A DNA stretch of 64,000 bases from Fuscovulum ytuae (GTDB lineage: Bacteria > Pseudomonadota > Alphaproteobacteria > Rhodobacterales > Rhodobacteraceae). Positions 1 to 64,000 of this stretch are shown in pieces. The stretch spans positions 1,458,001 to 1,522,000 of the forward strand of contig NZ_CP124535.1 in the NCBI RefSeq assembly GCF_029953595.1. Direction: 5' to 3'. Below the pieces are notes generated by a model, which ran no database searches, was not told the origin of the DNA, and saw nothing but the letters and a program-made list of their open reading frames with translations. How positions within the stretch are numbered: the first letter of the stretch is position 1; each line of letters starts with the position of its first letter. Made by a program: the position numbers and the translations under genes.

Positions 1-1357
1 GGGCGGTGATCTCGGCCACCGCTGCCTCTACCAGATCGGGGCGGGCGCGGGATTCGACGTTGAGGCGGAGGAGCGGTTCGGTGTTCGAGCCGCGCAGGTT
101 CATCCGCCATGTGCCGAAATCGAGCGAGAGGCCGTCGGTCAGGTCGCGGCTTTCGGCGCGGGGGGTGTAGAGCGCGTCGATGCGGGCGATGGCGGCGGGG
201 ACGTCGGCCACGCGGAAGTTGATCTCGCCCGAGGACGGAAAGGCGGCACGGCGGTCGGCCAGCAGCGTGGCGAGGGGTTGGCCCGTGCGGCCGATGAGTT
301 CGGCGAGGAGAAGCCACGGGATCATGCCGCTGTCGCAGGCGTAGAAGTCGCGGAAGTAGTGATGGGCCGACATTTCGCCGCCATAAACGGCACCGGTGTC
401 GCGGAGCGCCTGTTTGAGGAAGGCGTGTCCCGTCCGGGCCATGACGGCGCGGCCCCCGGCAGTGGCGATGGCGGCTTGGGTGGCAAGGATCACGCGGGGG
501 TCGTGGATGATGGTGGACCCCGGTTCCTTGGCGCAGAACACCTCGGCCAGAAGGCCCACGACATATTCGCCGGGGACGAAGCGGCCTTCGTGATCGAAGA
601 AGAAGCAGCGGTCGAAATCGCCGTCGAAGGCGACGCCCAGATCGGCGCGGGCCGCGATTACCGCCTGGGCGGTGGCGGGCTGGTTTTCGGGCAGGAGCGG
701 GTTTGGGATACCGTTGGGGAAGCTGCCATCGGGCGCGTGATGCATCCGGGTGAAGCGGAGGGGGGCACCTTTGGCCATGAGCGCTGTGGCGAGTGCGTCG
801 AAGGTGGGGCCTGCGGCACCGTTGCCGCAATTGACGAGGATGTGGAGGGGGCGGAGTGCGGCGATATCCACGAAGGAAAGGACGCGGTCCACGTAAGCCG
901 CGCGGGTGGCGCCGGCGTCGGTGAGGGTGCCGCCGGGTTGGGCCGGCGCGAAGGCTTGCGTTTCGGCCAAGGCCCGGATCGCGGCCATTGTGGTGGCGGG
1001 GTCGAGGGGGGCGGCCCCGGCCTGCACCAGTTTCATCCCGTTGTAATCCATCGGGTTATGCGAGGCGGTGACGCAGATGCCGCCATCGGCCGCCAGATGC
1101 CCGGTGGCGAAATAGACCTCTTCCGTGCCGCAGAGGCCGAGGTCCAGCACCTCGACCCCCGCTTGCATCAGGCCTTGGGCGACGGCGGCGGCGAGGCTTT
1201 CGGAGGAGGCGCGGATGTCGCGGCCCAGCACGACGCGGCGCGCGGCGAGCGTTTCCCCATAGGCGCGGCCAATGCGGCGCGCGATGCCTTCGTCAAGGTC
1301 AATCCCGAGGCGGCCGCGGATGTCATAGGCTTTGAAGCAGGTCAGCGGTTCGGACAT
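1..1357 (-). CDS. manB: Phosphomannomutase (C-terminus beyond the left edge)
   Basis: Interconverts mannose-6-phosphate and mannose-1-phosphate in the cytoplasm, the step before GDP-mannose. The N-terminus has the alpha-D-phosphohexomutase opening (KAYDIRG near residue 9), the phosphoserine loop TASHNP near residue 96, and near the visible end RGSNTEPLLRLNVES, the phosphate-binding C-terminal domain. About 452 codons are in the window without a stop; family members run 450-500 residues, so only a short tail is missing. The ATG at 1357 has a strong AGGAGG eight bases upstream. The GDP-mannose pyrophosphorylase for the next step is at 5.5-6.9 kb. A phosphoglucomutase-type activity cannot be excluded, but TASHNP plus the manC partner favour mannose. 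Confidence 0.9.
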   Translation of the reverse strand, partial: MSEPLTCFKAYDIRGRLGIDLDEGIARRIGRAYGETLAARRVVLGRDIRASSESLAAAVAQGLMQAGVEVLDLGLCGTEEVYFATGHLAADGGICVTASHNPMDYNGMKLVQAGAAPLDPATTMAAIRALAETQAFAPAQPGGTLTDAGATRAAYVDRVLSFVDIAALRPLHILVNCGNGAAGPTFDALATALMAKGAPLRFTRMHHAPDGSFPNGIPNPLLPENQPATAQAVIAARADLGVAFDGDFDRCFFFDHEGRFVPGEYVVGLLAEVFCAKEPGSTIIHDPRVILATQAAIATAGGRAVMARTGHAFLKQALRDTGAVYGGEMSAHHYFRDFYACDSGMIPWLLLAELIGRTGQPLATLLADRRAAFPSSGEINFRVADVPAAIARIDALYTPRAESRDLTDGLSLDFGTWRMNLRGSNTEPLLRLNVESRARPDLVEAAVAEITA

Positions 1358-1548
1358 TGGGGCCTCCTGATGCACTCGGACAGGTTTGGGTGGTAGCAGG
1401 CGGCATCGGTGACGGGAAGGGGGCGATATGGTGCGTAAAAGAATCGGCTTTACATTTCTGACTGTTTCAATAAGGTAATTGGCAGACGCTTAGCCAACCC
1501 CTGTGGTCAGCCCGGTGCCCTTCCCCTTTTCACAAAGAGGCCGGTCCC

Positions 1549-1692
1549 ATGATCCGATCCCCAGACTCCCCACCTGCCCCTGCCCTGCCCGATTGGCTGG
1601 AATGGATGCGCCTTGCCCTTTGCGATGGATTGCCGATGAGTGGCGGGCTGTCGCTGGAAGTGCTGTTTGATCGGTTGGAGGGGCGGGCATGA
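1549..1692 (+). CDS. Small ORF of 47 residues, translationally coupled to hemP
   Basis: I do not recognise this protein. It opens with a Pro-rich stretch followed by an amphipathic Trp/Leu segment (DWLEWMRLAL) and has no signal peptide or membrane helix. The case for it being real is structural: AGAGG lies about eight bases before the ATG, and its stop overlaps the hemP start as ATGA. It could be a leader peptide controlling hemP translation or a small partner protein. It could also be a chance ORF. Confidence 0.45.
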   Translation: MIRSPDSPPAPALPDWLEWMRLALCDGLPMSGGLSLEVLFDRLEGRA

Positions 1693-1904
1693 CACTGCAT
1701 TCCGATCCGAGGCGGTTGACGGGGGATGCGATGTGTCCGGTTCCGGCGGGTGCGGTGGCGCCGCTGCGGTCGGGGCTGGAGGTGGCCCCTTTGCATGATG
1801 CGCGGGTCTTGACGCGCGGCGGGGTACAGGCGCGGATCGTGCTGGATGGGCAGGTCTATGCGCTGCGGATCACGCGGGCGGGCAAGTTGATCCTGACCAA
1901 GTAA
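1689..1904 (+). CDS. hemP: Hemin uptake protein HemP
   Basis: 71 residues, ending in the HemP signature RITRAGKLILTK, which fits the family closely. HemP proteins are small cytosolic proteins linked to haem uptake and iron-responsive expression; the biochemical role is not settled. Its start overlaps the stop of the 47-residue ORF at 1549. No haem transporter or receptor gene is adjacent, which is common for stand-alone hemP genes. No convincing iron-responsive operator was found upstream, although 1430-1490 is AT-richer than its surroundings and is the likely promoter. Confidence 0.88.
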   Translation: MTLHSDPRRLTGDAMCPVPAGAVAPLRSGLEVAPLHDARVLTRGGVQARIVLDGQVYALRITRAGKLILTK

Positions 1905-1959
1905 AGGGCCGCCGCGACAGCGCCGTGACAGGCTGGGGATGGCGGTGTAAGGGTCGGGC

Positions 1960-3288
1960 ATGACTGATCCCGCCCCCCTGCCCCCGTCATCGCCGCCTGA
2001 TGCGCCCCTGCTGGCGATTTGGCGCGGGGTGACCTTTGCGCTGGCCCCGCTTGCGCCGCTGCTTCTGCGCTGGCGGCGGGGGCGCGGGAAGGAGGATGCG
2101 ATCCGCTGGCGCGAGAAGCTGGGGGTTGCGTCGGTGGCGCGGCCTTCGGGTGAGGTGATTTGGCTGCATGCGGTGAGCGTCGGGGAAGGATTGTCGGTTC
2201 TGCCTTTGGTGCGGGCGCTTCGTGCGGGGCGGTCGGGCGCGATGGTTCTGCTGACCTGCGGGACGGTGACGGCGGCGCGGCTTTTGGCGGATCGGTTGCC
2301 GGAGGGTGTTGTGCTGCAATTCCTGCCGCTGGACCTGCCCGGTCCGGTGGCGCGGTTTTTGGATCATTGGCGGCCAGATGTGGCGGTGCTGGTGGAGAGC
2401 GAGTTCTGGCCAAGGCTGATGCGGGCGGTGGTTCGGCGCGGGGTGCCGCTGGTTCTGGCCAATGCGCGGATATCGGAGCGGTCGGCGGCGCGTTGGGCGC
2501 GGGCGCGGGGTGTTTCGCGGGCGCTTTTGGAGCATTTCACGGTGATCGGGGCGCCGGATGCGGCGATGGCGGCGCGGCTTGTGTCGCTTGGGGCGGATGC
2601 GGGGCGGGTGCGGGTTCTGGGCACGCTGAAGCGGGCGGCAGAGCCTTTGGCGGTGGATGAGGGGGAACGGGCGCGGCTGGCGACGGTGTTCGGGGCGGCG
2701 CCCTTGTGGCTGGCGGCGTCGACCCATCCGGGCGAAGAAGAGGCGGTGGCCGCGGCACAGGCCGCCTTGCAGGCGGCTGTGCCGGGGGCGCGGCTGATCC
2801 TTGCGCCGCGTCATCCGGTGCGGGGCGAGGCGGTTGCGGGGCTGGTGCAGGCGGCAGGTTTGCGCGTGGCGCGGCGGTCTTTGGGGGAAAGCCCGGAGGG
2901 GGCGGAGGTCTATCTGGCCGATACTTTGGGCGAGATGGGGCTGTGGTTCGCGCTGGCCCCGGTCAGTTTCCTTGGCGGGTCGCTTGTGGCGGATGTGGGG
3001 GGGCACAATGCCTATGAACCCGCCGTGATGGGATCGGCGATCCTGCACGGGCCGGGGGTTGGGAATTTCGCCGATCTTTATGCGCGGCTGGGGGCGGCGG
3101 GAGGTGCCGAGCAGGTGGCCGATGGCGCAGCGCTGGCGGCGGCGGTGACGGGGCTATGGTCCGATGCGGGGCGGCGGGAAGCAATGATCCGGGCCGCGCG
3201 TGGGGTGCTGGAGGCCGAGGCGGATGGGGTGGCCGCGACGGCAGGAATGATCCTTGGCTGCCTGCCCACCACGGGGCGCGGTCAGTAA
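1960..3288 (+). CDS. waaA: 3-deoxy-D-manno-octulosonic acid (Kdo) transferase
   Basis: Transfers Kdo from CMP-Kdo to the lipid A precursor at the inner face of the cytoplasmic membrane. The 442 residues match the usual 420-440. A hydrophobic anchor lies at about residues 20-40, followed by the family N-terminal motif WLHAVSVGE (about 68-76), then the GT-B donor domain with STHPGEE (about 254) and the sugar-nucleotide site GGHNAYEPA near residue 347. The stop overlaps the end of the convergent lpxL-like gene by 7 bases. The ribosome-binding site is weak (GGTCGGG region). Confidence 0.93.
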   Translation: MTDPAPLPPSSPPDAPLLAIWRGVTFALAPLAPLLLRWRRGRGKEDAIRWREKLGVASVARPSGEVIWLHAVSVGEGLSVLPLVRALRAGRSGAMVLLTCGTVTAARLLADRLPEGVVLQFLPLDLPGPVARFLDHWRPDVAVLVESEFWPRLMRAVVRRGVPLVLANARISERSAARWARARGVSRALLEHFTVIGAPDAAMAARLVSLGADAGRVRVLGTLKRAAEPLAVDEGERARLATVFGAAPLWLAASTHPGEEEAVAAAQAALQAAVPGARLILAPRHPVRGEAVAGLVQAAGLRVARRSLGESPEGAEVYLADTLGEMGLWFALAPVSFLGGSLVADVGGHNAYEPAVMGSAILHGPGVGNFADLYARLGAAGGAEQVADGAALAAAVTGLWSDAGRREAMIRAARGVLEAEADGVAATAGMILGCLPTTGRGQ

Positions 3289-4172
3289 ATCCGGTTCGTC
3301 ATCTTCCAGCGGCGATGGGTCCAGAGCCATTGGTCCATATGCGCGCGGACCTGCGCTTCGAGGCTGTCATTCAGGGCTTGGGTCATGGCTTCGGCTGTGC
3401 TGTGGGGGATCGCTGCCTCGACCCGCAGGTCAAAGCCGCCATCGGGGCGGCGCAGGCCATAGGTGGGCAGGACCAGCGCGTCATAGCGCAGCGCCATTTC
3501 GGCGGGCGAGAGGGAGGTAAGCGCGGGTTGGCCAAAGAAGGAAAGCACCGCGCCGTCGCCCATGGATTGATCAAGCACCACGCCCACCATGCCGCCGCCC
3601 TTCAGGAAGCGGATCATTTCGGCCAGACCCTTGCGGCCACGGGGGAAGAGGGGGGTGCCGATGCGCGAGATGGCGGCGACGTAATGTTCGTTGAAAAAGG
3701 CGTTGTCCATCGGGCGGTAGAGGCCGCCCACCGGATAGCCGCGCGCGATGAGACCGCCGCGGATCGCATCGTAATTGCCCAGATGTCCGGTCACCAAAAG
3801 GACGGGGCGGCGGGTGCGGAGCGCCTCTTCCAGCGCCGGGACACCGGGGCCTTGCAGGGGTTCGCCTGCCACGCGGGCGACGAAATCGGGGCCGGAGTAA
3901 AGCTCGGCCAGCGTGCGGCCAATGCTGCGGGGGACGGCGCGTTCTAGGGCCTTGCGTTGGTCTGCGGGCAGGTCGGGACGGACGAGGGTAAGGTTGTCGC
4001 GGATGCGCGCGCGCCAGCCCGCCAGCGGGGCCACGATATGGGCCATCAGGGCGGCGGCGACGTGGCGGCGGGTGTCGAAGGGCAGGCACAGAAGGAGCCA
4101 GAGCGCGCCACGGATCAGCCGATCCGTGACCCAGTCGGCCAGCCTTTTGCCCCTGCTTTGGATCACTGCCAT
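3282..4172 (-). CDS. lpxL: Lipid A late acyltransferase, LpxL/HtrB family
   Basis: Adds a secondary acyl chain to Kdo2-lipid IVA at the inner membrane. It has the HX4D catalytic motif of the family (HLGNYD, about residue 131), an N-terminal hydrophobic segment (about 20-35) and a family-typical end with WTHRRWK. Length from the chosen ATG is 296 residues, normal for LpxL. The reading frame extends 24 codons upstream to 4244, but that extension is unlike the family, so MAVIQSRG at 4172 is preferred. Convergent with waaA, overlapping by 7 bases, consistent with a lipid A/inner-core group. LpxL and LpxM cannot be told apart here. Confidence 0.88.
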   Translation of the reverse strand: MAVIQSRGKRLADWVTDRLIRGALWLLLCLPFDTRRHVAAALMAHIVAPLAGWRARIRDNLTLVRPDLPADQRKALERAVPRSIGRTLAELYSGPDFVARVAGEPLQGPGVPALEEALRTRRPVLLVTGHLGNYDAIRGGLIARGYPVGGLYRPMDNAFFNEHYVAAISRIGTPLFPRGRKGLAEMIRFLKGGGMVGVVLDQSMGDGAVLSFFGQPALTSLSPAEMALRYDALVLPTYGLRRPDGGFDLRVEAAIPHSTAEAMTQALNDSLEAQVRAHMDQWLWTHRRWKMTNRIY

Positions 4173-4274
4173 GTCCGGTTCCGTCTGAGGGGGGCCACGG
4201 CCCCCGGACCGGGGGGAGATATAGCCGCGCCACCCTGCCGTCACAACCCGAGTTCATGGGCCGACTTCATAGGC

Positions 4275-4313
4275 CGCCGTCATGGGGCGCCGTCATGGGT
4301 CGCCGTCATGGGT
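4275..4313 (+). repeat. Three tandem copies of a 13-bp unit
   Basis: The unit CGCCGTCATGGGK (K = G or T) occurs three times head to tail between the divergent lpxL-like and glycosyltransferase genes, with a degenerate fourth copy just upstream. The unit is not a multiple of three and lies outside both genes. Copy number may vary between strains and change spacing in the shared promoter region. Confidence 0.85.
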
Positions 4314-4393
4314 TGTTCAGGGGTGCGTTGCGTTGACAGGGGGCAGGAAGCGAGGTCTATGGGGTGGACCCGAAAAAGAGGCAGGACAGGCGG

Positions 4394-5461
4394 ATGGCGG
4401 ACGGGGTGCCCGAGCTTTACGTGACCAATTTCAACAAACGCTTCACTGGCGTGTCGTCGACGCTGCGGGCGGTCCTGCAGCAGCATCTGGGGCGTTATCG
4501 CAGCGTGCTGGTGGGGGTGGGTCTGCCGGGTTTGCCCGACCCGATCACGAAGCGCGAGGCCTTGCGCCTGTCGCGGGAACGGCCTGCGGGGCGGCCCTTT
4601 GCGATCTGGCATGTGCGGCGGAATACCGAAATGCAACTGGCGATCCTTGCGCGGGACGTGCTGCGGCTGCCGATACGGACGGTCTTCACCTCGGCCGCGA
4701 AGCATCGGCATTCGGCTTGGCCAAGGTTCCTGATTTCGCGGATGGACCGGATCATCGCGACGAGCGATGAGGCCGCGCGCTGCGTGGGGCGGCATGATAC
4801 GGTGATCCCGCATGGGGTGGATACGGTGCGGTTTTGCCCGCCCCCGGAGCGGGCGGCGGAATGGGCCAAAACGGGCTATCCGGGGGAGTATGGGATCGTC
4901 ACGGTGGGGCGCATCCGGCCCTCTAAGGGAAGCGATATCTTTGTCAAGGCGATGATCCGGGCGCTGCCCGATCTGCCGGGGGCCACGGCGGTGCTGGTGG
5001 GGCTGGCCAAGCCGGAAGATCAGGGGTTTGTGGCCAAGATGAAGGCCGAGATTGCAGCGGCGGGGATGGAGGGGCGCATCTTCTTTTCCGGAAGCATATC
5101 GGATGAGGCGCTGCTGACGATCCTGAAAGGGTCGCGGCTTTTGTGCGCGACGCCGCGCTATGAGCCTTTTGGCGTAACGCCCTTGGAGGGGATGGCTTGT
5201 GGCCTGCCCATCGTGGCGACGGCGACGGGGCATTTTGCCGAATGTGTGGGCGATCCGGACAACCCGGAAGAGGCCGGGCGCATCGTGCCGATCGAAGATG
5301 TGGCGGCGGTGGCCGATGCGGTGCGTTGGGCGCTGGAGGATGCGGCGCACTGGGCCGGGCTGTCGGCGCGGGCAAGAGCGCGGGTGGAGCGGGTCTTCAG
5401 CATCGAAGGCGAGGCGGCGGGGATCGCCGCGATCTATGAGGCGCTTTGGGCAGAGGGGTGA
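4394..5461 (+). CDS. GT4-family glycosyltransferase, probable LPS core
   Basis: A GT-B retaining glycosyltransferase of the group 1 type. The N-terminal acceptor domain is followed by IPHGVDTVRF (about 143), the donor-domain opening VGRIRPSKGSDI (about 172) and the signature YEPFGVTPLEGMACGLPIVAT (about 257-277), which holds the EX7E pair. There are no membrane helices. Placed beside waaA, lpxL and the two GDP-mannose genes, it is most simply an LPS-core or related mannosyltransferase; donor and acceptor are not proven. A GTG at 4364 is also in frame; the ATG at 4394 is preceded by an AGGACAGGCGG stretch and gives a family-like N-terminus. Confidence 0.8.
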   Translation: MADGVPELYVTNFNKRFTGVSSTLRAVLQQHLGRYRSVLVGVGLPGLPDPITKREALRLSRERPAGRPFAIWHVRRNTEMQLAILARDVLRLPIRTVFTSAAKHRHSAWPRFLISRMDRIIATSDEAARCVGRHDTVIPHGVDTVRFCPPPERAAEWAKTGYPGEYGIVTVGRIRPSKGSDIFVKAMIRALPDLPGATAVLVGLAKPEDQGFVAKMKAEIAAAGMEGRIFFSGSISDEALLTILKGSRLLCATPRYEPFGVTPLEGMACGLPIVATATGHFAECVGDPDNPEEAGRIVPIEDVAAVADAVRWALEDAAHWAGLSARARARVERVFSIEGEAAGIAAIYEALWAEG

Positions 5462-5491
5462 GGGGTAGTGCGTGCTGGCACGCACCACCCC
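5462..5491. terminator. Hairpin terminator between convergent genes
   Basis: GTGCGTGC and GCACGCAC form an 8-bp perfect stem around TG, extendable by five more pairs (GGGGT/ACCCC) across one mismatch. It begins immediately after the glycosyltransferase stop and sits before the convergent manC stop, so it can serve both strands. There is no clear U-tract. Confidence 0.7.
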
Positions 5492-5502
5492 CCTTTCGCG
5501 CC

Positions 5503-6945
5503 CTAGCCTTTCGCGCCTTGGCCCCTTGAATAGACATCCTCGTAGCGGATGATGTCATCTTCGCCGAGATAGCTGCCGGTCTGCACCTCGATCAGGACCA
5601 TGGGCACCTTGCCGGGGTTTTCCATGCGGTGCTTGGCCCCGAGCGGGATATAGACGCTTTCATTCTCGGTCACGAGGCGGACGGTTTCGTTCACCGTCAC
5701 CTTGGCCGTGCCTGTCACCACGATCCAATGTTCCGACCGGTGCATATGCGATTGCAGCGACAGCGCGGCCCCCGGCTTGACCACGATGCGCTTGACCTGA
5801 AAGCGGTCCGACAGGGCCAGCGTTTCGAACCAGCCCCAAGGGCGGTGGTCGCGGGGGAAGGTTTCGGCCTGTTTCGCGCCTTTGGTTTGCAGCACCTCGA
5901 CCGCTTTTTTCACATCCTGCGCGCGGGATTTATGAGCCACCAGCACGGCATCGGGGGTGGCGATGGCGATGATGTCGTCAAGGCCGATGCCGACAAGCTC
6001 CAGACTGTTATCTTCGGACCGCAGGAGGCTGTTTCGGCAATCGATGGCCGTGGCAGGGCCGGAAAGCGCATTGCCCTGCGCATCGCCGCCCATTTCGCTG
6101 GCCACGGCATCCCAGCCGCCCAAGTCTGACCAGCCCGCGCCGAAGGGCACGGCGATGAGGTTGGAACTGCGCTCCATCACGGCATAGTCGATGGAAATCG
6201 CCTCGGCCCCCGCCCAGGGGCCGGGGGCAAGGCGGAGGAAGCCCAGATCGACCTGTGCCTGATCGACCGCAGCCGTGACCGGGGGCAGAAGGGCGGGCGC
6301 ATGTTCGGTGAAGGCGGCAAGGATGGTGCGGGCGGTGAAGAGGAAGATGCCTGCGTTCCAGAGGTAATTGCCAGCGGCCAGCATCGCCTCGGCGGCGGGG
6401 CGGGCGGGTTTTTCGACAAAGCGGGTCAGGGCGACGGGCTGGCCGTCCTGCGCGGGGGCGGTGAGTTCCAGCCAGCCATAGCCGGTTTCGGCCCGTGTCG
6501 GGCGAATGCCGAAGGTGACGATATGGCCCGCGCGGGCGGCGGGCAGGCCTGCCGCGATGGCGGCGCGGAAGGCCGCCGCATCGGGGACGACGTGATCGGA
6601 GGGCGCGACAAGGATCAGCGCCTCGGGGTCCGCTTTCGCCAGATGCAGGGCGGCGGCCAGAACGGCGGGGGCGGTGTTGCGGGCGCTGGGTTCGATCAGG
6701 ATGGGGCCGGGATCAACGCCCACGGCGTGCAGCTGTTCGGTGACGATGAAGCGGTAATCCGATCCCGTGATGATGGTGGGGGGCGCGAAATCCGCGCCTG
6801 TCAGGCGGCGGGCGGAGGCCTGAAACAGGCTTTCGCGGTCGACCAGCCGGGTGAACTGTTTGGGAAAGCTTTTGCGCGAGAGCGGCCAGAGGCGGGTGCC
6901 GGAGCCGCCGCAGAGGAGGACGGGATGGATCATGGGAGAACTCAT
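5503..6945 (-). CDS. manC: Mannose-1-phosphate guanylyltransferase / mannose-6-phosphate isomerase
   Basis: Makes GDP-mannose from GTP and mannose-1-phosphate; the bifunctional class also isomerises fructose-6-phosphate and mannose-6-phosphate. The pyrophosphorylase signature LLCGGSGTRLWPLSRKSFPKQF opens the protein, VEKP lies near residue 170, and the C-terminal cupin (about 360-475) carries the isomerase motif region with QSHMHRSEHWIVV. The 480 residues match the type II fused form. Starts at 6945 and 6933 are both possible and neither has a good ribosome-binding site. It completes, with manB, the route from mannose-6-phosphate to GDP-mannose. Confidence 0.92.
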   Translation of the reverse strand: MSSPMIHPVLLCGGSGTRLWPLSRKSFPKQFTRLVDRESLFQASARRLTGADFAPPTIITGSDYRFIVTEQLHAVGVDPGPILIEPSARNTAPAVLAAALHLAKADPEALILVAPSDHVVPDAAAFRAAIAAGLPAARAGHIVTFGIRPTRAETGYGWLELTAPAQDGQPVALTRFVEKPARPAAEAMLAAGNYLWNAGIFLFTARTILAAFTEHAPALLPPVTAAVDQAQVDLGFLRLAPGPWAGAEAISIDYAVMERSSNLIAVPFGAGWSDLGGWDAVASEMGGDAQGNALSGPATAIDCRNSLLRSEDNSLELVGIGLDDIIAIATPDAVLVAHKSRAQDVKKAVEVLQTKGAKQAETFPRDHRPWGWFETLALSDRFQVKRIVVKPGAALSLQSHMHRSEHWIVVTGTAKVTVNETVRLVTENESVYIPLGAKHRMENPGKVPMVLIEVQTGSYLGEDDIIRYEDVYSRGQGAKG

Positions 6946-7032
6946 TGAGCGACCGAATATGCCATGGTTGGCAGGTTCGCGCAGTGCTGGCAACGGTCTT
7001 CCGCCGGAAACGGCAGGGGGTGCGGGCTTTGG

Positions 7033-7818
7033 TCACCCTGCCAGTGTGACATCAAGGAAAAGCATCACGACCAAGCCTAAGGCAAGGCCAAGGGTCGCGC
7101 GGTTTTGGTGCCCGGAGCGGTGGGTTTCGGGGATGATCTCGTGGCTGATGACATAGAGCATCGCGCCTGCCGCGAAGGCGAGGCCCCAAGGCAAAAGGGC
7201 GGCTGATACAGTGACGATGGCCGCACCGAGCAGGCCACCCATCGGCTCGACCAGCCCTGTGAGGGCCGCAACGGTGAAGGCGCGGCGGCCGGAATAGCCT
7301 TCGCCGCGCAGGGCGACGGCCACGGCAAGGCCTTCGGGCAGGTTCTGCAAGCCGATGCCAAGGCCAAGGGGGAGGCCGCCTTCTATCCCACCCTGACCGA
7401 AGCCCACACCAACGGCCAGGCCTTCGGGGATGTTGTGGATGGTGATGGCGATGATGAAGAGCCAGACTCGGCGCAGGCGGGGCGCGACCGGGCCTTCGGG
7501 TCCGGCGGCGAAATGCTCGTGGGGCAGTGCCTCGTTCAAGGCGGCGATAGCGCCCATCCCCATCAATAGGGCAAGGCAGACGATCAGCGCCGGGACGACG
7601 CGGCCTTCATGGGTGACGCCAGCCTGTGTGAGCGCCGGGATGATGAGCGAGAAGAAGGCCGCCGCCAGCATGACACCAGCGGCAAAGCCAAGCAGCATGT
7701 CGCGCGTCGCCGCACGGGGCACCTGACCGCGCAACACGGGAAGCGCGCCCAGCGCCGTCATCGACCCAGCCGCGAAACTGCCGAGAACGCCGAGAAGAAG
7801 GGGGGAGAGCGGTTCCAA
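7033..7818 (-). CDS. ZIP-family divalent metal transporter
   Basis: Imports divalent metal (typically zinc, possibly iron or manganese) across the inner membrane. About seven or eight hydrophobic helices are present. The paired metal-site helices are recognisable as HNIPEGLAVGVGFG and QNLPEGLAVAVALRG; the second has Gln where many members have His, which may alter selectivity. A His/Glu-containing loop (EALPHEHF) lies before them and SHEIIPETH near the end. The start is uncertain: the frame is open to a GTG at 7920 but those 34 residues look non-coding, so the TTG at 7818, just before the first helix, is given. Confidence 0.8.
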   Translation of the reverse strand: MEPLSPLLLGVLGSFAAGSMTALGALPVLRGQVPRAATRDMLLGFAAGVMLAAAFFSLIIPALTQAGVTHEGRVVPALIVCLALLMGMGAIAALNEALPHEHFAAGPEGPVAPRLRRVWLFIIAITIHNIPEGLAVGVGFGQGGIEGGLPLGLGIGLQNLPEGLAVAVALRGEGYSGRRAFTVAALTGLVEPMGGLLGAAIVTVSAALLPWGLAFAAGAMLYVISHEIIPETHRSGHQNRATLGLALGLVVMLFLDVTLAG

Positions 7819-7986
7819 GGATGCCTGTCTGATGACCTTTAACCAAGACTTACTCGCAATTCTCTGTGTTTGAAAAGCGGCTGGTTCTGGGCAATCCCTG
7901 TGCAATGCGGGGACTGCCACCGCCGTTGGATGGGCCGGGGTGGCGCAGCGGCGCAGGATCGATCCTTTGTCGGGGAGGCGCTTTGC

Positions 7987-9762
7987 TTACGGAGTGGCGG
8001 GAACCGGCGCGATGGGGCGGGCGTGGCGCTGCGGGTCGCCTGCGGTGCAGCGCCCGGTCAGTTTGCACCAGCCTTCGAATTGCGAGACGAAGACGCGGCC
8101 CGACAGATGGGTAAGAAAATCGGTGCGGCGCAGGCGATCCATCACCGGACCCTTCACCTCGGACAGGTGCAGGGTCACGCCCATGTCGCGCAGCCGTTCA
8201 TCAAGGGATTCAAGGGTTTCCAGCGCGCTGAGATCAATCTCGTTCACCGCCGAACACATCAGGATGACATGGCGCAGCGCACCGTCGCCCGGCACGCGGG
8301 CAAGAATGAGGTCTTCGAGATGGCGGGTATTGGCGAAGTAGAGGCTTTCATCCACCCGCAGGGTCAGGATCGCGGGATCGGTTTCCACGTCAAAGCGGTG
8401 GATGTTTCGGAAATGCTCGGTCCCCGGAACGAGGCCCACCTCGGCCACATGGGGCCGCGCCGTGCGCAAAAGGTGGAGCAGGAGCGAAAGAAGGACACCT
8501 GCCGATACCCCCGCCTCGACCCCGGCCAGAAGGGTGACGGCCATGGTGGCGGCGACGGCGGCGAAATCGGCGCGAGAATAGGTGAAGGCGCGTTTGAGGA
8601 TCGACAGATCCACAAGGGAAAGGACGGCCACTACGATGGTGGCGGCGAGCGTGGCCTTGGGCAGGAAGGCGATGAAGGGGGTCAGGTACAGCGCGGCAAG
8701 GGCAAGGCCCAGCGCGGTGAAGGCCCCGGCAGCGGGGGTCTGGGCACCGGCGTCGAAATTGACGACGGACCGGGCAAAGCCGCCGGTGACGGGAAAGCCG
8801 CCGGTGACCGAGGCCCCCAGATTGGCCGCGCCAAGGGCCACGAGTTCCTGATCGGGATCGATCCGCTGTCGCCGTTTCGCGGCCAGTGTCTGGCCGACTG
8901 AAACGGATTCGACGAAGCCGATCAGCGCGATGAGGGCGGCGGGAAGGATCAGGTCTTGCAGCAGCGCGAGGTCGAAGCTGGGCAGGGTAAAGGGCGGCAG
9001 GGATTGCGGCACGGCCCCCACCACCGCCACGCCCTGCGCGCCGAGGTCAAGCGACCAGACGGCAAGGGAGGTGGCGAGGATGGCGAAGACAGGTCCAGCC
9101 TTGGTGACCATATCGGCAAGGCGAGGGCCAAGGCCTGCGCGCCGGAGAAGCGGTTTCAGCCCGCGCCGGACCCAGAAGAGAAAGCCAAGGCTTGCCGCGC
9201 CGATCAGGAGCGTGGGCAGGTTCACCTGCCCCACCTGACCCGCCAGAGACGCGAGTTGATGGGGCAAGCCGTGACCTTCGGCCTTTAGCCCCGTCAGCGT
9301 GCCGATCTGGCTGGCCGCGATCAGGATGCCGGAGGCAGAGATGAAGCCCGCCACCACGGGATGGGACAGGAAATTGGCCAGAAAGCCCAAGCGCAGCGCC
9401 CCCATCGCCAGAAGGATCGCCCCTGACAGGAAGGCCAGTGTCAGGGCGGCGGTGGCATAGCCTGCCGTCCCTGCCTCGGCCACCTGACCAATGGTGGCGG
9501 CGGTCATCAGCGAGACGACGGCGACCGGACCCACGGCCAGCACGCGCGACGATCCCAGAAGCGTGTAAAGCAGGATGGGCAGGATAGAGGCGTAAAGCCC
9601 CGCCTCGGGGGGCAGCCCCGCCAGCAGCGCATAGGCCAGCGATTGCGGGATCAGCATGATCGTGACGATGACGGCGGCCAGAAGGTCGCTGCCGAAGGTG
9701 GCACGATCATAGTGCCGCCCCCAATCGAGGATCGGGAGCCAGCGCGCAAGGCGGGGTATCAT
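7987..9762 (-). CDS. SulP-family anion transporter with C-terminal STAS domain
   Basis: An inner-membrane anion transporter of the SLC26/SulP class (sulfate, bicarbonate or related anions). The first helix carries the family signature IPQSLAYALLAGLPPEAGLYAS, then about ten more hydrophobic segments, a Thr/Gly-rich central motif and a cytoplasmic STAS domain at about residues 455-560. The 591 residues are normal. Its start lies 10 bases after the stop of the persulfide dioxygenase, so the two are almost certainly cotranscribed. That association with sulfide detoxification favours a sulfur oxyanion as substrate; this is inference from context. Confidence 0.88.
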   Translation of the reverse strand: MIPRLARWLPILDWGRHYDRATFGSDLLAAVIVTIMLIPQSLAYALLAGLPPEAGLYASILPILLYTLLGSSRVLAVGPVAVVSLMTAATIGQVAEAGTAGYATAALTLAFLSGAILLAMGALRLGFLANFLSHPVVAGFISASGILIAASQIGTLTGLKAEGHGLPHQLASLAGQVGQVNLPTLLIGAASLGFLFWVRRGLKPLLRRAGLGPRLADMVTKAGPVFAILATSLAVWSLDLGAQGVAVVGAVPQSLPPFTLPSFDLALLQDLILPAALIALIGFVESVSVGQTLAAKRRQRIDPDQELVALGAANLGASVTGGFPVTGGFARSVVNFDAGAQTPAAGAFTALGLALAALYLTPFIAFLPKATLAATIVVAVLSLVDLSILKRAFTYSRADFAAVAATMAVTLLAGVEAGVSAGVLLSLLLHLLRTARPHVAEVGLVPGTEHFRNIHRFDVETDPAILTLRVDESLYFANTRHLEDLILARVPGDGALRHVILMCSAVNEIDLSALETLESLDERLRDMGVTLHLSEVKGPVMDRLRRTDFLTHLSGRVFVSQFEGWCKLTGRCTAGDPQRHARPIAPVPATP

Positions 9763-9772
9763 GGCGGTGGTC

Positions 9773-10669
9773 CTAGAGCCCGTTCACCGGGACTTTCAGC
9801 ATGGGTCGGCCCGAGGTATCGGTCGGGATTTCGCCCGCGCGCATGTTCACCTGAAGCGAGGGGATGATGAGTTTCGGCATGGCAAGGGTCGCGTCGCGTT
9901 CGGTGCGGAAGCGGATGAAATCCTCGCGCGTTTTGCCTTGGCCCACATGGATGTTATGGGCCTTTTCGTCGGCCACGGTGGTTTCCCAGCGGATATCGCG
10001 CCCGTTGGGGCCGTAATCATGGCACATGAAGAGGCGCATCGTATCGGGCAGGGCCAGCACTTTCTGGATGCTGTCATAAAGTTCACCCGCATCGCCGCCG
10101 GGGAAATCGGCGCGGGCCGAGCCGCCATCCGGCATGAACAGGGTATCGCCCACGAAGGCCGCATCGCCGATGACATGGGTCATGCAGGCGGGGGTGTGGC
10201 CGGGCGTGTGCATTGCGACGGCCTGCATGCTGCCGATGCTGTAGGTATCGCCATCCTTGAACAGCGCGTCGAATTGGGACCCGTCACGCTGGAATTCAGT
10301 GCCTTCGTTGAAGATCTTGCCGAAGGTTTCTTGAACGAGGGTGATCCTTTCGCCGATGCCGATCTTGCCGCCCAGCTTGCCCTGAATATAGGGCGCGGCA
10401 GAGAGGTGGTCGGCATGGACATGGGTTTCGATCAGCCATTCCAGCCGCCAGCCGCGCGCGGTGATGAAAGCCACGATCTCATCGGCATGTTCATAGGTGA
10501 TGCGGCCTGCGGCATAGTCGATATCCATCACGGAATCGATGACCGCGCAGGCATCGGAGGCGGGATCGCGGACCACATAGCTGATCGTGTTGGTGGCCGG
10601 ATCGAAGAAGCCGTGAACCTCGGGGTGGGTCGAGAGGGAGAGCGGATAGGCGGACGTGGAATCGGACAT
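9773..10669 (-). CDS. Persulfide dioxygenase (ETHE1/Blh-type metallo-beta-lactamase fold)
   Basis: Oxidises glutathione persulfide to sulfite in the cytoplasm with a single Fe(II). Visible residues: the metal motif THVHADHLSA (about 99-107), HTPGHTPACM (about 155-164), the Asp-bearing GDTLFMPDGGSARADFPGGD (about 174-193) and CHDYGPNGRD (about 217-226). The RAD and CHDY segments separate ETHE1/Blh from glyoxalase II. Length is 298 residues from ATG 10669; an upstream ATG at 10726 lies beyond the palindromic operator and is rejected. It precedes the SulP transporter by 10 bases. The promoter palindrome indicates control by a sulfide-responsive ArsR-family repressor. Confidence 0.9.
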   Translation of the reverse strand: MSDSTSAYPLSLSTHPEVHGFFDPATNTISYVVRDPASDACAVIDSVMDIDYAAGRITYEHADEIVAFITARGWRLEWLIETHVHADHLSAAPYIQGKLGGKIGIGERITLVQETFGKIFNEGTEFQRDGSQFDALFKDGDTYSIGSMQAVAMHTPGHTPACMTHVIGDAAFVGDTLFMPDGGSARADFPGGDAGELYDSIQKVLALPDTMRLFMCHDYGPNGRDIRWETTVADEKAHNIHVGQGKTREDFIRFRTERDATLAMPKLIIPSLQVNMRAGEIPTDTSGRPMLKVPVNGL

Positions 10670-10699
10670 GGGGACGGACCTCGCTGTTCTGTGGCGATT

Positions 10700-10723
10700 A
10701 TATATTCCATGTTTGGAATATAT
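10700..10723. promoter_or_regulatory. Palindromic operator, SqrR/BigR type
   Basis: ATATATTCCA and TGGAATATAT form perfect 10-bp arms around TGTT, 30 bases upstream of the persulfide dioxygenase start. The core fits ATTC-N8-GAAT, the site reported for the persulfide-responsive repressor SqrR of Rhodobacter capsulatus. AT-richness also suits a -10 region. No SqrR/BigR gene is in the window, so the regulator would act in trans. Confidence 0.8.
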
Positions 10724-10738
10724 CAAGAGGCGAGCGTA

Positions 10739-12817
10739 TCAGGCGTTGAGATCCTGAAGCAGGCGGCCGTGCTTGCGCACTTCGACCAGAACTTCCTCGA
10801 AGGTGCGGATGTCGCGACCGCGCAGCATCGTCAGCATCTTGAGGAAGGCATCCGCCGTGGCCACCGCATCGCCCAGCGCGGTATGGCGCGCCTCTTCCGA
10901 GATGGTGATGCCAAGGCGGTGGGTCAATGCGTCTAGCGTATGTTCTGCGTGCTGGCTGAAGACGACAGCCGACAAAAGGACGGTGTCGAGGATGGGCATG
11001 TCGAAGCGCTTGCCGATGGCAGGTTCGGCGCGGCGCAGAAAGGTCATGTCGAAGGGGGCGTTATGGGCCACCAGCACCGACCCTTCGGCAAAGCGGTGAA
11101 AGCGGGTCAGCGCGTCGGTTACAGATGGGGCGTCGGCGACCATCGCATCGGAGATGCCATGCACGTCGGAGGAAGCGGCAGGGATGGCGCGGCCCGGATT
11201 GACGAGGGTGTTGAACACCTCGCCCTCCACCCGGCGGCCATTGACGATGCGGACGGCGGCGATCTGGACGATTTCATCGCCCTGATGGGGCAGAAGTCCG
11301 GTGGTTTCGGTGTCGAAGACCACATAGGTCAGGGCGTCGAGGCCGCTTTTCAGGACATGTCCGCGCTTTTCCTGCGAGAGCAGGTCGAAATCATAGGTGA
11401 CGCGGCGGATGACGGGGTCAGGGCGGCGCACGGCGCGGCGGGCTTGCAGGATGGGCAGGCAGAGCGCTTCGGTCCCGTCGGGAAGGGTTTCGGGCCAGAT
11501 GTCGGTGGCATGTTCGGCCAGAACGCTGCGCCCTGTCGCTTCGGGGAGGGCGGGGTCGAGCGGGCGGTCAAGCAGGCGTTCCAGCGTGGCGACGGTGAGG
11601 GGGGCGCCTTGCCAGATGAGGCGGAGGGAGGCGCCGCCGAATTCCTCATCCAACCGCAGGGTGAGGGTTTCGGGATGCAGGGCGGCGGCGATGCCTTCGC
11701 AAAGCTGGGCGGCGAAGGTGACCATTTCATAGGCGTTGCAGCCGACGAGAAGGTTCGAGGGGGCGGCGGTGATGGAAAGCCCTGCCCCTTCGGCGCGGGC
11801 CTTGATGCCATCAAGCAGGTCTTCGCCGCGCAGGAGCGCGAAGGGCAGCGTTTCAGGACGGCGGTCCTGATTGGCGCTGCCGATGTCGCGCATGGTGGCG
11901 ACGAGGGCGGCGACCTCGCTGTCCAAGGCCTGAGCCAGCGCGGCCTCACCGGATTCGGAGGCGGCGGCGCGGAGGCTGGCGATGCCCGCGACCGAGCGAG
12001 AGATGCGTTCGAGCGCGTCCGTGATAAAGGCCTCGCGCCGGGCCGAGACGGCGTAATCCTGCGTCACGTCGCGCAGCGTGAGGACATAGCCCCCTGCCCC
12101 GCCATCGAGAAGCCGCATGCGGCCTGCGAGCAGGAGATTGCCCCGGATCGCGGTGCAAAGAAGATCAGAGGCCGCGTCAGGCTGGCCAGTTTCTGTCAGG
12201 CGCTGCCATGCATCGGTGATCGGGCCTTCGCGCAGATACCCAAGGACGCTGCGGGCAAGGCCCGGTTGATCGGCCACGTCAAGGCTGCCTGCGCCAAGGA
12301 ATTCGGCGGCCTGCGAGTTGTAAAAGACCAGCTGATGATCGGCGGCGCAGATGATGACGCCCACGGGGACATCGGACAACAGCCGTTCGAGGCGGGCCTT
12401 TTCCTGCGTGAGGCGGGCGGTTTCGCGGCCGATCGCCTCGGCCAAGGCCGAGCGGGTTTCCGACAGGCTGGCGGCGGCGGCAGAGGCGGCGGGGGCGAGG
12501 TCGCCCAGATATCGCGCGACCTGCGCATCTAGGGGGTTTTCGACATCGGAATGGGCGCGGGCGCGCAGGGCACCGGCAAGCAGGTCGATGGGGCGGGCAA
12601 CATTGGTGTCGAAGAGCAGCCAGACCCAAGCGATGAGGCCCGTGATGAGGAAGCCTGCGATCAGGCCAATCTGGATCAGGGCGTTGATTTCCCCGGAAAG
12701 CGCGGGAAAGCGCGCGAGGGCGACCCAGAGCCCCAGACCTATCGCCACCAGCGCCCCGCCCGCGAGGGCCGCGAAGAAGAGAAGGACGCGCAGGCGCAGG
12801 CCGAGACGGTGGATCAC
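10739..12817 (-). CDS. Membrane sensor fused to a DEDDh 3'-5' exonuclease
   Basis: 692 residues. Two hydrophobic segments (about 10-30 and 42-66) are followed by a HAMP-like linker, a PAS-like domain (about 130-240), a coiled region, a degenerate histidine-kinase-like region with no clear H-box or G-boxes (about 260-440), and a C-terminal DnaQ/PolC-epsilon exonuclease (about 480-680). The exonuclease motifs are intact: FDTETTG, HNAPFDMTFL and ARHTALGDAVAT supply the DEDDh residues. Its start overlaps the stop of the response regulator as ATGA, and it ends the acetate operon. The kinase half looks inactive while the nuclease looks active. The role of a membrane-tethered nuclease here is unknown. 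Confidence 0.85.
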   Translation of the reverse strand: MIHRLGLRLRVLLFFAALAGGALVAIGLGLWVALARFPALSGEINALIQIGLIAGFLITGLIAWVWLLFDTNVARPIDLLAGALRARAHSDVENPLDAQVARYLGDLAPAASAAAASLSETRSALAEAIGRETARLTQEKARLERLLSDVPVGVIICAADHQLVFYNSQAAEFLGAGSLDVADQPGLARSVLGYLREGPITDAWQRLTETGQPDAASDLLCTAIRGNLLLAGRMRLLDGGAGGYVLTLRDVTQDYAVSARREAFITDALERISRSVAGIASLRAAASESGEAALAQALDSEVAALVATMRDIGSANQDRRPETLPFALLRGEDLLDGIKARAEGAGLSITAAPSNLLVGCNAYEMVTFAAQLCEGIAAALHPETLTLRLDEEFGGASLRLIWQGAPLTVATLERLLDRPLDPALPEATGRSVLAEHATDIWPETLPDGTEALCLPILQARRAVRRPDPVIRRVTYDFDLLSQEKRGHVLKSGLDALTYVVFDTETTGLLPHQGDEIVQIAAVRIVNGRRVEGEVFNTLVNPGRAIPAASSDVHGISDAMVADAPSVTDALTRFHRFAEGSVLVAHNAPFDMTFLRRAEPAIGKRFDMPILDTVLLSAVVFSQHAEHTLDALTHRLGITISEEARHTALGDAVATADAFLKMLTMLRGRDIRTFEEVLVEVRKHGRLLQDLNA

Positions 12818-13209
12818 ATCCCCTCCTCCGAGGCGACGATGCGTTTGATTTCACCGCGCAGGGTGCCAAGGTCGAAGGGTTTGGACACGAAGCCATCCGC
12901 GCCCAAGGCCATGGCCTTGCGTTTCTCCAAGGCCGAGCCGCGCGCCGTCATCATCACCACTTTGACGTCGGAGAGCGACGGGTCGAGGCGGATTTCCTGA
13001 CAGATCTCATATCCCGAAACGGAAGGAAGCATGATGTCGAGAAGCACCACCTCGGGGTGGCGGCTGCGGATGAAGGGCATCACCTCGGCCCCGTCGGCGA
13101 TGCGGGCATGGCCATAGCCTTCGCGCTTGACCACATATTCCAGCGCGACAGCGATGTTGTCTTCGTCTTCGACGATCAGGACGAAAGGAGGTCTGGTGCG
13201 GTCAGCCAT
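12814..13209 (-). CDS. Single-domain response regulator
   Basis: A 131-residue stand-alone receiver domain with no output domain. The acidic pair VEDED (about 13-17), the phospho-acceptor Asp in VVLLDIMLPS (about 57), the Thr in MMTARG (about 85) and the Lys in VSKPFD (about 107) are all present. It overlaps its upstream neighbour (13202) by 8 bases and the sensor/exonuclease start by ATGA, so the three are translationally coupled. Presumably it takes phosphate from an unlinked kinase or communicates with the kinase-like region of the next protein. Confidence 0.9.
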   Translation of the reverse strand: MADRTRPPFVLIVEDEDNIAVALEYVVKREGYGHARIADGAEVMPFIRSRHPEVVLLDIMLPSVSGYEICQEIRLDPSLSDVKVVMMTARGSALEKRKAMALGADGFVSKPFDLGTLRGEIKRIVASEEGM

Positions 13210-13732
13210 CGCTTACTCCCTTGCAGGCCACTTGGGCAGAGGCATCGTCTTGGGCAACCGGAACCCATTCGCCCCCGGTCAGGACGCCGGCATCATCGAT
13301 CTTGGTTTCCGCCGTCAGTCGGACGGACCGGTCATTCGCGCAATCGACCACGAGAAGGGCCTGTTCAATCCCTTGCCAGCGGGCGAAGGCGTAGATTTCG
13401 GCAAGGACAAGATCGGCCCCGCCGGGATGGGTGGCGAGCGAGCGGGTATCCATCGCGATGAAGCGCGTGGTCATGGGAAAGACCATGGTCCATGGCCGCA
13501 GGGCCTGTGGGCGCTGATCCTGCCAGACGACGGCGACGCCTTCGGGCAGGGCATCGGCCTGACGGTGATACCAGCCGTATTCCATGAAGACGGCAAAGCC
13601 GATCATGCCTGCGCCTGCCGAAGCGGGAACGAACCATTTCGGCAGCCGGTCGCGCGACAGCCTGCGCAACAGCATACCGATCCCCGCGAAGGCGATGGCG
13701 GATACGAAGGCGGCGATCAGTTCAATGGCCAT
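13202..13732 (-). CDS. Conserved-looking two-helix membrane protein, function unknown
   Basis: I do not recognise this family. The 176 residues start with two hydrophobic helices (about 3-22 and 32-52), followed by a soluble domain that probably lies outside the cytoplasm. It has two Cys in the C-terminal half (VVDCAND and AQVACKG). It sits 11 bases after the DUF294 protein and overlaps the response regulator by 8 bases, so it is part of the acetate operon and might assist the symporter or the sensor. Confidence 0.7.
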   Translation of the reverse strand: MAIELIAAFVSAIAFAGIGMLLRRLSRDRLPKWFVPASAGAGMIGFAVFMEYGWYHRQADALPEGVAVVWQDQRPQALRPWTMVFPMTTRFIAMDTRSLATHPGGADLVLAEIYAFARWQGIEQALLVVDCANDRSVRLTAETKIDDAGVLTGGEWVPVAQDDASAQVACKGVSDG

Positions 13733-13743
13733 TCCGGCAACTT

Positions 13744-15567
13744 TCAGCTTCTGGCGCCGCGGGCCTGACCCACGGCGGATTGCATGGTCCTGACCACGAC
13801 AAAGGCGTCGCGCAGGTGGGAGCGTTCGAAATCCGACAGGTCGGAGGGGGGCAGGAAGTTATCAGGCTTCAGCCCCGCGCGGACCTGTCGCGCCTGATGT
13901 TCCAGCCTTGTGCGGGCAATCAGATCATAGGCATCAAGAAGATCGCGCGCGCCGGAGGGCGAGATGACGCCAGCTTCGGCGGCGGCTTCCAACCGGGCGC
14001 GGGTATTGACGGCATCAAGCCGTCCGATGAGCGCATAGACCCGGCCCAGATCGGTGACGGGCACGACGCCGTTATGCTTCATGTCGATCTGGTTCTTGTG
14101 TTCCCCGGAACGGATGGTCGCAAAACCGCGCAGCAGGCCCAAGGGCGGCGCGTGTTTCAGGGAATTGGCCACCATATGGGCCACGAAGATGGAATTCTTC
14201 GAGGCCATGTCGAGCGTTTCCTCTTGCAGGCGGCGGAAGAGGGACGCGTCGCCGCCGATGGGGCGAAGGTCGAACATCACAGAGGCGAGCATTTGCGCCG
14301 TCGGGTCGGGGGTGGCGACCCATCCCGCGAAATAGTCGCGCCAGACACGCAGCGGTTGGCACCAGCGCGGGTTGGTGGCCATCATGTCGCCGGGGCAATA
14401 GACATAGCCGCAGGCATCCAGCCCATCGGAGACGAAGCGGGCGAGCGTGGCGAAATAGGCCATATCCTCTTCGGTGGCGTCGTCGGAGAGGATCAGGCAA
14501 TTGTCCTGATCCGAGACACCCGTCTGTTCCTGCCGCCCTTGCGAGCCGCAGGCAAGCCAGAGATAGGGCACGGGCGCAGGGCCGAATTGGCGTTCGGCAA
14601 GCCACAGAAGGCGGCGCGTCACGGTATCGGCGATGTCGGTGATCAGGCGGGTGACCACCTCATGCGCGTTATGGGCGCCGACGAGTTGCAGAAGCAGGCG
14701 AGGGATCTGGGCGGTGACGCGGGCCAGATCCTCCACCCGGTTCGCCGTGGCCGCATCGCGCACGAAGCGGGCGGAGGAGACGGCCTGAAAGCGGGTCAGG
14801 TCGGTCTGGGTGACCATGCCGACCAGGGTGCCATTCTCGACCACAGGCAGATGGCCGATGCGGCGTTCCAGCATGACGTGCAAGACATCGGAGCCCAGCG
14901 CAGAGGGCGGCAGGGTGACGGGATCGCGGGTCATCACCTCGGATACCGGGCGGTCGGGCGAGAGACCCTCGGCCAGAACCTTGCCCGTCATGTCGCGGGT
15001 GGTGACGAGACCTGCAAAACGGCCCTCCTCGATCACCCCAAGGCTGGACACGCCGTGATCGCGCATCTGCTGGGCCGCGCTGCGGATGGGGGTATCGGCG
15101 GGGACGGTGATCGGCGCGCGCGCCATCAGCCGTTCCACCTTTTGCGCGGTCAGGTCGGATTCGCGTTGTTCGGCGTTGCGGCCACGTTGGAAGAACCGTT
15201 CGAAGGCCGCGTGATCGGCGATCAGGCGGCGGAATTCGGCCACGGGCAACATCAGCAAGACAGAGGCCTGCGTGGTGCGCGCCGTGGTCACGGCCAGCCC
15301 GTTGCGCATCAAGCCGCGTTCGCCAAAGCTGTTCCTTGGGCCAAGAAGCGAGACGATGGAGCCGGAGGGTTCCAGCACCTCGACCGCGCCGCGTTTCACC
15401 AGATAGAGGCCCTTGAGCGGTTCGCCGGCATGGTAGACCTCTTCCCCAGCGGCGAATTCCCTGCGGCTGAAGGAACCGGCGACACGCGCCAGTTCGTCCT
15501 GCGGCAGGCCATCATAGGGATGCACCGTTTCGAGAAAGGCGATGATGGTCGCAAGCCCGTCATCCAT
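13744..15567 (-). CDS. cNMP-binding / CBS-pair / DUF294 putative nucleotidyltransferase
   Basis: A cytoplasmic regulatory protein of about 607 residues. A cyclic-nucleotide-binding-like domain (about 15-125) is followed by a CBS pair (about 145-265). A GlnD-like nucleotidyltransferase domain (about 300-430) carries the active-site pattern LACGSQGRQEQTGVSDQDN with its Asp pair, and a DUF294 C-terminal substrate domain ends the protein. Such proteins commonly accompany ActP-like symporters; a signalling or protein-nucleotidylylating role is inferred from family architecture. The ATG at 15567 has GGAGAG upstream. The frame is open to 15636, but that extension would nearly reach the symporter stop. 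Confidence 0.87.
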   Translation of the reverse strand: MDDGLATIIAFLETVHPYDGLPQDELARVAGSFSRREFAAGEEVYHAGEPLKGLYLVKRGAVEVLEPSGSIVSLLGPRNSFGERGLMRNGLAVTTARTTQASVLLMLPVAEFRRLIADHAAFERFFQRGRNAEQRESDLTAQKVERLMARAPITVPADTPIRSAAQQMRDHGVSSLGVIEEGRFAGLVTTRDMTGKVLAEGLSPDRPVSEVMTRDPVTLPPSALGSDVLHVMLERRIGHLPVVENGTLVGMVTQTDLTRFQAVSSARFVRDAATANRVEDLARVTAQIPRLLLQLVGAHNAHEVVTRLITDIADTVTRRLLWLAERQFGPAPVPYLWLACGSQGRQEQTGVSDQDNCLILSDDATEEDMAYFATLARFVSDGLDACGYVYCPGDMMATNPRWCQPLRVWRDYFAGWVATPDPTAQMLASVMFDLRPIGGDASLFRRLQEETLDMASKNSIFVAHMVANSLKHAPPLGLLRGFATIRSGEHKNQIDMKHNGVVPVTDLGRVYALIGRLDAVNTRARLEAAAEAGVISPSGARDLLDAYDLIARTRLEHQARQVRAGLKPDNFLPPSDLSDFERSHLRDAFVVVRTMQSAVGQARGARS

Positions 15568-15642
15568 CGCAACTCTCCGGTTCCATCCTTTTGATCGAAA
15601 GGGGGAAGCCCCGGCCACGCGGGCCGGAGCTTCCAATCTTGA

Positions 15643-17595
15643 TCAGTGGGCCTGCGCCGCACCGGCACCTTTCGGCACGCGGATCGACTGGATCAGGTCC
15701 TGCACGTCCTGCGGCGGAGCCTTGGTCATGCCGGAGACAACATAGGCCACCACGAAGTTCAGCAGAGCGCCAACCGGGCCGAAGCCTGCGGGCGAGATGC
15801 CGAGGAAGTGGGCCGCCGGCGTGTTCGGCAACATGTTCGTGCCGGGGATGAAGAACCAGCCCAGGTAGAGGAAGATGTAGACCGCCGTCGCAACCAGACC
15901 GACGAGCATGCCCGCGATGGCGCCTTCCTTGTTGATGCGGGTCGAGAAGATCCCCATCATCAGCACCGGGAAGATGGTCGCAGCCGCCAGACCGAAGGCC
16001 AGAGCCACCACCTGCGCGGCAAAGCCGGGCGGGTTGAGACCAAGCCAGGTGGCCAGGACGATCGCGAAGGCCATGGAGACACGCGCGGCCAGCAGTTCGC
16101 CCTTTTCGCTGATATCGGGCTTGAGTGCGCCCTTGATCAGGTCGTGGCTGATGGCCGAGGAGATGGCCAAGAGAAGGCCCGCAGCGGTGGACAGAGCCGC
16201 CGCCAGACCGCCTGCGGCGACCAGAGCGATGACCCAGCCCGGCAGCTTGGCGATTTCCGGGTTGGCAAGAACCATGATGTCGTTGTTCACCGTGGTCAGT
16301 TCGTTGCCGACGAAGCCAAGTTCTGCCAGCGACTTGCCGCCCAGACCGTTGGCCGGATCGGCCAGCGCGGCGTCAAGCGCGGTTTGTGCTTCGGCAACAG
16401 CAGCCTCGAGCGGGGCCTTGTCGGCATCCGCAGCGGCGGCTTCCAGCGCGGCCTTGGCATCAGCCAAAGCCTTGGTGGCGTCCGTCACCGGCTTCTTCTC
16501 GCTGAAGTACTGGATCAGGCCGTCGCCGTTCTTGTCGGAATAGGCGAGCAGACCGGTTTTCTGCCAGTTGCTGACCCAAGACAGTTCCGGATTGCTTTCG
16601 ATCTCGGCGATCGACAGAGCCGGGGCGCTGAGCGCGGTTCCGGTTTCCGCACCCGGCCAGAAGGTCGTGGTGAGGTTCAGACGGGCCATGGAGCCCACTG
16701 CCGGAGCAACGGTGTAGAGCAGCGCGATGAACACCAGCGCCCAGCCGGCCGAGGTGCGGGCATCCGACACTTTCGGCACGGTGAAGAAGCGGATGATCAC
16801 GTGCGGCAGACCGGCGGTCCCGATCATGAGCGACATGGTCACGAGGAACATGTTGAACATGTTGGGCGTGTCGGCGGTATAGGCGGCAAAGCCCAGTTCC
16901 GTCACGACTTGGTCAAGCTTGTCGAGGAAGGCCAGTTCGCCATTCGACGGCGCGTAGGACCCGATCAGGCCCAGCTGCGGCAGGAAGCTACCGGTCAGGC
17001 TGAGCGAGATGAAGATCGCCGGGATCGTGTAGGCCGTGATGAGAACGACATACTGAGCCACCTGCGTGTAGGTGATGCCCTTCATGCCGCCGAACACCGC
17101 ATAGGCGAACACGACCGCCGAGCCGATCAGAAGGCCCGTCGTCGTCGACACTTCGAGGAAGCGCGCGAAGGTCACGCCGACGCCCACCATCTGCCCGATC
17201 ACGTAGGTGACCGAGATGACGATAAGGCAGATGACCGCCACCATGCGGGCCGAGGTCGAGTAGAAGCGGTCGCCGACGAATTCCGGCACGGTGAACTTGC
17301 CGAACTTGCGCAGATAGGGCGCAAGCAGCAGCGCGAGCAGCACGTAGCCACCCGTCCAGCCCATCAGGAAGACCGAGTTGTTGTAGCCACCGAAGGCGAT
17401 GAGACCCGCCATCGAGATGAAGGAGGCCGCCGACATCCAGTCAGCCGCCGTCGCCATGCCGTTCATGACCGGCGGAACGCCTTGGCCTGCAGCATAGAAT
17501 TCCGAGGTCGATCCGGCACGGGCCCAGAAGGCGATCCCGAAATAGAGCGCGAAGCTGAGGCCGATGACGATGAGGTTGAGGGTAAACTGATCCAT
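15643..17595 (-). CDS. ActP-like sodium:solute symporter large subunit (acetate/monocarboxylate)
   Basis: A sodium:solute symporter of the VC_2705-type subgroup, 650 residues with about 13 helices. Core SSS motifs are clear: AADWMSAASFISMAGLIAFGG near the start and GGMKGITYTQVAQY (about 170). An insertion at about 345-420 holds an EF-hand-like loop, DKNGDGLIQYF (about 353), and an Ala-rich coiled segment of about 45 residues. The start is 3 bases after the DUF4212 small-subunit stop, and acsA lies in the same run. Together they indicate uptake and activation of acetate or a similar short-chain acid; substrate is inferred from context. Confidence 0.9.
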   Translation of the reverse strand: MDQFTLNLIVIGLSFALYFGIAFWARAGSTSEFYAAGQGVPPVMNGMATAADWMSAASFISMAGLIAFGGYNNSVFLMGWTGGYVLLALLLAPYLRKFGKFTVPEFVGDRFYSTSARMVAVICLIVISVTYVIGQMVGVGVTFARFLEVSTTTGLLIGSAVVFAYAVFGGMKGITYTQVAQYVVLITAYTIPAIFISLSLTGSFLPQLGLIGSYAPSNGELAFLDKLDQVVTELGFAAYTADTPNMFNMFLVTMSLMIGTAGLPHVIIRFFTVPKVSDARTSAGWALVFIALLYTVAPAVGSMARLNLTTTFWPGAETGTALSAPALSIAEIESNPELSWVSNWQKTGLLAYSDKNGDGLIQYFSEKKPVTDATKALADAKAALEAAAADADKAPLEAAVAEAQTALDAALADPANGLGGKSLAELGFVGNELTTVNNDIMVLANPEIAKLPGWVIALVAAGGLAAALSTAAGLLLAISSAISHDLIKGALKPDISEKGELLAARVSMAFAIVLATWLGLNPPGFAAQVVALAFGLAAATIFPVLMMGIFSTRINKEGAIAGMLVGLVATAVYIFLYLGWFFIPGTNMLPNTPAAHFLGISPAGFGPVGALLNFVVAYVVSGMTKAPPQDVQDLIQSIRVPKGAGAAQAH

Positions 17596-17598
17596 CTC

Positions 17599-17856
17599 TT
17601 ACTCCTCGACGCCGTGTTCTTTGTCGATCTTGTTCATCTTGGCCGCGTAGGCGAAGATGAGAACGAGAAAGACGTAAATCGAACCGTTCTGCGCGAACCA
17701 GAATCCGAGATCGGCGCCGCCGATATGGATGCCCGAAAGCGCCGGACGCAGGATAATGCCCAGGCCGAAAGAGCAGACGAACCAGATCACCATCGAGATG
17801 GTGATGACCCGGATATTCGCTGCCCAATAGGCGTTGGACGATGTCTTGTCCGCCAT
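17599..17856 (-). CDS. DUF4212 symporter small subunit
   Basis: 85 residues with two membrane helices (about 15-37 and 50-70) and a charged C-terminus (KMNKIDKEHG). This is the typical partner encoded directly before VC_2705-type symporters, here separated by only 3 bases. It probably stabilises the large subunit in the inner membrane. Confidence 0.9.
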   Translation of the reverse strand: MADKTSSNAYWAANIRVITISMVIWFVCSFGLGIILRPALSGIHIGGADLGFWFAQNGSIYVFLVLIFAYAAKMNKIDKEHGVEE

Positions 17857-17933
17857 GAGTGCTACTCCCTGAGGTTTCTTTTCTCCACTACCGCACCCCC
17901 CGCCGAAAGAGGGGGATGCAGCCTCCCTTCACT

Positions 17934-18614
17934 TCACGCTGAGACGCGGCTTACGATGGCGGAAAGCGCGCTGCGGATCGCCGGGATGGGTCCCATCGCG
18001 TCGATCCGTTCCAGCACGCCCTTGCCTTCGTAATAGGCGATCAGCGGAGCCGTCTGGGCGTGATAGGCCTTCAGCCTTTCGCGCACCGTTTCGGCATTGT
18101 CGTCAGCCCGGCGCTTGAACGCCGTGCCGCCGCATTTGTCGCAAGTGCCCGCAACGGCGGGCTGCTTGAATTCGTCATGGTAGCCTTCGCCGCAGGTGCC
18201 GCAGGTGTAGCGGCCCGACACACGGCCCACCATCGCCTCGTCATCCACTTCAAGGCTGATGGCGGCGGTGACCTTCTGGCCTGCCGCCGCAAGCAGCGCG
18301 TCGAGTGCCGCGGCCTGCCCATCGGTGCGGGGAAAGCCGTCAAGGATGACGCCCTTGGCCACATCGGGGGCGGCCATGCGGTCCTTGAGGATGGCCAGCA
18401 CGATGTCGTCTGACACAAGCTGCCCCGCCTCCATCACCGCCTTGGCCTGACGGCCTGCGTCGGTGCCAGCGGCAACGGCGGCGCGCAGAAGATCGCCGGT
18501 CGACAGCTGGACCAGACCGAAATCTTCCTCAAGCATGCGCGCCTGCGTGCCTTTGCCGGCCCCGGGGGGGCCGAGCAGGATCAAGACGGCGGGTTGGGCC
18601 AGAACCTCGGTCAT
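17934..18614 (-). CDS. adk: Adenylate kinase, long zinc-LID form, inside the acetate operon
   Basis: Catalyses ATP + AMP to 2 ADP. The P-loop GPPGAGKGT is at residues 15-23, the AMP-site DGFPRT near 92, and the LID has four Cys at 138, 141, 158 and 161, a structural zinc site. The start overlaps the acsA stop as ATGA, so it is translationally coupled to acetyl-CoA synthetase, whose reaction releases AMP. Bacteria usually keep adk in the ribosomal-protein operon; a second gene elsewhere is likely but cannot be checked here. Length 226 residues is normal for the long form. Confidence 0.95.
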
Positions 18615-20575
18615 CCGCGGTTCATCCGGTTTTCGATGAGTTCATCGACCACGGAGGGGTCGGCCAGCGTCGAGGTGTCGCCCAAGGAGCCGAAGTCATT
18701 CTCGGCGATCTTGCGCAGGATGCGGCGCATGATCTTGCCCGAACGGGTTTTCGGCAGGCCGGGGGCCCATTGGATGAGGTCGGGCTTGGCGATGGGGCCG
18801 ATTTCGGTGCGGACCCATGTCTCCAGCTCTTTGCGGAGGGCGTCGGAGGGCTCTTCGCCCTTCATCAGGGTGACATAGGCATAGATGCCCTGCCCCTTGA
18901 TGTCATGCGGGTAGCCCACGACGGCGGCTTCGGCGACCTTGGGATGGGCGACGAGGGCGGATTCGACCTCGGCCGTGCCCATGCGGTGGCCCGAGACGTT
19001 GATGACATCGTCGACGCGGCCGGTGATCCAGTAATAGCCATCCTCGTCGCGGCGGCAGCCGTCGCCGGTGAAGTAGTAGCCGCGATATTGGGAGAAATAG
19101 GCCTCTTCGAACCGGGCGTGATCGCCCCAGAGGGTGCGCATCTGGCCCGGCCAGCTGTCGGCGATGCACAGAACGCCATCGGCTGCGGTTTCAGACTGCA
19201 CGGCGGCGGTGGCCGGGTCGAGGATGACGGGCTGCACGCCGAAGAAGGGTTTGGTGGCCGAACCCGGCTTTTGCGGGATGGCACCGGGCAGCGGGGTGAT
19301 GAGGTGGCCACCGGTTTCAGTCTGCCAGAAGGTATCGACGATGGGGCAGCGGCCCTTGCCGACATGGGTGTTGTACCAGTTCCACGCCTCGGGGTTGATG
19401 GGTTCGCCCACCGAACCCAGAAGGCGCAGGCTGGACAGGTCGTGCTTTTCCACCCATTCGGTGCCCAGACCCATCAGCGAACGGATGGCGGTCGGCGCGG
19501 TGTAGAATTGGGTGACCTTGTGCTTGGCGCAAACCTCCCAGAAGCGGCCGGCATCCGGGTAGGTCGGAACGCCTTCGAACATGATCGTGGTCGCGCCATT
19601 GGCGAGGGGACCATAGACGATATAGCTGTGACCCGTGACCCAGCCCACATCGGCGGTGCACCAGAACACATCGCCATCATGGTAGTCGAAGGTCATCTTA
19701 TGGGTGAGCGAGGCATAGACCAGATAGCCGCCCGAGGTGTGGACAACCCCCTTCGGCTTGCCGGTGGAGCCAGAGGTGTAAAGGATGAAGAGCGGGTCTT
19801 CGGCGCCCACTTCGGTATAGGCGCAATAGGGCGAGGTTTCCGCCATCTCGGCCTTGAGGTCCACGTCGCGGCCATCGGTCCAATGCGTCTGGTCGCCGGT
19901 GTGTTTCACGACAAGGCACTTCACGCGGTCCGAGCAGTGCAGAAGCGCCTGATCGGTATTGGCCTTAAGCGGGGTCTTCTTGCCGCCGCGCGGGGCGAAA
20001 TCGGCGGTGATGACGACCTTGGCTTCGGAGTCGTTGATGCGGTTGGCAAGCGCGTCGGGCGAAAAGCCGCCAAAAACGACGGAATGGATCGCGCCGATAC
20101 GGGCGCAGGCCAGCATGGCATAGGCCGCTTCGGGGATCATCGGCAGGTAAAGGACGACACGGTCGCCCTTTTTCACGCCGTGGTTCTTCAGGACATTCGC
20201 CATGCGGCAGGTCTGTTCCAGCAACTGGGCATAGGTGATGTGCTGGGCGGGCGTCTTGGGATCATCGGGTTCCCAGATGATCGCGGTCTGGTTGGCGCGC
20301 TGCATCATGTGGCGGTCGATGCAGTTGGCGGAGACGTTCAGGGTGCCGTCTTCATACCATTTGATCGAGACATTGCCGAAGTCGAAGGTGGTGTCCTTGA
20401 CCTTGGTATAGCCTTGGATCCAGTCGATCCGCTTGCCCTGTTCGCCCCAGAAGGCCGCCGGGTCCGCGACGGATGCGGCATACATCTGTTCATAGGCCGC
20501 GGCGTCGACATGAGCCTTAGCAATGAAATCTGCGGGGGCCGAATAGACCCCCGTCTGCTGCACGGTATCCGCCAT
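18611..20575 (-). CDS. acsA: Acetyl-CoA synthetase (AMP-forming)
   Basis: Activates acetate to acetyl-CoA through acetyl-AMP in the cytoplasm. The 654 residues are typical. Key motifs: [17 protein letters not shown] (about 263), [11 protein letters not shown] (about 413), and the C-terminal [11 protein letters not shown] (about 605), whose Lys is the conserved acetylation target. First gene of the apparent operon, preceded by a 365-base regulatory region. The adk start overlaps its stop. Confidence 0.97.
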
Positions 20576-20940
20576 CTGTGTTCCTCCACCAGTCTGTCGG
20601 GGCTTTGCGGTGACCGTCTTTCCGGCCCCCCGCCGATCCCTGCGATCACGCCCCCGCGATCAGAATTGAACGCAGTTAATCCACAACAAGCCTTTGATGT
20701 CCATCAATAATTCTGTAAATCAATTTACGAAAACGGCCAATTAATGTAAATTTCTTTACGAAATGGCCCGTAACCGCGCGGGAATAGGCGAAATCGGCAG
20801 CCACGCCCGGAGGGTGGCGCATGGGTCGCTTTGCGGGGGCGGCACGATTTGTCGCAGGGTTTTTCGGCTCACCTCGACTGAGAGGCCCCCTCGCCACGGC
20901 AACCTGCCGATGCAAAGGGCCTGAGTCGCGGATGGCCCCG
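20576..20940. promoter_or_regulatory. Regulatory region upstream of acsA with two CGTAAA-N4-TTTACA dyads
   Basis: On the minus strand, CGTAAA-TTGA-TTTACA (20714-20729) and CGTAAA-GAAA-TTTACA (20745-20760) have identical half-sites, identical spacing and identical orientation. They are offset by 31 bases, about three helical turns. They lie about 140-185 bases upstream of acsA in an AT-rich island that stands out against its surroundings. The spaced paired-dyad layout recalls sites of ScfR/PccR-like short-chain acyl regulators, though the half-site differs from published ones. The remaining sequence towards 20940 shows no gene I can support. Confidence 0.7.
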
Positions 20941-22575
20941 TCAGGTTGGGTCGGTGCGCAGGCGGAAACGCTGGATCTTGCCGGTCTGGGTCTTGGGCAG
21001 GGCGGGGGTGAAGATCACGCGGCGGGGGTATTTATAAGGGGCGATCACGGATTTGACGTGGTCTTGCAGAAGTTTCACCATCAGCGCGTCGCCCGCCTGC
21101 CCTTCGGCGAGCACGACATGCGCCTCGACGATCTGGCCACGGTCTTCGTCCGGGGCGCCGATCACGGCACATTCGAGGACGGCGGGATGGGAGAGGAGCG
21201 CGGCCTCTACCTCTGGCCCTGCGATGTTGTAGCCCGCGCTGATGATCATATCGTCAGATCGGGCGGCGAAGTGAAAGCGCCCCTCGTCATCTTGCCAGAA
21301 ACTGTCGCCCGTCAGGTTCCAGCCATCCTGCACGTATCTGGTCTGGCGGGCATCGGCCAGATAGCGGCAGCCGGTTGGGCCGCGCACGGCGAGGCGGCCC
21401 ACCTCTCCGCTTGGCAATTCCTGCATGTCAGGGCCAACGATGCGCGCCTCATAGCCCCTGACGGGGCGGCCGGTGCAGCCGGGGCGGTGGTCATCAAAGC
21501 GGTTGGTGAGGAAGATATGCAGCATCTCGGTCGCGCCGATGCCGTCGAGCATGGGTTTGCCGGTTTTGGCCTGCCATTCGTCATAGACCGGGGCAGGCAG
21601 GGTTTCGCCTGCACTGACAGCGGCGCGGAGGGAGGAGAGATCGGCCCCTTCGGCCATGGCCTTCAGCATGACGCGATAGGCGGTGGGGGCGGTGAAGCAG
21701 ATCGTGGCGCGGTGTTCTTGGATGATGTCGATCATGTTTGGCGGGCTGGCCTGTTCCAGAAGGGCCGCCGCCGCGCCGAAACGCAGAGGGAAGATCGCCA
21801 ACCCGCCAAGGCCGAAGGTGAAGGCCAGCGGCGGGGAGCCGACGAAGATATCGTCGGGGGTGACGTTCAGCACCTCGCGCGCGTAGCCATCGGCGATGAT
21901 CAGAAGGTCGCGGTGGAAATGCATCGTGGCCTTGGGTTCCCCGGTCGTGCCGGAGGTGAAACCCAAAAGCGCCACATCATCGCGGCCTGTGGGCGGCGGG
22001 GTGAAGCGGACGGGTTTCTTCAGGGCGATACGGTCCAGTTCGGCATCATGGTTGGCCGTGCCGTCGAAGCCCACGACAGTGTGGAGGACGCGGGAGTCCT
22101 TTTGGCAGGCGACGAGGTCCTCGATCAGGCGCGTGTCGCAGAGGGCGTGGGTGATCTGGGCCTTGTCCACGATCTTGGCCAATTCGCCCGCGCGCAGCAT
22201 GGGCATGGTGTTGACGACCACGGCCCCCACCTTGGTGGCCGCAAGCCAGCAAGCGACCATGGCGGGGTTGTTGGCAGAGCGGATCAGGACGCGGTTGCCG
22301 GGGCGGATGCCGTACTCATCGACCAGCGCATGGGCGATGCGGTTGGACCAGTCCGTCAGTTCCTTGTAGGTGCGCGCGCGGCCATTGCCGATCAGGGCGA
22401 TACGGTCACCAAAGCCGCGGTCCACCATGCGGTCCGTCAGTTCGACCGCGGCGTTCAGCCATTCGGGATAGGCAAAACCATCAAGCCGCAGCTCGGGCCA
22501 TTGGTCGGGCGGGGGAAGGTTGTCGCGGGTGAAGCTGTCTTCGTGGCCCGAAGGGCCGAGCGTTTGGAACGACAT
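20941..22575 (-). CDS. Aryl-CoA ligase, 2-aminobenzoate/benzoate-CoA ligase type
   Basis: An ANL-superfamily acid:CoA ligase. The P-loop GFTSGTTGEPKATMHFHRDLL has the ATMHFHRD ending seen in 2-aminobenzoate- and benzoate-CoA ligases. ATEMLHIF (about 340) is the adenylate motif, and PKTQTGKIQRFRL closes the protein with the catalytic Lys. The 544 residues from ATG 22575 fit; the frame extends to 22671 only through a Pro-rich stretch created by the GC hairpin. Last gene of the catabolic run, after an APC permease. The exact acid (anthranilate, benzoate or another aromatic) is unproven. Confidence 0.82.
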   Translation of the reverse strand: MSFQTLGPSGHEDSFTRDNLPPPDQWPELRLDGFAYPEWLNAAVELTDRMVDRGFGDRIALIGNGRARTYKELTDWSNRIAHALVDEYGIRPGNRVLIRSANNPAMVACWLAATKVGAVVVNTMPMLRAGELAKIVDKAQITHALCDTRLIEDLVACQKDSRVLHTVVGFDGTANHDAELDRIALKKPVRFTPPPTGRDDVALLGFTSGTTGEPKATMHFHRDLLIIADGYAREVLNVTPDDIFVGSPPLAFTFGLGGLAIFPLRFGAAAALLEQASPPNMIDIIQEHRATICFTAPTAYRVMLKAMAEGADLSSLRAAVSAGETLPAPVYDEWQAKTGKPMLDGIGATEMLHIFLTNRFDDHRPGCTGRPVRGYEARIVGPDMQELPSGEVGRLAVRGPTGCRYLADARQTRYVQDGWNLTGDSFWQDDEGRFHFAARSDDMIISAGYNIAGPEVEAALLSHPAVLECAVIGAPDEDRGQIVEAHVVLAEGQAGDALMVKLLQDHVKSVIAPYKYPRRVIFTPALPKTQTGKIQRFRLRTDPT

Positions 22576-22602
22576 GGCACACCTTGGAGAGCTGGGGGGG
22601 GT

Positions 22603-22630
22603 GCGGGGGGGCGGATGGCCGCCCCCCCGC
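22603..22630. other. GC-only intercistronic hairpin
   Basis: Perfect 12-bp arms (GCGGGGGGGCGG and its complement) around the loop ATGG, between the permease stop and the ligase start. No U-tract follows, so it may be an RNA processing or stability element, or an attenuator reducing ligase expression. Confidence 0.65.
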
Positions 22631-22642
22631 CTTGTCACGGGG

Positions 22643-24136
22643 TCAGGCGCGGTTTTCGCCCATGCGGGCAAAGCCTGCCGGGTCCGCCTTTTCCAGCCGC
22701 AGCGCGGCCAGCCAGCCCACCACCGCCGCCAGCGGGATGATCGAGGGCAGCATCCAGCTCAGCCCGCCGCCCGCCGTTCCCGTCAGATCGCCAAAATTGG
22801 CGAAGATATAAAGGAACAGCGCCGCCATGATCGCCCCGGACAGTGCCGGCAGGATCAGGGTGGACATTGCCGGGGCTTCGCCCGCCGGCTGACGGCGGAA
22901 GAAGACGATCACGGCCAGCGACGTCACGACCATCATACCCAGCACGCCCAAGGTGCCGATCTGGCTGATCCATGTGAACATGTTCAGGATCGGATCAAGG
23001 CCAAGGCCTGCAAAGATCGCCAGCACGATCAGCGCGCCCACCGTTTGCACGACGGACCCCACATGCGGGCTGGCATGGGTGGCATGGGTACGGCCGAAGG
23101 CTGCGGGCAAAAGCCCCTCGCGCCCCGCGACATAGCTGTAGCGGGCGATGTAGTTGTGAAAGGCCGAGAGCGCGGCAAAGAGGCTGGAGACCAGCAGCAG
23201 CCCCGCGATGGGCGGGACCGGGCCGCCCACGTAGATATCGGCCAGCATGAAGAAGTATTCGGTCGGGTCGGCCAGACCGCCGATGGTGGGGATGAGGTTC
23301 TCTGCCCCGACGCCTGCGATCATCAGCCAGGTGGTGAAGACGAAGAACAGGCCGATCATCAGCACGGAAAGATAGGTCGCGCGGGGGATGGTCTTTTCGG
23401 GGTCGCGCGCCTCTTCAGCGTAGATCGTTGTCGCCTCGAACCCGATGAAGGAGCCAAGGCAGAAGAGGATGGCCGCGGTGAGAGAGCCGGAGAAGATGGC
23501 GTTGGTGTCAAAGAGATTGACCGACAGCCCGCCCGCATCCGTGGCCCCACCTGCGGCGAGGATGGCGAAATCGACGATCAGGACGATGAGGTATTCCAGC
23601 GCCACGAGGACGATCAGAACCTTGGCCGAGAGGTCCACCTGTCGATAGCCGAGGAGGCCGACAAGGGCGATGGCGATCAGGCTCCATCCCCACCAGGGCA
23701 GGTGGATGCCAAAGCTGCCGAAGACGCCTGCCGAGATGCCGCCCAGGAGGCCGATCAGGCCGAATTGCATGGCGTTATAGGCCGCCAGCGCGGTGAAGGC
23801 CGTGGCCCCCGCCCAGCGCCCGCCAAGGCCGCGCGCGGCATAGGCATAGAAGGCCCCCGCGTTCTTGACATGCCGCGACATGGCCACATAGCCCACCGCG
23901 AAGGCGAGCATGACCAGCGTCATGAAAAGGAAGGTCGCAGGCACGCCCGTGCCGTTTCCGATGAGGAAGGCGATGGGCACAGCCCCCGCCACCCCGGTGA
24001 GGGGGGCTGCCGCCGAGATCACCATGAAGGTGACGGCCAATAGCCCCAGCGAGTTTCGGCGCAACTGGTTTGCGCCGCCCCCCGTGTTCCCTGTTCCCGA
24101 AGTCCCTGTTCCCGAAGTCCCTGTTCCTTGTCCCAT
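22643..24136 (-). CDS. APC-family amino acid/amine permease
   Basis: An inner-membrane importer with about 12-14 helices and 497 residues, of the amino acid-polyamine-organocation superfamily. The first helix has AAAPLTGVAGAVPIAF, and a conserved EGA-like motif appears later as FIGFEATTIYAEEARDPEKTIP. The N-terminus begins with a low-complexity Gly/Thr/Ser repeat (GTGTSGTGTSGTG) unlike the rest. AGGAGC lies before the ATG. It lies in the same run as a glutamine-synthetase-like ligase and an aryl-CoA ligase, suggesting uptake of an amine-bearing aromatic or amino-acid-like substrate. Confidence 0.87.
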   Translation of the reverse strand: MGQGTGTSGTGTSGTGNTGGGANQLRRNSLGLLAVTFMVISAAAPLTGVAGAVPIAFLIGNGTGVPATFLFMTLVMLAFAVGYVAMSRHVKNAGAFYAYAARGLGGRWAGATAFTALAAYNAMQFGLIGLLGGISAGVFGSFGIHLPWWGWSLIAIALVGLLGYRQVDLSAKVLIVLVALEYLIVLIVDFAILAAGGATDAGGLSVNLFDTNAIFSGSLTAAILFCLGSFIGFEATTIYAEEARDPEKTIPRATYLSVLMIGLFFVFTTWLMIAGVGAENLIPTIGGLADPTEYFFMLADIYVGGPVPPIAGLLLVSSLFAALSAFHNYIARYSYVAGREGLLPAAFGRTHATHASPHVGSVVQTVGALIVLAIFAGLGLDPILNMFTWISQIGTLGVLGMMVVTSLAVIVFFRRQPAGEAPAMSTLILPALSGAIMAALFLYIFANFGDLTGTAGGGLSWMLPSIIPLAAVVGWLAALRLEKADPAGFARMGENRA

Positions 24137-24226
24137 TCGAAGCTCCTTGTTGGTTATGGGCCACGGTCTTTGCGCCGCGTGCCCCAGGGTGACCCCGGCC
24201 TCTGACGGGCCGGTGGATGGTTTGCG

Positions 24227-24748
24227 TCAGACCTCGGGTGCCGGAAGATGCACCGCCCGGCGATAGGCGCGCTGGCCATAAAGCAGCGCGGCGGGGTGGT
24301 CTGACAGTCGGACGGCGTGGACGCGCCCGACGATGATGTGATGCGTCTCCCACAGCAGTGTGGTGGCGAGGCGGCATTCGAAAACCGCGGTCGCGCCCGC
24401 AAGGATGGGCTGGCCCAGCCTGCCGGGGGACCAATCCGCGCGGTCGAAGCGGGCGGATTGGTCCTTGCCGTCGCGCCCGGCGAAAAGGTCGGCCAGTGCC
24501 TGCTGGTCTTCGGCCAGAAGATTGGCGCAGAAGGCGCGGTTTCTCAGGATCGCGGCTGCGGCAGGGCTTTGATGGTGGAGGCAGGCCAGAAGCGAGGGCT
24601 GATCCCCATCCGCCGCGACGGAGGTCAGCGAGGATACGGTGACCCCTGCCCTACCCCCTTCGCCATCGGTGGTGGCAACGGCGACGAAGGTGGCGGCGCG
24701 GCTCATGCCTTCCAAGAAACGGGCGCGGAGGTCCTCCATACCCGTCAT
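24227..24748 (-). CDS. Flavin reductase family protein
   Basis: A 173-residue FMN-binding split-barrel of the HpaC/FRP-like type. The family pattern of an N-terminal AATFVAVATT strand, GVTVSSLTSVAAD (about 35-47) and SLLACLHH, with FCANLLAEDQQ (about 73) and a C-terminal GRVHAVRLSD, is clear. It supplies reduced flavin to a monooxygenase partner. The best candidate in the operon is the acyl-CoA-dehydrogenase-fold protein at 28193. The start overlaps the stop of the glutamine-synthetase-like gene as ATGA. Confidence 0.85.
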   Translation of the reverse strand: MTGMEDLRARFLEGMSRAATFVAVATTDGEGGRAGVTVSSLTSVAADGDQPSLLACLHHQSPAAAAILRNRAFCANLLAEDQQALADLFAGRDGKDQSARFDRADWSPGRLGQPILAGATAVFECRLATTLLWETHHIIVGRVHAVRLSDHPAALLYGQRAYRRAVHLPAPEV

Positions 24749-26085
24749 CCCAGATCGAAGAAGCGTTCCAGTTCCACATCGGGAACCTTGCGGCGGAATT
24801 CGTCATATTGGCCTTCGCGGGTGGAGGTGAAGGCTTCGACAAAGCGGGCGCCCAGCCAATCCTTGGCGAAATCGGAACCCCGCAGGCGATCGATCGCCTC
24901 GGGCATCGACCGCGCGAAATCGCGGGGCGGTGTCTGGGCATAGCCCGATCCCAGCGTTTCGGGGTCAGGCTCCAGCCCTTCGATGATCCCTGCCACCCCG
25001 GCGGCAAGGGTCGCGGCGGTGGTGAGATAGGGGTTGGTATCCGCCCCGGGCAGGCGGTTTTCCACCCGCAGGCTGCCCGCGTCATGGCCCACAACACGGA
25101 AGCAGGTGGTGCGGTTTTCATAGCCCCAAGTCAGGCCGGGGGGCGCGAAGGTGCCGGGGGCAAAGCGACGGTAGCTGTTCACCGTGGGCTGGAAGATCAG
25201 GGTCATATCGCCGATGTATTTCTGCAAGCCGCCGAGGAAGTGCAGGAACGTCTGGCTGATGCCGTTCTTCGCGCCCGGATCGTGGAACAGCGGCTGGCCC
25301 GCGCGGTTTTTCAGGCTGATATGCAGATGGATCGACTGGCTGTCGGCCTGTTCGTTCCAGCGCGGCATGAAGGTGACGGACCTTCCCTGACGCAGGGCCA
25401 GCGCGCGGATGAAGTTCTTCAGCAGCACAAGCTGGTCGGCGGGTTCCAGCCCTTCGCCTGCGCCGATGCAGGCCTCCATGAAGCCTGCGCCGATCTCTTC
25501 ATGCATCTTGGCAAGGTCGATCTTCAGCGCCTCGCACATCTGGGCGATGGATTCATACCATTCTGTCTGGACGGCCTGATAGATCGTCAGGTCGTGGCTG
25601 GCATGCTGCGTCGCGGGTTTGAGGTTGCGGTATCCCTTGGCGCGGGCGCTTTCGGCGCTTTCGTCAAAGAGGGTATATTCCAGTTCCATTCCGTATTTCG
25701 GGATGAAGCCCGCCTCGGCCGCGCGGGCGAGGACGGATTTCAGGATCGCGCGGGGGCAGAGGCGCGCGCTTTCCCCGGTGAAGTTCGACAGGACCAGAAG
25801 ATCATGCCCCGGCGTCGACCATGGCAGACGGCGAGTTGTAGCGGGGTCAAGTTGCAGGGGGTCGTCGTGGAAATCGCCCGTTTCGTCATTCACGCCGGGG
25901 ATGGTGAGCAGGACATCCGTCGGGTCGAGCGAAAGCTGCGCAGGGGCCATGCCCATGCCGTTTTGCGCGATGCCCCGCAGGCTTTTGACCGAAACCATCT
26001 GCCCGCGCAGAAGGCCGTTGGTGTCGGCCATGGCGACGGTGGCAAAGCGGCTGGACGGATCGGAAAGATAGTCGTCGAGTGTCAT
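24745..26085 (-). CDS. Glutamine-synthetase-like gamma-glutamyl ligase
   Basis: A GS-fold ATP-dependent ligase of 446 residues. Visible sites: YGMELEYTLFD (metal-binding Glu), HEEIGAGFMEA, SQSIHLHISLKN (ATP/metal region), NSYRRFAPGTFAPPGLTWGYENR and RVENRLPGADTNPYL. Relatives include PuuA (gamma-glutamylputrescine), IpuC (isopropylamide) and the aniline enzymes AtdA1/TdnQ, so gamma-glutamylation of an amine is more likely than ammonia assimilation. The GAGF segment differs from the GPGQ of true glutamine synthetases. Coupled by ATGA overlaps to the TetR gene before it and the flavin reductase after it. Confidence 0.83.
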   Translation of the reverse strand: MTLDDYLSDPSSRFATVAMADTNGLLRGQMVSVKSLRGIAQNGMGMAPAQLSLDPTDVLLTIPGVNDETGDFHDDPLQLDPATTRRLPWSTPGHDLLVLSNFTGESARLCPRAILKSVLARAAEAGFIPKYGMELEYTLFDESAESARAKGYRNLKPATQHASHDLTIYQAVQTEWYESIAQMCEALKIDLAKMHEEIGAGFMEACIGAGEGLEPADQLVLLKNFIRALALRQGRSVTFMPRWNEQADSQSIHLHISLKNRAGQPLFHDPGAKNGISQTFLHFLGGLQKYIGDMTLIFQPTVNSYRRFAPGTFAPPGLTWGYENRTTCFRVVGHDAGSLRVENRLPGADTNPYLTTAATLAAGVAGIIEGLEPDPETLGSGYAQTPPRDFARSMPEAIDRLRGSDFAKDWLGARFVEAFTSTREGQYDEFRRKVPDVELERFFDLG

Positions 26086-26762
26086 GGTCCTGTCCCTGTG
26101 GTGTGGGCGCTTGCAAGCGCCTCTAGCTGTTCAAGATCGCGTGGCGGATCGGTGGAATAGGCGCGCAGGAAGACGCGCAGGCCGTTGGTGATGTATCGTG
26201 CCAGATCATCCCGCCCCGGCATGGCATCGGGGCGATAGAGGGCCTGTGTGCGGGGGGCGGAGAGGATCAGACCCCACAGGTCTTGCGCGGCGAGTTCGGC
26301 ATCGTCGAAAGCAAGGCGATCTGCGGCGCGCTGCGCATCGAGATAGGCCATGATGCCCGCAAGCAGGCGATCCGGGCCGCTGGCTTGATAGGCGCGACCG
26401 ATTTCGGGAAAGCGCTGCACCTCGCCGATGATGAGGCGGGCCAGCGAGAGCATTTCGGGGCGCATGACCACATCGGCATAATCCCATGCGAAGGCGTGCA
26501 GGTCATGGACCATGCCCTGAGCTGAGGGGTGTTCGAAGACAGTCATCATGCGGTCGCGCTGGCCCAGCATCATGGCCTGAAACAGCGTCTCTTTGCTGTC
26601 GAAATACTGGTAGAGCGTGGGTTTCGACAGGCCCACGGCGGCGGCGATGGCGTCCATGGTGGTCCCGGAATAGCCGGCCTCGGCAAAGACGCGCAACGCG
26701 CCGTCGAGGATGCGCCGCGTCCGTTCCATCCGGTTCTGTTCGCGGCGCGAGAGGGCGGTCAT
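26082..26762 (-). CDS. TetR/AcrR-family repressor
   Basis: 226 residues. The N-terminal helix-turn-helix is textbook (AGYSGTTMDAIAAAVGLSKPTLYQYFDSKETLF, split across about residues 29-60), and the C-terminal ligand domain is of the AefR-like type. It lies in the middle of the operon and overlaps both neighbours by 4 bases. The likely target is the operon promoter upstream of the NicX-like gene, where two dyads are found; the inducer should be a pathway substrate or intermediate. Confidence 0.9.
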   Translation of the reverse strand: MTALSRREQNRMERTRRILDGALRVFAEAGYSGTTMDAIAAAVGLSKPTLYQYFDSKETLFQAMMLGQRDRMMTVFEHPSAQGMVHDLHAFAWDYADVVMRPEMLSLARLIIGEVQRFPEIGRAYQASGPDRLLAGIMAYLDAQRAADRLAFDDAELAAQDLWGLILSAPRTQALYRPDAMPGRDDLARYITNGLRVFLRAYSTDPPRDLEQLEALASAHTTGTGP

Positions 26763-27589
26763 TTCGGCAGGCCCTGAAGGAAATCGGTCAGGTGGCGGGC
26801 ATAGAGGCCCGGCTGTTCAAGGTTGCAGACATGGCCCGCACCTTGGATCACCTCGAACCGCACATCGGGGCGGCGGGCGCTGTCCCAGATGCGGCCTGCC
26901 ACGGCGCGAATCTCGGACGGTGGGGCGAGGCGGTCATGTTCCCCGGTCATCATCAGGACGGGCATGGTGAGGCGTGCGAAATCAAAGCGTTCGCGCGGAT
27001 TGGTGAAACAGAGGAGCGCGTCACGATAGGTGGGCGCGGTGATCGCGGACATGGAGGCCAGAAGTTCGGCCTTTACCGTTTCCGTGGCATCGGGGCTGGC
27101 CAGCACCTTGACAACGGCGGGGGCGAAATCGGCGGGCACTTGGCCTGCGTTCAAGGGCACTTCGCGGGACAGGCGGAAGGCTTCGCGTTCTTCTGGCCCT
27201 GCCTCGGACATGCCGGTGCAGCCACCGGACAGGACAAGGCCGTCGAGCATTTCGGGGTGGCGCATGGCAAAGGAAGTGGCGATCCACGACCCGTAGGAGA
27301 GGCCAACGAAGGTCAGGCGGCGGGCACCCAGCACATCGCAGATGCGCAGGATATCGGCGCAGTAGTCATCCACGGTGGACCCACGGGGGCCAAGCGTGCT
27401 GTCGCCGTAACCGCGCAGATCAAGCGCTGCGGCGCGGATATGGGGGGCGGCGGCGGCCAGTTGGGCGCGCCAATTGCCGCGCCCGCCGCCGATGCCGTGA
27501 AGAAACAGGCAGAGGCGATCATCGCCAAGGTCAGGGGTCAGGGAAAGGCCGAGGCGGGGGAGATCGTCGATCACCCGCTCTTCGATCTG
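26759..27589 (-). CDS. Alpha/beta hydrolase, 5' end lost in the poly-C block
   Basis: An alpha/beta-fold hydrolase with the oxyanion strand FLHGIGGGRGNW, nucleophile Ser in GLSYGS, an acidic residue in MMTGEHDRL and the catalytic His in QGAGHVCNLEQP. About 277 codons are readable. The first few residues run into the artificial-looking G/C block at 27591, so the true start is not visible. Next to a NicX-like dioxygenase it could act as an N-formylamide deformylase (NicD-like) or a C-C bond hydrolase; neither is proven. Its stop overlaps the TetR start. Confidence 0.8.
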   Translation of the reverse strand, partial: QIEERVIDDLPRLGLSLTPDLGDDRLCLFLHGIGGGRGNWRAQLAAAAPHIRAAALDLRGYGDSTLGPRGSTVDDYCADILRICDVLGARRLTFVGLSYGSWIATSFAMRHPEMLDGLVLSGGCTGMSEAGPEEREAFRLSREVPLNAGQVPADFAPAVVKVLASPDATETVKAELLASMSAITAPTYRDALLCFTNPRERFDFARLTMPVLMMTGEHDRLAPPSEIRAVAGRIWDSARRPDVRFEVIQGAGHVCNLEQPGLYARHLTDFLQGLPK

Positions 27590-27590
27590 G

Positions 27591-27774
<184 letters not shown>

Positions 27775-28188
27775 GCCCTGTGCGAGGGCCGCGATCCCGG
27801 CCTGAAACACGGCGCGGGTTCCGTCGCAGATGGCTTGCAGGCGCGGTTGGGGCGCGGCGATCTGGGCCGTCCATGTCACGGTGCAGCCACCCGCTTCGGA
27901 CGGGGTCACGGTGACGCGGGCATCATAAGCCTCGCATCCGGCGATGCCTTCCAGATGGGTATAGGCGAGCGTGCGGTCGCTGTCGGACAGATAGCTGCGC
28001 TGTTCGCGGTAAAGCGTCGCCTCGCCCTTCACGGTGAAGCTGCGGATCAGGTGGCCCTGCGCATCGCGTTCGGCGCGGATCGTGTCGATCCATGGATGCC
28101 ATGCCCCGGCGAAATCACGGATCGTGGCCCAGACCGCCGCCGCGTCGGCGGGGCAATGGCCGTGGACATGGACGCCCTCGCGCGGCAT
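27775..28188 (-). CDS. SRPBCC (START/PYR1-like) protein, 3' end lost in the poly-C block
   Basis: A small hydrophobic-ligand-binding fold like the MxaD/polyketide-cyclase group. About 138 readable residues show the typical beginning (VHGHCPADAAAVWATIRDFAGAW, with the CPADxVW pattern) and mid-region strands ending in the helix GTRAVFQAGIAALAQ. Little, probably under 15 residues, is missing. ATG 28188 is chosen over 28221 because it does not overlap the upstream gene. The family binds or cyclises aromatic or lipid ligands; the substrate here is unknown. Confidence 0.72.
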
Positions 28189-28192
28189 GGCG

Positions 28193-29536
28193 CTAGCGCA
28201 GCCCCTTGAGAGCGCCCGCATCCCCGCGCCAGAGCGAGTTGCGCGCGCCGCCTTCGTCGCCGGGGGCTTCGTCGATCTCGTCCATGTCGTAGAGGGTGAG
28301 GATGGACAGGTAATCTTCCATGATTTCAGAAGTATAGGGCAGCATCAGCGCGCCGCAGCGGCTGTCGCGATACATCCGTTCGAGGGGGAGAGAGCGCAGC
28401 ATGGATTGCCCGCCGCAGGTGCGGATGGCCATGCTGGTCATCTCGGCCGCGCCCTCCATCACGTTATATTGCGCGGCGTACATGCGCATCACCTCGGCCT
28501 TTGACGGAAAGCCCTTGGCTTCGGAAAAGGCCTGCCACCAGAGGGCGCGCATATTGGCGAGGCGGGCATACATCTTGCCCACCGCGATGCGTTTGGTGGC
28601 ATACATGCGACGGTCGATCGGGGGTTGGCCGGGCACCTGACCCTTGAGATAGGCCACGGTAAAATCGAAGGCCCCCTGTGCCACGCCCATATAGGTGGGC
28701 GAAAGGGTTGCCATCATATGCGGCCAGTTGGGCAGGGTCTTGCCAAAGATGCCGCGCGGCATCAGCAGGTCATCCGCCGTCACGAAGACGTCCTTGAGGA
28801 TCAGGTCGCGGCTGTTGGTGCCGCGCATGCCGAGCGGGTCCCAGTCGCCCTTGACCGACAGGCCGGGGGCATCCTTGTGGACGACGAAAAGCATCGTGTC
28901 TTCGTGCCGGGGTTCGATACCTTCAAAGACTTCGGTGCAGACGATGGTGTAATAGTCGCAATAGCCGGCGAGGGAGGCGAATTTCTTGAAGCCGTTGATG
29001 CGCCATCCCCCTTCGACGGCGCGGCATTGGGTCTGGTTCGGCTTCGAGGTCCAGTTCTGCCCGCCTTCGGAAATGGGCTGCGAATAGATCGCCCGTTCGG
29101 CCACGGCGCGGCGGAACTGGCGTTCGCGCAGGGGGGCGAAGGCGGCTTTCTCTTCCGCTGTCAGATTGGGCATTTCGAACATGAAGCGCGACCATGCCAT
29201 GGACGAGTTGTGCATGTTGAAGGTCAGTGCGGTGGCCCCGCAATATTTCGCGATCTCGGCCCCGACCATGGCGTATTCCCACATGGAAAAGCCCATGCCG
29301 CCAAACTCTTCTGGGATGCAGAGGGTGAGGAAACCGGCCTCGGCCAGATCGCGGTAATTGTCCACCGGGAAGGAGGCGTCGTCGTCTACGGCCTTGGCGC
29401 GGGCGGCGAAAGTCGCGCCCATCGCATTGACCTTTTCGAGCATTGTCAGCACTTCGGGCCGGATGCGCGAGAGGTCGTAGTAATCGCCCGGATGGCTCAT
29501 GGGCATGGCGGCGGCGATGGGGCGCTGTTCGGTCAT
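28193..29536 (-). CDS. Acyl-CoA-dehydrogenase-fold flavoprotein, possible monooxygenase
   Basis: 447 residues with the three-domain acyl-CoA dehydrogenase fold: N-terminal helices with IPEEFGGMGFS (about 74), a central beta domain with GFKKFASLAG, and a C-terminal helical domain with RTCGGQSML and MYRDSRCGALMLPYTSEIMEDYL. At the YEGT position, where medium-chain dehydrogenases carry the catalytic Glu, this protein reads MLPYT, so the usual base is absent. With a flavin reductase in the operon, a two-component flavin monooxygenase of this fold is plausible. It could also be a dehydrogenase with its base elsewhere, as in isovaleryl-CoA dehydrogenase. Its ATG shares one base with the preceding stop. 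Confidence 0.8.
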   Translation of the reverse strand: MTEQRPIAAAMPMSHPGDYYDLSRIRPEVLTMLEKVNAMGATFAARAKAVDDDASFPVDNYRDLAEAGFLTLCIPEEFGGMGFSMWEYAMVGAEIAKYCGATALTFNMHNSSMAWSRFMFEMPNLTAEEKAAFAPLRERQFRRAVAERAIYSQPISEGGQNWTSKPNQTQCRAVEGGWRINGFKKFASLAGYCDYYTIVCTEVFEGIEPRHEDTMLFVVHKDAPGLSVKGDWDPLGMRGTNSRDLILKDVFVTADDLLMPRGIFGKTLPNWPHMMATLSPTYMGVAQGAFDFTVAYLKGQVPGQPPIDRRMYATKRIAVGKMYARLANMRALWWQAFSEAKGFPSKAEVMRMYAAQYNVMEGAAEMTSMAIRTCGGQSMLRSLPLERMYRDSRCGALMLPYTSEIMEDYLSILTLYDMDEIDEAPGDEGGARNSLWRGDAGALKGLR

Positions 29537-30594
29537 CAGGCAAGCTCTCCTTGCAGAACGCCGTCGCGCACGACGACGCGCCCGTCGAGGGCGATGGTGC
29601 AGTTGCGCATCGGCAGGTCGAAATGGCCTAGCGTGTAGCGGCCCGCATATTGATTGGCGCCAGTGGACCAGAGGAACGATCCGGCAATGGCGCGGAATTC
29701 GACGGCCTGCATGTCGCGCTTGTCATACATCGCGGCGGAAACCCATTTCGCGCCGTGGTTCATCCCCCAGCCCACATGGGACAGGCCATAGGCGTTCCGG
29801 TCGCCCCATGATTCCATATATTCGCGGAAGTGGAGGGCATCGATGCCATCGCCACGGATCGCGGTGACGAAATCGTTTTCGATGGTGAAATCGATGCGGC
29901 TGGTGAGGAAGGTTTTGAACGTCAGGTTCATGTCGCCCACGTCCATCACGATGCGCCCGTTGACCGCATCCTTGCCGGGGAAAGCAAGGCAGAGGCCGCC
30001 CGGCCAATGCGCCACCGCGCCGGCGGTGGTGCCAAAGCCTGCGGTCCCGCCACAGGGCGCGCCCCGCAGGTTGACGGTCAGGTCGGTGCCAGCGGCGGAG
30101 GTGACGCGCATTTCGGACGCCTCGCGCAGCATCTGGATGCCGATCTGGAGTTTCACCGCATCCTCGGCCTTGGGTTCGGTGCGTTCAAGGATTTCGGGAT
30201 GTTCGTTCGTGATGACGAGCAGGCGGGTGCGGCCTGCCTCTTCGATTTCGGGCCATTCGGGGGCGTGGATCAGGCCTTCGACGGTGCAATCGACGATGAT
30301 GTCGACACGCTTGAGCGCCTCGATCACGGCGCGGTTGCCTTGGATCGCCCAAGAGGTGCCGGTGGATTTCACCGGGACGGGGGCGGTTTGCGGCGGCGTG
30401 GGCATGGAGATCATGCAGAAGGACGCGCCAAGGTCATGGGCGGCCAGTTCGGAAAGATGCACCAGAACCGGGCGCGACTGCGTTTCCGAAAGGATCGCGA
30501 CCTCTGTCCCCTGCCCTATGCCGTTCAGCGCAAAGACACGCCGAAAGGCGGCAAGCCATTTGCCTTCGATGCGTTCCCGAAGCATCGCCACCAT
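29536..30594 (-). CDS. 2,5-dihydroxypyridine 5,6-dioxygenase (NicX)-like ring-cleavage enzyme
   Basis: 352 residues. The C-terminal half aligns by eye with NicX: YGLSHVGWG carries His273, and TLGHFDLPMRN carries His324 and Asp326, matching in spacing the His-His-Asp Fe(II) triad described for NicX. GSFLWSTGAN is also shared. The family includes M29-type aminopeptidase relatives, but these ligands favour a dioxygenase. It is the first gene of the nine-gene catabolic run, downstream of two dyads. The start may be ATG 30594 or ATG 30585; the latter has the better-spaced AGGG. The substrate is probably an aminohydroxy- or dihydroxy-N-heterocycle, unproven. Confidence 0.8.
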   Translation of the reverse strand: MVAMLRERIEGKWLAAFRRVFALNGIGQGTEVAILSETQSRPVLVHLSELAAHDLGASFCMISMPTPPQTAPVPVKSTGTSWAIQGNRAVIEALKRVDIIVDCTVEGLIHAPEWPEIEEAGRTRLLVITNEHPEILERTEPKAEDAVKLQIGIQMLREASEMRVTSAAGTDLTVNLRGAPCGGTAGFGTTAGAVAHWPGGLCLAFPGKDAVNGRIVMDVGDMNLTFKTFLTSRIDFTIENDFVTAIRGDGIDALHFREYMESWGDRNAYGLSHVGWGMNHGAKWVSAAMYDKRDMQAVEFRAIAGSFLWSTGANQYAGRYTLGHFDLPMRNCTIALDGRVVVRDGVLQGELA

Positions 30595-30607
30595 CCCTGT
30601 TCATTCG

Positions 30608-30643
30608 ATTCGCATGCGCGAATTTCTTAACTTTGCAGTTAAG
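30608..30643. promoter_or_regulatory. Two adjacent dyads upstream of the NicX-like gene
   Basis: ATTCGC-ATGC-GCGAAT (30608-30623) and CTTAACT-TTGC-AGTTAAG (30626-30643) are perfect inverted repeats separated by two bases, 14-50 bases upstream of the first gene of the run. This is where a TetR repressor would sit; the operon encodes one. A run of 11 G at 30709-30719 lies further upstream. Confidence 0.65.
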
Positions 30644-30738
30644 GTTTCACGGGGGCGGCGGATCTGTCAACGGAAACTTCAAGCTTGAAATATTAGGGTG
30701 GTTGGATTGGGGGGGGGGGCGTGTGGCCCTCTGCCCTA

Positions 30739-31605
30739 TCAGCCTTCTGCGATGCGGCGGGTGAGGCTGGCCCCGTCAAAGCCGGACAGGCCGGAGGCGA
30801 TTGCGGCCTCATAGGTGGCAAGGGCATCGGCGGCCAAAGGCAGCCCCGCGCCGTCGGATTGGGCAAGATCGAGCGCGAGACGCAAGTCCTTGGCCAGCCC
30901 TGCCAGATCAAAGGTGCCCGGGTGATCGGTGCCGCGCAGCGTATCGACCACGATCTGCGCACGGTTCTTCAGCACGGTGGGGCCTGCGGAACTGTCGGCA
31001 ATCAGGCTTATGGCCTGTTCCGGGTCGATGCCCGCGCCGCGCAAGAGGCGCAGGCTTTCGCCCAAGGTCTGCCAATAGATTGCGAGTGGCAGGTTGACGG
31101 CGAGTTTCATGCGGGCAGCAGCGGCAGGGCTGCCCACGGCTTCGACACGGCGGCAAAGGCTATCGAGGATCGGGCGGGCGCGGGCGATGGCGGCATCCGT
31201 GCCGCCCGCCATGCCCAGAAGCTGCCCCTTGAGGGCGGGAGCCACGGTGCCGCCGACGGGGCAATGCACAAAATCCGCGCCGGCAGAGGTGGCCTGCGCG
31301 GCAAGCGCTTCGGCCATGGCGGGGGGAAGCGTGGACATGTCGATGACAAGCCGCCCATTGATCCCGGCGCTGGCAAGGGCGTCCATCACAGCCGTCGATG
31401 CGGTGGCATCGGTGAGCGAAAGAAGGATCGCGTCGCAGGCGGCGAGGCGGGGGATATCGACCGCCTCGGCCCCTGCCCCCATCGCCTCGGCCATCCGGTC
31501 GGGGCTACGGTTCCAGATGCGGACGGAATGTCCCGTTTCGATCAGGCGACGGGCGAAGGCGGTGCCCATGCGGCCGGTTCCGGCGATGCCGATGGTCTGT
31601 GTCAT
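30739..31605 (-). CDS. 3-hydroxyisobutyrate-dehydrogenase-like NAD(P) oxidoreductase
   Basis: A beta-hydroxyacid dehydrogenase of 288 residues. The Rossmann loop GIAGTGRMGTAFARRL, the DMSTLPP motif (about 95), the substrate loop CPVGGTVAPALKGQL (about 115) and the catalytic Lys in AARMKLAVNLPL (about 165) are visible. The family oxidises or reduces short 3-hydroxyacids such as tartronate semialdehyde or 3-hydroxyisobutyrate. The start overlaps the RraA-like stop by 4 bases, so it ends a three-gene operon with RraA and FAH proteins, probably the lower part of the same pathway. Confidence 0.87.
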   Translation of the reverse strand: MTQTIGIAGTGRMGTAFARRLIETGHSVRIWNRSPDRMAEAMGAGAEAVDIPRLAACDAILLSLTDATASTAVMDALASAGINGRLVIDMSTLPPAMAEALAAQATSAGADFVHCPVGGTVAPALKGQLLGMAGGTDAAIARARPILDSLCRRVEAVGSPAAAARMKLAVNLPLAIYWQTLGESLRLLRGAGIDPEQAISLIADSSAGPTVLKNRAQIVVDTLRGTDHPGTFDLAGLAKDLRLALDLAQSDGAGLPLAADALATYEAAIASGLSGFDGASLTRRIAEG

Positions 31606-32231
31606 GGCGTGGCTCCGTTCAATCCCAATATTTGCAGGGTGGTTTCTCCGGCGCGGAGGCGGTCCATCATCCGGGCCTCTTTTTCCGTGCGGGTGGCGGC
31701 AGCGGCGAGGGCGGGGGCAAGATCAGAAGCAGGCAGGCAGACCAAGGCATCGGCGTCGGCGAGAATGATGTCGCCGGGGCGAATGGTGGCCCCGCCAAGG
31801 GTTATGGGTGCGCCGATGGTGCCGGGGTGACGTTTCGTTGTGCCGCGGATGTTCAGGCCTGCGCAGAAGACGGGAAAGCCCATGGCGGCGATCTGGGCGC
31901 TGTCGCGCACGGCGCCGTCTATGACAAGGCCTGCGATACCGCGCAGGGTGCAGGCAAGGGCCATCACCTCGCCGAACGGGCCGGAGGCAAGGCTGCCGCC
32001 GTAATCGACCACCAGCACGTCACCCGGACGGGCGGCGGCGATGGCAAGGTGCAGGGCAAGGTTGTCCCCCGGCTGGCAGATCACGGGAAGGGCTGGCCCT
32101 GCCAGCGCCATGCCGGGGGCAAGGGGGCGAAGGGGGCGGTCGATCAGGGTGGCAGAGGGCCACGCCTCGCAGAGCGTGGCCGTCCCATGGGCCAGAAGAT
32201 CGGCCGCGCCCGTCATGGCGGTATCGGTCAC
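31602..32231 (-). CDS. RraA-like protein, probable 4-hydroxy-2-oxoacid aldolase
   Basis: A 209-residue RraA/MenG-fold protein. The GLVIDGAVRDS segment, with Arg-Asp at the metal site, and VVDYGG...GPFGE (about 80-95) are the hallmarks shared by 4-hydroxy-4-methyl-2-oxoglutarate / 4-carboxy-4-hydroxy-2-oxoadipate aldolases. In a catabolic cluster an aldolase or oxaloacetate-decarboxylase role is more likely than RNase E inhibition. Overlaps both neighbours by ATGA. Confidence 0.82.
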   Translation of the reverse strand: MTDTAMTGAADLLAHGTATLCEAWPSATLIDRPLRPLAPGMALAGPALPVICQPGDNLALHLAIAAARPGDVLVVDYGGSLASGPFGEVMALACTLRGIAGLVIDGAVRDSAQIAAMGFPVFCAGLNIRGTTKRHPGTIGAPITLGGATIRPGDIILADADALVCLPASDLAPALAAAATRTEKEARMMDRLRAGETTLQILGLNGATP

Positions 32232-32926
32232 GCAGCCTTGCCGCCGATGCGGACCTGCATCGGTTCAAGCCCATCGACCGAGCAATCCAGCACATCGCCG
32301 CTGACCACGGCGCCTACGCCTGCGGGCGTGCCCGTCAGGATGATGTCACCCGGCATCAGGCGGTGCTGTTCCGAGATCTTCGAGATGATCTCATCGACCT
32401 TCCAGATCATCAGCGAGATATCGGCATCCTGCCGCACGTCGCCGTTCACCTTGAGCGTGACATGCCCGCTGGTGAGGATGCCGCAGGCCGAGGCGGGGGT
32501 GATGGGGCCGATGGGGGCGGACATGTCAAAACCCTTCGTCACCTCCCACGGCATGCCCTTGGCCATCACTTCGGGCTGGTGGTCGCGGCGGGTCATGTCG
32601 AGGCCGACGGCATAGCCGTAGATATGGCTGTTCGCCTCAGAGACCGGAATGTTGTAGCCGCCCGACTTCAGCGCGACCACAAGTTCGCATTCGTAATGGA
32701 AGTTGTTGGTGAAGACCGGATAGGGGATTTCGCCGCCGTTTTTCACGATGGCATCGGTCGGCTTCATGAAGATCACCGGCGGGTCACGCTCGTCTGCGTT
32801 CATCTCATGGATATGGGCCAGATAGTTCTTGCCGATGCAGTAGATGCGCCGGACGGGGAATTTTTCATCCGATCCGGTGATGTCGAGATGGGCCTGCGCC
32901 GGGGGGGTAAGGGCAAATGCCGCCAT
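32228..32926 (-). CDS. Fumarylacetoacetate-hydrolase (FAH) family protein
   Basis: 232 residues from ATG 32926 (AGGAGA upstream). The family core is intact: YCIGKNYLAHIHEM (about 31), FMKPTDAIV (about 55), HYECELVVAL with the metal Glu residues (about 76-85), GYAVGLDMTRRD with the metal Asp (about 104), and TGTPAGVGAV near the end. It resembles fumarylpyruvate hydrolases, which cleave the C-C bond of ring-opened 3-oxo acids; hydratases and isomerases share the fold. First gene of the FAH-RraA-dehydrogenase operon, divergent from the ABC importer. The frame is open to 33013, but the family N-terminus begins at 32926. Confidence 0.85.
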   Translation of the reverse strand: MAAFALTPPAQAHLDITGSDEKFPVRRIYCIGKNYLAHIHEMNADERDPPVIFMKPTDAIVKNGGEIPYPVFTNNFHYECELVVALKSGGYNIPVSEANSHIYGYAVGLDMTRRDHQPEVMAKGMPWEVTKGFDMSAPIGPITPASACGILTSGHVTLKVNGDVRQDADISLMIWKVDEIISKISEQHRLMPGDIILTGTPAGVGAVVSGDVLDCSVDGLEPMQVRIGGKAA

Positions 32927-33017
32927 GTCTGTCTCCTGCAAAGGGGGGCCGGGCGGCCCGAGGATTCGCTTCAATCTTCGGGCAAGGATTTCCCGCTTCG
33001 CCGCGCAGATCAAGATA

Positions 33018-33033
33018 CGAAAACTGATTTTCG
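33018..33033. promoter_or_regulatory. Dyad in the divergent FAH / ABC importer promoter region
   Basis: CGAAAA-CTGA-TTTTCG is a perfect inverted repeat in an AT-rich stretch (33010-33080) between the two divergent operons. ATACGA (33015) and TCGTAT (33069) form a second, wider pair. The GntR regulator at 35853 is the natural candidate to bind here. Confidence 0.5.
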
Positions 33034-33161
33034 GATGTTTTGTATATTTTTTTGATTTTCACAACGAATCGTATAGCGTGAGGTGGAGAGCGCGCGGACG
33101 GCCCACCCGGACCGGCGTTCCAAGGGAACAAGACGAAGAAACAAAAGGGAGGAGAGACATC

Positions 33162-34190
33162 ATGACCACGACAAGACTGACGCGGCGCGGCTTTGGCTTG
33201 CTGACTGCGGGGGGGGCGGCGGGCCTTGTGCTTGGTGCACCGGCCATCGTCCGGGCGCAGACGGCGGTGACCTTTGCGGTGCCCAACCCGTCCGCCCTGA
33301 CTTGGCTGCCCTATTGGGTCGCTGTGGGCGAAGGCTATTTTGGGGAGGAAGGCCTTGACCTGCGGCTTGAGGCCATTGACGGGTCTTCCGCCGTGCTGCA
33401 GGCGATGTCGGCGGGTCAGGCGCAGATCGGCGCGCCGGGACCGGGGCCGACCCTTGGTGCGCGGTCGCGCGGGGTGGATGTGAAGTTCCTGTACAACCTC
33501 TATCCCAAGTCGGTCTTCGGCCTGCTGGTCAAGGATGAAAGCGCCTATCAGACCCCGGCTGATCTGAAGGGAACCGTGATCGGCGTGGGCACGGCGGATG
33601 GGGCGGAAGTGTCCTTCACCCGCGCGATCATGACCGATCTGGGGATGGCAGAAGGCGCGGATTACAGCTTCTTGCCCGTCGGTGATGGCGGCACCGCGGC
33701 GGTGGCCTTCCTGCGTGACGAGGTGGGGTCCTATGCGGGCGCGGTGTCGGATGCGGCGATCCTTGCCTCGCGCGGGCTGACCTTGCGCGAAATCACGCCC
33801 GAGGCCTATCTGGGCTTCTTCGGCAACGGCATTGCCATGCTGGAAAGCCAGATGGCCGCCACACCCGATCTTGCGCCGAAATTCGGCAAAGCGCTGGTGC
33901 GGGGGATGCGTTTTGCGTCCGATCCGGCGAACAAGGAAAAGGCGCTGGCGCATTGTGCGGCAGGCAACCCGCAGGAAGGCGAACAGGATTATGCGGCCTC
34001 GCTCTATGACGGGGTGGTGTTCCGCATGACGCCGACCGAGGCCTTTGCCGCGCAGGGCTTTGGCTATCAGCCGCCGGAGCATTGGCAGAAGATCCATGAC
34101 AGCGCCGTGGCTTCGGGCGCGCTGGAGGCACCGCTGGAGGACCTTTCCGCTGTCTACACGAATGATTTCGTGGCAGGCTGGAACGCCTGA
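33162..34190 (+). CDS. NMT1/SsuA-type ABC transporter substrate-binding protein, Tat-exported
   Basis: 342 residues. The N-terminus is a twin-arginine signal (LTRRGFGLLTAGGAAGLVLG) with likely cleavage after VRAQ or just before it. The mature protein has the NMT1/TauA-like layout: SALTWLPYWVAVGEGYFGEEGLDL, then GQAQIGAPG and VIGVGTADGAE. The start ATG 33162 follows GGGAGGAGAG. The family binds small organic nitrogen or sulfur compounds (taurine, sulfonates, pyrimidine precursors, aromatics). The permease and ATPase follow directly. The ligand is presumably the pathway substrate. Confidence 0.9.
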   Translation: MTTTRLTRRGFGLLTAGGAAGLVLGAPAIVRAQTAVTFAVPNPSALTWLPYWVAVGEGYFGEEGLDLRLEAIDGSSAVLQAMSAGQAQIGAPGPGPTLGARSRGVDVKFLYNLYPKSVFGLLVKDESAYQTPADLKGTVIGVGTADGAEVSFTRAIMTDLGMAEGADYSFLPVGDGGTAAVAFLRDEVGSYAGAVSDAAILASRGLTLREITPEAYLGFFGNGIAMLESQMAATPDLAPKFGKALVRGMRFASDPANKEKALAHCAAGNPQEGEQDYAASLYDGVVFRMTPTEAFAAQGFGYQPPEHWQKIHDSAVASGALEAPLEDLSAVYTNDFVAGWNA

Positions 34191-35005
34191 TGACGATGGC
34201 AGAGCCCCGACCCATGACAGCAGAACCGGTCGCCCCGCGGCGACCGGTCTATGAGATCGCGCGGCTGTCGAAGACCTATGCCCGCAACCGCCTGACGGCG
34301 CTGACCGATGTGAACCTGACCCTGCATGAAGGGGAGTTCGTGTCGGTCGTCGGATCGTCAGGCTGCGGGAAATCGACATTGCTGAAGATCATGTCGGGGC
34401 TCTTGCCGCCTACAACGGGGCGGGTGATGTTGGCGGGGCGGCCCGTCACAGGCCCGCGTGACGATATCGGGATGATGTTCCAGCAGGCGACATTGCTGCC
34501 GTGGAAGACGACGATCGAGAATATCGTCCTGCCGATCGAAATTCGCGAAGGGCGCGCGGCGGCCAAAGCCGCCCTGCCCCGCGCACAGGATTTGCTGACG
34601 CTGGTGGGGCTTGGCGATTTCGCCAATGTCTATCCGGGCGAGTTGTCGGGCGGGATGGCGCAGCGGGCGTCGATCTGCCGAATGCTGATTTCGAACCCGG
34701 CGGTGCTGCTCTTGGATGAGCCGTTTTCGGCGCTGGACGAATTGACGCGCGATTTCATGAATATGGAATTGCAGCGCATCTGTGCAGAACAGAATGCGAC
34801 GGCCTTCCTGGTCACCCATTCGCTGGCCGAGGCGGTGATCCTGTCGGACCGCATTCTTGTGATGAAGCCGCGTCCGGGGCGGGTGGTGGAGGAGATTGTG
34901 GTCGATCTGCCGCGCCCCCGCACGCTGGAGATGATCAACACCCCGCGCTTTGGCGAGATCGTTGCCCATATCCGTGACCTTCTGGGGAAGGAGGCCCATG
35001 AATGA
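34190..35005 (+). CDS. ABC transporter ATPase (SsuB/TauB type)
   Basis: 271 residues with Walker A GSSGCGKST (about 56-64), Q-loop MMFQQATLLPWK, signature LSGGMAQRASICRML, Walker B VLLLDEPFSALDE and the switch His in LVTHSLAEA. The MAQR variant of the signature is common in nitrate/sulfonate-type importers. Its ATG shares one base with the substrate-binding protein stop, and its end overlaps the permease start. Confidence 0.94.
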   Translation: MTMAEPRPMTAEPVAPRRPVYEIARLSKTYARNRLTALTDVNLTLHEGEFVSVVGSSGCGKSTLLKIMSGLLPPTTGRVMLAGRPVTGPRDDIGMMFQQATLLPWKTTIENIVLPIEIREGRAAAKAALPRAQDLLTLVGLGDFANVYPGELSGGMAQRASICRMLISNPAVLLLDEPFSALDELTRDFMNMELQRICAEQNATAFLVTHSLAEAVILSDRILVMKPRPGRVVEEIVVDLPRPRTLEMINTPRFGEIVAHIRDLLGKEAHE

Positions 35006-35850
35006 CAACCCTGCCCGATCCGAATGCCGATACCGTCTGGGTAGAGCGCGAATCCTTTATTGACCGTATCCCGCGCTGGGTGGCGATGCTGGCCCTGGCG
35101 GTGGTGGTGATCACGATCTGGGATCTGGCCACGGCGCGGATGGGATGGGTGTCGCCCATCATCCTGCCCAGCCCGGCCGAGACGCTGTCGGACCTGATCT
35201 TCGTGGGCAAGAACCTTTTGTCGGGCGATTACATGCTGGCCGCGCTATGGACGACGACGCGGACGGTGTTCTGGGCCTTTCTGATTGCTGGGGCGATCGG
35301 GTTCTCGCTGGGCGTTCTGGTGGGCGAGACGAAATTCGGCGAGCGGGCGGTGATGCCCTATCTGGTGGCCATCGACACCATGCCGAAAGTGGCCTTCGCA
35401 CCACTGTTCATTGCGTGGCTGGGGTTCGACATTTCATCCAAGGTGGCGCTGGCGGCATTCATCGCGACCTTTCCCATCGTGGTGTCCACCGCCGCAGGCC
35501 TTTATGCCGCGAGCGAGAATGAACGCATGTTGTTCAAATCCATGGGGGCGACGCGCTGGCAGACCTTGGTGCGGCTGAAGCTGCCCACAGGCCTGCCGCA
35601 TATCTTCACGGGGTTGAAGATCGCCGCCGTCGGCGTGATGGCTGGGGCGATCACGGGTGAGTTCTTGGGCGGCGGGCAGGGTTTTGGCGCGCTGATCCGG
35701 CAATCGGCCAGCCAGATGGATACGCCGCGTGTGTTCGCGCTGATCCTATATCTAAGCCTGCTGGGCTTGGCCCTTTATTTCACGGTCGTCTGGTTGCAGA
35801 AGAAGCTTGTGTTCTGGAACAAGGCAGATCGGCCCGGTGGAGTGATGTGA
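35002..35850 (+). CDS. ABC transporter permease (SsuC/TauC type)
   Basis: 282 residues, about six membrane helices and the BPD-type EAA loop (SMGATRWQTLVRLKLPTGLPHIFTG) that contacts the ATPase. A hydrophilic N-terminus of about 25 residues precedes the first helix. One permease gene, so it presumably works as a homodimer. Part of the importer operon that ends in the GntR gene. Confidence 0.93.
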   Translation: MTTLPDPNADTVWVERESFIDRIPRWVAMLALAVVVITIWDLATARMGWVSPIILPSPAETLSDLIFVGKNLLSGDYMLAALWTTTRTVFWAFLIAGAIGFSLGVLVGETKFGERAVMPYLVAIDTMPKVAFAPLFIAWLGFDISSKVALAAFIATFPIVVSTAAGLYAASENERMLFKSMGATRWQTLVRLKLPTGLPHIFTGLKIAAVGVMAGAITGEFLGGGQGFGALIRQSASQMDTPRVFALILYLSLLGLALYFTVVWLQKKLVFWNKADRPGGVM

Positions 35851-35852
35851 CG

Positions 35853-36563
35853 ATGAATGCCTCTGACAAGGGGTTGAGCGATCCCAGAAACCTGTCGGAA
35901 CAGGCGCATGAGCGTATCCGGCGGGACATTCTGAATGGCGAACTGTTTCCCGGTGAGAAGTTGCAGATCGAGGCGATCTCGGAGCGCTATGCCATTGGGA
36001 TCGCCCCGGTGCGCGAGGCGCTGAACCGGCTTTCCTCGGAAGGGTTGGTGGAACGCAAGAGCCAGCGCGGGTTCTTCGTGGCCGAGATTTCCATGACCTC
36101 GCTGGAAGAACTGGTGAAGACGCGGATCTGGCTGGAGACGCTGGCCCTGCGGGAATCCATCGCTCGGGCGGATGAGGCATGGGAGGAGGCGCTCGTTCTG
36201 TCATACCATCGGTTGGCGCGGACGGCGCGGCGGATGCCGGCCGAGGCGGGGCGAGAGCTTTCCGAGGAATGGGAACAGCGCCACAAGGAATTTCACCTTC
36301 TGCTGTTGGATCGGTGCGGGTCGGGTTGGCTTTTGGGGTTCTGTTCCACGATGATGGATCAGGCGGTGCGTTATCGCAGCCTGTCGATGAATGTGCATCC
36401 CAGCCTGCAACGGCGCGAGGGGGCAGCGGCGGAACATGAGGCGATCCTGAAAGCCGCCATCGACCGCGATGCCGATCTGGCCTGCAAGCTGCTGACGGAT
36501 CATTACACCACGACCTTGGAAGGGTTGCGGGGCATCGTGGGCGCGTCGGAAGGGCCGGGCTAA
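35853..36563 (+). CDS. GntR-family regulator (FCD/FadR subfamily)
   Basis: A winged-helix domain (IRRDILNGELFPGEKLQIEAISERYAIGIAPVREALNRL, about residues 17-55) is followed by an all-helical FCD ligand domain with the metal-type residues in RHKEFHLLLL and AAAEHEAIL. Last gene of the importer operon. A GTG at 35847, overlapping the permease stop, is an alternative start two codons earlier. Likely represses the importer and the divergent FAH operon until a pathway acid binds. Confidence 0.9.
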   Translation: MNASDKGLSDPRNLSEQAHERIRRDILNGELFPGEKLQIEAISERYAIGIAPVREALNRLSSEGLVERKSQRGFFVAEISMTSLEELVKTRIWLETLALRESIARADEAWEEALVLSYHRLARTARRMPAEAGRELSEEWEQRHKEFHLLLLDRCGSGWLLGFCSTMMDQAVRYRSLSMNVHPSLQRREGAAAEHEAILKAAIDRDADLACKLLTDHYTTTLEGLRGIVGASEGPG

Positions 36564-36569
36564 GGCGGC

Positions 36570-37907
36570 TTAGCTGGGGACCTGTGCTGCACCGGGTAGG
36601 ATGATGGTGGCGCAAAAGCCCCCTGTGCGCCCCGGCACGGGCGAGACGAGGTCGAGACGAACGTTGATCCGGCCCGCAATGGTTTGCACGATGGCAAGGC
36701 CAAGGCCGTTGCCTTCTCCTGCCCGACTGCCGCGGACAAAGCGTTCGGTCAGGGCGGCCAGTTGATCGGGGGGCACAACGGGGCCGTCATTGGTGACGGA
36801 AAGCCGTCCCCCGCCATCCAAACTTACATCAACATCGCCCCCGTCGCCGTGGCGCAGGGCGTTTTCGATCAGGTTGCGGGCAAGAATGGCCAGCGCGTCG
36901 GGATCGATGCGCGACAGCATAGCCGCATTCGGCAGGGAAAGGTGCAGGCGCGCGGCATCGGGGCCATGGCCGAAATCGCGCAGGACAAGGGATAGGACCG
37001 GGCGGATATCGGCGGGCTGATCGGTCAGCAGGCGTGCGCCTTCGGCGCGGGCGAGTTGCATCAGCCGTTCGGAAAGCCGGGTCAGGCGTTTCAGGGTTGC
37101 CTCGATTTCGTCGGCGCGGCGGCGCAGTTCGGCATCCTGCGTCTGCTGGCGCAGGCGCTGGACCTGCGCCAAGGCACCGGCAAGCGGGGTGCGCAATTCA
37201 TGCGCGGCATTGGCGGCAAAGCTGCGTTCGGCGGCAAAGGCGCGGTCGAGCCGGGCCAGAAGATCATTCACCGTGGCGGCGATGGGCTGCAACTCGGCCG
37301 GCAGCCCGTCCATCGGCAGGGGCGACAGCGCCCCCGCTCCGCGCCGCGACACCTGTTCGCGCAGCCGGTCAAGCGGGCGCAGGCCGATGCCCAGCGCCGA
37401 GAAGATCGCCAGAAGGCTAAGGGGGATGGTGACCAAAAGCGGCAGGCCCAGCGCAAGCGCCGTTTCGACCCCAACCTCGCGCCGATGGGACAGGGGTTCC
37501 GAGATCGTCAGCAGGATCGTGCCGCGCACCGCTGCCTCGTGGTAGTAACGGCGGTCGGCATCGGAATGGAAACCCGGCTGATCGAAGGCTGGAAAAGCCG
37601 CAGGATCGGCGCGATGGGAGGTCAGGAGGATGGCCCCGTTGGCGTCGCGGATGACATAGGTGAAATGTTCCTCATGTTCGGCCAAACCCGTGATGCGGCG
37701 GGTGATGCCATCCTCTTCGCGGTTCAGAATATCGACCACGGCCAGTTGCAGGATGCGTTGCCCGGTTTCCTGAAGGGCAGAATCGAACACCTCGTCCAAT
37801 TCGCTGGACAGAAGGCGCGCGGTCACCGCCGCCGTGGCCAGCCAGAGCAGCGTCACGATCAGCGACAGCGCGACGGCCGTCCGCAGGCGGATCGAGGCAC
37901 CCGTCAT
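36570..37907 (-). CDS. Sensor histidine kinase (QseC/TctE-like)
   Basis: 445 residues: an N-terminal membrane helix, a periplasmic sensor region (about 35-150), a second helix (about 150-175), HAMP, the H-box FAANAAHELRTPLAGAL, and the ATP-binding domain with N-box ARNLIENALRHG and G-box GNGLGLAIVQ. The start overlaps the stop of the response regulator by ATGA. Being divergent from the PepSY/DUF2271/reductase genes, it probably controls them, sensing metal, redox or envelope state. Confidence 0.92.
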   Translation of the reverse strand: MTGASIRLRTAVALSLIVTLLWLATAAVTARLLSSELDEVFDSALQETGQRILQLAVVDILNREEDGITRRITGLAEHEEHFTYVIRDANGAILLTSHRADPAAFPAFDQPGFHSDADRRYYHEAAVRGTILLTISEPLSHRREVGVETALALGLPLLVTIPLSLLAIFSALGIGLRPLDRLREQVSRRGAGALSPLPMDGLPAELQPIAATVNDLLARLDRAFAAERSFAANAAHELRTPLAGALAQVQRLRQQTQDAELRRRADEIEATLKRLTRLSERLMQLARAEGARLLTDQPADIRPVLSLVLRDFGHGPDAARLHLSLPNAAMLSRIDPDALAILARNLIENALRHGDGGDVDVSLDGGGRLSVTNDGPVVPPDQLAALTERFVRGSRAGEGNGLGLAIVQTIAGRINVRLDLVSPVPGRTGGFCATIILPGAAQVPS

Positions 37908-38563
37908 GCGCCGCCCAGACGGTAGCCGAGACCCCGCTCCGTCACGATGACATCCGCGCCCAGTTTTTTGCGCAGGCGGCTGACATGAACCTCGATCGTA
38001 TTGCTTTCGACTTCGGTGTCGAAGGAATAGAGCCGTTCTTCAAGCTGCGCCTTCGACAGAAGCTGGCCGGGTTTCTGCAAGAATGCCTCGAGCAGGACCC
38101 ATTCCCGCGCGGTCAGCGTGACGGGCTTTCCAGCGCGCATCAGGCGGCGGGCGGCGATGTCGATGGACAGATCGCCCCGTTCGATCAGGGGGTTGGGATT
38201 TCCGGCATAGCGGCGGGATACGGCCCCGATGCGGGCGGTAAGTTCGGTGAGGTCGAAGGGTTTCACCAGATAGTCATCGGCCCCGGCATTCAGTCCGTCG
38301 ATCCGGTCCGACACCTGATCCAGCGCCGTCATGATGATGACGGGCGTGCTGTCGCCGCGCGCGCGCAGGCTGCGCAGGAAGGGCAGTCCGCGCCCATCGG
38401 GCAGCATAAGGTCCAGAAGGATCAGATCATGGTGGGCGGTCGCCATGGCATCGGCTGCTGCATCCAGACGAGCGGCCCAATCGACGGAATGCCCTTCGCT
38501 TTCGGCCTGTTCGCGCACCGCGCCTGCGATGACGCGATCATCCTCGATCAGCAGAATGCGCAT
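37904..38563 (-). CDS. OmpR/PhoB-family response regulator
   Basis: 219 residues. The receiver has IEDD, phospho-Asp in LILLDLMLPDGRG (about 51) and the Lys in LVKPFD (about 101). The C-terminal winged helix has the family ending VSRLRKKLGADVIVTERGLGYRLGG. First gene of the regulator pair; a large inverted repeat between it and the divergent PepSY gene is the natural binding target. Confidence 0.94.
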   Translation of the reverse strand: MRILLIEDDRVIAGAVREQAESEGHSVDWAARLDAAADAMATAHHDLILLDLMLPDGRGLPFLRSLRARGDSTPVIIMTALDQVSDRIDGLNAGADDYLVKPFDLTELTARIGAVSRRYAGNPNPLIERGDLSIDIAARRLMRAGKPVTLTAREWVLLEAFLQKPGQLLSKAQLEERLYSFDTEVESNTIEVHVSRLRKKLGADVIVTERGLGYRLGGA

Positions 38564-38605
38564 ATCCGTTCCGTCCCTTGGGGGTCTGTCCGGCCTGTGG
38601 GCTAG

Positions 38606-38672
38606 CCTGCGAAGCTGACGCCAGCCTGAAGCGAAAAAATGGATCGCTTCAGGAAGGCGTCAGCTTCGCAGG
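38606..38672. promoter_or_regulatory. Inverted repeat with 28-bp arms in the divergent promoter
   Basis: Arms at 38606-38633 and 38645-38672 match at 26 of 28 positions and are separated by an 11-base AT-rich spacer. Half-site words include CTGCGAAGCTGACGCC and CCTGAAGCG. It lies 43 bases above the response-regulator start and 39 bases above the PepSY gene start, so it probably holds the regulator sites for both directions; a very stable RNA hairpin is the alternative. Confidence 0.85.
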
Positions 38673-38711
38673 GCAGAAGCGTTGCACGAAGCCCCTGAGG
38701 GAGTGTCACCC

Positions 38712-39029
38712 ATGACCCGTCCGGCAACAAGCCGTCTTTGCGCCGCACTGGCCGCCAGTTTGGTTCTGGTGGCAGGCCCTTTGCGGGCGGATGACGATTG
38801 CGCGGTGCCGATGGCCGATTGGCAGCCGCGCGCCGCCGTCGAAGCAATGGCCGCTGCGCAGGGATGGCAGGTCAGCCGCATCCGGCTGGATGACGGCTGC
38901 TACGAGGTGATGGGTCAGGATGCCCAAGGGCGGTGGATCGAGGTGAAGCTTGATCCGGCAAGTTTGCAAATCGTCGAGATGGAATTCGAAGGCCATGGCG
39001 GCGGAAGCCATGGTGGCAATGACGACTGA
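38712..39029 (+). CDS. Secreted PepSY-domain protein
   Basis: 105 residues from ATG 38712. A signal peptide (LCAALAASLVLVAGPLRA) ends near residue 25. The mature part is one PepSY-like repeat (AAVEAMAAAQGWQVSRIRLDDGCYEVMGQDAQGRWIEVKLDP, split) with two Cys, ending in a Gly/His-rich tail (GHGGGSHGG) that may bind metal. It opens the electron-transfer gene group directly downstream of the large inverted repeat. Small PepSY proteins often accompany ferric-reductase-like membrane proteins. Confidence 0.8.
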   Translation: MTRPATSRLCAALAASLVLVAGPLRADDDCAVPMADWQPRAAVEAMAAAQGWQVSRIRLDDGCYEVMGQDAQGRWIEVKLDPASLQIVEMEFEGHGGGSHGGNDD

Positions 39030-39086
39030 TCGCCTTGGGGCGGATCGGCGAGCAACGGCCCAACTGGGCAGACAGGAGAACAGGAC

Positions 39087-39452
39087 ATGAAACAGGCATT
39101 GGCCCTTATTCTTGCGGGATCAACCCTTGGCCTTGCGTCCGAGGCGGTGGCAGGCGGCAGCGTTCCGGCGGTGCATCGCTTTGTCTTTGAAGGCCCCGGT
39201 GCGCAGAGCGATGGCCCGGAACGCGCCTTGCGGGTGAGCGATGACGGAGAGGATGACGACGGCGGCTGGCTGTGGCGCGGGAATGGCGGCGGCAGCGGGT
39301 CGGGCGATGGCAATGGCGGCGGCAGCAGCGATGACTGTAACCGCGACAATCCAGCCTGCATGACAGGGAATGCGGCACCTGCCGGAAGCGTGGCCCCGCC
39401 GAAGAATGGGCTGTTCACCAACGGCACCGCGCCGCGCGCCGTCACGAATTGA
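39087..39452 (+). CDS. Secreted Gly/Ser/Asp-rich protein of unknown function
   Basis: I recognise no family. 121 residues: a signal peptide (about 1-22, ending SEAVA), then a short ordered part (VHRFVFEGPG), an acidic stretch (DDGEDDDGG), a Gly/Ser repeat region and a CNRDNPAC pair of Cys. AGGAG is present 12 bases before the ATG. Its place between the PepSY and DUF2271 genes suggests an accessory periplasmic or surface part of the same system; the acidic, flexible middle could bind cations. Confidence 0.65.
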   Translation: MKQALALILAGSTLGLASEAVAGGSVPAVHRFVFEGPGAQSDGPERALRVSDDGEDDDGGWLWRGNGGGSGSGDGNGGGSSDDCNRDNPACMTGNAAPAGSVAPPKNGLFTNGTAPRAVTN

Positions 39453-39468
39453 TCGAAAGGACCCAAGG

Positions 39469-39939
39469 ATGAAACCGCTTCTTGCCGCGCTTGCGCTGAC
39501 CACGGCGCTGGTTGTGCCGGGGCTTGCCCTTGCCAAGCCTGTTACGCTGACCACCACCCTGTCAAATTACGGCGGGCGGGGGGCCTATCTGGCCGTCTAT
39601 GTCACCGACCCGTCCGGCGCCTATGCCGGCAGCCTGTGGATGGCGGGTGGAAAGTCGAAATATTACAAGCACCTGACGGAATGGACGCGATTCACCGGCG
39701 GCGATACGTTGGAGGTGGATGGCATCACGGGGGCCAGTGTCGGGGCTGGGCAGAGCCTGACATTGACGATGGACCTTTCCGATGCGCTGTTTGATGCAGG
39801 CTATACGCTGCATATCGATGCGGCGGTTGAGGACATGCGCGACAGCCCCAATGAGGTGGCTGTGCCCCTTACGACGGCAGGCGCGGGCGAAGCCCAGAAG
39901 GGCCGCCGCTATGTGGCCGATTTCGTTTACGATTTTTGA
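39469..39939 (+). CDS. Periplasmic DUF2271 protein with a candidate FMN-attachment site
   Basis: 156 residues with a Sec signal peptide (about 1-22, ending ALA). The mature part is a DUF2271-type beta sandwich. It contains DGITGAS at residues 84-90, which fits the D-x-x-S/T-G-A-S/T motif that ApbE flavinylates in NqrC/RnfG, so FMN could be carried on Ser90. It lies between the PepSY proteins and the reductase, with apbE two genes on. Proposed role: periplasmic electron carrier taking electrons from the membrane reductase. Confidence 0.8.
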   Translation: MKPLLAALALTTALVVPGLALAKPVTLTTTLSNYGGRGAYLAVYVTDPSGAYAGSLWMAGGKSKYYKHLTEWTRFTGGDTLEVDGITGASVGAGQSLTLTMDLSDALFDAGYTLHIDAAVEDMRDSPNEVAVPLTTAGAGEAQKGRRYVADFVYDF

Positions 39940-39950
39940 CGGAGGACGCC

Positions 39951-42158
39951 ATGCTGCGCCGCCTTCACCGCTGGCCGGGACTTCTGGCTGCTGTCCTGCT
40001 TCTTGCGCTGTCGATCAGCGGCGTGGCCTTGTCCGTCTTTCCGGCGATGGAGGCGATGTCGGCCCCGCCTGCCGTTCTGGAGCAGAGCGCGGGCGATCTG
40101 GCGGCACGGGTGCTGGCGGCGCATCCAACGGTGGAGCAGATCCGCCGCGCGCCTTCGGGGCGGATCACGGCCTATTGGTTTGATGGCGATCGGGCGGGGG
40201 CGGCGGTCATCGACCCGGCGACCGGGCTGGATGCCGGGACAGCGGACCCTTCGGCGGTGAAAGGGTGGCTGACGGATTTCCATCGTGCCTTTCTGATGGA
40301 GGATACGGGGCGTTGGATAGCGGCCGCGGCGGCGCTGGCGATGTTGGTGCTTGGCCTGACGGGCGCGGCGCTGGTTGCGGCGCGTCAGGGCGGCTGGCGG
40401 CGGTGGTTTGCGCCGATGCGTGGCCCAGTCGCGGGACGTTGGCATGGCGAGGTCGCACGGGTTGCCGCGGTGACCCTTATCCTTACGGCGCTGACCGGGC
40501 TGTGGATGACAGGGGCGACCTTTGGCCTTTTGCCCGATGATGCCGCCAATCCCGTCTTTCCCGATGCGGTGAGCGGTTCGGTCGGCCTGTCACCGGATCG
40601 GATGCCCGCCCTTGCGGCGATCCCGGTCCGCGATCTGCGCGATCTCACCTTTCCCTATGCGGGCGATGCGACGGATGCCTTTGCCATCACCACGGCGGAG
40701 GGGGCGGGCTATGTCGATCAGGGGACGGGGGCGCTTTTGGCATGGCAGGCGAATGGGCCTTGGGCGCGGATCGGGGAATGGGTCTATCTGCTGCATACCG
40801 GCGAAGGGGCCGCGATCTGGGGGCTGCTGCTGGGTTTGCTGACACTGGCCGTGCCTGTGCTTGCGGTGACAGGGGTTGTGATTTGGCTTGCCCGCCGTCG
40901 GGTTGGCGGTGTGCTGAAGGGCATGGCCCCGGCGGCAATGGCCGAGACGGTCATCCTTGTCGCCTCGGAAGGGGGAACGACATGGGGCTTTGCCAAGGCA
41001 CTGGGTCAGGCACTGATACAAAAGGGGGGGCGAGTGCATCTGGCGCCGCTGGCCCCTTTTGCGCCGGATCGGTTTGCCAAGGCGCGGCAGATCGTGATCA
41101 TGGCGGCGACATGGGGCGAGGGTGAGGCCCCTGCTTCAGCCCGTGGTGTGGTGGAGCGGATGGCCGCCCTGCCCCCGCATCCGGTGGCGCGGCTTGCCGT
41201 GCTTGGGTTTGGGGATCGCAGCTTTCCGTCCTTTTGCGGCTTTGCCGAAGACCTTGAGGCTGCCGCGCAAAAGGCGGGTTGGCAGGCGTTGCTGCCCTTG
41301 GACCGGATTGATCGGGCGTCGGCGCAGGGCTTTGCCCGTTGGTCGCGCGCCCTTGGCGATGCGTTGGGCATGGCGTTGGACGTGCATCACCAAAGCGCGC
41401 CGCCGCGCAGCACCGCGCTGACCCTGACCCGGCGGCAGGACCATGGCGAGGCGGTGCAGGCCCCGACCGCGATCCTGCGCTTTGCCCTGCCCCGGCGCAG
41501 TTTGATCGACCGTCTGATGGGGCGCGGGCTGGGGGCGTTTCGGGCCGGCGATCTGTTGGGCATCCTGCCGAAAGGGAGCCAGACGCCGCGCTTTTATTCC
41601 CTAGCATCGGGCAGCGCGGATGGGTTTGTCGAGATTGTGGTGCGCAAACATGCCGGGGGCCTGTGTTCCGGCCAGCTTTTGGACCTGATGCCCGGCCAGA
41701 CCGTGCAGGCCTTTGTGAAGGCCAATCCCGGCTTTCGGACCGAAGGCGGGTCTGCGCCGTTGATCCTTGTCGGAGCAGGCACGGGGATCGGGCCGCTGGC
41801 CGGGTTCATCCGCGCCAATGACCGCCGCCAGCCCATGCATCTGTGGTTCGGGGCGCGGCATCCGGCATCGGATTTCCTTTATGGCGACGATCTGCGGGCG
41901 TGGCTGGGCGAGGGGCGATTGGCAGGGATGGCGACGGCCTTTTCACGCACCGGGCAGCGCCAGCATGTGCAGGATAGGCTGCGGGCAGATGCTGGCCAGC
42001 TGCGCGATCTGATGGCGCAGGGGGCGCGGATCATGGTCTGCGGCGGGCGCGAGATGGCGCAGGGCGTGCGCGAGACGCTGACGGATATCCTTGCGCCGAT
42101 GGGGTTGACGCTGGCGGCGTTGAAGGAGGGGGGGCGTTATGCCGAAGATAGCTACTAA
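39951..42158 (+). CDS. PepSY-TM membrane protein fused to flavodoxin and NADPH-flavin reductase
   Basis: 735 residues. The membrane part has four helices (about 8-30, 122-145, 167-190, 285-315) and PepSY regions. Conserved-looking His at LHRW (6), DFHRAF (about 110), GRWHGE (about 165) and LLHTGEG (about 281) could bind haem. A flavodoxin-like domain starts near 331 (VILVASEGGTTWGF). An FNR-type module follows, with the FAD motif RFYSLAS (about 546) and KHAGGLCSGQL, and NADPH motifs VGAGTGIGPLAG (about 606) and CGGREMAQGV. It should carry electrons from NADPH across the inner membrane. ATG 39951 has GGAGG; a TTG at 39936 is in frame. Confidence 0.88.
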   Translation: MLRRLHRWPGLLAAVLLLALSISGVALSVFPAMEAMSAPPAVLEQSAGDLAARVLAAHPTVEQIRRAPSGRITAYWFDGDRAGAAVIDPATGLDAGTADPSAVKGWLTDFHRAFLMEDTGRWIAAAAALAMLVLGLTGAALVAARQGGWRRWFAPMRGPVAGRWHGEVARVAAVTLILTALTGLWMTGATFGLLPDDAANPVFPDAVSGSVGLSPDRMPALAAIPVRDLRDLTFPYAGDATDAFAITTAEGAGYVDQGTGALLAWQANGPWARIGEWVYLLHTGEGAAIWGLLLGLLTLAVPVLAVTGVVIWLARRRVGGVLKGMAPAAMAETVILVASEGGTTWGFAKALGQALIQKGGRVHLAPLAPFAPDRFAKARQIVIMAATWGEGEAPASARGVVERMAALPPHPVARLAVLGFGDRSFPSFCGFAEDLEAAAQKAGWQALLPLDRIDRASAQGFARWSRALGDALGMALDVHHQSAPPRSTALTLTRRQDHGEAVQAPTAILRFALPRRSLIDRLMGRGLGAFRAGDLLGILPKGSQTPRFYSLASGSADGFVEIVVRKHAGGLCSGQLLDLMPGQTVQAFVKANPGFRTEGGSAPLILVGAGTGIGPLAGFIRANDRRQPMHLWFGARHPASDFLYGDDLRAWLGEGRLAGMATAFSRTGQRQHVQDRLRADAGQLRDLMAQGARIMVCGGREMAQGVRETLTDILAPMGLTLAALKEGGRYAEDSY

Positions 42159-43125
42159 GGCGGATGTGACCCTGTCGGGGGCCACGATGGGCACGATTTG
42201 GCAGGTGGTCGTGGATGAGCCCCTGAGCGATGCGGCGCGGATGGCCTTGCAGGCCGCGTGTCAGGCGGCGGTGGATGAGGTGGATGACCTGATGTCCACA
42301 TGGCGGCCTGACAGCGCGCTGATGCGGTTCAACGCGGCCCCCGTGGGCGAATGGCACGATCTGCCGGGGCCTTTGCTGGCGGTGCTGGAGGCGGGGCTTG
42401 CGATGGGGGTCGCCACGGAGGGGGCCTTTGAGATGAATGTCGGGGAGGCGGTCCGGGCCTGGGGGTTCGGGCCGGAACCCATCGATCTTGACGCTATCCG
42501 CAAGGCGAGCGGGCAGCCGCCCGTTTCGGCGCGCGATGCGCTGGCGGTTGATCGCTGGCTTGGGCGCGCGCGAAAGGCGGCGCCGATGATGTTGGACCTT
42601 TGCGGCATCGCGAAAGGATATGGGGTGGACCGACTGGTCGAGACGGCCCTTGCCCATGGCATTGCGCGCGCGCTGTGTTCCATCGATGGCGAAGTGCGGG
42701 CGCTGGGGTGCCGGGCCAATGGTCAGGCTTGGGCCGTGGGCATTGATGCGCCCGACGACGTGGAGCGCGGGGGGCATTCGGTGATCCTGTTGGCAGATGC
42801 GGCGGTGGCGACATCGGGCGATTATCGCCATTTCCTGACGATCCGGGGGACGCGGCTTTCGCATACGATCCAACCGGAAAAGGCCGCGCCTGTGGTGCAG
42901 ACCCCGGCATCAGTGACGGTTCTGGCGCAATCCTGCATGCTGGCAGATGCGATGGCCACGGCCCTGATGGTGATGGGGCGGGACCGGGGGGTCGATCACG
43001 CACGAGAGGCGGGGATCAGCGCGCTGTTTCTGGACCGAGATGGAAGGGCGGTCGGCACAGGGCTGTTCGACAGCGCTGCCGAAACGGGCCACAGCCCCGA
43101 TGCCAAGGCCCGCGTGCCCGCCTAG
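42139..43125 (+). CDS. apbE: FAD:protein FMN transferase
   Basis: Transfers FMN from FAD onto Ser/Thr of target proteins. 328 residues with the opening SGATMGTIW, the FAD/Mg region FEMNVGEAVRAWGFG, LDLCGIAKGYGVDR and the late VLAQSCMLADAMATAL. It starts 20 bases inside the reductase gene, so it is coupled to it. The DUF2271 protein 2.2 kb upstream offers a matching acceptor motif. Odd: no signal peptide or lipobox is visible, although ApbE is usually periplasmic and the acceptor has a Sec signal. Its stop overlaps that of the convergent hybrid kinase by CTAG. Confidence 0.92.
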   Translation: MPKIATKADVTLSGATMGTIWQVVVDEPLSDAARMALQAACQAAVDEVDDLMSTWRPDSALMRFNAAPVGEWHDLPGPLLAVLEAGLAMGVATEGAFEMNVGEAVRAWGFGPEPIDLDAIRKASGQPPVSARDALAVDRWLGRARKAAPMMLDLCGIAKGYGVDRLVETALAHGIARALCSIDGEVRALGCRANGQAWAVGIDAPDDVERGGHSVILLADAAVATSGDYRHFLTIRGTRLSHTIQPEKAAPVVQTPASVTVLAQSCMLADAMATALMVMGRDRGVDHAREAGISALFLDRDGRAVGTGLFDSAAETGHSPDAKARVPA

Positions 43126-45215
43126 CCGGACGCAGTTGCAAGCAACATCGACGCTATCGCCTTCATCAGATCGGCGCGCAGGAGCGGCTTTGCCAGGTGG
43201 GTGCCAAAGCCGCCTGCCATGTAATCCTGCACCTGTTGGGGCATCACATTGGCCGTGACCGCGATGGCCGGGACGGGGGGAAGGCCGCGCGCCGCCTCGG
43301 CCACACGGATATCCTTTAGCGCTTCGAGTCCGTCCTTCCCCGGCATGCGAATATCAAGAAGGAGGATATCGAAGGGACGCCCCTCATCCTGCGCCTTTTG
43401 CCAAGCGGCGACCACTTCCATGCCATTTGTCGCCCCTACGATGGCGACACCCGTCGGGGCCAGCATTTCATTCAGGACAAGAAGGTTCGTCGGATTGTCA
43501 TCCGCCACCAGCACGCGACGCCCTTTCAGCATGTCGAGATTGTTGATCGGCGGCGCGGTGGAGGGGGGTTCAATGTCCAACTCCACCTCATCAAGGGGGA
43601 GGGTCACGCGGACAGTTGTGCCGTCGCCCACGCGACTTTCAAGATCAATGCTGCCGCCCATCGACAGCACCAGTTGCCGGACGATGGACAGGCCCAACCC
43701 GGTGCCGCCAAAGCGCCGCGCGATGGAGCTTTCGGCCTGTTCGAAACTGTCGAAGGCGCGGGCCAGTTGATCCTCGGACATGCCGATGCCGGTATCGCTG
43801 ACCTCGATCAGGACGGGACGACCGGGTTTGGATGACACGATCATCCGCACTTCGCCGCTATCCGTAAACTTGATCGCGTTGCTGAGTAGGTTGTTGATGA
43901 TCTGGGTCAGGCGATGGGGATCGCCGAGCCGTGCCTGCAACCGCCCGCCGCTGCACAGCACTTCGAGATCAAGCCCTTTCTCTTCGGCCTTGATGCGATG
44001 CAGCGCTTCGATCCCGAAGATCAGGTCGGGCATGCGGATCGGCACCCGGTCGAGGGTGAGTTTGCCCGCCTCGATCTTGGACATGTCGAGGATGGAGTTC
44101 AGAACAGCGAGAAGCGTCTCGCCGGATTGGCGGATGGTGGCGACCATTCTCTGTTTCTCCGGGGTGGTGACCATGCTTTGCAGAACCTCTGCCATCCCCA
44201 GAACGCCGTTCAGGGGGGTGCGGATCTCATGGCTCATATTCGCAAGGAAAACGGATTTCGCGCGGCTGACCTCTTCGGCTTTCTCGCGCGCCTCTTCCAG
44301 CCTTTGGGTCGCAGCGAGACGTTCGGTGATATCTTCGACCGCGCAGACAACCGCGACGGGGAGGCCTTCTTTGATCATCGGTGAGGCGTTCACCGACAGG
44401 ATGCGCCGCTGGCCATCAGGCCAGACGATGGCATGGCGAAAATCGCGAACGGGGGTGCCTTCGCGCAGCACCCGTGCAACGGGAAGATCCTCCACCGGGA
44501 AAGGGCCACCGTCGACGGCTTCGTGCCGCCAACGGTCATCGTCGAACTTGCGGGTGGCAATCTCGGACTCAGTCAGGCCCAGAACGCGGCGGCATTCGTG
44601 GTTGGTCAACGTGATCATACCCTGATCATTGATTGACAGCACGGCAACCGGGACGGTCTCAAGGACATTGGCAAGTTGATCTCGTTCATTTGCCAGATCG
44701 CGGCTAACGGCGTCGAGCGTCTTTGCCGTGGCCATCAGGCGAAGCTGGTCGTTCACGCTGCGACCAAGTCTTCGCAAGGAGTCGAGATCGTCTTCTGTCC
44801 AGTCGCGCGCCACGCTGTCGATCACGCAGAAGGAGCCGATCACCTCACCCGTATCGGACTGAATGGGCACGCCGAGATAGGATTCGACCCCCAGCAGATC
44901 GATCACGGGATTGCCAGCGACACGGGGGTCGGTGCGGGACTCGGTCACGCGCAGATGTTCTTTGCTTTCCACCACCAGACGGCAGAAGGAGTGGCTGAGC
45001 GGGGTCTGCCGGGTTTTGGACCATGGTTCCGGCAGGCCGCACTGGCTTTTGAAGAATTGGCGGTCACCATCGAAATCGATCAGGGAGACAAGGGAAACGG
45101 GCGCCTTCATCAAGCGCGTGGCGAGACGGGTGAAATTGTCAAACACATCTTCGGGGGGCGTATCGAGAAGCGCACGCGTCGCCGGGGACGTCACCGATCC
45201 AATGGGCCTGTTCAA
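43122..45215 (-). CDS. Soluble hybrid histidine kinase (GAF-PAS-HisKA-HATPase-REC)
   Basis: 697 residues without membrane helices. A GAF domain (about 25-160, with SHSFCRLVVE) is followed by a PAS domain (about 180-300), H-box FLANMSHEIRTPLNGVLGMA (about 325), the ATPase domain with NLLSNAIKFTDSG and GTGLGLSIVRQL, and a receiver with VLVADDNPTN and LLLDIRMPGKDG. The start is TTG at 45215 with AGGAG nine bases before. No output protein is adjacent. Monocistronic; upstream sequence (45300-45420) is strongly AT-rich. Confidence 0.92.
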   Translation of the reverse strand: MNRPIGSVTSPATRALLDTPPEDVFDNFTRLATRLMKAPVSLVSLIDFDGDRQFFKSQCGLPEPWSKTRQTPLSHSFCRLVVESKEHLRVTESRTDPRVAGNPVIDLLGVESYLGVPIQSDTGEVIGSFCVIDSVARDWTEDDLDSLRRLGRSVNDQLRLMATAKTLDAVSRDLANERDQLANVLETVPVAVLSINDQGMITLTNHECRRVLGLTESEIATRKFDDDRWRHEAVDGGPFPVEDLPVARVLREGTPVRDFRHAIVWPDGQRRILSVNASPMIKEGLPVAVVCAVEDITERLAATQRLEEAREKAEEVSRAKSVFLANMSHEIRTPLNGVLGMAEVLQSMVTTPEKQRMVATIRQSGETLLAVLNSILDMSKIEAGKLTLDRVPIRMPDLIFGIEALHRIKAEEKGLDLEVLCSGGRLQARLGDPHRLTQIINNLLSNAIKFTDSGEVRMIVSSKPGRPVLIEVSDTGIGMSEDQLARAFDSFEQAESSIARRFGGTGLGLSIVRQLVLSMGGSIDLESRVGDGTTVRVTLPLDEVELDIEPPSTAPPINNLDMLKGRRVLVADDNPTNLLVLNEMLAPTGVAIVGATNGMEVVAAWQKAQDEGRPFDILLLDIRMPGKDGLEALKDIRVAEAARGLPPVPAIAVTANVMPQQVQDYMAGGFGTHLAKPLLRADLMKAIASMLLATASG

Positions 45216-45756
45216 GACGGGTCGCTCCTAAGATGCAGGGCAGGCTATTGGCGAACGGCCATACCCTTTATCTGCACCAAGCCGGGACAACCGGCGTCTT
45301 TGAACAACATATATCTTTGATATACTATTACAATTTATCACCTTTAGATTGCATCTAAGTCACAAAAGTTCAAGTCAAGTTGCAACCGATTGCAGAAACA
45401 ATTTTGCTGTGTTGTTGCGCCCTACATGGCGCGGAGAAAATTGCCTAATTGATAGGCGATATGCGCTGGGGATTTGGGCTGAACGACTGCAAGGCAGCGG
45501 ATAAGCCCCGATGCGGCGGCGGGGCGGCGTGCCAGAATTTACTGATCTGCGAGGATGGAGATGCCTGAGAAATCTTGTGCCCGACCATGCCGTTGCGGGC
45601 TTGGCCGGGCGTCTTTGGTGGGCTGCGGCTTGCGCGTGAGCTGCGCAAGTACGCCGCGCTGCGTCTACAGGATGGATCGGTCTTGCGCCAATGCGACGGA
45701 ACTTGCACCGCCGCCAAGCCGGGTTTCAGGCTTGGCGGTTGGAAGAGTTCGGGCGA
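45216..45756. other. Intergenic region with a terminator-like hairpin and an AT-rich stretch
   Basis: No gene can be supported. Near the chemoreceptor end, CCGCCAAGCC and GGCTTGGCGG (45711-45738) form a perfect 10-bp stem around eight bases, suited to terminating the chemoreceptor transcript, though without a U-tract. The 45300-45420 part is unusually AT-rich and is the likely promoter region of the hybrid kinase. Short frames such as 45555-45779 look like chance. Confidence 0.6.
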
Positions 45757-47448
45757 TCAGGCTGCGTCGCGCCGCTTGAAGCGGGTGTCCAGATCGTCAT
45801 CCGGCGCGGCGCCAAGGTCGAAGTCGAACCCGCCCTCAACTGGCTGCGACACCTTGGCCGTGGCGGTTCCCGACCGGGGCGCTGGCGGCGCTGTCTTGGC
45901 GGCCGTTGTCGCCTGGGTTGCACTGGGGGCAGGCGTTGCAGCCGCATCGCCCGTGCGGAAGAAGGCGATTGCCTCGGCAAGCTGATCGGACTGGTTGGCA
46001 AGTTCCGTCGCGCTGGCCGAAAGCTGTTCAGCGGCAGAGGTGTTTTCCTGCGTGACCTTGTCAAGCTGCTGAATCGACAGGCTGATCTGCGCCGAGCCCG
46101 TGGCCAATTCGCGCGAGGCTTGCGAGATTTCGGTCACCAGCGCGGCAGTCTTTTCGATATCCGGCACCAGACCTTGCAGCATCTCGCCGGCGCTGACTGC
46201 CGCGCGGACGGTTGAGGTGGAGAGTGAGCTGATCTCGGATGCGGCGGTCTGGCTGCGTTCGGCGAGCTTGCGCACCTCGGCCGCCACGACGGCAAAGCCC
46301 CGCCCATGTTCGCCCGCCCGTGCTGCCTCGACTGCGGCATTGAGGGCGAGGAGGTCGGTCTGGCGTGCGATTTCCTGCACGATCATGATCCGATCCGCGA
46401 TGGTTTGCATGGCTTCTACCGCCTCGGACACGGCGGCACCGCTGGCGCGGGCGTCTTCAGCCGATTTCAGGGCGATTTTTTCGGTAATTTCGGCATTCTC
46501 GGCGCTTTGCTTGATGTTGGCAGCCATCTGTTCAACGGCGGCCGATGCCTCTTCGGTCGAAGAGGCCTGTTCGCTTGCGCCTTGGCTAAGCGCGTCTGAG
46601 GTGGCCGCCATTTGACCCGATCCAGTGGCTACGTTACGGGCCGATTGGTTCACGCGGGCCACGACATCGCGCAGTTTCATGACCATGTCGTTCTGGGCGC
46701 GAAGAAGATCGCCGATTTCGTCATTGGTGCGGGCCTCGGTCGTTTCACGAAGGTCGCCATTGGAAATAACTTTGGCCAAGGCAACCGATTGCCGCAGCCC
46801 GCGGGAAAGGCCGACCAAGGTCCAGCCCGCCATGCCGAAGGCGGCAAGGGCCGATAGGCCGAAAAGCGTGATCAAGGAGGTGCGCGCACCAGCGTAATCG
46901 GCGAGGGTTTCCTGTTCTTGCTGAGTGATGTTGGCGCGGATGGCGGTTTCCATCTCGTCGAGCAGGGCCATCATCTGCGTGCTCAGGGTGCCTAGTTCGT
47001 TGTGATACATCGTATGCGCTGTGAACTGGTCATTTGCAGCCTCGGCAGCGGTGACGCGGACCATCAACTCTTCGCCCTGATCGTGCAAGACGTGCAGTTC
47101 TTCCATCTTTTGCAGAAGGACCGCATCGGTATTGCGGTCCATCACGATATCCTCGGCGGCGTGGATGCGATCAGCGATGGCAAGAAGCTCCTGCTGAAGC
47201 TTGGGCAGATGGTCCTGCGGCGCGTTGGGCAATTCGACCAAAATGCGCGACAGGATCAGCCGTTCATCTTTGGCGAGGGAGATAAGGTCATTCAGCGCGT
47301 CTAGACGCGGAAGATGGACGTCAATGGTTTCGGCATAGCGGGTGTTCCCGCTGGCCAGATGCATGAGGGCCACACCAACCGAAACGCCCCATAGGACAAA
47401 GACAAACGCAAATGTCATCACCAGTTTCGTCTTGATCGTGAGCCGCAT
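45757..47448 (-). CDS. Methyl-accepting chemotaxis protein
   Basis: 563 residues from ATG 47448 (AGGAAGA upstream): a membrane helix (about 8-30), a four-helix-bundle periplasmic sensor (about 32-190), a second helix (about 192-212), HAMP, and the cytoplasmic signalling domain with the hairpin tip core [44 protein letters not shown] (split). The end (FKRRDAA) lacks a CheR-tethering pentapeptide. There are no che genes nearby. The open frame continues 94 codons upstream to 47730, but that part is not receptor-like. Confidence 0.94.
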
Positions 47449-47864
47449 AGGGGTCTTCCTTTTCAGATTTTTCTGGTTTTCATGTGTGAAATGCGGATGA
47501 GGGAATGGCACCGATGATCCTGCCGCACGCAGGCTTGGCTGCGGCGCGCACGGCAGGGCTCCGCCTGCCCAAAGGGCAAAGGCCGAGCGGTCTGCGGGGC
47601 ATAGGACAGAAACTTTGCCATTCTCCAGTCTCGCAAAGACAATCAGGGATAGAAACGAATGCGATATCGCTTCTGTTAGGCGAGCACCCTGTCTTGTGGT
47701 CTTAAGTCTGGGCTTTTGGCGGCTCCGCATGGTCTGGGCATACGAAAGGCCGTCTTTGGCCTGAGGGGGCGCGGGCCGCTTTGGCCGGCCTGCCGCTTGC
47801 CCCTGTGATGTTGCGTCGCGTGCGGCCTTGCTCTGGAACGCGACACCGATGCCGCAAAAGGCCG
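47449..47864. other. Intergenic region, no supported feature
   Basis: 416 bases between the chemoreceptor start and the end of the serine hydrolase gene. It should hold the chemoreceptor promoter. No convincing gene, dyad or terminator was seen; in-frame extension of the chemoreceptor into it lacks any family similarity. Confidence 0.6.
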
Positions 47865-48962
47865 CTAGCCCTGCGGGAGTCCCTGCTCTAGCAGGGCCTT
47901 CAGAAAATCATCAAAAGCCTTGAACGGCTGATCCGCCTGTCCGTTGAACAGTGCCACCACCGTCGGGCCATCAATCTGCCGGATCACGATGCTAAAGGCG
48001 CCCGGCATTGATCCCATGTGAGTCAGGAAAGCGCCCTCAGGCAGGTTTCGCACCCGCCAGCCCAAACCATAAAAGACGGGATCGACCTCAGGGAGGGGCC
48101 GTTCATAGAGGCGCGGGTCTTTTGCCGCGGCGGCAAAGGCATGGTAGGATGCGGCATCGGTGATCAGGCCGCCTGCGGCACCGATGATCCTTGGGCTGTT
48201 CACGAAAAGCCTTGGCGGCAGCGCATGGTCTGCCTCTGACATCACCGTCACGTCGGCAAGATCGAGGGACACTTTGGGAAGGCTTGGGACAAGGTCGCGC
48301 ACCGCTTCTTCATAAGGGGTTCGGGTGACCTTTTCGATCACACGGCCCAGCCAGCAGTAGCCAAGATTGGAATAGGCGAAGTGCGACCCGGGGTCGAACT
48401 GCAATGGCTTGGCAAGCATGCCTTCTGCCAGTCCATCGCAGCCTGCCGCGATCGGCCGCGCCCAACCCGTTGCGGCCTGAAACTCGGCCTGCGTCATGAA
48501 GAACGGGTCGAAGGTCTGGGCCAAATCCCATCCGGCCCGATGGTGCAGAAGATGCCGAATGGTCACCTGTGCCATACGGGGATCAGCGGCGGTTGCGACT
48601 TCGGGAAAGAGATCGGCTAGCGGTTGGTCAAGGTCGATCATCCCAAGATCGGAAAGGCGTAGGATCGCCTCGGCCGTGACAGGTTTGGTGAGGCTGGCGA
48701 TCTTGAAGCGGTCTGACGGCACGATCGGGCGGCCGGGGACATCCATCGCCGCGCCGAATACGAAGACGGATGGTGGGTCGACACCACCTCCATAGGCGAT
48801 GACACCGCCCGACAGACCGTTGCGCTTGGCAAAGTCGTCGATGAAGGCCCAAGGAGGGGGCGGGGAAGAAAAGCGCAGGAGGAAAACAAAAAGCAGAAGG
48901 AGGAGCAGACTGGCATAAGCCAGCCGCCGCATGAGAGGACCTGCCGCAGTTCTTGCTTTCAT
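47865..48962 (-). CDS. Beta-lactamase-family serine hydrolase, membrane anchored
   Basis: 365 residues of the class C beta-lactamase/esterase fold. An uncleaved-looking hydrophobic N-terminal helix (about 13-30) is followed by the catalytic SLTK (S-x-x-K, about 90), the Tyr motif YSNLGY (about 195) and HMGSMPG (about 322) in the KTG position. Such proteins act as esterases, peptidases or penicillin-recognising hydrolases outside the cytoplasm; the substrate cannot be inferred. The chosen ATG is 48962; 48998 is possible but lacks support. Confidence 0.85.
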
Positions 48963-49138
48963 CTTTCGCCATGGTCCGGTCGGATCGGAAAGACCCATCC
49001 AATTTGCCTAAACGACGCGCAAGGTCGAAACAAGGCGATGCCGATGCCTGCTGCTGCGGACCGTTCTTGCACCTTGTGGCCGATGGCCAAGGCCCAGCCG
49101 AGGTTGCGCCCTTGTTCAGCGGATGGGCCGCAAGGACG

Positions 49139-51094
49139 TCAGGATCGCAATTCCACGCTGCGTTGGCGCGACCATGTGAGCAGCAGATGATCGACCATCA
49201 ATCCGATAAAGGCCACCGCGAAACCAAGCGTCAGGCCTTTGCCCACGTCCGTTGTCGAAAGCGCGCGCTGCATTTCCTGACCAAGATCCTGCGTTCCGAT
49301 GAAGGCCGCGATGATGACCATGAACAATGCGAACATGACCGATTGATTTGCCCCGACCAACAGGGTCGGCACCGCAAGGGGCACCTTTACCCGCCACAGC
49401 ACTTGGCGTCGGTTCGCTCCTGACATTTCGGCGGCCTCGATCACTTCGGGGGGCACGTTGCGGAGGCCTTCGATCGTGTAGCGCACAATTGGCACCGTGG
49501 CGAAAACCATCACCGCCGCGACCACGGCGACATCGTTCACGCCGAAAAGCATGATCACAGGGATAAGGTAGATGAAGCTTGGAAAGGTTTGAAGCGTGTC
49601 GCAGACAAGCAGCACCCGCGCCGCCCGCTTGGCCTGTGCAGCACCGAAGATGCCAAGCGGAAAGCCCACGACCAGGGCCAACACAACCGACACGACCACC
49701 ATATAAACCGTGATCATCGCCCGGTCCCACCAGCCCGAAAGCGCGATGGGCAGAAAGAAGGCGAGACAGACAAGCGCAGAGCGCTGCCCCCCCACCCGCC
49801 ACCCAACCGCAGCAAGGAAAGTAAGCACCGCCAGCACCGGCAGGGCGAGAAAGCTGTCGCGCAGAGGGATCAGAACCCAAGTGATGAGGAACCAGCGCAA
49901 CCAATCCGTGACAGGAGAGATCAGCGCGATGAAGCCGTTGACGACCGCATCGACAGGTCCCGCCATGCTGAGGGCCTGCTTGCGCTCGACCTCGACAAAG
50001 TAGGGATGGAGTTGCGCCAGTGCGGCCCCTGCCAGAACCACGGCGCACCAGATCAGCAGCATCCTATTTCGTGCGAAGAAAGACGCCCCTGCCTCATGAT
50101 GGACGGGTTGGCGATGCGCCCATGCCTTCGACAGGCGATCCAAGACCACGGCCAAAAGGACAATCGTCACGCCGATTTCGACGGATAGGCCGATCTTCAG
50201 GGCTTGCAAAAGCTGCAAGAGCTTTTGCCCCAAGCCGGGCATCCCGATGAAGGAGGCAAGCACCACCATGGCAAGGCTTTGCATGATGACCTGATTGACC
50301 CCGATCAGCAGTTCGGTTCGTGCGGCAGGTAACCTGACACGGGTCATCAGCTGCCAGCGCGTCGTCCCGCACATTTTGCCACTTTCGATGATTTCGGGCG
50401 ACACGGCCCGCAGACCCAACATCGTCATGCGGATCATGGGCGGGACCGAAAAGATGATCGTGACGATGGCACCGGCCTTCGGCCCCACCCCGATAAATAC
50501 GACGACCGGGATCATATAGGCGAAATGCGGCATGGATTGCGCGATGTTCAAAAGCGGGTTGAGCAGCCGTTCCACCCAGCGCGAACGCCATGCCGCCATC
50601 CCAAGCGCAAGACCCAAGAGAACCGAAAGAGGGGCGGCCACGACGATGACGGACAGCGTCTCCATCGCCCATTTCCACTGGCCCATAACAGCGATCCAGA
50701 CGAAGGTTCCGCCCGACAAAAGCGCCAATCGCCAGCCGCCCAGAACCTGCCCGACCACCGCCATCGTCCCCGCGATCACGACCCATGGAATAGGGCCAAG
50801 ACCCGGCCAGCGCGATTTGCCATAAAGGAGGTTCGCCGTCACATCGAGCAGGAATTCCACCACCTCTGCGAAGGCGCGGGTAAAGGCCATGAGCCCCAGA
50901 TCATCGCGCAGAAAAGAGAAGCCCGTATTGATCCAATCGGCAAAGGGGATAACCATCCCGTCCGGCATGCGCATCACCCAATCGGGCAACACGCCTTGAA
51001 GCACGACCAGCAGGGCAGCCGCAGCCAACAATGCCCATGCCACCGTCACCCGAACCGGGCGCGCGCCCTCTGTCGCGACACGTGCCTCCATCAT
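49139..51094 (-). CDS. Betaine/TMAO-type ABC permease, two permease domains fused
   Basis: 651 residues made of two BPD permease units (about 1-330 and 370-650), each with about six helices. Each has an EAA loop: GKMCGTTRWQLMTRVRLPAARTELLIG in the first and AEMSGANRRQVLWRVKVPLAVPTLLVG in the second (motifs split here). ProW/OpuAB proteins normally have one unit; the double form resembles TmoW-type transporters of marine Rhodobacterales. Its start overlaps the ATPase stop by ATGA. Substrate: quaternary amine or TMAO, inferred from family and the neighbouring TorT. Confidence 0.9.
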   Translation of the reverse strand: MMEARVATEGARPVRVTVAWALLAAAALLVVLQGVLPDWVMRMPDGMVIPFADWINTGFSFLRDDLGLMAFTRAFAEVVEFLLDVTANLLYGKSRWPGLGPIPWVVIAGTMAVVGQVLGGWRLALLSGGTFVWIAVMGQWKWAMETLSVIVVAAPLSVLLGLALGMAAWRSRWVERLLNPLLNIAQSMPHFAYMIPVVVFIGVGPKAGAIVTIIFSVPPMIRMTMLGLRAVSPEIIESGKMCGTTRWQLMTRVRLPAARTELLIGVNQVIMQSLAMVVLASFIGMPGLGQKLLQLLQALKIGLSVEIGVTIVLLAVVLDRLSKAWAHRQPVHHEAGASFFARNRMLLIWCAVVLAGAALAQLHPYFVEVERKQALSMAGPVDAVVNGFIALISPVTDWLRWFLITWVLIPLRDSFLALPVLAVLTFLAAVGWRVGGQRSALVCLAFFLPIALSGWWDRAMITVYMVVVSVVLALVVGFPLGIFGAAQAKRAARVLLVCDTLQTFPSFIYLIPVIMLFGVNDVAVVAAVMVFATVPIVRYTIEGLRNVPPEVIEAAEMSGANRRQVLWRVKVPLAVPTLLVGANQSVMFALFMVIIAAFIGTQDLGQEMQRALSTTDVGKGLTLGFAVAFIGLMVDHLLLTWSRQRSVELRS

Positions 51095-52131
51095 GCGACC
51101 GACCTTGGCGCATCGGGGCCAAGCAGGATATCGACGGCGGCGTCACGATCCATCATCCCGACCAAAAGGCCATCGCGGCCTGCGACCGGAATAAGGGGCC
51201 TCGGATCGCATAGCAGCATCCGCGCCAGTCCATGCAGGGTCTGTTCCGCCGCGACGGGGTCGCCTTCGACGGTTGCGCCTGCCAAGGGTCGCGCCAAGGC
51301 ACCGGCCCGCACCACGCGCGAACGATCCACAGCCGAAGTGAATTTCGCCACATATTCCGTGGCCGGGGCCATCACGATACGCTCGGGTGTGTCGCATTGT
51401 TCGACCGCGCCGTCCTTCATGATCGCGATCCTGTCGGCCAGTCGGAGCGCTTCGTCAAAGTCATGCGTGATGAAGACGATGGTCTTCGCGACCATGGCCT
51501 TGAGGCGCAAAAATTCGTCCTGCATTTCCCGACGGATCAGCGGATCAAGGGCTGAGAAGGGTTCGTCGAGAAACCAGATATCGGGTTCTACCGCCAGCGA
51601 TCGGGCGATCCCCACCCTTTGCTGTTGGCCGCCCGAAAGTTCGCGCGGGAAATACCCTTCGCGCCCTTTCAATCCCACGAGGGCAAGCATTTCCAATGCG
51701 CGCGCAATCCGTGAGGCGCGATCCTGACCGCGCATTTCCAAAGGAAAGGCCACGTTCTCCAGCGCGGTGCGGTGGGGCAGAAGGCCAAAGCTTTGGAACA
51801 CCATCCCCATCTTGCGACGCCGCAGGTCGATCAGTTCGGACTCACCCAATGTTCCGATATCGCGCCCTTCGATCATCACCGATCCGGAAGTGGCATCGAT
51901 CAGACGGGCAAGGCAGCGCACGAGGGTCGATTTGCCCGACCCGGACAGGCCCATGACCACCAACATCTCGCCCTTGGCAATATCCAGTGATACGTCACGC
52001 ACGGCTGCGACATGCCCGCTTTGGCGCAATACCTCGGCCGTGGTATCGGGGGTCAAGGTCAGCTTTGCAGCCCCATCGCCGAAGACTTTCCAGAGATTGC
52101 GGCAGGAAATGACGATGTCTTGATCGGCCAC
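51091..52131 (-). CDS. Betaine/TMAO-type ABC ATPase (ProV-like)
   Basis: 346 residues with Walker A GLSGSGKST, signature LSGGQQQRVGIARSL, Walker B IWFLDEPFSALDP and switch VFITHDFDEAL, and a short C-terminal CBS-like region (about 265-345). The start is GTG at 52131, where AAGGAGAC sits seven bases upstream; the frame continues to 52308 without a plausible start. Middle gene of the binding protein-ATPase-permease operon. Confidence 0.92.
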   Translation of the reverse strand: MADQDIVISCRNLWKVFGDGAAKLTLTPDTTAEVLRQSGHVAAVRDVSLDIAKGEMLVVMGLSGSGKSTLVRCLARLIDATSGSVMIEGRDIGTLGESELIDLRRRKMGMVFQSFGLLPHRTALENVAFPLEMRGQDRASRIARALEMLALVGLKGREGYFPRELSGGQQQRVGIARSLAVEPDIWFLDEPFSALDPLIRREMQDEFLRLKAMVAKTIVFITHDFDEALRLADRIAIMKDGAVEQCDTPERIVMAPATEYVAKFTSAVDRSRVVRAGALARPLAGATVEGDPVAAEQTLHGLARMLLCDPRPLIPVAGRDGLLVGMMDRDAAVDILLGPDAPRSVA

Positions 52132-52225
52132 GCATGTCTCCTTCGACAGAAGGCCACCCGCTTTGCGCGGGTGGCAAGTTGAGGGTATCGTCACCTGTCG
52201 GATGACCCGCAGACGCGGTGTTTGA

Positions 52226-53326
<1,101 letters not shown>

Positions 53327-53357
53327 TTTCTTGGGGAAGGGCAGATCGGAGGGCAGG

Positions 53358-54062
53358 ATGAACCCAGCGGCGGCCCATATCGTTGTGATTGAGGACGACC
53401 CCGTCACGCGGACGGCGCTGGCGGGTTATCTTGCGTCCTTCAGCTATCGCGTGACGGAATGCGCCGGGGCCGAGGCGGCGGAACGCGTGTTGGCCAGCGA
53501 TAGCCCTGATCTTCTGATCGTGGACATCAACCTTTCGGGCAAGGATGGGCTGGAAATCACCCGCGAACAACGTGCCCGATCCGAGGTGGGGATTATCCTG
53601 CTGTCAGGGCGGACCGATGACGTGGATCGGATTGTCGGGCTGGAACTTGGGGCGGATGATTATGTCTGCAAGCCATTCAACAGGCGCGAACTGCTGGCGC
53701 GGGTCAAGAACCTGTTGCGGCGCACCACGGCCATGCGTCAGATGGCCCGCCGCATTGTGCATTTTGCGGGTTTCACCTTCGACACGGCGTCGCGCCATCT
53801 GACGGACTCGGCGGGTGATGTGATCCCGTTGACGCGCGGCGAATACGAACTTCTGCGCGCCTTCGTCTTGAACCCCGGCATCGTGATGGATCGTGACCGC
53901 CTCCTCGCCACGATCACGCATCGCCAGAATGGGACGAATACGAGGACCGTTGACGTCATGGTCAAACGGCTGCGGGCGAAGCTGAAGGACGATCCCCGCA
54001 CCCCCCGCATCTTTGGCACCTCGCATGGCGAGGGCTATGTTTTCACTGCGCCGCTGGCATGA
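53358..54062 (+). CDS. torR: TorR-like OmpR-family response regulator
   Basis: 234 residues. Receiver with IEDDPVT, phospho-Asp in LLIVDINLSGKDG (about 53) and Lys in VCKPFN (about 102); winged helix with RTVDVMVKRLRAKLKDD and a TorR-like ending GEGYVFTAPLA. GGAGG precedes ATG 53358. It is convergent with the TorS-like kinase, overlapping by 20 bases, and next to TorT, so the three form a Tor-type phosphorelay. Target genes are unknown; the adjacent importer is the nearest candidate. Confidence 0.82.
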   Translation: MNPAAAHIVVIEDDPVTRTALAGYLASFSYRVTECAGAEAAERVLASDSPDLLIVDINLSGKDGLEITREQRARSEVGIILLSGRTDDVDRIVGLELGADDYVCKPFNRRELLARVKNLLRRTTAMRQMARRIVHFAGFTFDTASRHLTDSAGDVIPLTRGEYELLRAFVLNPGIVMDRDRLLATITHRQNGTNTRTVDVMVKRLRAKLKDDPRTPRIFGTSHGEGYVFTAPLA

Positions 54063-56877
54063 AACTTTGGGATTGAAGCGCGGCAAGGCTGCGGTGCAAT
54101 TCGGCCTGCGCTTGTTTCAAGGCAGGGATCAGTTCGTCTTCGGCCCTTTTGTCCCCCGCCTCAACCGCTGCGAGCAGGGACACGAGTTGCGGCATGTCGA
54201 AATTACCGATTGCCCCTTTCAACTGATGGGCGATCCGCGCCCGATCCGCATGACGCCCCTGCGATATGGCCTGCATCAGGTCCGGAACCTCTGAGTCCAT
54301 GCGGTCCAGCATCAGGGACACCAGCGCCTGCGTTCGGTCTGGCCCCAGATCGGCCAAGGTGGACGACACCGAGGCGGCAATCCCTGCCCGGCCGCAATAC
54401 CGCCCAAGCGCCTCGGCCAACCGGGCCGGGATGATCGGTTTGGGCAGCACCTCAACCATCCCGGCCTCGCGGCAGGCGGCGATATCGCGCGGCTGAACAT
54501 GCGCAGATATTCCGATGACGGGCAGTTGCGTTTCGTCGCGCAGTTGCCGTGTCACTTCGATCCCTGAAACGTCTGGCAGGCTGACATCCATCAGCACCGC
54601 GTCAAAATCGGCCTGCGTGACCAAATTCAAAGCCGCTTGACCGCTGCCTGCGATGGTTACCGAATGACCCATCTCTTCGAGGCAGTTCTGGATCACCGTC
54701 TGATTTACGGGGTGATCTTCGACAACCAAAAGACGCAGCGCGGGCGAAACGAGTGACGCGGTAGCCACGGCTGCTTTGGGCGCGACGATGGGCGAGAAAC
54801 CCAAATCAAGGTGGAAGGTTGCGCCCTGCCCCAGCTTGCTTTCGACTGTCAGGCTTCCACCCATCAGATCAGTCAAGCGGCGCGAGATGGACAGGCCCAA
54901 GCCGGTTCCGCCAAAATGACGGGCCGTTTCGGCATCCTCTTGTTCGAATGGCGCGAAGATGCGCTCCAAGGCCTCGGGCGCGATGCCCTTGCCGCTGTCG
55001 CAGACGCTGAAACGGTAACGCCCTAGTCCGCCCAGTTCGGTGACAGATAGGGTAACACCCCCTTCGTCGGTAAACTTCAGCGCGTTAGAAACGAGGTTGA
55101 AGAGGATTTGGCGTAGTTTTCCGGCATCCCCTTGCAAATGAGGCTGCGCGCCCTCAGGTCCCGTCACCTTAAGTTGCAGGCCCTTTTCATCGGCGATCGG
55201 TCCCATGAGCAATTCGACATCCTTAAGAACTGCCGAAAGCTGAAATGGCACTTCCTCTAGGGCGACCATCCCGCCTTCCAGCTTGGAATGATCAAGGATG
55301 CTGTTGAGAACGCCCATCAAGCTTTCGCCCGACGCGAGTGCGACATCAAGTTGCGCCTTTTGCCGCGCCTGTAGGCGCCCTCGCCCTATGCCGCGCAACA
55401 TGCCCAGAACGCCGTTCATCGCCGTTCGCACCTCGTGGCTCATCATGGCGAGAAAGTCGGTCTTGGCCCTGTCGGCATGTTCCGCCCGCGCGCGGGCCGC
55501 ATCATGGGCTGCGACCTCGCCGCGCAATTGGGCCGTACGCTCGTCGACAAGCCGTTGCAGTTCGTTCCTGTGGGCCTGCAATTCGATCAGATGGCGTCCA
55601 CGCTCTTCCTCAAAGGCGCGATTGGCCAGCGACTGACGGCGAAAAAACTCGACTGCGCCTTCCATTCGCGCGATCTCGTCGCGGCCCTTGGGGATGATTG
55701 GGGCGATCTCTTCGCCCTCGGCAAGGCTGAACATCCCCGCGCTTAGCCGATCAAGGCGGCGGATGACATTGCCGCGGACGTAAAACCAAAAGACCGCCAA
55801 TGACAGGGCGAGTGCAAGGATGGACGACAACGCATAAAGCCGCTGTGTCGCTGCAATCGCTTCGGCCGCCAAAGCCCCGGCCGTGACCGCCCGCGCTTCG
55901 ATCTGATCGGCGAGTTCCGAGGCAGCCTGTTCCAAGGCTTCGGCCGCGTCGCGCAGTTCACCCTGCGCGGCATCGATCCGGCGATCTAGGTCAAGCACTT
56001 CGCCTGCTGTTTCGAACAGGCCATCTGATTGCGGTGGCGCGGGTGTGCCGGTCCCCAACCTTCGCAACAGTGCAAGCGCACGATCCGCGCGGCGGGGATC
56101 GTTCACGGCCACGATCCGGCGCGTCACCACCTTCAGCCGCCCATTCAATTCCTCGCGCAGCGCGGCCAGTTCATCCGGCGATGCCACGGCTGCCACGCGG
56201 TTCAAGAGCAAGCCGATCTCGGCCGAATGGGCACGCATTTCCGTCATCAGCCCAAGCTGAAACAGATCAACCTCGATCAGCTTGTCCAAAGCTTCCAGCC
56301 GCGCTTCCCGGTCTCCCGACTCGCCTGCCTCGATCTCGTAGAGGTTTGAGATAACGGCAGCGGTCCCCATCTCGGCATTCGCGACCAGCGTATCCGAAAT
56401 TTCGGTCAACTCTCGCGCTGCGGCCAATCCGTCCTGCAGTTGAACGTCCCGTCTTGCGATGAGAGAAATCCTTTGGCCTACCAGCCTTTCTAGGCCACGG
56501 ATCGCCGCACGGACCTGCTGTTCGGCCGCCAAGGCCTCCAAAGGATTGCCTTCCGATCCTGTCGAATAACGCGCCAGACGAGACCGCAGCGCATCAACCT
56601 GCGCCATCAGGAATTCCGACCGCTCTGCCCTTTGTGCCTCGGTGCTTACTGCAGCAAGTTCAGGGGCCACGGCCACGACACGGCTTGTGCCTTCGGCCAC
56701 GGCACGGACCTCTGAAATGGCGGGAATAGCCTCGGTCACCAAGCGCGACTGTGTCCGCGCGACGTCCTGCAATTCGAACCAACCCAGCACGGCAGTCGTC
56801 GCAGGAAAGCTCGCAATCACGGCAATTGCGAGCAAGAGCTTGCCACCGAGACTCGACTTGAAGCCGGGTTTTCGCAA
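54043..56877 (-). CDS. torS: TorS-like tripartite hybrid histidine kinase
   Basis: 944 residues: a first helix (about 12-32), a long all-helical periplasmic sensor (about 35-330) of the TorS type, a second helix (about 335-360), HAMP, H-box FLAMMSHEVRTAMNGVLGML, ATPase with NLVSNALKFTDEG and GTGLGLSISRRL, a receiver (LLVVEDHPVNQ; LMDVSLPDVSG) and a C-terminal HPt with AHQLKGAIGNF. The start is TTG at 56877. In E. coli TorS senses TMAO through TorT and phosphorylates TorR; all three partners are present here. Confidence 0.87.
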   Translation of the reverse strand: MRKPGFKSSLGGKLLLAIAVIASFPATTAVLGWFELQDVARTQSRLVTEAIPAISEVRAVAEGTSRVVAVAPELAAVSTEAQRAERSEFLMAQVDALRSRLARYSTGSEGNPLEALAAEQQVRAAIRGLERLVGQRISLIARRDVQLQDGLAAARELTEISDTLVANAEMGTAAVISNLYEIEAGESGDREARLEALDKLIEVDLFQLGLMTEMRAHSAEIGLLLNRVAAVASPDELAALREELNGRLKVVTRRIVAVNDPRRADRALALLRRLGTGTPAPPQSDGLFETAGEVLDLDRRIDAAQGELRDAAEALEQAASELADQIEARAVTAGALAAEAIAATQRLYALSSILALALSLAVFWFYVRGNVIRRLDRLSAGMFSLAEGEEIAPIIPKGRDEIARMEGAVEFFRRQSLANRAFEEERGRHLIELQAHRNELQRLVDERTAQLRGEVAAHDAARARAEHADRAKTDFLAMMSHEVRTAMNGVLGMLRGIGRGRLQARQKAQLDVALASGESLMGVLNSILDHSKLEGGMVALEEVPFQLSAVLKDVELLMGPIADEKGLQLKVTGPEGAQPHLQGDAGKLRQILFNLVSNALKFTDEGGVTLSVTELGGLGRYRFSVCDSGKGIAPEALERIFAPFEQEDAETARHFGGTGLGLSISRRLTDLMGGSLTVESKLGQGATFHLDLGFSPIVAPKAAVATASLVSPALRLLVVEDHPVNQTVIQNCLEEMGHSVTIAGSGQAALNLVTQADFDAVLMDVSLPDVSGIEVTRQLRDETQLPVIGISAHVQPRDIAACREAGMVEVLPKPIIPARLAEALGRYCGRAGIAASVSSTLADLGPDRTQALVSLMLDRMDSEVPDLMQAISQGRHADRARIAHQLKGAIGNFDMPQLVSLLAAVEAGDKRAEDELIPALKQAQAELHRSLAALQSQSFMPAAQ

Positions 56878-56945
56878 TTTTCACCCCAAGAGCGCCGCCA
56901 TCCCCGTTAGGCTAGCATCGAATCCGCATCTGGGGGGAAAAACCG

Positions 56946-58013
56946 TTGATCCGCCTTTGTCTCGGCCTGTTGCTGGCAATAACCGCCCCCGCATGGGCCG
57001 AAAACCGCTGGCCACTTGTCGCGCCGGACAGGCCGTTTGACGATGACAGCCCCCTTACGACGGTGGAATATCTCGCGCTTGACCGCGCGAGTGAGCCGTG
57101 GCGGCTTTGCATCCTCTATCCGCACCTGAAGGACGCCTATTGGTTAAGTGTGAATTATGGAATGGTCGAAGAGGCCCGCCGTCTGGGTGTCTCTTTCGAC
57201 CTTTTCGAAGCAGGTGGATATCCAAATCTCGAACGTCAACGTGAACAGCTGGCCGCTTGCGCAGATGAGGATTTCGACGCTGTGATTTTGGGGACTGTGT
57301 CCTATGACGGTCTGACCCCAGAAGTGGAACGGATCGCCGCCCTGAAGCCGGTGATTGCCGCCGTCAACGACATTGAAGACCGCGGCATCACCGCCAAAGC
57401 CAGCGTTCCATGGCGCGAGATGGGCGCCGCCGCGGGCCGGTTCATTGCGGGACTGCACCCTTCGGGCAGCGCAAGCGTAAATGTCGCTTGGTTTCCCGGT
57501 CCGGCTGGCGCGGGATGGGTGCCTTTCGTGGAGGAAGGCTTTCGCGCGGAACTTGCCAAATCCTCGGCCCGCCTTGTTACAACAAAATACGGCGATACCG
57601 GCCTTGAACAGCAGGTCCTTCTGGTCGAGGAGGTGCTGGATACCCAGCAGCAGGTTGACTACCTCATCGGTAGCGGTCCGATGGCCGAGGCCGCGGTTTC
57701 GATCCTTCGCGCACGTGGCATGACAGCGGATGTCGGCGTGGTGTCCACCTATCTCAGTCACGCCGTCTATCGCGGCATTACGCGAGATCGAATCCTCGCC
57801 GCGCCAACGGATTTTCCGGTTGTGCAGGGGCGTCTCGCCGTCGAAATGGCGGTCCGGGCCATCGAGGGCAGGTTGACGGTGGCACATGCCGGTCCACGAA
57901 TCGAGATTGTCACATCCGGCAATGTGCAATCCATCGGAACCGAAGGGTCGCTTGCACCGGCAAGCTTCGTTCCGATTTTCGCATTGCCAAGCGGCGATGC
58001 TGGCCCCCCTTGA
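56946..58013 (+). CDS. torT: TorT-like periplasmic binding protein
   Basis: 355 residues starting at TTG 56946, with a signal peptide (LCLGLLLAITAPAWA) before ENRW. The mature part is a type I periplasmic-binding fold: CILYPHLKDAYWLSVNYGMVEEARRLGV, then VILGTVSYDGLTP and VAWFPGPAGAGW. This matches TorT, which binds TMAO and contacts TorS. It is divergent from the TorS-like gene with 68 bases between. No tor reductase genes lie in the window. Confidence 0.87.
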   Translation: MIRLCLGLLLAITAPAWAENRWPLVAPDRPFDDDSPLTTVEYLALDRASEPWRLCILYPHLKDAYWLSVNYGMVEEARRLGVSFDLFEAGGYPNLERQREQLAACADEDFDAVILGTVSYDGLTPEVERIAALKPVIAAVNDIEDRGITAKASVPWREMGAAAGRFIAGLHPSGSASVNVAWFPGPAGAGWVPFVEEGFRAELAKSSARLVTTKYGDTGLEQQVLLVEEVLDTQQQVDYLIGSGPMAEAAVSILRARGMTADVGVVSTYLSHAVYRGITRDRILAAPTDFPVVQGRLAVEMAVRAIEGRLTVAHAGPRIEIVTSGNVQSIGTEGSLAPASFVPIFALPSGDAGPP

Positions 58014-58261
58014 TGTGACGGGACGCCCTGCGCTTGGGCAGAGGATGAAGGCCGTCTTGGGGACAAGGCCGAACGCCTGCTTTCTGCCGGTGCTCTTGTT
58101 GAACAGGGGCGATGGGTCAGCTGCCACGCTGACCTTGGTCCTTTGGGGACTTGAGATGATCCAGATGAAGCCTGCCAGATGGCCAAGCTCCACGATGGCA
58201 GCCCATAATTACCCAGTGGCAGTGAACGACCGTTTTCGTAGCAGATAAAAGGTTTTGGGAA
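58014..58261. other. Non-coding, less GC-rich stretch beside an integration scar
   Basis: Frames on both strands run through it, but none shows a recognisable family or a good ribosome-binding site. Its composition is less GC-rich than the flanking housekeeping genes. I read it as degraded mobile-element DNA continuing from the integrase remnant. Confidence 0.5.
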
Positions 58262-58545
58262 AGCCTTGTGGCGGCAGAGATCGTACTTCCTTAGGGTCTG
58301 CACCTTTGACCGATCGCAGGCATCCACAGGATCTATTGCTCTTGCACCATCGAACTCGGCCTCCACCTCCCTATGCACACCCGTTCAAGGGCACGCCGTT
58401 GCTCGTCGGTTTCGTGGGATGTGGAGAATTTTCGCTTTCCGATCAACTTGATCAGGTCACTTGGCACACGCCGACTGTAACCGACGCGTCCCGATTTGCG
58501 ATCTTGGGTCAGATCGTCAATCGTTATGTAGAGTCGCAAAGCCAC
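58262..58545 (-). pseudogene. Frameshifted N-terminal remnant of a phage-type integrase
   Basis: From ATG 58545 one frame reads GRVGYSRRVPSDLIKLIGKRKFSTSHETDEQRRALERV (split), which looks like the N-terminal DUF6538-type domain of tyrosine recombinases. Near 58381 the similarity shifts to a second frame, HREVEAEFDGARAIDP, typical of the next integrase helix, so a one-base loss or two-base gain has occurred. The catalytic domain is absent. It lies 78 bases from the 3' end of tRNA-Thr and points the same way, as in tRNA-integrated elements. Confidence 0.7.
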
Positions 58546-58623
58546 GGCAGGCTGCCCTTGCGTAGCGAATATGTCGTGAGTTCAAGTTCAACCCGAGGAA
58601 ACCGTTGATTTCCTTGAGAAGAA

Positions 58624-58699
58624 TGGTGCCGCTGAAGGGACTCGAACCCCCGACCCCATCATTACGAATGACGTGCTCTACCAGCTGAGCTACAGCGGC
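58624..58699 (-). tRNA. tRNA-Thr (CGT anticodon)
   Basis: 76 bases including an encoded CCA. The acceptor arms GCCGCTG and CAGCGGC pair fully, the D-arm has AGCTCAGCTGGTAGAGC, the anticodon loop TTCGTAA gives CGT (codon ACG, Thr), and the T-arm has GGTTCGAGTCC. Its 3' end borders the integrase remnant. Confidence 0.97.
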
Positions 58700-58778
58700 C
58701 TGGTGGCGGGCTATTAGCATCGCTCTGTGGCGGTGTGTAGCCCCCTTGGGAAGAAAATTGCACCTCTCGCCGAAAGCG

Positions 58779-59816
58779 TCAGCGAATGAAATCGTCGATC
58801 ACGGCGACACCCGGCGGCATTGGCGCGTCGAATGCACGCAATTCGGCGCTGGCGCCGGATAGGGGCACCGTGCGGGCAATCAGGGGGGACATGTCCACCA
58901 CACCCCGCGTGATCAGGTCCAGCAGCGACGGATAACGCCAAGCGGGCATGCCCCGCGTGCCATAGACGGCCAATTGCTTCATGTAGACCGCATTCATATG
59001 GATCTCCATCCGCGCGGTATGGCCTGTGGGCAGTCCAACCTGCACATGCCGCCCCAAGGGGCGTAGGCAATCGATGCTGGCATTGGCGGTGGCAGCAATG
59101 CCCAGCGCCTCGATCGAGACATGGGCACCGCCCCCTGTCGCCTCGACGATCCGGGCAGCCACGTCGCCAGCGCGCGCGTCGAAGGCGGCCTCGGCACCTA
59201 AGGCCAGCGCATGGGAGAGTTTTTCCGGCACAACATCCACAACCACGACCCGCGCCCCCAAGGCGCGGCCAAGGATCAGCGCAGACAGCCCGATTCCGCC
59301 CGTGCCATGCACCGCCAGCCATTCGCCGGCCCTCAGATCGGCCCGCCCCGTCAGGGCGTGCCATGCGGTCGTCACGCGGCACCCAAGGCCCGCCGCGAGG
59401 ACCGGCGAGATCGCCTCTGGCAGGCGCGCAAGGTTATGGGCGCGCGGCACCGAGATGTATTCTGCATAGGCCCCCGGTTCACCGAAACCCGGCACGCGCT
59501 GCGACCGGCAGATCGTGGTCTGTCCCGATTGGCAATCGGGGCATTGCCCACAGGCTAGGATGAAGGGTGCGATGACCCGGTCTCCAACCTGCCAGCGGGA
59601 CAGCGGTCCGGCCTCCACCACCTCGCCGCAATATTCGTGACCCGGAATGGCCCCCGGCTTCACGCGGGGATGTTCCCCAACCCAGCCGTGCCAATCGCTG
59701 CGGCAGATGCCGCAGGCAAGAACCTTGAGGATGACGCCGTCCGCCTCGCATTCGGGATCGGGGACGGCGTCGAGGATAAGGTCTTCGCGATAGGCTTTCA
59801 GGATGGCGGCGCGCAT
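58779..59816 (-). CDS. Zinc-dependent alcohol dehydrogenase (MDR superfamily)
   Basis: 345 residues, two zincs. The catalytic-zinc motif is GICRSDWHGW followed by GHEYCGEVVEAG, and the structural-zinc Cys cluster is CGQCPDCQSGQTTIC. The NAD Rossmann loop is VHGTGGIGLSA (about 168). ATG 59816 has AAGGA upstream. It follows purS, where purQ is often found in this group of bacteria. Substrate (a primary alcohol or aldehyde) is not inferable. Confidence 0.92.
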   Translation of the reverse strand: MRAAILKAYREDLILDAVPDPECEADGVILKVLACGICRSDWHGWVGEHPRVKPGAIPGHEYCGEVVEAGPLSRWQVGDRVIAPFILACGQCPDCQSGQTTICRSQRVPGFGEPGAYAEYISVPRAHNLARLPEAISPVLAAGLGCRVTTAWHALTGRADLRAGEWLAVHGTGGIGLSALILGRALGARVVVVDVVPEKLSHALALGAEAAFDARAGDVAARIVEATGGGAHVSIEALGIAATANASIDCLRPLGRHVQVGLPTGHTARMEIHMNAVYMKQLAVYGTRGMPAWRYPSLLDLITRGVVDMSPLIARTVPLSGASAELRAFDAPMPPGVAVIDDFIR

Positions 59817-59909
59817 GGGTCTGTCCTTCTTGGGCCACCACCCAAGCACCCGGCGCGGCAGCGGGCAAGGCCCAAGCCGACACCCGCCCGTCGCAGAAAG
59901 ACCGGGATG

Positions 59910-60149
59910 TCAGAGAATCTCGACCCGGTAGCTTTCGATCACGGTGTTGGCGAGAAGCTTTTCGCACATCGCCTTCACATCCGCCTCGGCCTTGCTTCGG
60001 TCCGTCTCTGCCAGATCAAGCTCGATCACCTTGCCCTGACGCACGCCTTCCACCCCGGCAAAGCCCAGCGTGCCCAGCGCGTGGCGCACGGCCTCACCCT
60101 GCGGATCAAGGACGCCATTCTTCAACATGACGGTGACGCGCGCTTTCAT
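59910..60149 (-). CDS. purS: Phosphoribosylformylglycinamidine synthase subunit PurS
   Basis: 79 residues: MKARVTVMLKNGVLDPQGEAV, then GVRQGKVIELDLA and KLLANTVIESYRVEIL. PurS is the small linker subunit joining PurQ and PurL in purine synthesis. ATG 60149 has GGGGA six bases upstream; ATG 60155 is an alternative. Downstream of purC, with a GC palindrome (GCCCCCGCGGGGGC, 60195-60208) between. purQ does not follow here. Confidence 0.95.
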   Translation of the reverse strand: MKARVTVMLKNGVLDPQGEAVRHALGTLGFAGVEGVRQGKVIELDLAETDRSKAEADVKAMCEKLLANTVIESYRVEIL

Positions 60150-60218
60150 CTTCATTCCCCGGCCAAGGTTGGATTGGCGCTGCCATAACGCCCCGCCCCC
60201 GCGGGGGCAAGGCATCAG

Positions 60219-60986
60219 TCAATTGATCAGCGTCGGCTTCGTCGGATGGGTGACATTCGACGGCAGCACGCCCAGCCTGCGGGCGAGTTCCGTATAGACA
60301 TCCGCCAGTGGCCCGGGGTCGCGGGTGACGCCATCGCGTTCCATCGATTCTGCCGCCCCGCGCAGATCCCACAGACGGCAGCTGTCGGGGCTGATTTCGT
60401 CGGCGATGATCAGGCGCATGTAGTCGCCATCCCAGATGCGGCCCACCTCGATGCGGAAATCGGCCAGCCGGATGCCCACACCCATCATCACGCCCGACAG
60501 GAAGTCATTCACCCGCAGGGACAGCGCCACGATATCATCAAGGTCCTGCTGGCTGGCCCAGTTGAAGGCGAAGATATGCTCTTCGCTGACCATGGGCGTG
60601 CCCAGGCGTTCGTCCTTGTAGTAATATTCCACGATGGGGCGCGGCAGCGGCGTGCCTTCGGGAATGCCGAGACGGGCCGAAAGCTCGCCTGCGGCAAAGT
60701 TCCGCACCACCACTTCAAGCGGGATAATCTCGGCCATCCGCACCAGTTGTTCGCGCATGTTCAGACGGCGGATAAAATGGGTGGGCACGCCGATGGCGTT
60801 CAGACCCGTCATGAAGAATTCCGACAGCCGGTTGTTCAGCACGCCTTTGCCTTCCACGGCCGCAGGCGCGGGGGTGGCGGGGCTGGGGGCGCTGTCATCC
60901 TTGAAATACTGGATCAGAGTGCCCGGCTCTGGCCCTTCGTAAAGGATCTTCGCCTTGCCCTCGTAAACCTTCTTGCGACGTGCCAT
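60219..60986 (-). CDS. purC: SAICAR synthetase
   Basis: Phosphoribosylaminoimidazole-succinocarboxamide synthase, purine pathway. 255 residues from [18 protein letters not shown]; other signatures are [31 protein letters not shown]-type core ([13 protein letters not shown]), [14 protein letters not shown]-type region ([32 protein letters not shown], split). The frame extends to 61058, but the family start is at 60986. Divergent from the ATPase zeta-subunit gene. Confidence 0.96.
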
Positions 60987-61190
60987 GAATGCTCCGGTCA
61001 ATGCACAAGGCGGGGCAACCCCGAGGGTTCCCCGCCTGCTCTCGCGGCTATAGTCCAAGCCGATGCATCCCGCAAGGCGGCAGGCCGTCCGACAGGGCGC
61101 TTACCGTCGCAGGGCGCCGCCATCCTCTTGCAGCGGACGCGCCCTGCGGGCATATGAAGGATAAGCCAACACCGGATCAAGGGGCACCAC

Positions 61191-61505
61191 ATGACCACCT
61201 TCGACGATCGCGAAAACGCCTTCGAGGCAAAGTTCGCCCATGACGCCGACATGCAGTTCCGCGCCGAAGCCCGCCGCAACAAGCTTGTCGGGCTTTGGGC
61301 TGCGGGCCTTTTGGGCAAGGACGGCGATGCCGCCGCGGAATATGCCATGAGCGTGGTGAGCGCCGATTTCGAGGAAGCCGGGATCGAGGATGTGGTGCGC
61401 AAGGTCGCGGGCGATCTGGCCGGAAAGGCCAGCGCCGATGACGTGCGCGCCAAGATGGCCGAGCTTTTGCCCGTGGCCAAGCAGCAGCTGATGGACGAGC
61501 TTTGA
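61191..61505 (+). CDS. F1Fo-ATPase inhibitory subunit zeta (DUF1476)
   Basis: 104 residues with the alphaproteobacterial DUF1476 pattern: TTFDDRENAFEAKFAHDADMQFRAEARRNKLVGLWAAGLLG (split), then EEAGIEDVVRKVAGDL. In Paracoccus this protein (zeta) blocks ATP hydrolysis by the F1 motor through its N-terminal segment, seen here as FDDRENAFE. It is divergent from purC and ends at a strong terminator. Confidence 0.93.
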   Translation: MTTFDDRENAFEAKFAHDADMQFRAEARRNKLVGLWAAGLLGKDGDAAAEYAMSVVSADFEEAGIEDVVRKVAGDLAGKASADDVRAKMAELLPVAKQQLMDEL

Positions 61506-61540
61506 GGTAGGATGGGCGAGAGCGCCCATGCTACGGATCA

Positions 61541-61566
61541 AAAGGCACCCTGCGGGGTGCCTTTTT
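61541..61566 (+). terminator. Rho-independent terminator after the zeta-subunit gene
   Basis: AAAGGCACCC and GGGTGCCTTT form a perfect 10-bp stem around TGCG and run into a T stretch. A second hairpin (ATGGGCG-AGAG-CGCCCAT, 61512-61529) precedes it. Confidence 0.92.
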
Positions 61567-61681
61567 GGTATCCGCAGTGGCGATCTTGACGTGGCCTTCA
61601 AGATCATCATGCGGAATATCGAATTGCCTCATGCCGTCGCGCATGGCAGACGATTGGCATAACGTTTCAGAAAGGTGCCCC

Positions 61682-62695
61682 ATGGCCGATGCGCTGACCG
61701 AGCTTCTCTCTACCCGCGACTGGCTGATGGCCGATGGCGCGACGGGGACGAACCTGTTCAACATGGGCCTGTCTTCGGGCGAACCCCCGGAACTGTGGAA
61801 TGTCGATGAGCCCCAAAATATCCGCCAACTCTATCGCGGGGCGGTCGAGGCAGGGTCGGATATCTTTCTGACCAACACTTTCGGCGGAAATGCGGCGCGT
61901 CTGAAGCTGCACAATGCCCAAGGCCGGGTGCGCGAGTTGAACCGGGTTGGCGTCGAACTCGGCCGCGAGATTGCCGATGCCTCTGGGCGCAAGGTGGTGG
62001 TGGCCGGGTCAGTCGGCCCGACGGGCGAGATTTTCGAGCCGATGGGCACCCTGACCCACAAGGATGCGGTCGAAATCTTCCATGAACAGATGGAGGGGAT
62101 GAAGGAGGGCGGCGTTGACGTCCTGTGGATCGAGACGATCTCGGCCCCGGAAGAATACCGCGCGGCGGCAGAGGCAGCGAAATTGGCAGGCCTGCCTTGG
62201 TGCGGGACCATGAGCTTTGATACCGCCGGGCGGACGATGATGGGTGTCACCTCTTCGGCGCTGGCCGAACTGGTGGAAAAGCTGCCCAATCCGCCCATCG
62301 CCTTTGGCGCGAATTGCGGGGTGGGGGCGTCCGATCTGATGCGCACGGTTCTGGGCTTTGCCTCGACCGGGACGGAACGGCCCATCATCGCCAAGGGGAA
62401 TGCAGGCATTCCGAAGTATCACGATGGCCATATCCATTACGATGGCACGCCGGAATTGATGGCCGAATATGCAGTTCTGGCCCGTGACGCAGGCGTGCGG
62501 ATCATCGGGGGATGCTGCGGCACGATGCCCGAACATCTGCGCGCCATGCGTGCCGCATTGGAAAGCCGCCCGAAAGGCCCGCGCCCAACGTTGGAGACGA
62601 TCAGCGAAGCCTTGGGTGGCTTCTCTTCGGCCTCGGACGGCACGGGCGATGATGCGGGCGCGCCGCGCCGCGAACGGCGGGGGCGGCGCGGCTGA
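61682..62695 (+). CDS. bmt: Homocysteine S-methyltransferase, betaine-homocysteine type
   Basis: 337 residues. A TIM-barrel methyltransferase with DGATGTNLFNMGLSSGEPPELWN (split), TNTFGGN (about 60), the zinc Cys in ANCGVGASD (about 219) and the Cys pair in IIGGCCGTMPEHL (about 280). The family moves a methyl group to homocysteine; the Rhodobacterales subgroup uses glycine betaine or dimethylated intermediates. The C-terminal tail is rich in Arg/Gly and probably disordered. ATG 61682 has AAAGGTG upstream; the frame is open 39 codons further up. Confidence 0.85.
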   Translation: MADALTELLSTRDWLMADGATGTNLFNMGLSSGEPPELWNVDEPQNIRQLYRGAVEAGSDIFLTNTFGGNAARLKLHNAQGRVRELNRVGVELGREIADASGRKVVVAGSVGPTGEIFEPMGTLTHKDAVEIFHEQMEGMKEGGVDVLWIETISAPEEYRAAAEAAKLAGLPWCGTMSFDTAGRTMMGVTSSALAELVEKLPNPPIAFGANCGVGASDLMRTVLGFASTGTERPIIAKGNAGIPKYHDGHIHYDGTPELMAEYAVLARDAGVRIIGGCCGTMPEHLRAMRAALESRPKGPRPTLETISEALGGFSSASDGTGDDAGAPRRERRGRRG

Positions 62696-62776
62696 GGCCG
62701 CGCCAAAACCGCCCTTGCGCCCTGCCCCGCCCTGCCCTAAGACGCCCGCGGAATTCGGGCCTTGCGGGGGGGATGC

Positions 62777-64000
62777 ATGCCGCTTCTCGTGATGAAATTC
62801 GGGGGCACCTCGGTGGCCGATCTTGCGCGCATCGAGAATGCCGCGAAGAAGGTTCAGAAAGAGGTGGAACGCGGCTATGACGTGATCGTCATCGTCAGCG
62901 CCATGTCCGGCGAAACCAACAAGCTTGTGGGTTACGTCGAAGGCACCTCCAAACTCTATGACGCCCGGGAATATGATGCCGTCGTCGCATCAGGCGAGAA
63001 TGTGACCGCCGGGTTGATGGCGCTGCGTCTGCAAGAGATGGGCATTCCCGCTCGGTCCTGGCAGGGCTGGCAGGTACCGATCCAGACGACGGCGCAGCAT
63101 GGATCTGCCCGGTTCGTGGATATCCCGCGCGCCAATATCGATGCGAAATTCGCCGAAGGCTTCAAGGTTGCTGTGGTGGCGGGCTTTCAGGGCGTAAGCC
63201 CAGAGGGCCGTATCACCACCCTTGGCCGTGGCGGCAGCGACACCACTGCTGTGGCCTTTGCCGCAGCCTTTGGGGCGGAACGCTGCGATATCTATACCGA
63301 TGTGGATGGCGTCTATACCACCGATCCACGCGTGTCATCCAAGGCGCGCAAACTGGAAAAGATCGCTTTTGAGGAAATGCTGGAACTGGCCTCGCTTGGG
63401 GCCAAGGTGCTGCAGACCCGGTCGGTTGAACTGGCCATGCGCTACAAGGTGCGGCTGCGCGTCCTGTCCTCTTTTGAAGATACCGACGAAACGTCCGGCA
63501 CCCTTGTGTGCGACGAGGAGGAAATCATGGAATCGAAAGTTGTCTCTGGCATCGCCTTTTCGCGCGAAGAAGCCAAGATCACCCTCTTTACCATCGAGGA
63601 CCGCCCCGGCGTCGCCTCGGCCATCTTCGGCCCCTTGGCCGATGCGGGGGTGAATGTGGACATGATCGTCCAGAACATTTCCGAAAAGGACTATGACGAC
63701 GCCCATCCCGGCGCTGTGACGGATATGACCTTTTCCTGCCCGATCAATCAGGTCGAGCGTGCCAAGAAGGCGATGGAAGACGCCAAGCTTGCGGGCAAGA
63801 TCGGTTATGATGAGTTAATCGTCGATACCGACGTGGCCAAGGTTTCGGTCGTGGGGATCGGCATGCGGTCCCATGCCGGGGTTGCGGCCAAAATGTTCAA
63901 CGCGCTGGCCGCCGAAGGGATCAATATCAAGGTGATCTCGACATCGGAGATCAAAATCTCTGTCCTGATTGACCGGAAATACATGGAATTGGCGGTGCAG
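62777..64000 (+). CDS. lysC: Aspartate kinase (C-terminus beyond the right edge)
   Basis: Phosphorylates aspartate, the first step to Lys, Met and Thr. Opens MPLLVMKFGGTSVADLARIE; other sites are VSAMSGETNKL (about 41), SGENVTAGL (about 72), TLGRGGSDTTAVAFAAA (about 150) and YTDVDGVYTTDPR. Two ACT domains follow from about 262 (SKVVSGIAFSREEAKITLF), indicating feedback control by Lys and/or Thr. 408 codons are present, and the family is about 412 long, so only a few residues are missing. Confidence 0.96.
   Translation, partial: MPLLVMKFGGTSVADLARIENAAKKVQKEVERGYDVIVIVSAMSGETNKLVGYVEGTSKLYDAREYDAVVASGENVTAGLMALRLQEMGIPARSWQGWQVPIQTTAQHGSARFVDIPRANIDAKFAEGFKVAVVAGFQGVSPEGRITTLGRGGSDTTAVAFAAAFGAERCDIYTDVDGVYTTDPRVSSKARKLEKIAFEEMLELASLGAKVLQTRSVELAMRYKVRLRVLSSFEDTDETSGTLVCDEEEIMESKVVSGIAFSREEAKITLFTIEDRPGVASAIFGPLADAGVNVDMIVQNISEKDYDDAHPGAVTDMTFSCPINQVERAKKAMEDAKLAGKIGYDELIVDTDVAKVSVVGIGMRSHAGVAAKMFNALAAEGINIKVISTSEIKISVLIDRKYMELAVQ

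Follow-up and report, generated by a model that had tools for sequence, protein, structure and literature searches.

A compact NicX-family operon in Fuscovulum ytuae and a possible route from indole to anthraniloyl-CoA

The window, a stretch of 64,000 nucleotides of Fuscovulum ytuae DNA (NZ_CP124535.1, positions 1,458,001 to 1,522,000), contains at 20941..30594 on its minus strand a compact, self-regulated gene set that is smaller than the unit first proposed. In operon order, the genes encode a NicX-like dioxygenase, an ACAD-fold flavoprotein, an SRPBCC-hydrolase, a TetR regulator, a glutamine-synthetase-like (GS-like) protein, a flavin reductase, an APC permease and a CoA ligase (Table 1). 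All genes named in the original prediction are present with the families it assigned, as judged by domain, profile and homology matches; the "nine-gene run" it described comprises eight genes, because the SRPBCC and hydrolase parts form one ORF in relatives, where it is 429-463 aa long. In the window these parts lie in different frames and are separated at ~27588-27774 by a nearly pure C/G stretch with a 77-C run, which looks like an assembly artefact. The hydrolase triad of Ser, Asp and His is invariant in seven aligned relatives. An ORF at a distant locus (L018) was rejected as a further SRPBCC-hydrolase fusion, only the hydrolase domain being detected in it, and several ORFs from the overlap filter were antisense artefacts and were excluded (e.g., a minus-strand ORF of 773 aa at L142).

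Table 1 Features of the NicX operon and its flank, in window coordinates.
Feature	Position	Strand	Basis or remark
Aryl-CoA ligase, predicted 2-aminobenzoate (anthranilate)-CoA ligase	20941..22575	-	Start by eye at MSFQTLG methionine
APC-family permease	22643..24136	-	Domain match
Flavin reductase (RutF/HpaC type), predicted to serve the ACAD-fold protein	24227..24748	-	Domain/profile match
Glutamine-synthetase-like ligase	24745..26085	-	Domain/profile match
TetR-family regulator (TetR_C_7)	26082..26762	-	Domain match
SRPBCC (~27790-28188) and alpha/beta hydrolase (26759-~27590), predicted N-formylanthranilate deformylase	26759..28188	-	Fused into a single gene in relatives
ACAD-fold flavoprotein, predicted oxygenase component of an indole 3-hydroxylase	28193..29536	-	Pfam ACAD domains
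NicX-like non-heme Fe(II) ring-cleaving dioxygenase, predicted indoxyl 2,3-dioxygenase	29536..30594	-	E 2.1e-56 to 7cn3
Palindrome CTTAACTGCAAAGTTAAG, predicted TetR operator	30626..30643	.	Sole genome occurrence of the pattern
FAH, RraA and dehydrogenase genes, judged outside the system	30739..33013	-	Not seen at ≥60% identity in 80 related loci
NMT1-type ABC importer (binding protein, ATPase, permease) and GntR, judged outside the system	33159..36563	+	First start approximate

Gene content was counted in the best 80 of 115 confirmed related loci, using per-gene identity floors of 40-70% and excluding contigs that were too short. The gene grouping of the NicX block is far above chance: among these loci the ACAD-fold gene accompanies NicX in 78/78, SRPBCC and hydrolase each in 77/77, TetR in 74/77, the GS-like gene in 71/75, flavin reductase in 66/74, the APC permease in 55/73 and the CoA ligase in 10/69. 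That the genes would be neighbours in relatives, on which the original prediction hung, is borne out for this block across the related loci, and the block is also present in 5 of 18 congeners. Environmental isolates that carry the operon include Rhodobacter amnigenus HSP-20 and Gemmobacter straminiformis CAM-8. The seven FAH-RraA-dehydrogenase and ABC-GntR genes, which the prediction had joined to it, were found in none of the 80 loci at ≥60% identity (72 of which extend 5 kb or more beyond NicX on its upstream side), and they do not adjoin the block in any of the five congeners that carry it. Its "aldol/oxo-acid processing" step is unsupported, because the FAH-RraA-dehydrogenase genes on which it rests do not travel with the block. 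We also considered and rejected the window FAH as a pathway member: its 89-95% relatives occur in 3 of the 18 congeners, and in the sole one of these with a NicX block (G014) it is located on another contig.

The promoter palindrome CTTAACTGCAAAGTTAAG lies downstream of a TTGACA hexamer recognized by eye at ~30665-30670. Its pattern occurs at one place in the 4,185,011-base genome, at NicX, with 0 occurrences in the backward control (within the window, 1 observed against 0.00 expected). Of the 80 related loci, 49 have the exact pattern no more than 160 bp upstream of NicX and two more have it at 166 and 172 bp, whereas it was not found in 29. The TetR protein would repress the operon from this palindrome. 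An operator common to the gene for 2-aminobenzoyl-CoA/salicylyl-CoA monooxygenase-reductase (ABM/R) was considered and discarded, the pattern being absent from the loci L161 and L162 and having its sole genome place at NicX.

The NicX-like protein aligns with P. putida NicX (7cn3) across residues 16-345, most of its length, with an E-value of 2.1e-56; none of the Pfam and NCBIfam models matches it at 0.001. Its AlphaFold model, calculated with 11 sequences, is of moderate confidence (mean pLDDT 67; low confidence at ~182-201), and a Foldseek search with this model returned 7cn3 as the top match, with 33% identity and a TM-score of 0.76. The Fe(II) ligands of NicX (H265, S302, H318 and D320) are retained in the alignment, and they are intact in all but one (Asp320 to Val) of 112 aligned module proteins, which represent 107 distinct loci with five congener loci counted twice. 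A 51-sequence tree sets the module clade apart (support 0.95), and the clade spans 18 alphaproteobacterial families in the genome sample. NicX Glu177 is Thr in the window protein and is substituted in 112/112 module proteins (Thr 89, Gly 13, Val 10), with Thr in 89/89 of the window clade and Gly or Val in 23/23 of its sister clade; Glu is kept in 4/7 other NicX-like proteins. In NicX this residue contacts the 2-hydroxyl and N1 of 2,5-dihydroxypyridine, and the E177A variant is left with 2.7% activity, according to PMC7910607. The window protein is thus judged to be of the NicX family, probably with the same kind of reaction, but, with Glu177 lost, not the same enzyme. The ring opening originally assigned to the NicX-like protein, here read as an iron enzyme, is supported by comparison, while the nicotinate/picolinate chemistry suggested alongside it is unsupported because the residue that recognizes the 2-hydroxypyridine is replaced in all module proteins aligned. 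Family membership and the adjoining hydrolase would fit a nicotinate- or picolinate-type pathway via 2,5-dihydroxypyridine; against this stand the missing Glu177, the anthranilate-type CoA ligase at the operon end and the failure to find an amidase or maleate isomerase among the operon genes, and we regard such a pathway as highly improbable.

Loss of Glu177 would also suit a substrate without a ring nitrogen and 2-hydroxyl, and the hydrolase shows similarity to PcaD, to esterases and to meta-cleavage hydrolases. Upstream of NicX, moreover, a gentisate/5-aminosalicylate-type dioxygenase is encoded in 30/80 related loci and an FAH protein in 35/80. These observations favor a reading in which the ring cleaved by the NicX-like enzyme is carbocyclic and belongs to an acid of the aminophenol or hydroquinone type (for example 5-hydroxyanthranilate), with the hydrolase acting as a meta-cleavage-type C-C bond hydrolase and anthraniloyl-CoA metabolism forming a parallel or upstream branch. 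We consider this unlikely: two ring-cleaving enzymes would then serve a single substrate class in those loci, NicX activity is reported on its pyridine alone in the portion of PMC7910607 at hand, and the operon ligase is an ortholog of the ligase that adjoins ABM/R.

True ACADs and ACAD-fold oxygenases alike were matched by the ACAD-fold protein at low identity. A pairwise alignment with 1ws9 places a Pro of this protein opposite the catalytic Glu of true ACADs. ACAD domains without the dehydrogenase catalytic Glu and a flavin reductase in the same operon, both found here, are traits of ACAD-fold two-component monooxygenases, and the two-component flavin hydroxylation proposed earlier is supported by comparison. 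No chain named IifC, IndA, XiaF or IacA was present among 50 PDB matches of the protein. In 22 distant loci, genes within 7 kb of NicX include hydrolase in 19, ACAD in 18 and CoA ligase in 17, with all three in 15; flavin reductase is near NicX in only 4/22, and the distant-locus ligase belongs to another subgroup (27-30% to the window ligase). A hydroxylase adjoining NicX is the usual state, because ACAD or, in L018 and L146 where ACAD is absent, a class-A FAD hydroxylase is located near it.

IacA is part of indole-3-acetate breakdown, and the usual cargo of APC permeases, one of which is encoded in the operon, is amino acids; both would suit a C3-substituted indole (indole-3-acetate, skatole or a tryptophan-derived acid) as the substrate, with the oxygenases stripping the side chain or cutting C2-C3 without passing through indoxyl. 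IacA is an ACAD-like protein, listed as an indole oxidizer in PMC6221969, and the locus L017 contains a Trp-dioxygenase-like gene, an enoyl-CoA hydratase and a thiolase. Neither a Rieske oxygenase nor an SDR or amidase was found among the operon genes, however, and NicX chemistry requires a C-OH adjoining a CH-N, so that a C3-substituted substrate appears distinctly unlikely.

The closest solved relative of the CoA ligase is the anthranilate-CoA ligase 4wv3 (E 7.1e-83). The ligase is single-copy in its own genome at 1e-80 and scores 363 bits against the NCBIfam benz_CoA_lig model, which has a cut-off of 375. Its ortholog is ~4 kb from the ABM/R gene in three of four NicX-less relatives with the ligase (G006, G017 and G018, but not G007); in G014 the ligase and ABM/R are 4.5 kb apart, with the NicX block continuing from the ligase, and ABM/R is near NicX in L140, L142 and L147. 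The closest solved relative and the ABM/R neighborhood of the ortholog together support the anthranilate link originally drawn from the aryl-CoA ligase. ABM/R was scored by the cut-off of NF006101, a model named for salicylyl-CoA 5-hydroxylase that presumably also takes in ABM/R. The own genome (G000) has an ABM/R of 1280 bits against the cut-off of 1078 (C1:1796819-1799092), among ABM/R, SDR, enoyl-CoA hydratase and acyl-CoA dehydrogenase genes at C1 ~1.794-1.799 Mb. An ABM/R match was present in 36/36 operon-bearing isolates (35 above the cut-off and one partial of 583 bits; this count has no matched control set). Class-wide, with two candidates scored per genome, 19/26 module genomes have an ABM/R above the cut-off and 7/26 lack one, compared with 46/359 others having one (Fisher p 5e-11, kinship ignored; 14/18 families); G163, a partial module match without an over-cut-off ABM/R, was excluded and would make this 19/27. 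Genomes with other NicX-like proteins are somewhat enriched (7/23 versus 39/336 with neither), and among the 18 congeners ABM/R is common either way, in 5/5 with NicX and 9/13 without.

Salicylate is kept as a possible product because NF006101 is named for salicylyl-CoA 5-hydroxylase. The substrate would then be an O-heterocycle, and ABM/R a salicylyl-CoA 5-hydroxylase feeding gentisate to the upstream dioxygenase; in agreement, G430 and G427 have a gentisate-type dioxygenase gene close to ABM/R, at distances of ~190 bp and 2.7 kb, respectively. Against salicylate, the ligase is closest among solved chains to anthranilate-CoA ligase, the known NicX-family member acts adjoining a ring nitrogen, and the own genome has no gentisate-type dioxygenase match at 1e-30; we therefore judge it very unlikely. 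Given that search result, the gentisate branch cannot run here with a near relative of that dioxygenase. Complementary loss, with the gentisate-type dioxygenase replacing ABM/R, was also rejected, ABM/R being present in 36/36 genomes and the dioxygenase in 25/36.

Taken from sequence, the operon reads as encoding the conversion of indole, or of a close analogue whose C2 carries a hydrogen, into anthraniloyl-CoA, a reading to which we give close to an even chance, its substrate and reactions being predicted. The ACAD-fold oxygenase and flavin reductase would convert indole to indoxyl (3-hydroxyindole), in line with the listing of the ACAD-like IacA as an indole oxidizer (PMC6221969), and the NicX-like Fe(II) enzyme would cut C2-C3 of indoxyl to give N-formylanthranilate. 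NicX converts 2,5-dihydroxypyridine to N-formylmaleamate, and in both cases the cut would fall between a C-OH and a CH adjoining nitrogen. The SRPBCC-alpha/beta hydrolase would then deformylate this product, the role of NicD in nicotinate degradation, and release anthranilate; a hydrolysis step after ring opening was part of the original prediction and is supported by comparison. The CoA ligase would form anthraniloyl-CoA, and the ABM/R-SDR-enoyl-CoA hydratase-acyl-CoA dehydrogenase genes elsewhere in the genome would complete degradation. The formulas add up from step to step (C8H7N, C8H7NO, C8H7NO3, then anthranilate and formate), and the operon, the iron site, the loss of the pyridine-recognition residue and the link to ABM/R are supported by comparison. 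The proposed scheme leaves the GS-like enzyme, the APC permease and the SRPBCC domain without a part. Also counting against the reading are the ligase's occurrence in only 10/69 loci, the other ligase subgroup and the rarity of a nearby flavin reductase at the distant loci, the 7/26 module genomes without an over-cut-off ABM/R, and the gentisate-type dioxygenase upstream in 30/80 loci, which could point to another substrate. Homarine was also considered and yielded nothing useful.

A quinolone could lead to a similar product if the flavoprotein formed a 3-hydroxy-4-quinolone and the alpha/beta-hydrolase-fold protein were a cofactor-free 2,4-dioxygenase of the Qdo/Hod type, yielding N-formyl- or N-acylanthranilate. 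Qdo and Hod share this end product and the fold class, but no chain so named was among 57 PDB matches of the hydrolase up to 1e-7 and the iron enzyme would be left without a role; the prospect is slim.

Three described systems resemble the indole-to-anthraniloyl-CoA route in part. With NicX-NicD of P. putida KT2440 nicotinate degradation, the operon shares a four-ligand Fe(II) dioxygenase adjoining an alpha/beta hydrolase, here a predicted formyl remover; it differs in lacking Glu177 and a maleamate amidase or isomerase, in having an ACAD-fold hydroxylase with flavin reductase, and in ending in an anthranilate-type CoA ligase. The iif/ind (ipo-dho) indole operon of Acinetobacter, Cupriavidus and Pseudomonas, as described in PMC6221969 and PMC12538310, likewise has a flavin-dependent oxygenase and reductase acting on indole and an anthranilate end, followed in Cupriavidus by a 2-aminobenzoyl-CoA cluster. 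The window operon genes include no SDR (IifB) and no recognized IifA-type cofactor-free oxygenase, a distinction made by description, and instead contain the iron ring-cleaving enzyme and the predicted formyl hydrolase. The aerobic 2-aminobenzoyl-CoA pathway (ligase, ABM/R and beta-oxidation enzymes) is matched by the operon ligase, orthologous to the ABM/R-adjoining ligase of relatives, and by the ABM/R, SDR, hydratase and dehydrogenase genes elsewhere in the genome; in the window, either the ligase was relocated into a ring-opening operon for the preceding steps or such an operon was added to it.

Indole is a signaling molecule and a pollutant. An old proposal for a bacterium studied in 1953, known to us through part of PMC6221969, has the same intermediates (indole, N-formylanthranilate, anthranilate) with no genes assigned there; the present reading would assign genes to indoxyl cleavage without isatin. 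Literature searches found no paper on NicX with ACAD and flavin reductase and none on dihydroxypyridine gene clusters that include a glutamine synthetase, and by title and abstract opening none of the matches listed describes the window operon, most subscription journals being outside their scope. That a NicX-family iron enzyme cleaving indoxyl directly to N-formylanthranilate, an "indoxyl 2,3-dioxygenase", is the core of a further bacterial way of indole breakdown is a tentative proposal, somewhat short of an even chance. In many rhizobia and rhodobacteria the clade of this enzyme is coupled to a gentisate-type dioxygenase, which may supply the missing anthranilate-to-gentisate genes; a 2018 review of indole states that the gene of the gentisate branch had not been revealed (PMC6221969). 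If true, the proposal would open an indole route that bypasses isatin and the iif enzymes to genetic work and widen the NicX family from pyridines to indoles. It would also correct the label "peptidase M29", which the NicX-like gene carries in the two annotated plasmids examined.

The genes named for the NicX block in the original prediction are real, and all are present in the window. The minus-strand block is densely packed: the stop codon of one gene overlaps the start codon of the next at the NicX/ACAD, hydrolase/TetR, TetR/GS-like, and GS-like/flavin reductase junctions, as read in window coordinates, and gaps of ~90 bp and ~70 bp precede the permease and the CoA ligase, respectively. The SRPBCC domain and alpha/beta hydrolase, originally taken as separate genes, are both present, but they form a single ORF in congeners (441–463 aa) and on plasmid pAA02 of Aminobacter aminovorans (429 aa); Ensifer adhaerens plasmid p1 encodes one 430-aa "alpha/beta fold hydrolase", for which the fusion was judged by length. 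In the window, the two parts lie in different frames and flank a near-pure C/G stretch within the gene, with C runs of 16, 12, 77, and 15. No second stretch of this kind occurs elsewhere in the window, and at the congener locus L012 the matched parts are just 66 nt of ordinary sequence apart. The stretch is probably an assembly artifact.

Gene presence, irrespective of order, was counted in the best 80 of 115 confirmed loci, a similarity-selected set from Rhodobacterales, Mesorhizobium, Rhizobium, Shinella, Sulfitobacter, Phaeobacter, and others, using identity floors of 40–70% by gene and excluding contigs that were too short. ACAD was present in 78/78, SRPBCC in 77/77, hydrolase in 77/77, TetR in 74/77, GS-like in 71/75, flavin reductase in 66/74, APC permease in 55/73, and CoA ligase in 10/69. 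Joining the FAH-RraA-dehydrogenase and ABC-GntR genes to this block, as originally proposed, drew the unit too wide: none of these seven genes was found at ≥60% identity in any of the 80 loci, 72 of which extend 5 kb or more past NicX on the upstream side. Five block-bearing congeners (L012–L016) retain the whole block with mostly different flanks on both sides, acetate-CoA ligase being one flank gene common to the window and L012/L022. On the Ensifer plasmid, the block consists of exactly seven genes, running from the M29-like gene through ACAD, hydrolase, TetR, GS-like, and flavin reductase to APC; its neighbors on both sides are unrelated, and an IS3 transposase gene lies 1.1 kb upstream. 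Because the NicX-like gene occurs in only 5 of the 18 other genomes of the genus, the block is an accessory unit. The FAH-RraA-dehydrogenase genes, with the divergent NMT1-type importer and GntR, are possibly a separate unit; close FAH relatives (89–95%) are found in 3 of the 18 congeners.

The NicX-like protein of the window matched no Pfam or NCBIfam model at 0.001 and aligned to P. putida NicX with an E-value of 2.1e-56 (33% identity in the Foldseek alignment); at two loci (L149 and L174) the gene is publicly annotated "peptidase M29". According to the accessible part of the NicX report, the iron ligands His265, Ser302, His318, and Asp320 are all required, Glu177 bonds N1 and O1 (the 2-hydroxyl), His189 bonds O1, the E177A variant has 2.7% activity, and no substrate is named besides 2,5-dihydroxypyridine (PMC7910607). 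Our alignment of 120 proteins included 112 module rows (107 distinct, five congener loci being entered twice) and 7 other NicX-like proteins. The iron ligands are kept in all module rows except one, His105 in 112/112, and His189 in 110/112. Glu177 is found in none of the 112, the position being Thr in 89, Gly in 13, and Val in 10; Glu is kept in four of the seven other NicX-like proteins. With the ligands kept and Glu177 gone, the module proteins would be expected to share the iron chemistry of NicX without 2-hydroxypyridine recognition, which speaks against the nicotinate/picolinate chemistry originally suggested. The module proteins form one clade (43 members, support 0.95) in a 51-sequence tree rooted by hand on the other NicX-like proteins.

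A route from indole through indoxyl and N-formylanthranilate to anthranilate and anthraniloyl-CoA would employ the NicX-like enzyme as the ring cleaver. Hydroxylase, NicX-type cleavage, and hydrolase, ending in anthranilate, would supply the steps that indole degradation needs. Indoxyl has C3-OH beside C2-H beside NH, the arrangement cut by NicX in 2,5-dihydroxypyridine, without the 2-hydroxyl bound by Glu177, and its cleavage product would be N-formylanthranilate, which the accessible part of a Providencia study reports by mass (PMC9871250). We consider the indole-to-anthranilate route, in this form, to have just under an even chance of being correct. The GS-like enzyme, SRPBCC domain, and permease lie outside what the scheme explains. 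The pathway first outlined (hydroxylation, opening, and hydrolysis), with activation added, was right in outline.

2-Aminobenzoyl-CoA/salicylyl-CoA monooxygenase-reductase (ABM/R) was scored by NF006101, a model named for salicylyl-CoA 5-hydroxylase, under which 2-aminobenzoyl-CoA monooxygenase/reductase presumably belongs. Beside the module at L140 is a 769-aa protein scoring 1316 bits against a curated cut-off of 1078, and L142 and L147 also carry ABM/R near the module; ABM/R–NicX gaps by coordinates are 5.6 kb (L140, genome G406), 3.6 kb (L142, G123), and 7.7 kb (L147, G397), with L140 and L142 sharing one genus. Among 385 genomes, with two candidates scored per genome, ABM/R exceeded the cut-off in 19/26 module genomes versus 46/359 others (Fisher p = 5e-11, treating related genomes as independent), and 14 of 18 families had at least one ABM/R-positive module genome. 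Genomes with other NicX-like proteins were in between (7/23, versus 39/336 with neither), and one (G326) of the seven module genomes without over-cut-off ABM/R has a contig-end fragment. All 36 operon-bearing isolates, picked from the 80 loci with records titled MAG avoided, match ABM/R, 35 over the cut-off, in a set with no genus-matched comparison. Among the 18 congeners, ABM/R is present in 5/5 with the block and 9/13 without it; being so common, its presence alone says little within the genus.

The CoA ligase ortholog is single copy in each of 10 of the 14 genomes tested within the genus, and the operon ligase is the only copy at 1e-80 in the F. ytuae genome. Among NicX-less congeners, the ligase lies ~4 kb from ABM/R in G006, G017, and G018 and not near it in G007; no ligase match at 1e-80 was found in G004, G009, G013, or G016, although G009 and G016 have ABM/R. 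In block-bearing G014, SDR, enoyl-CoA hydratase, and acyl-CoA dehydrogenase genes lie in the 4.5 kb between ligase and ABM/R, and the NicX block continues from the ligase. ABM/R in the F. ytuae genome has the same SDR, hydratase, and dehydrogenase neighbors and is 316 kb from the ligase. Given its single copy and the proximity of its ortholog to ABM/R in relatives, the last operon gene appears to encode the enzyme that feeds the anthraniloyl-CoA pathway.

Across the class, NicX-like matches at 1e-30 were found in 49/385 genomes; the 26 module genomes, F. ytuae included, have full-length matches of ≥46% identity as read from the match table (partial match G163 left out). In 22 distant neighborhoods besides the window (L017, L018, and 20 more; G080, G323, and G395 left out), hydrolase lies within 7 kb of NicX in 19, ACAD in 18, CoA ligase in 17 (counting 27% ligases on the far side at L135 and L136), and flavin reductase in 4; the first three occur together in 15. 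All four are absent within 7 kb at L141, and some contigs of this set end early. The distant hydrolases lack SRPBCC where aligned (L017 and L018), the ligases belong to a different subgroup with 27–30% identity to the window ligase, and ACAD is missing at L018 and L146, both of which carry a class-A FAD hydroxylase. Separately, downstream of its NicX-ABH-ACAD-ligase-TRAP cluster, L017 carries a tryptophan-2,3-dioxygenase-like gene with enoyl-CoA hydratase and thiolase genes after it.

Upstream of the operon, a gentisate/5-aminosalicylate-type dioxygenase gene on the same strand is present in at least 30 of the best 80 loci, FAH in at least 35, a nitrilase-like gene in at least 22, and a second flavin-reductase-like gene, named from public annotation and matching no NCBIfam model, in at least 35; ORF clustering makes these counts lower bounds. 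The dioxygenase lies ~190 bp from ABM/R in G430 and 2.7 kb away in G427, and it may be the missing anthranilate-to-gentisate branch; the F. ytuae genome has no match to it at 1e-30. The divergent arrangement in G430 possibly links anthraniloyl-CoA hydroxylation to gentisate-type ring cleavage.

The GS-like gene is reminiscent of the gamma-glutamylation of aromatic amines in the aniline route. At five NicX loci (L035, L041, L057, L090, and L095), a second GS-like gene is accompanied by a cytochrome P450 gene and by one resembling class-I glutamine amidotransferases; we speculate that this set glutamylates, hydroxylates, and releases an aromatic amine.

The pattern CTTWACYNNNNRGTWAAG occurs at a single place in the F. 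ytuae genome, upstream of NicX. Among the best 80 of 115 loci, it is at the equivalent position in 49, slightly farther out in 2 more, and not found upstream of NicX in 29. A TetR gene inside the operon together with this unique promoter pattern, a predicted TetR operator, fits a dedicated, self-controlled switch.

Coordinates of features in the window, the F. ytuae genome (C1), and related loci and genomes
Feature	Position	Remark
NicX-like block	window 20941-30594	minus strand
Near-pure C/G stretch	window 27588-27774	inside SRPBCC-hydrolase gene
Predicted operator CTTAACTGCAAAGTTAAG	window 30626-30643	TTGACA precedes; upstream of NicX
FAH-RraA-dehydrogenase, importer, and GntR	window 30739-36563	
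ABM/R, F. ytuae	C1:1796819-1799092	
CoA ligase, G014	C30:15517-17142	
ABM/R, G014	C30:8710-10983	
Gentisate-type dioxygenase and ABM/R, G430	C9:27743-31315	divergent
NicX-like gene, L149	L149:14007-15059	
NicX-like gene, L174	L174:9004-10053	
Tryptophan-2,3-dioxygenase-like gene	L017:15997-17112	
Flavin reductase-LysR-type substrate-binding fusion	L068:15706-16872	ORF cluster 12
Flavin reductase-LysR-type substrate-binding fusion	L149:19707-20885	ORF cluster 12

The one member scanned of the flavin reductase–LysR-type fusions showed no DNA-binding part. Such fusions of the flavin reductase to a LysR-type substrate-binding domain were present in 15 of the best 80 of 115 loci.
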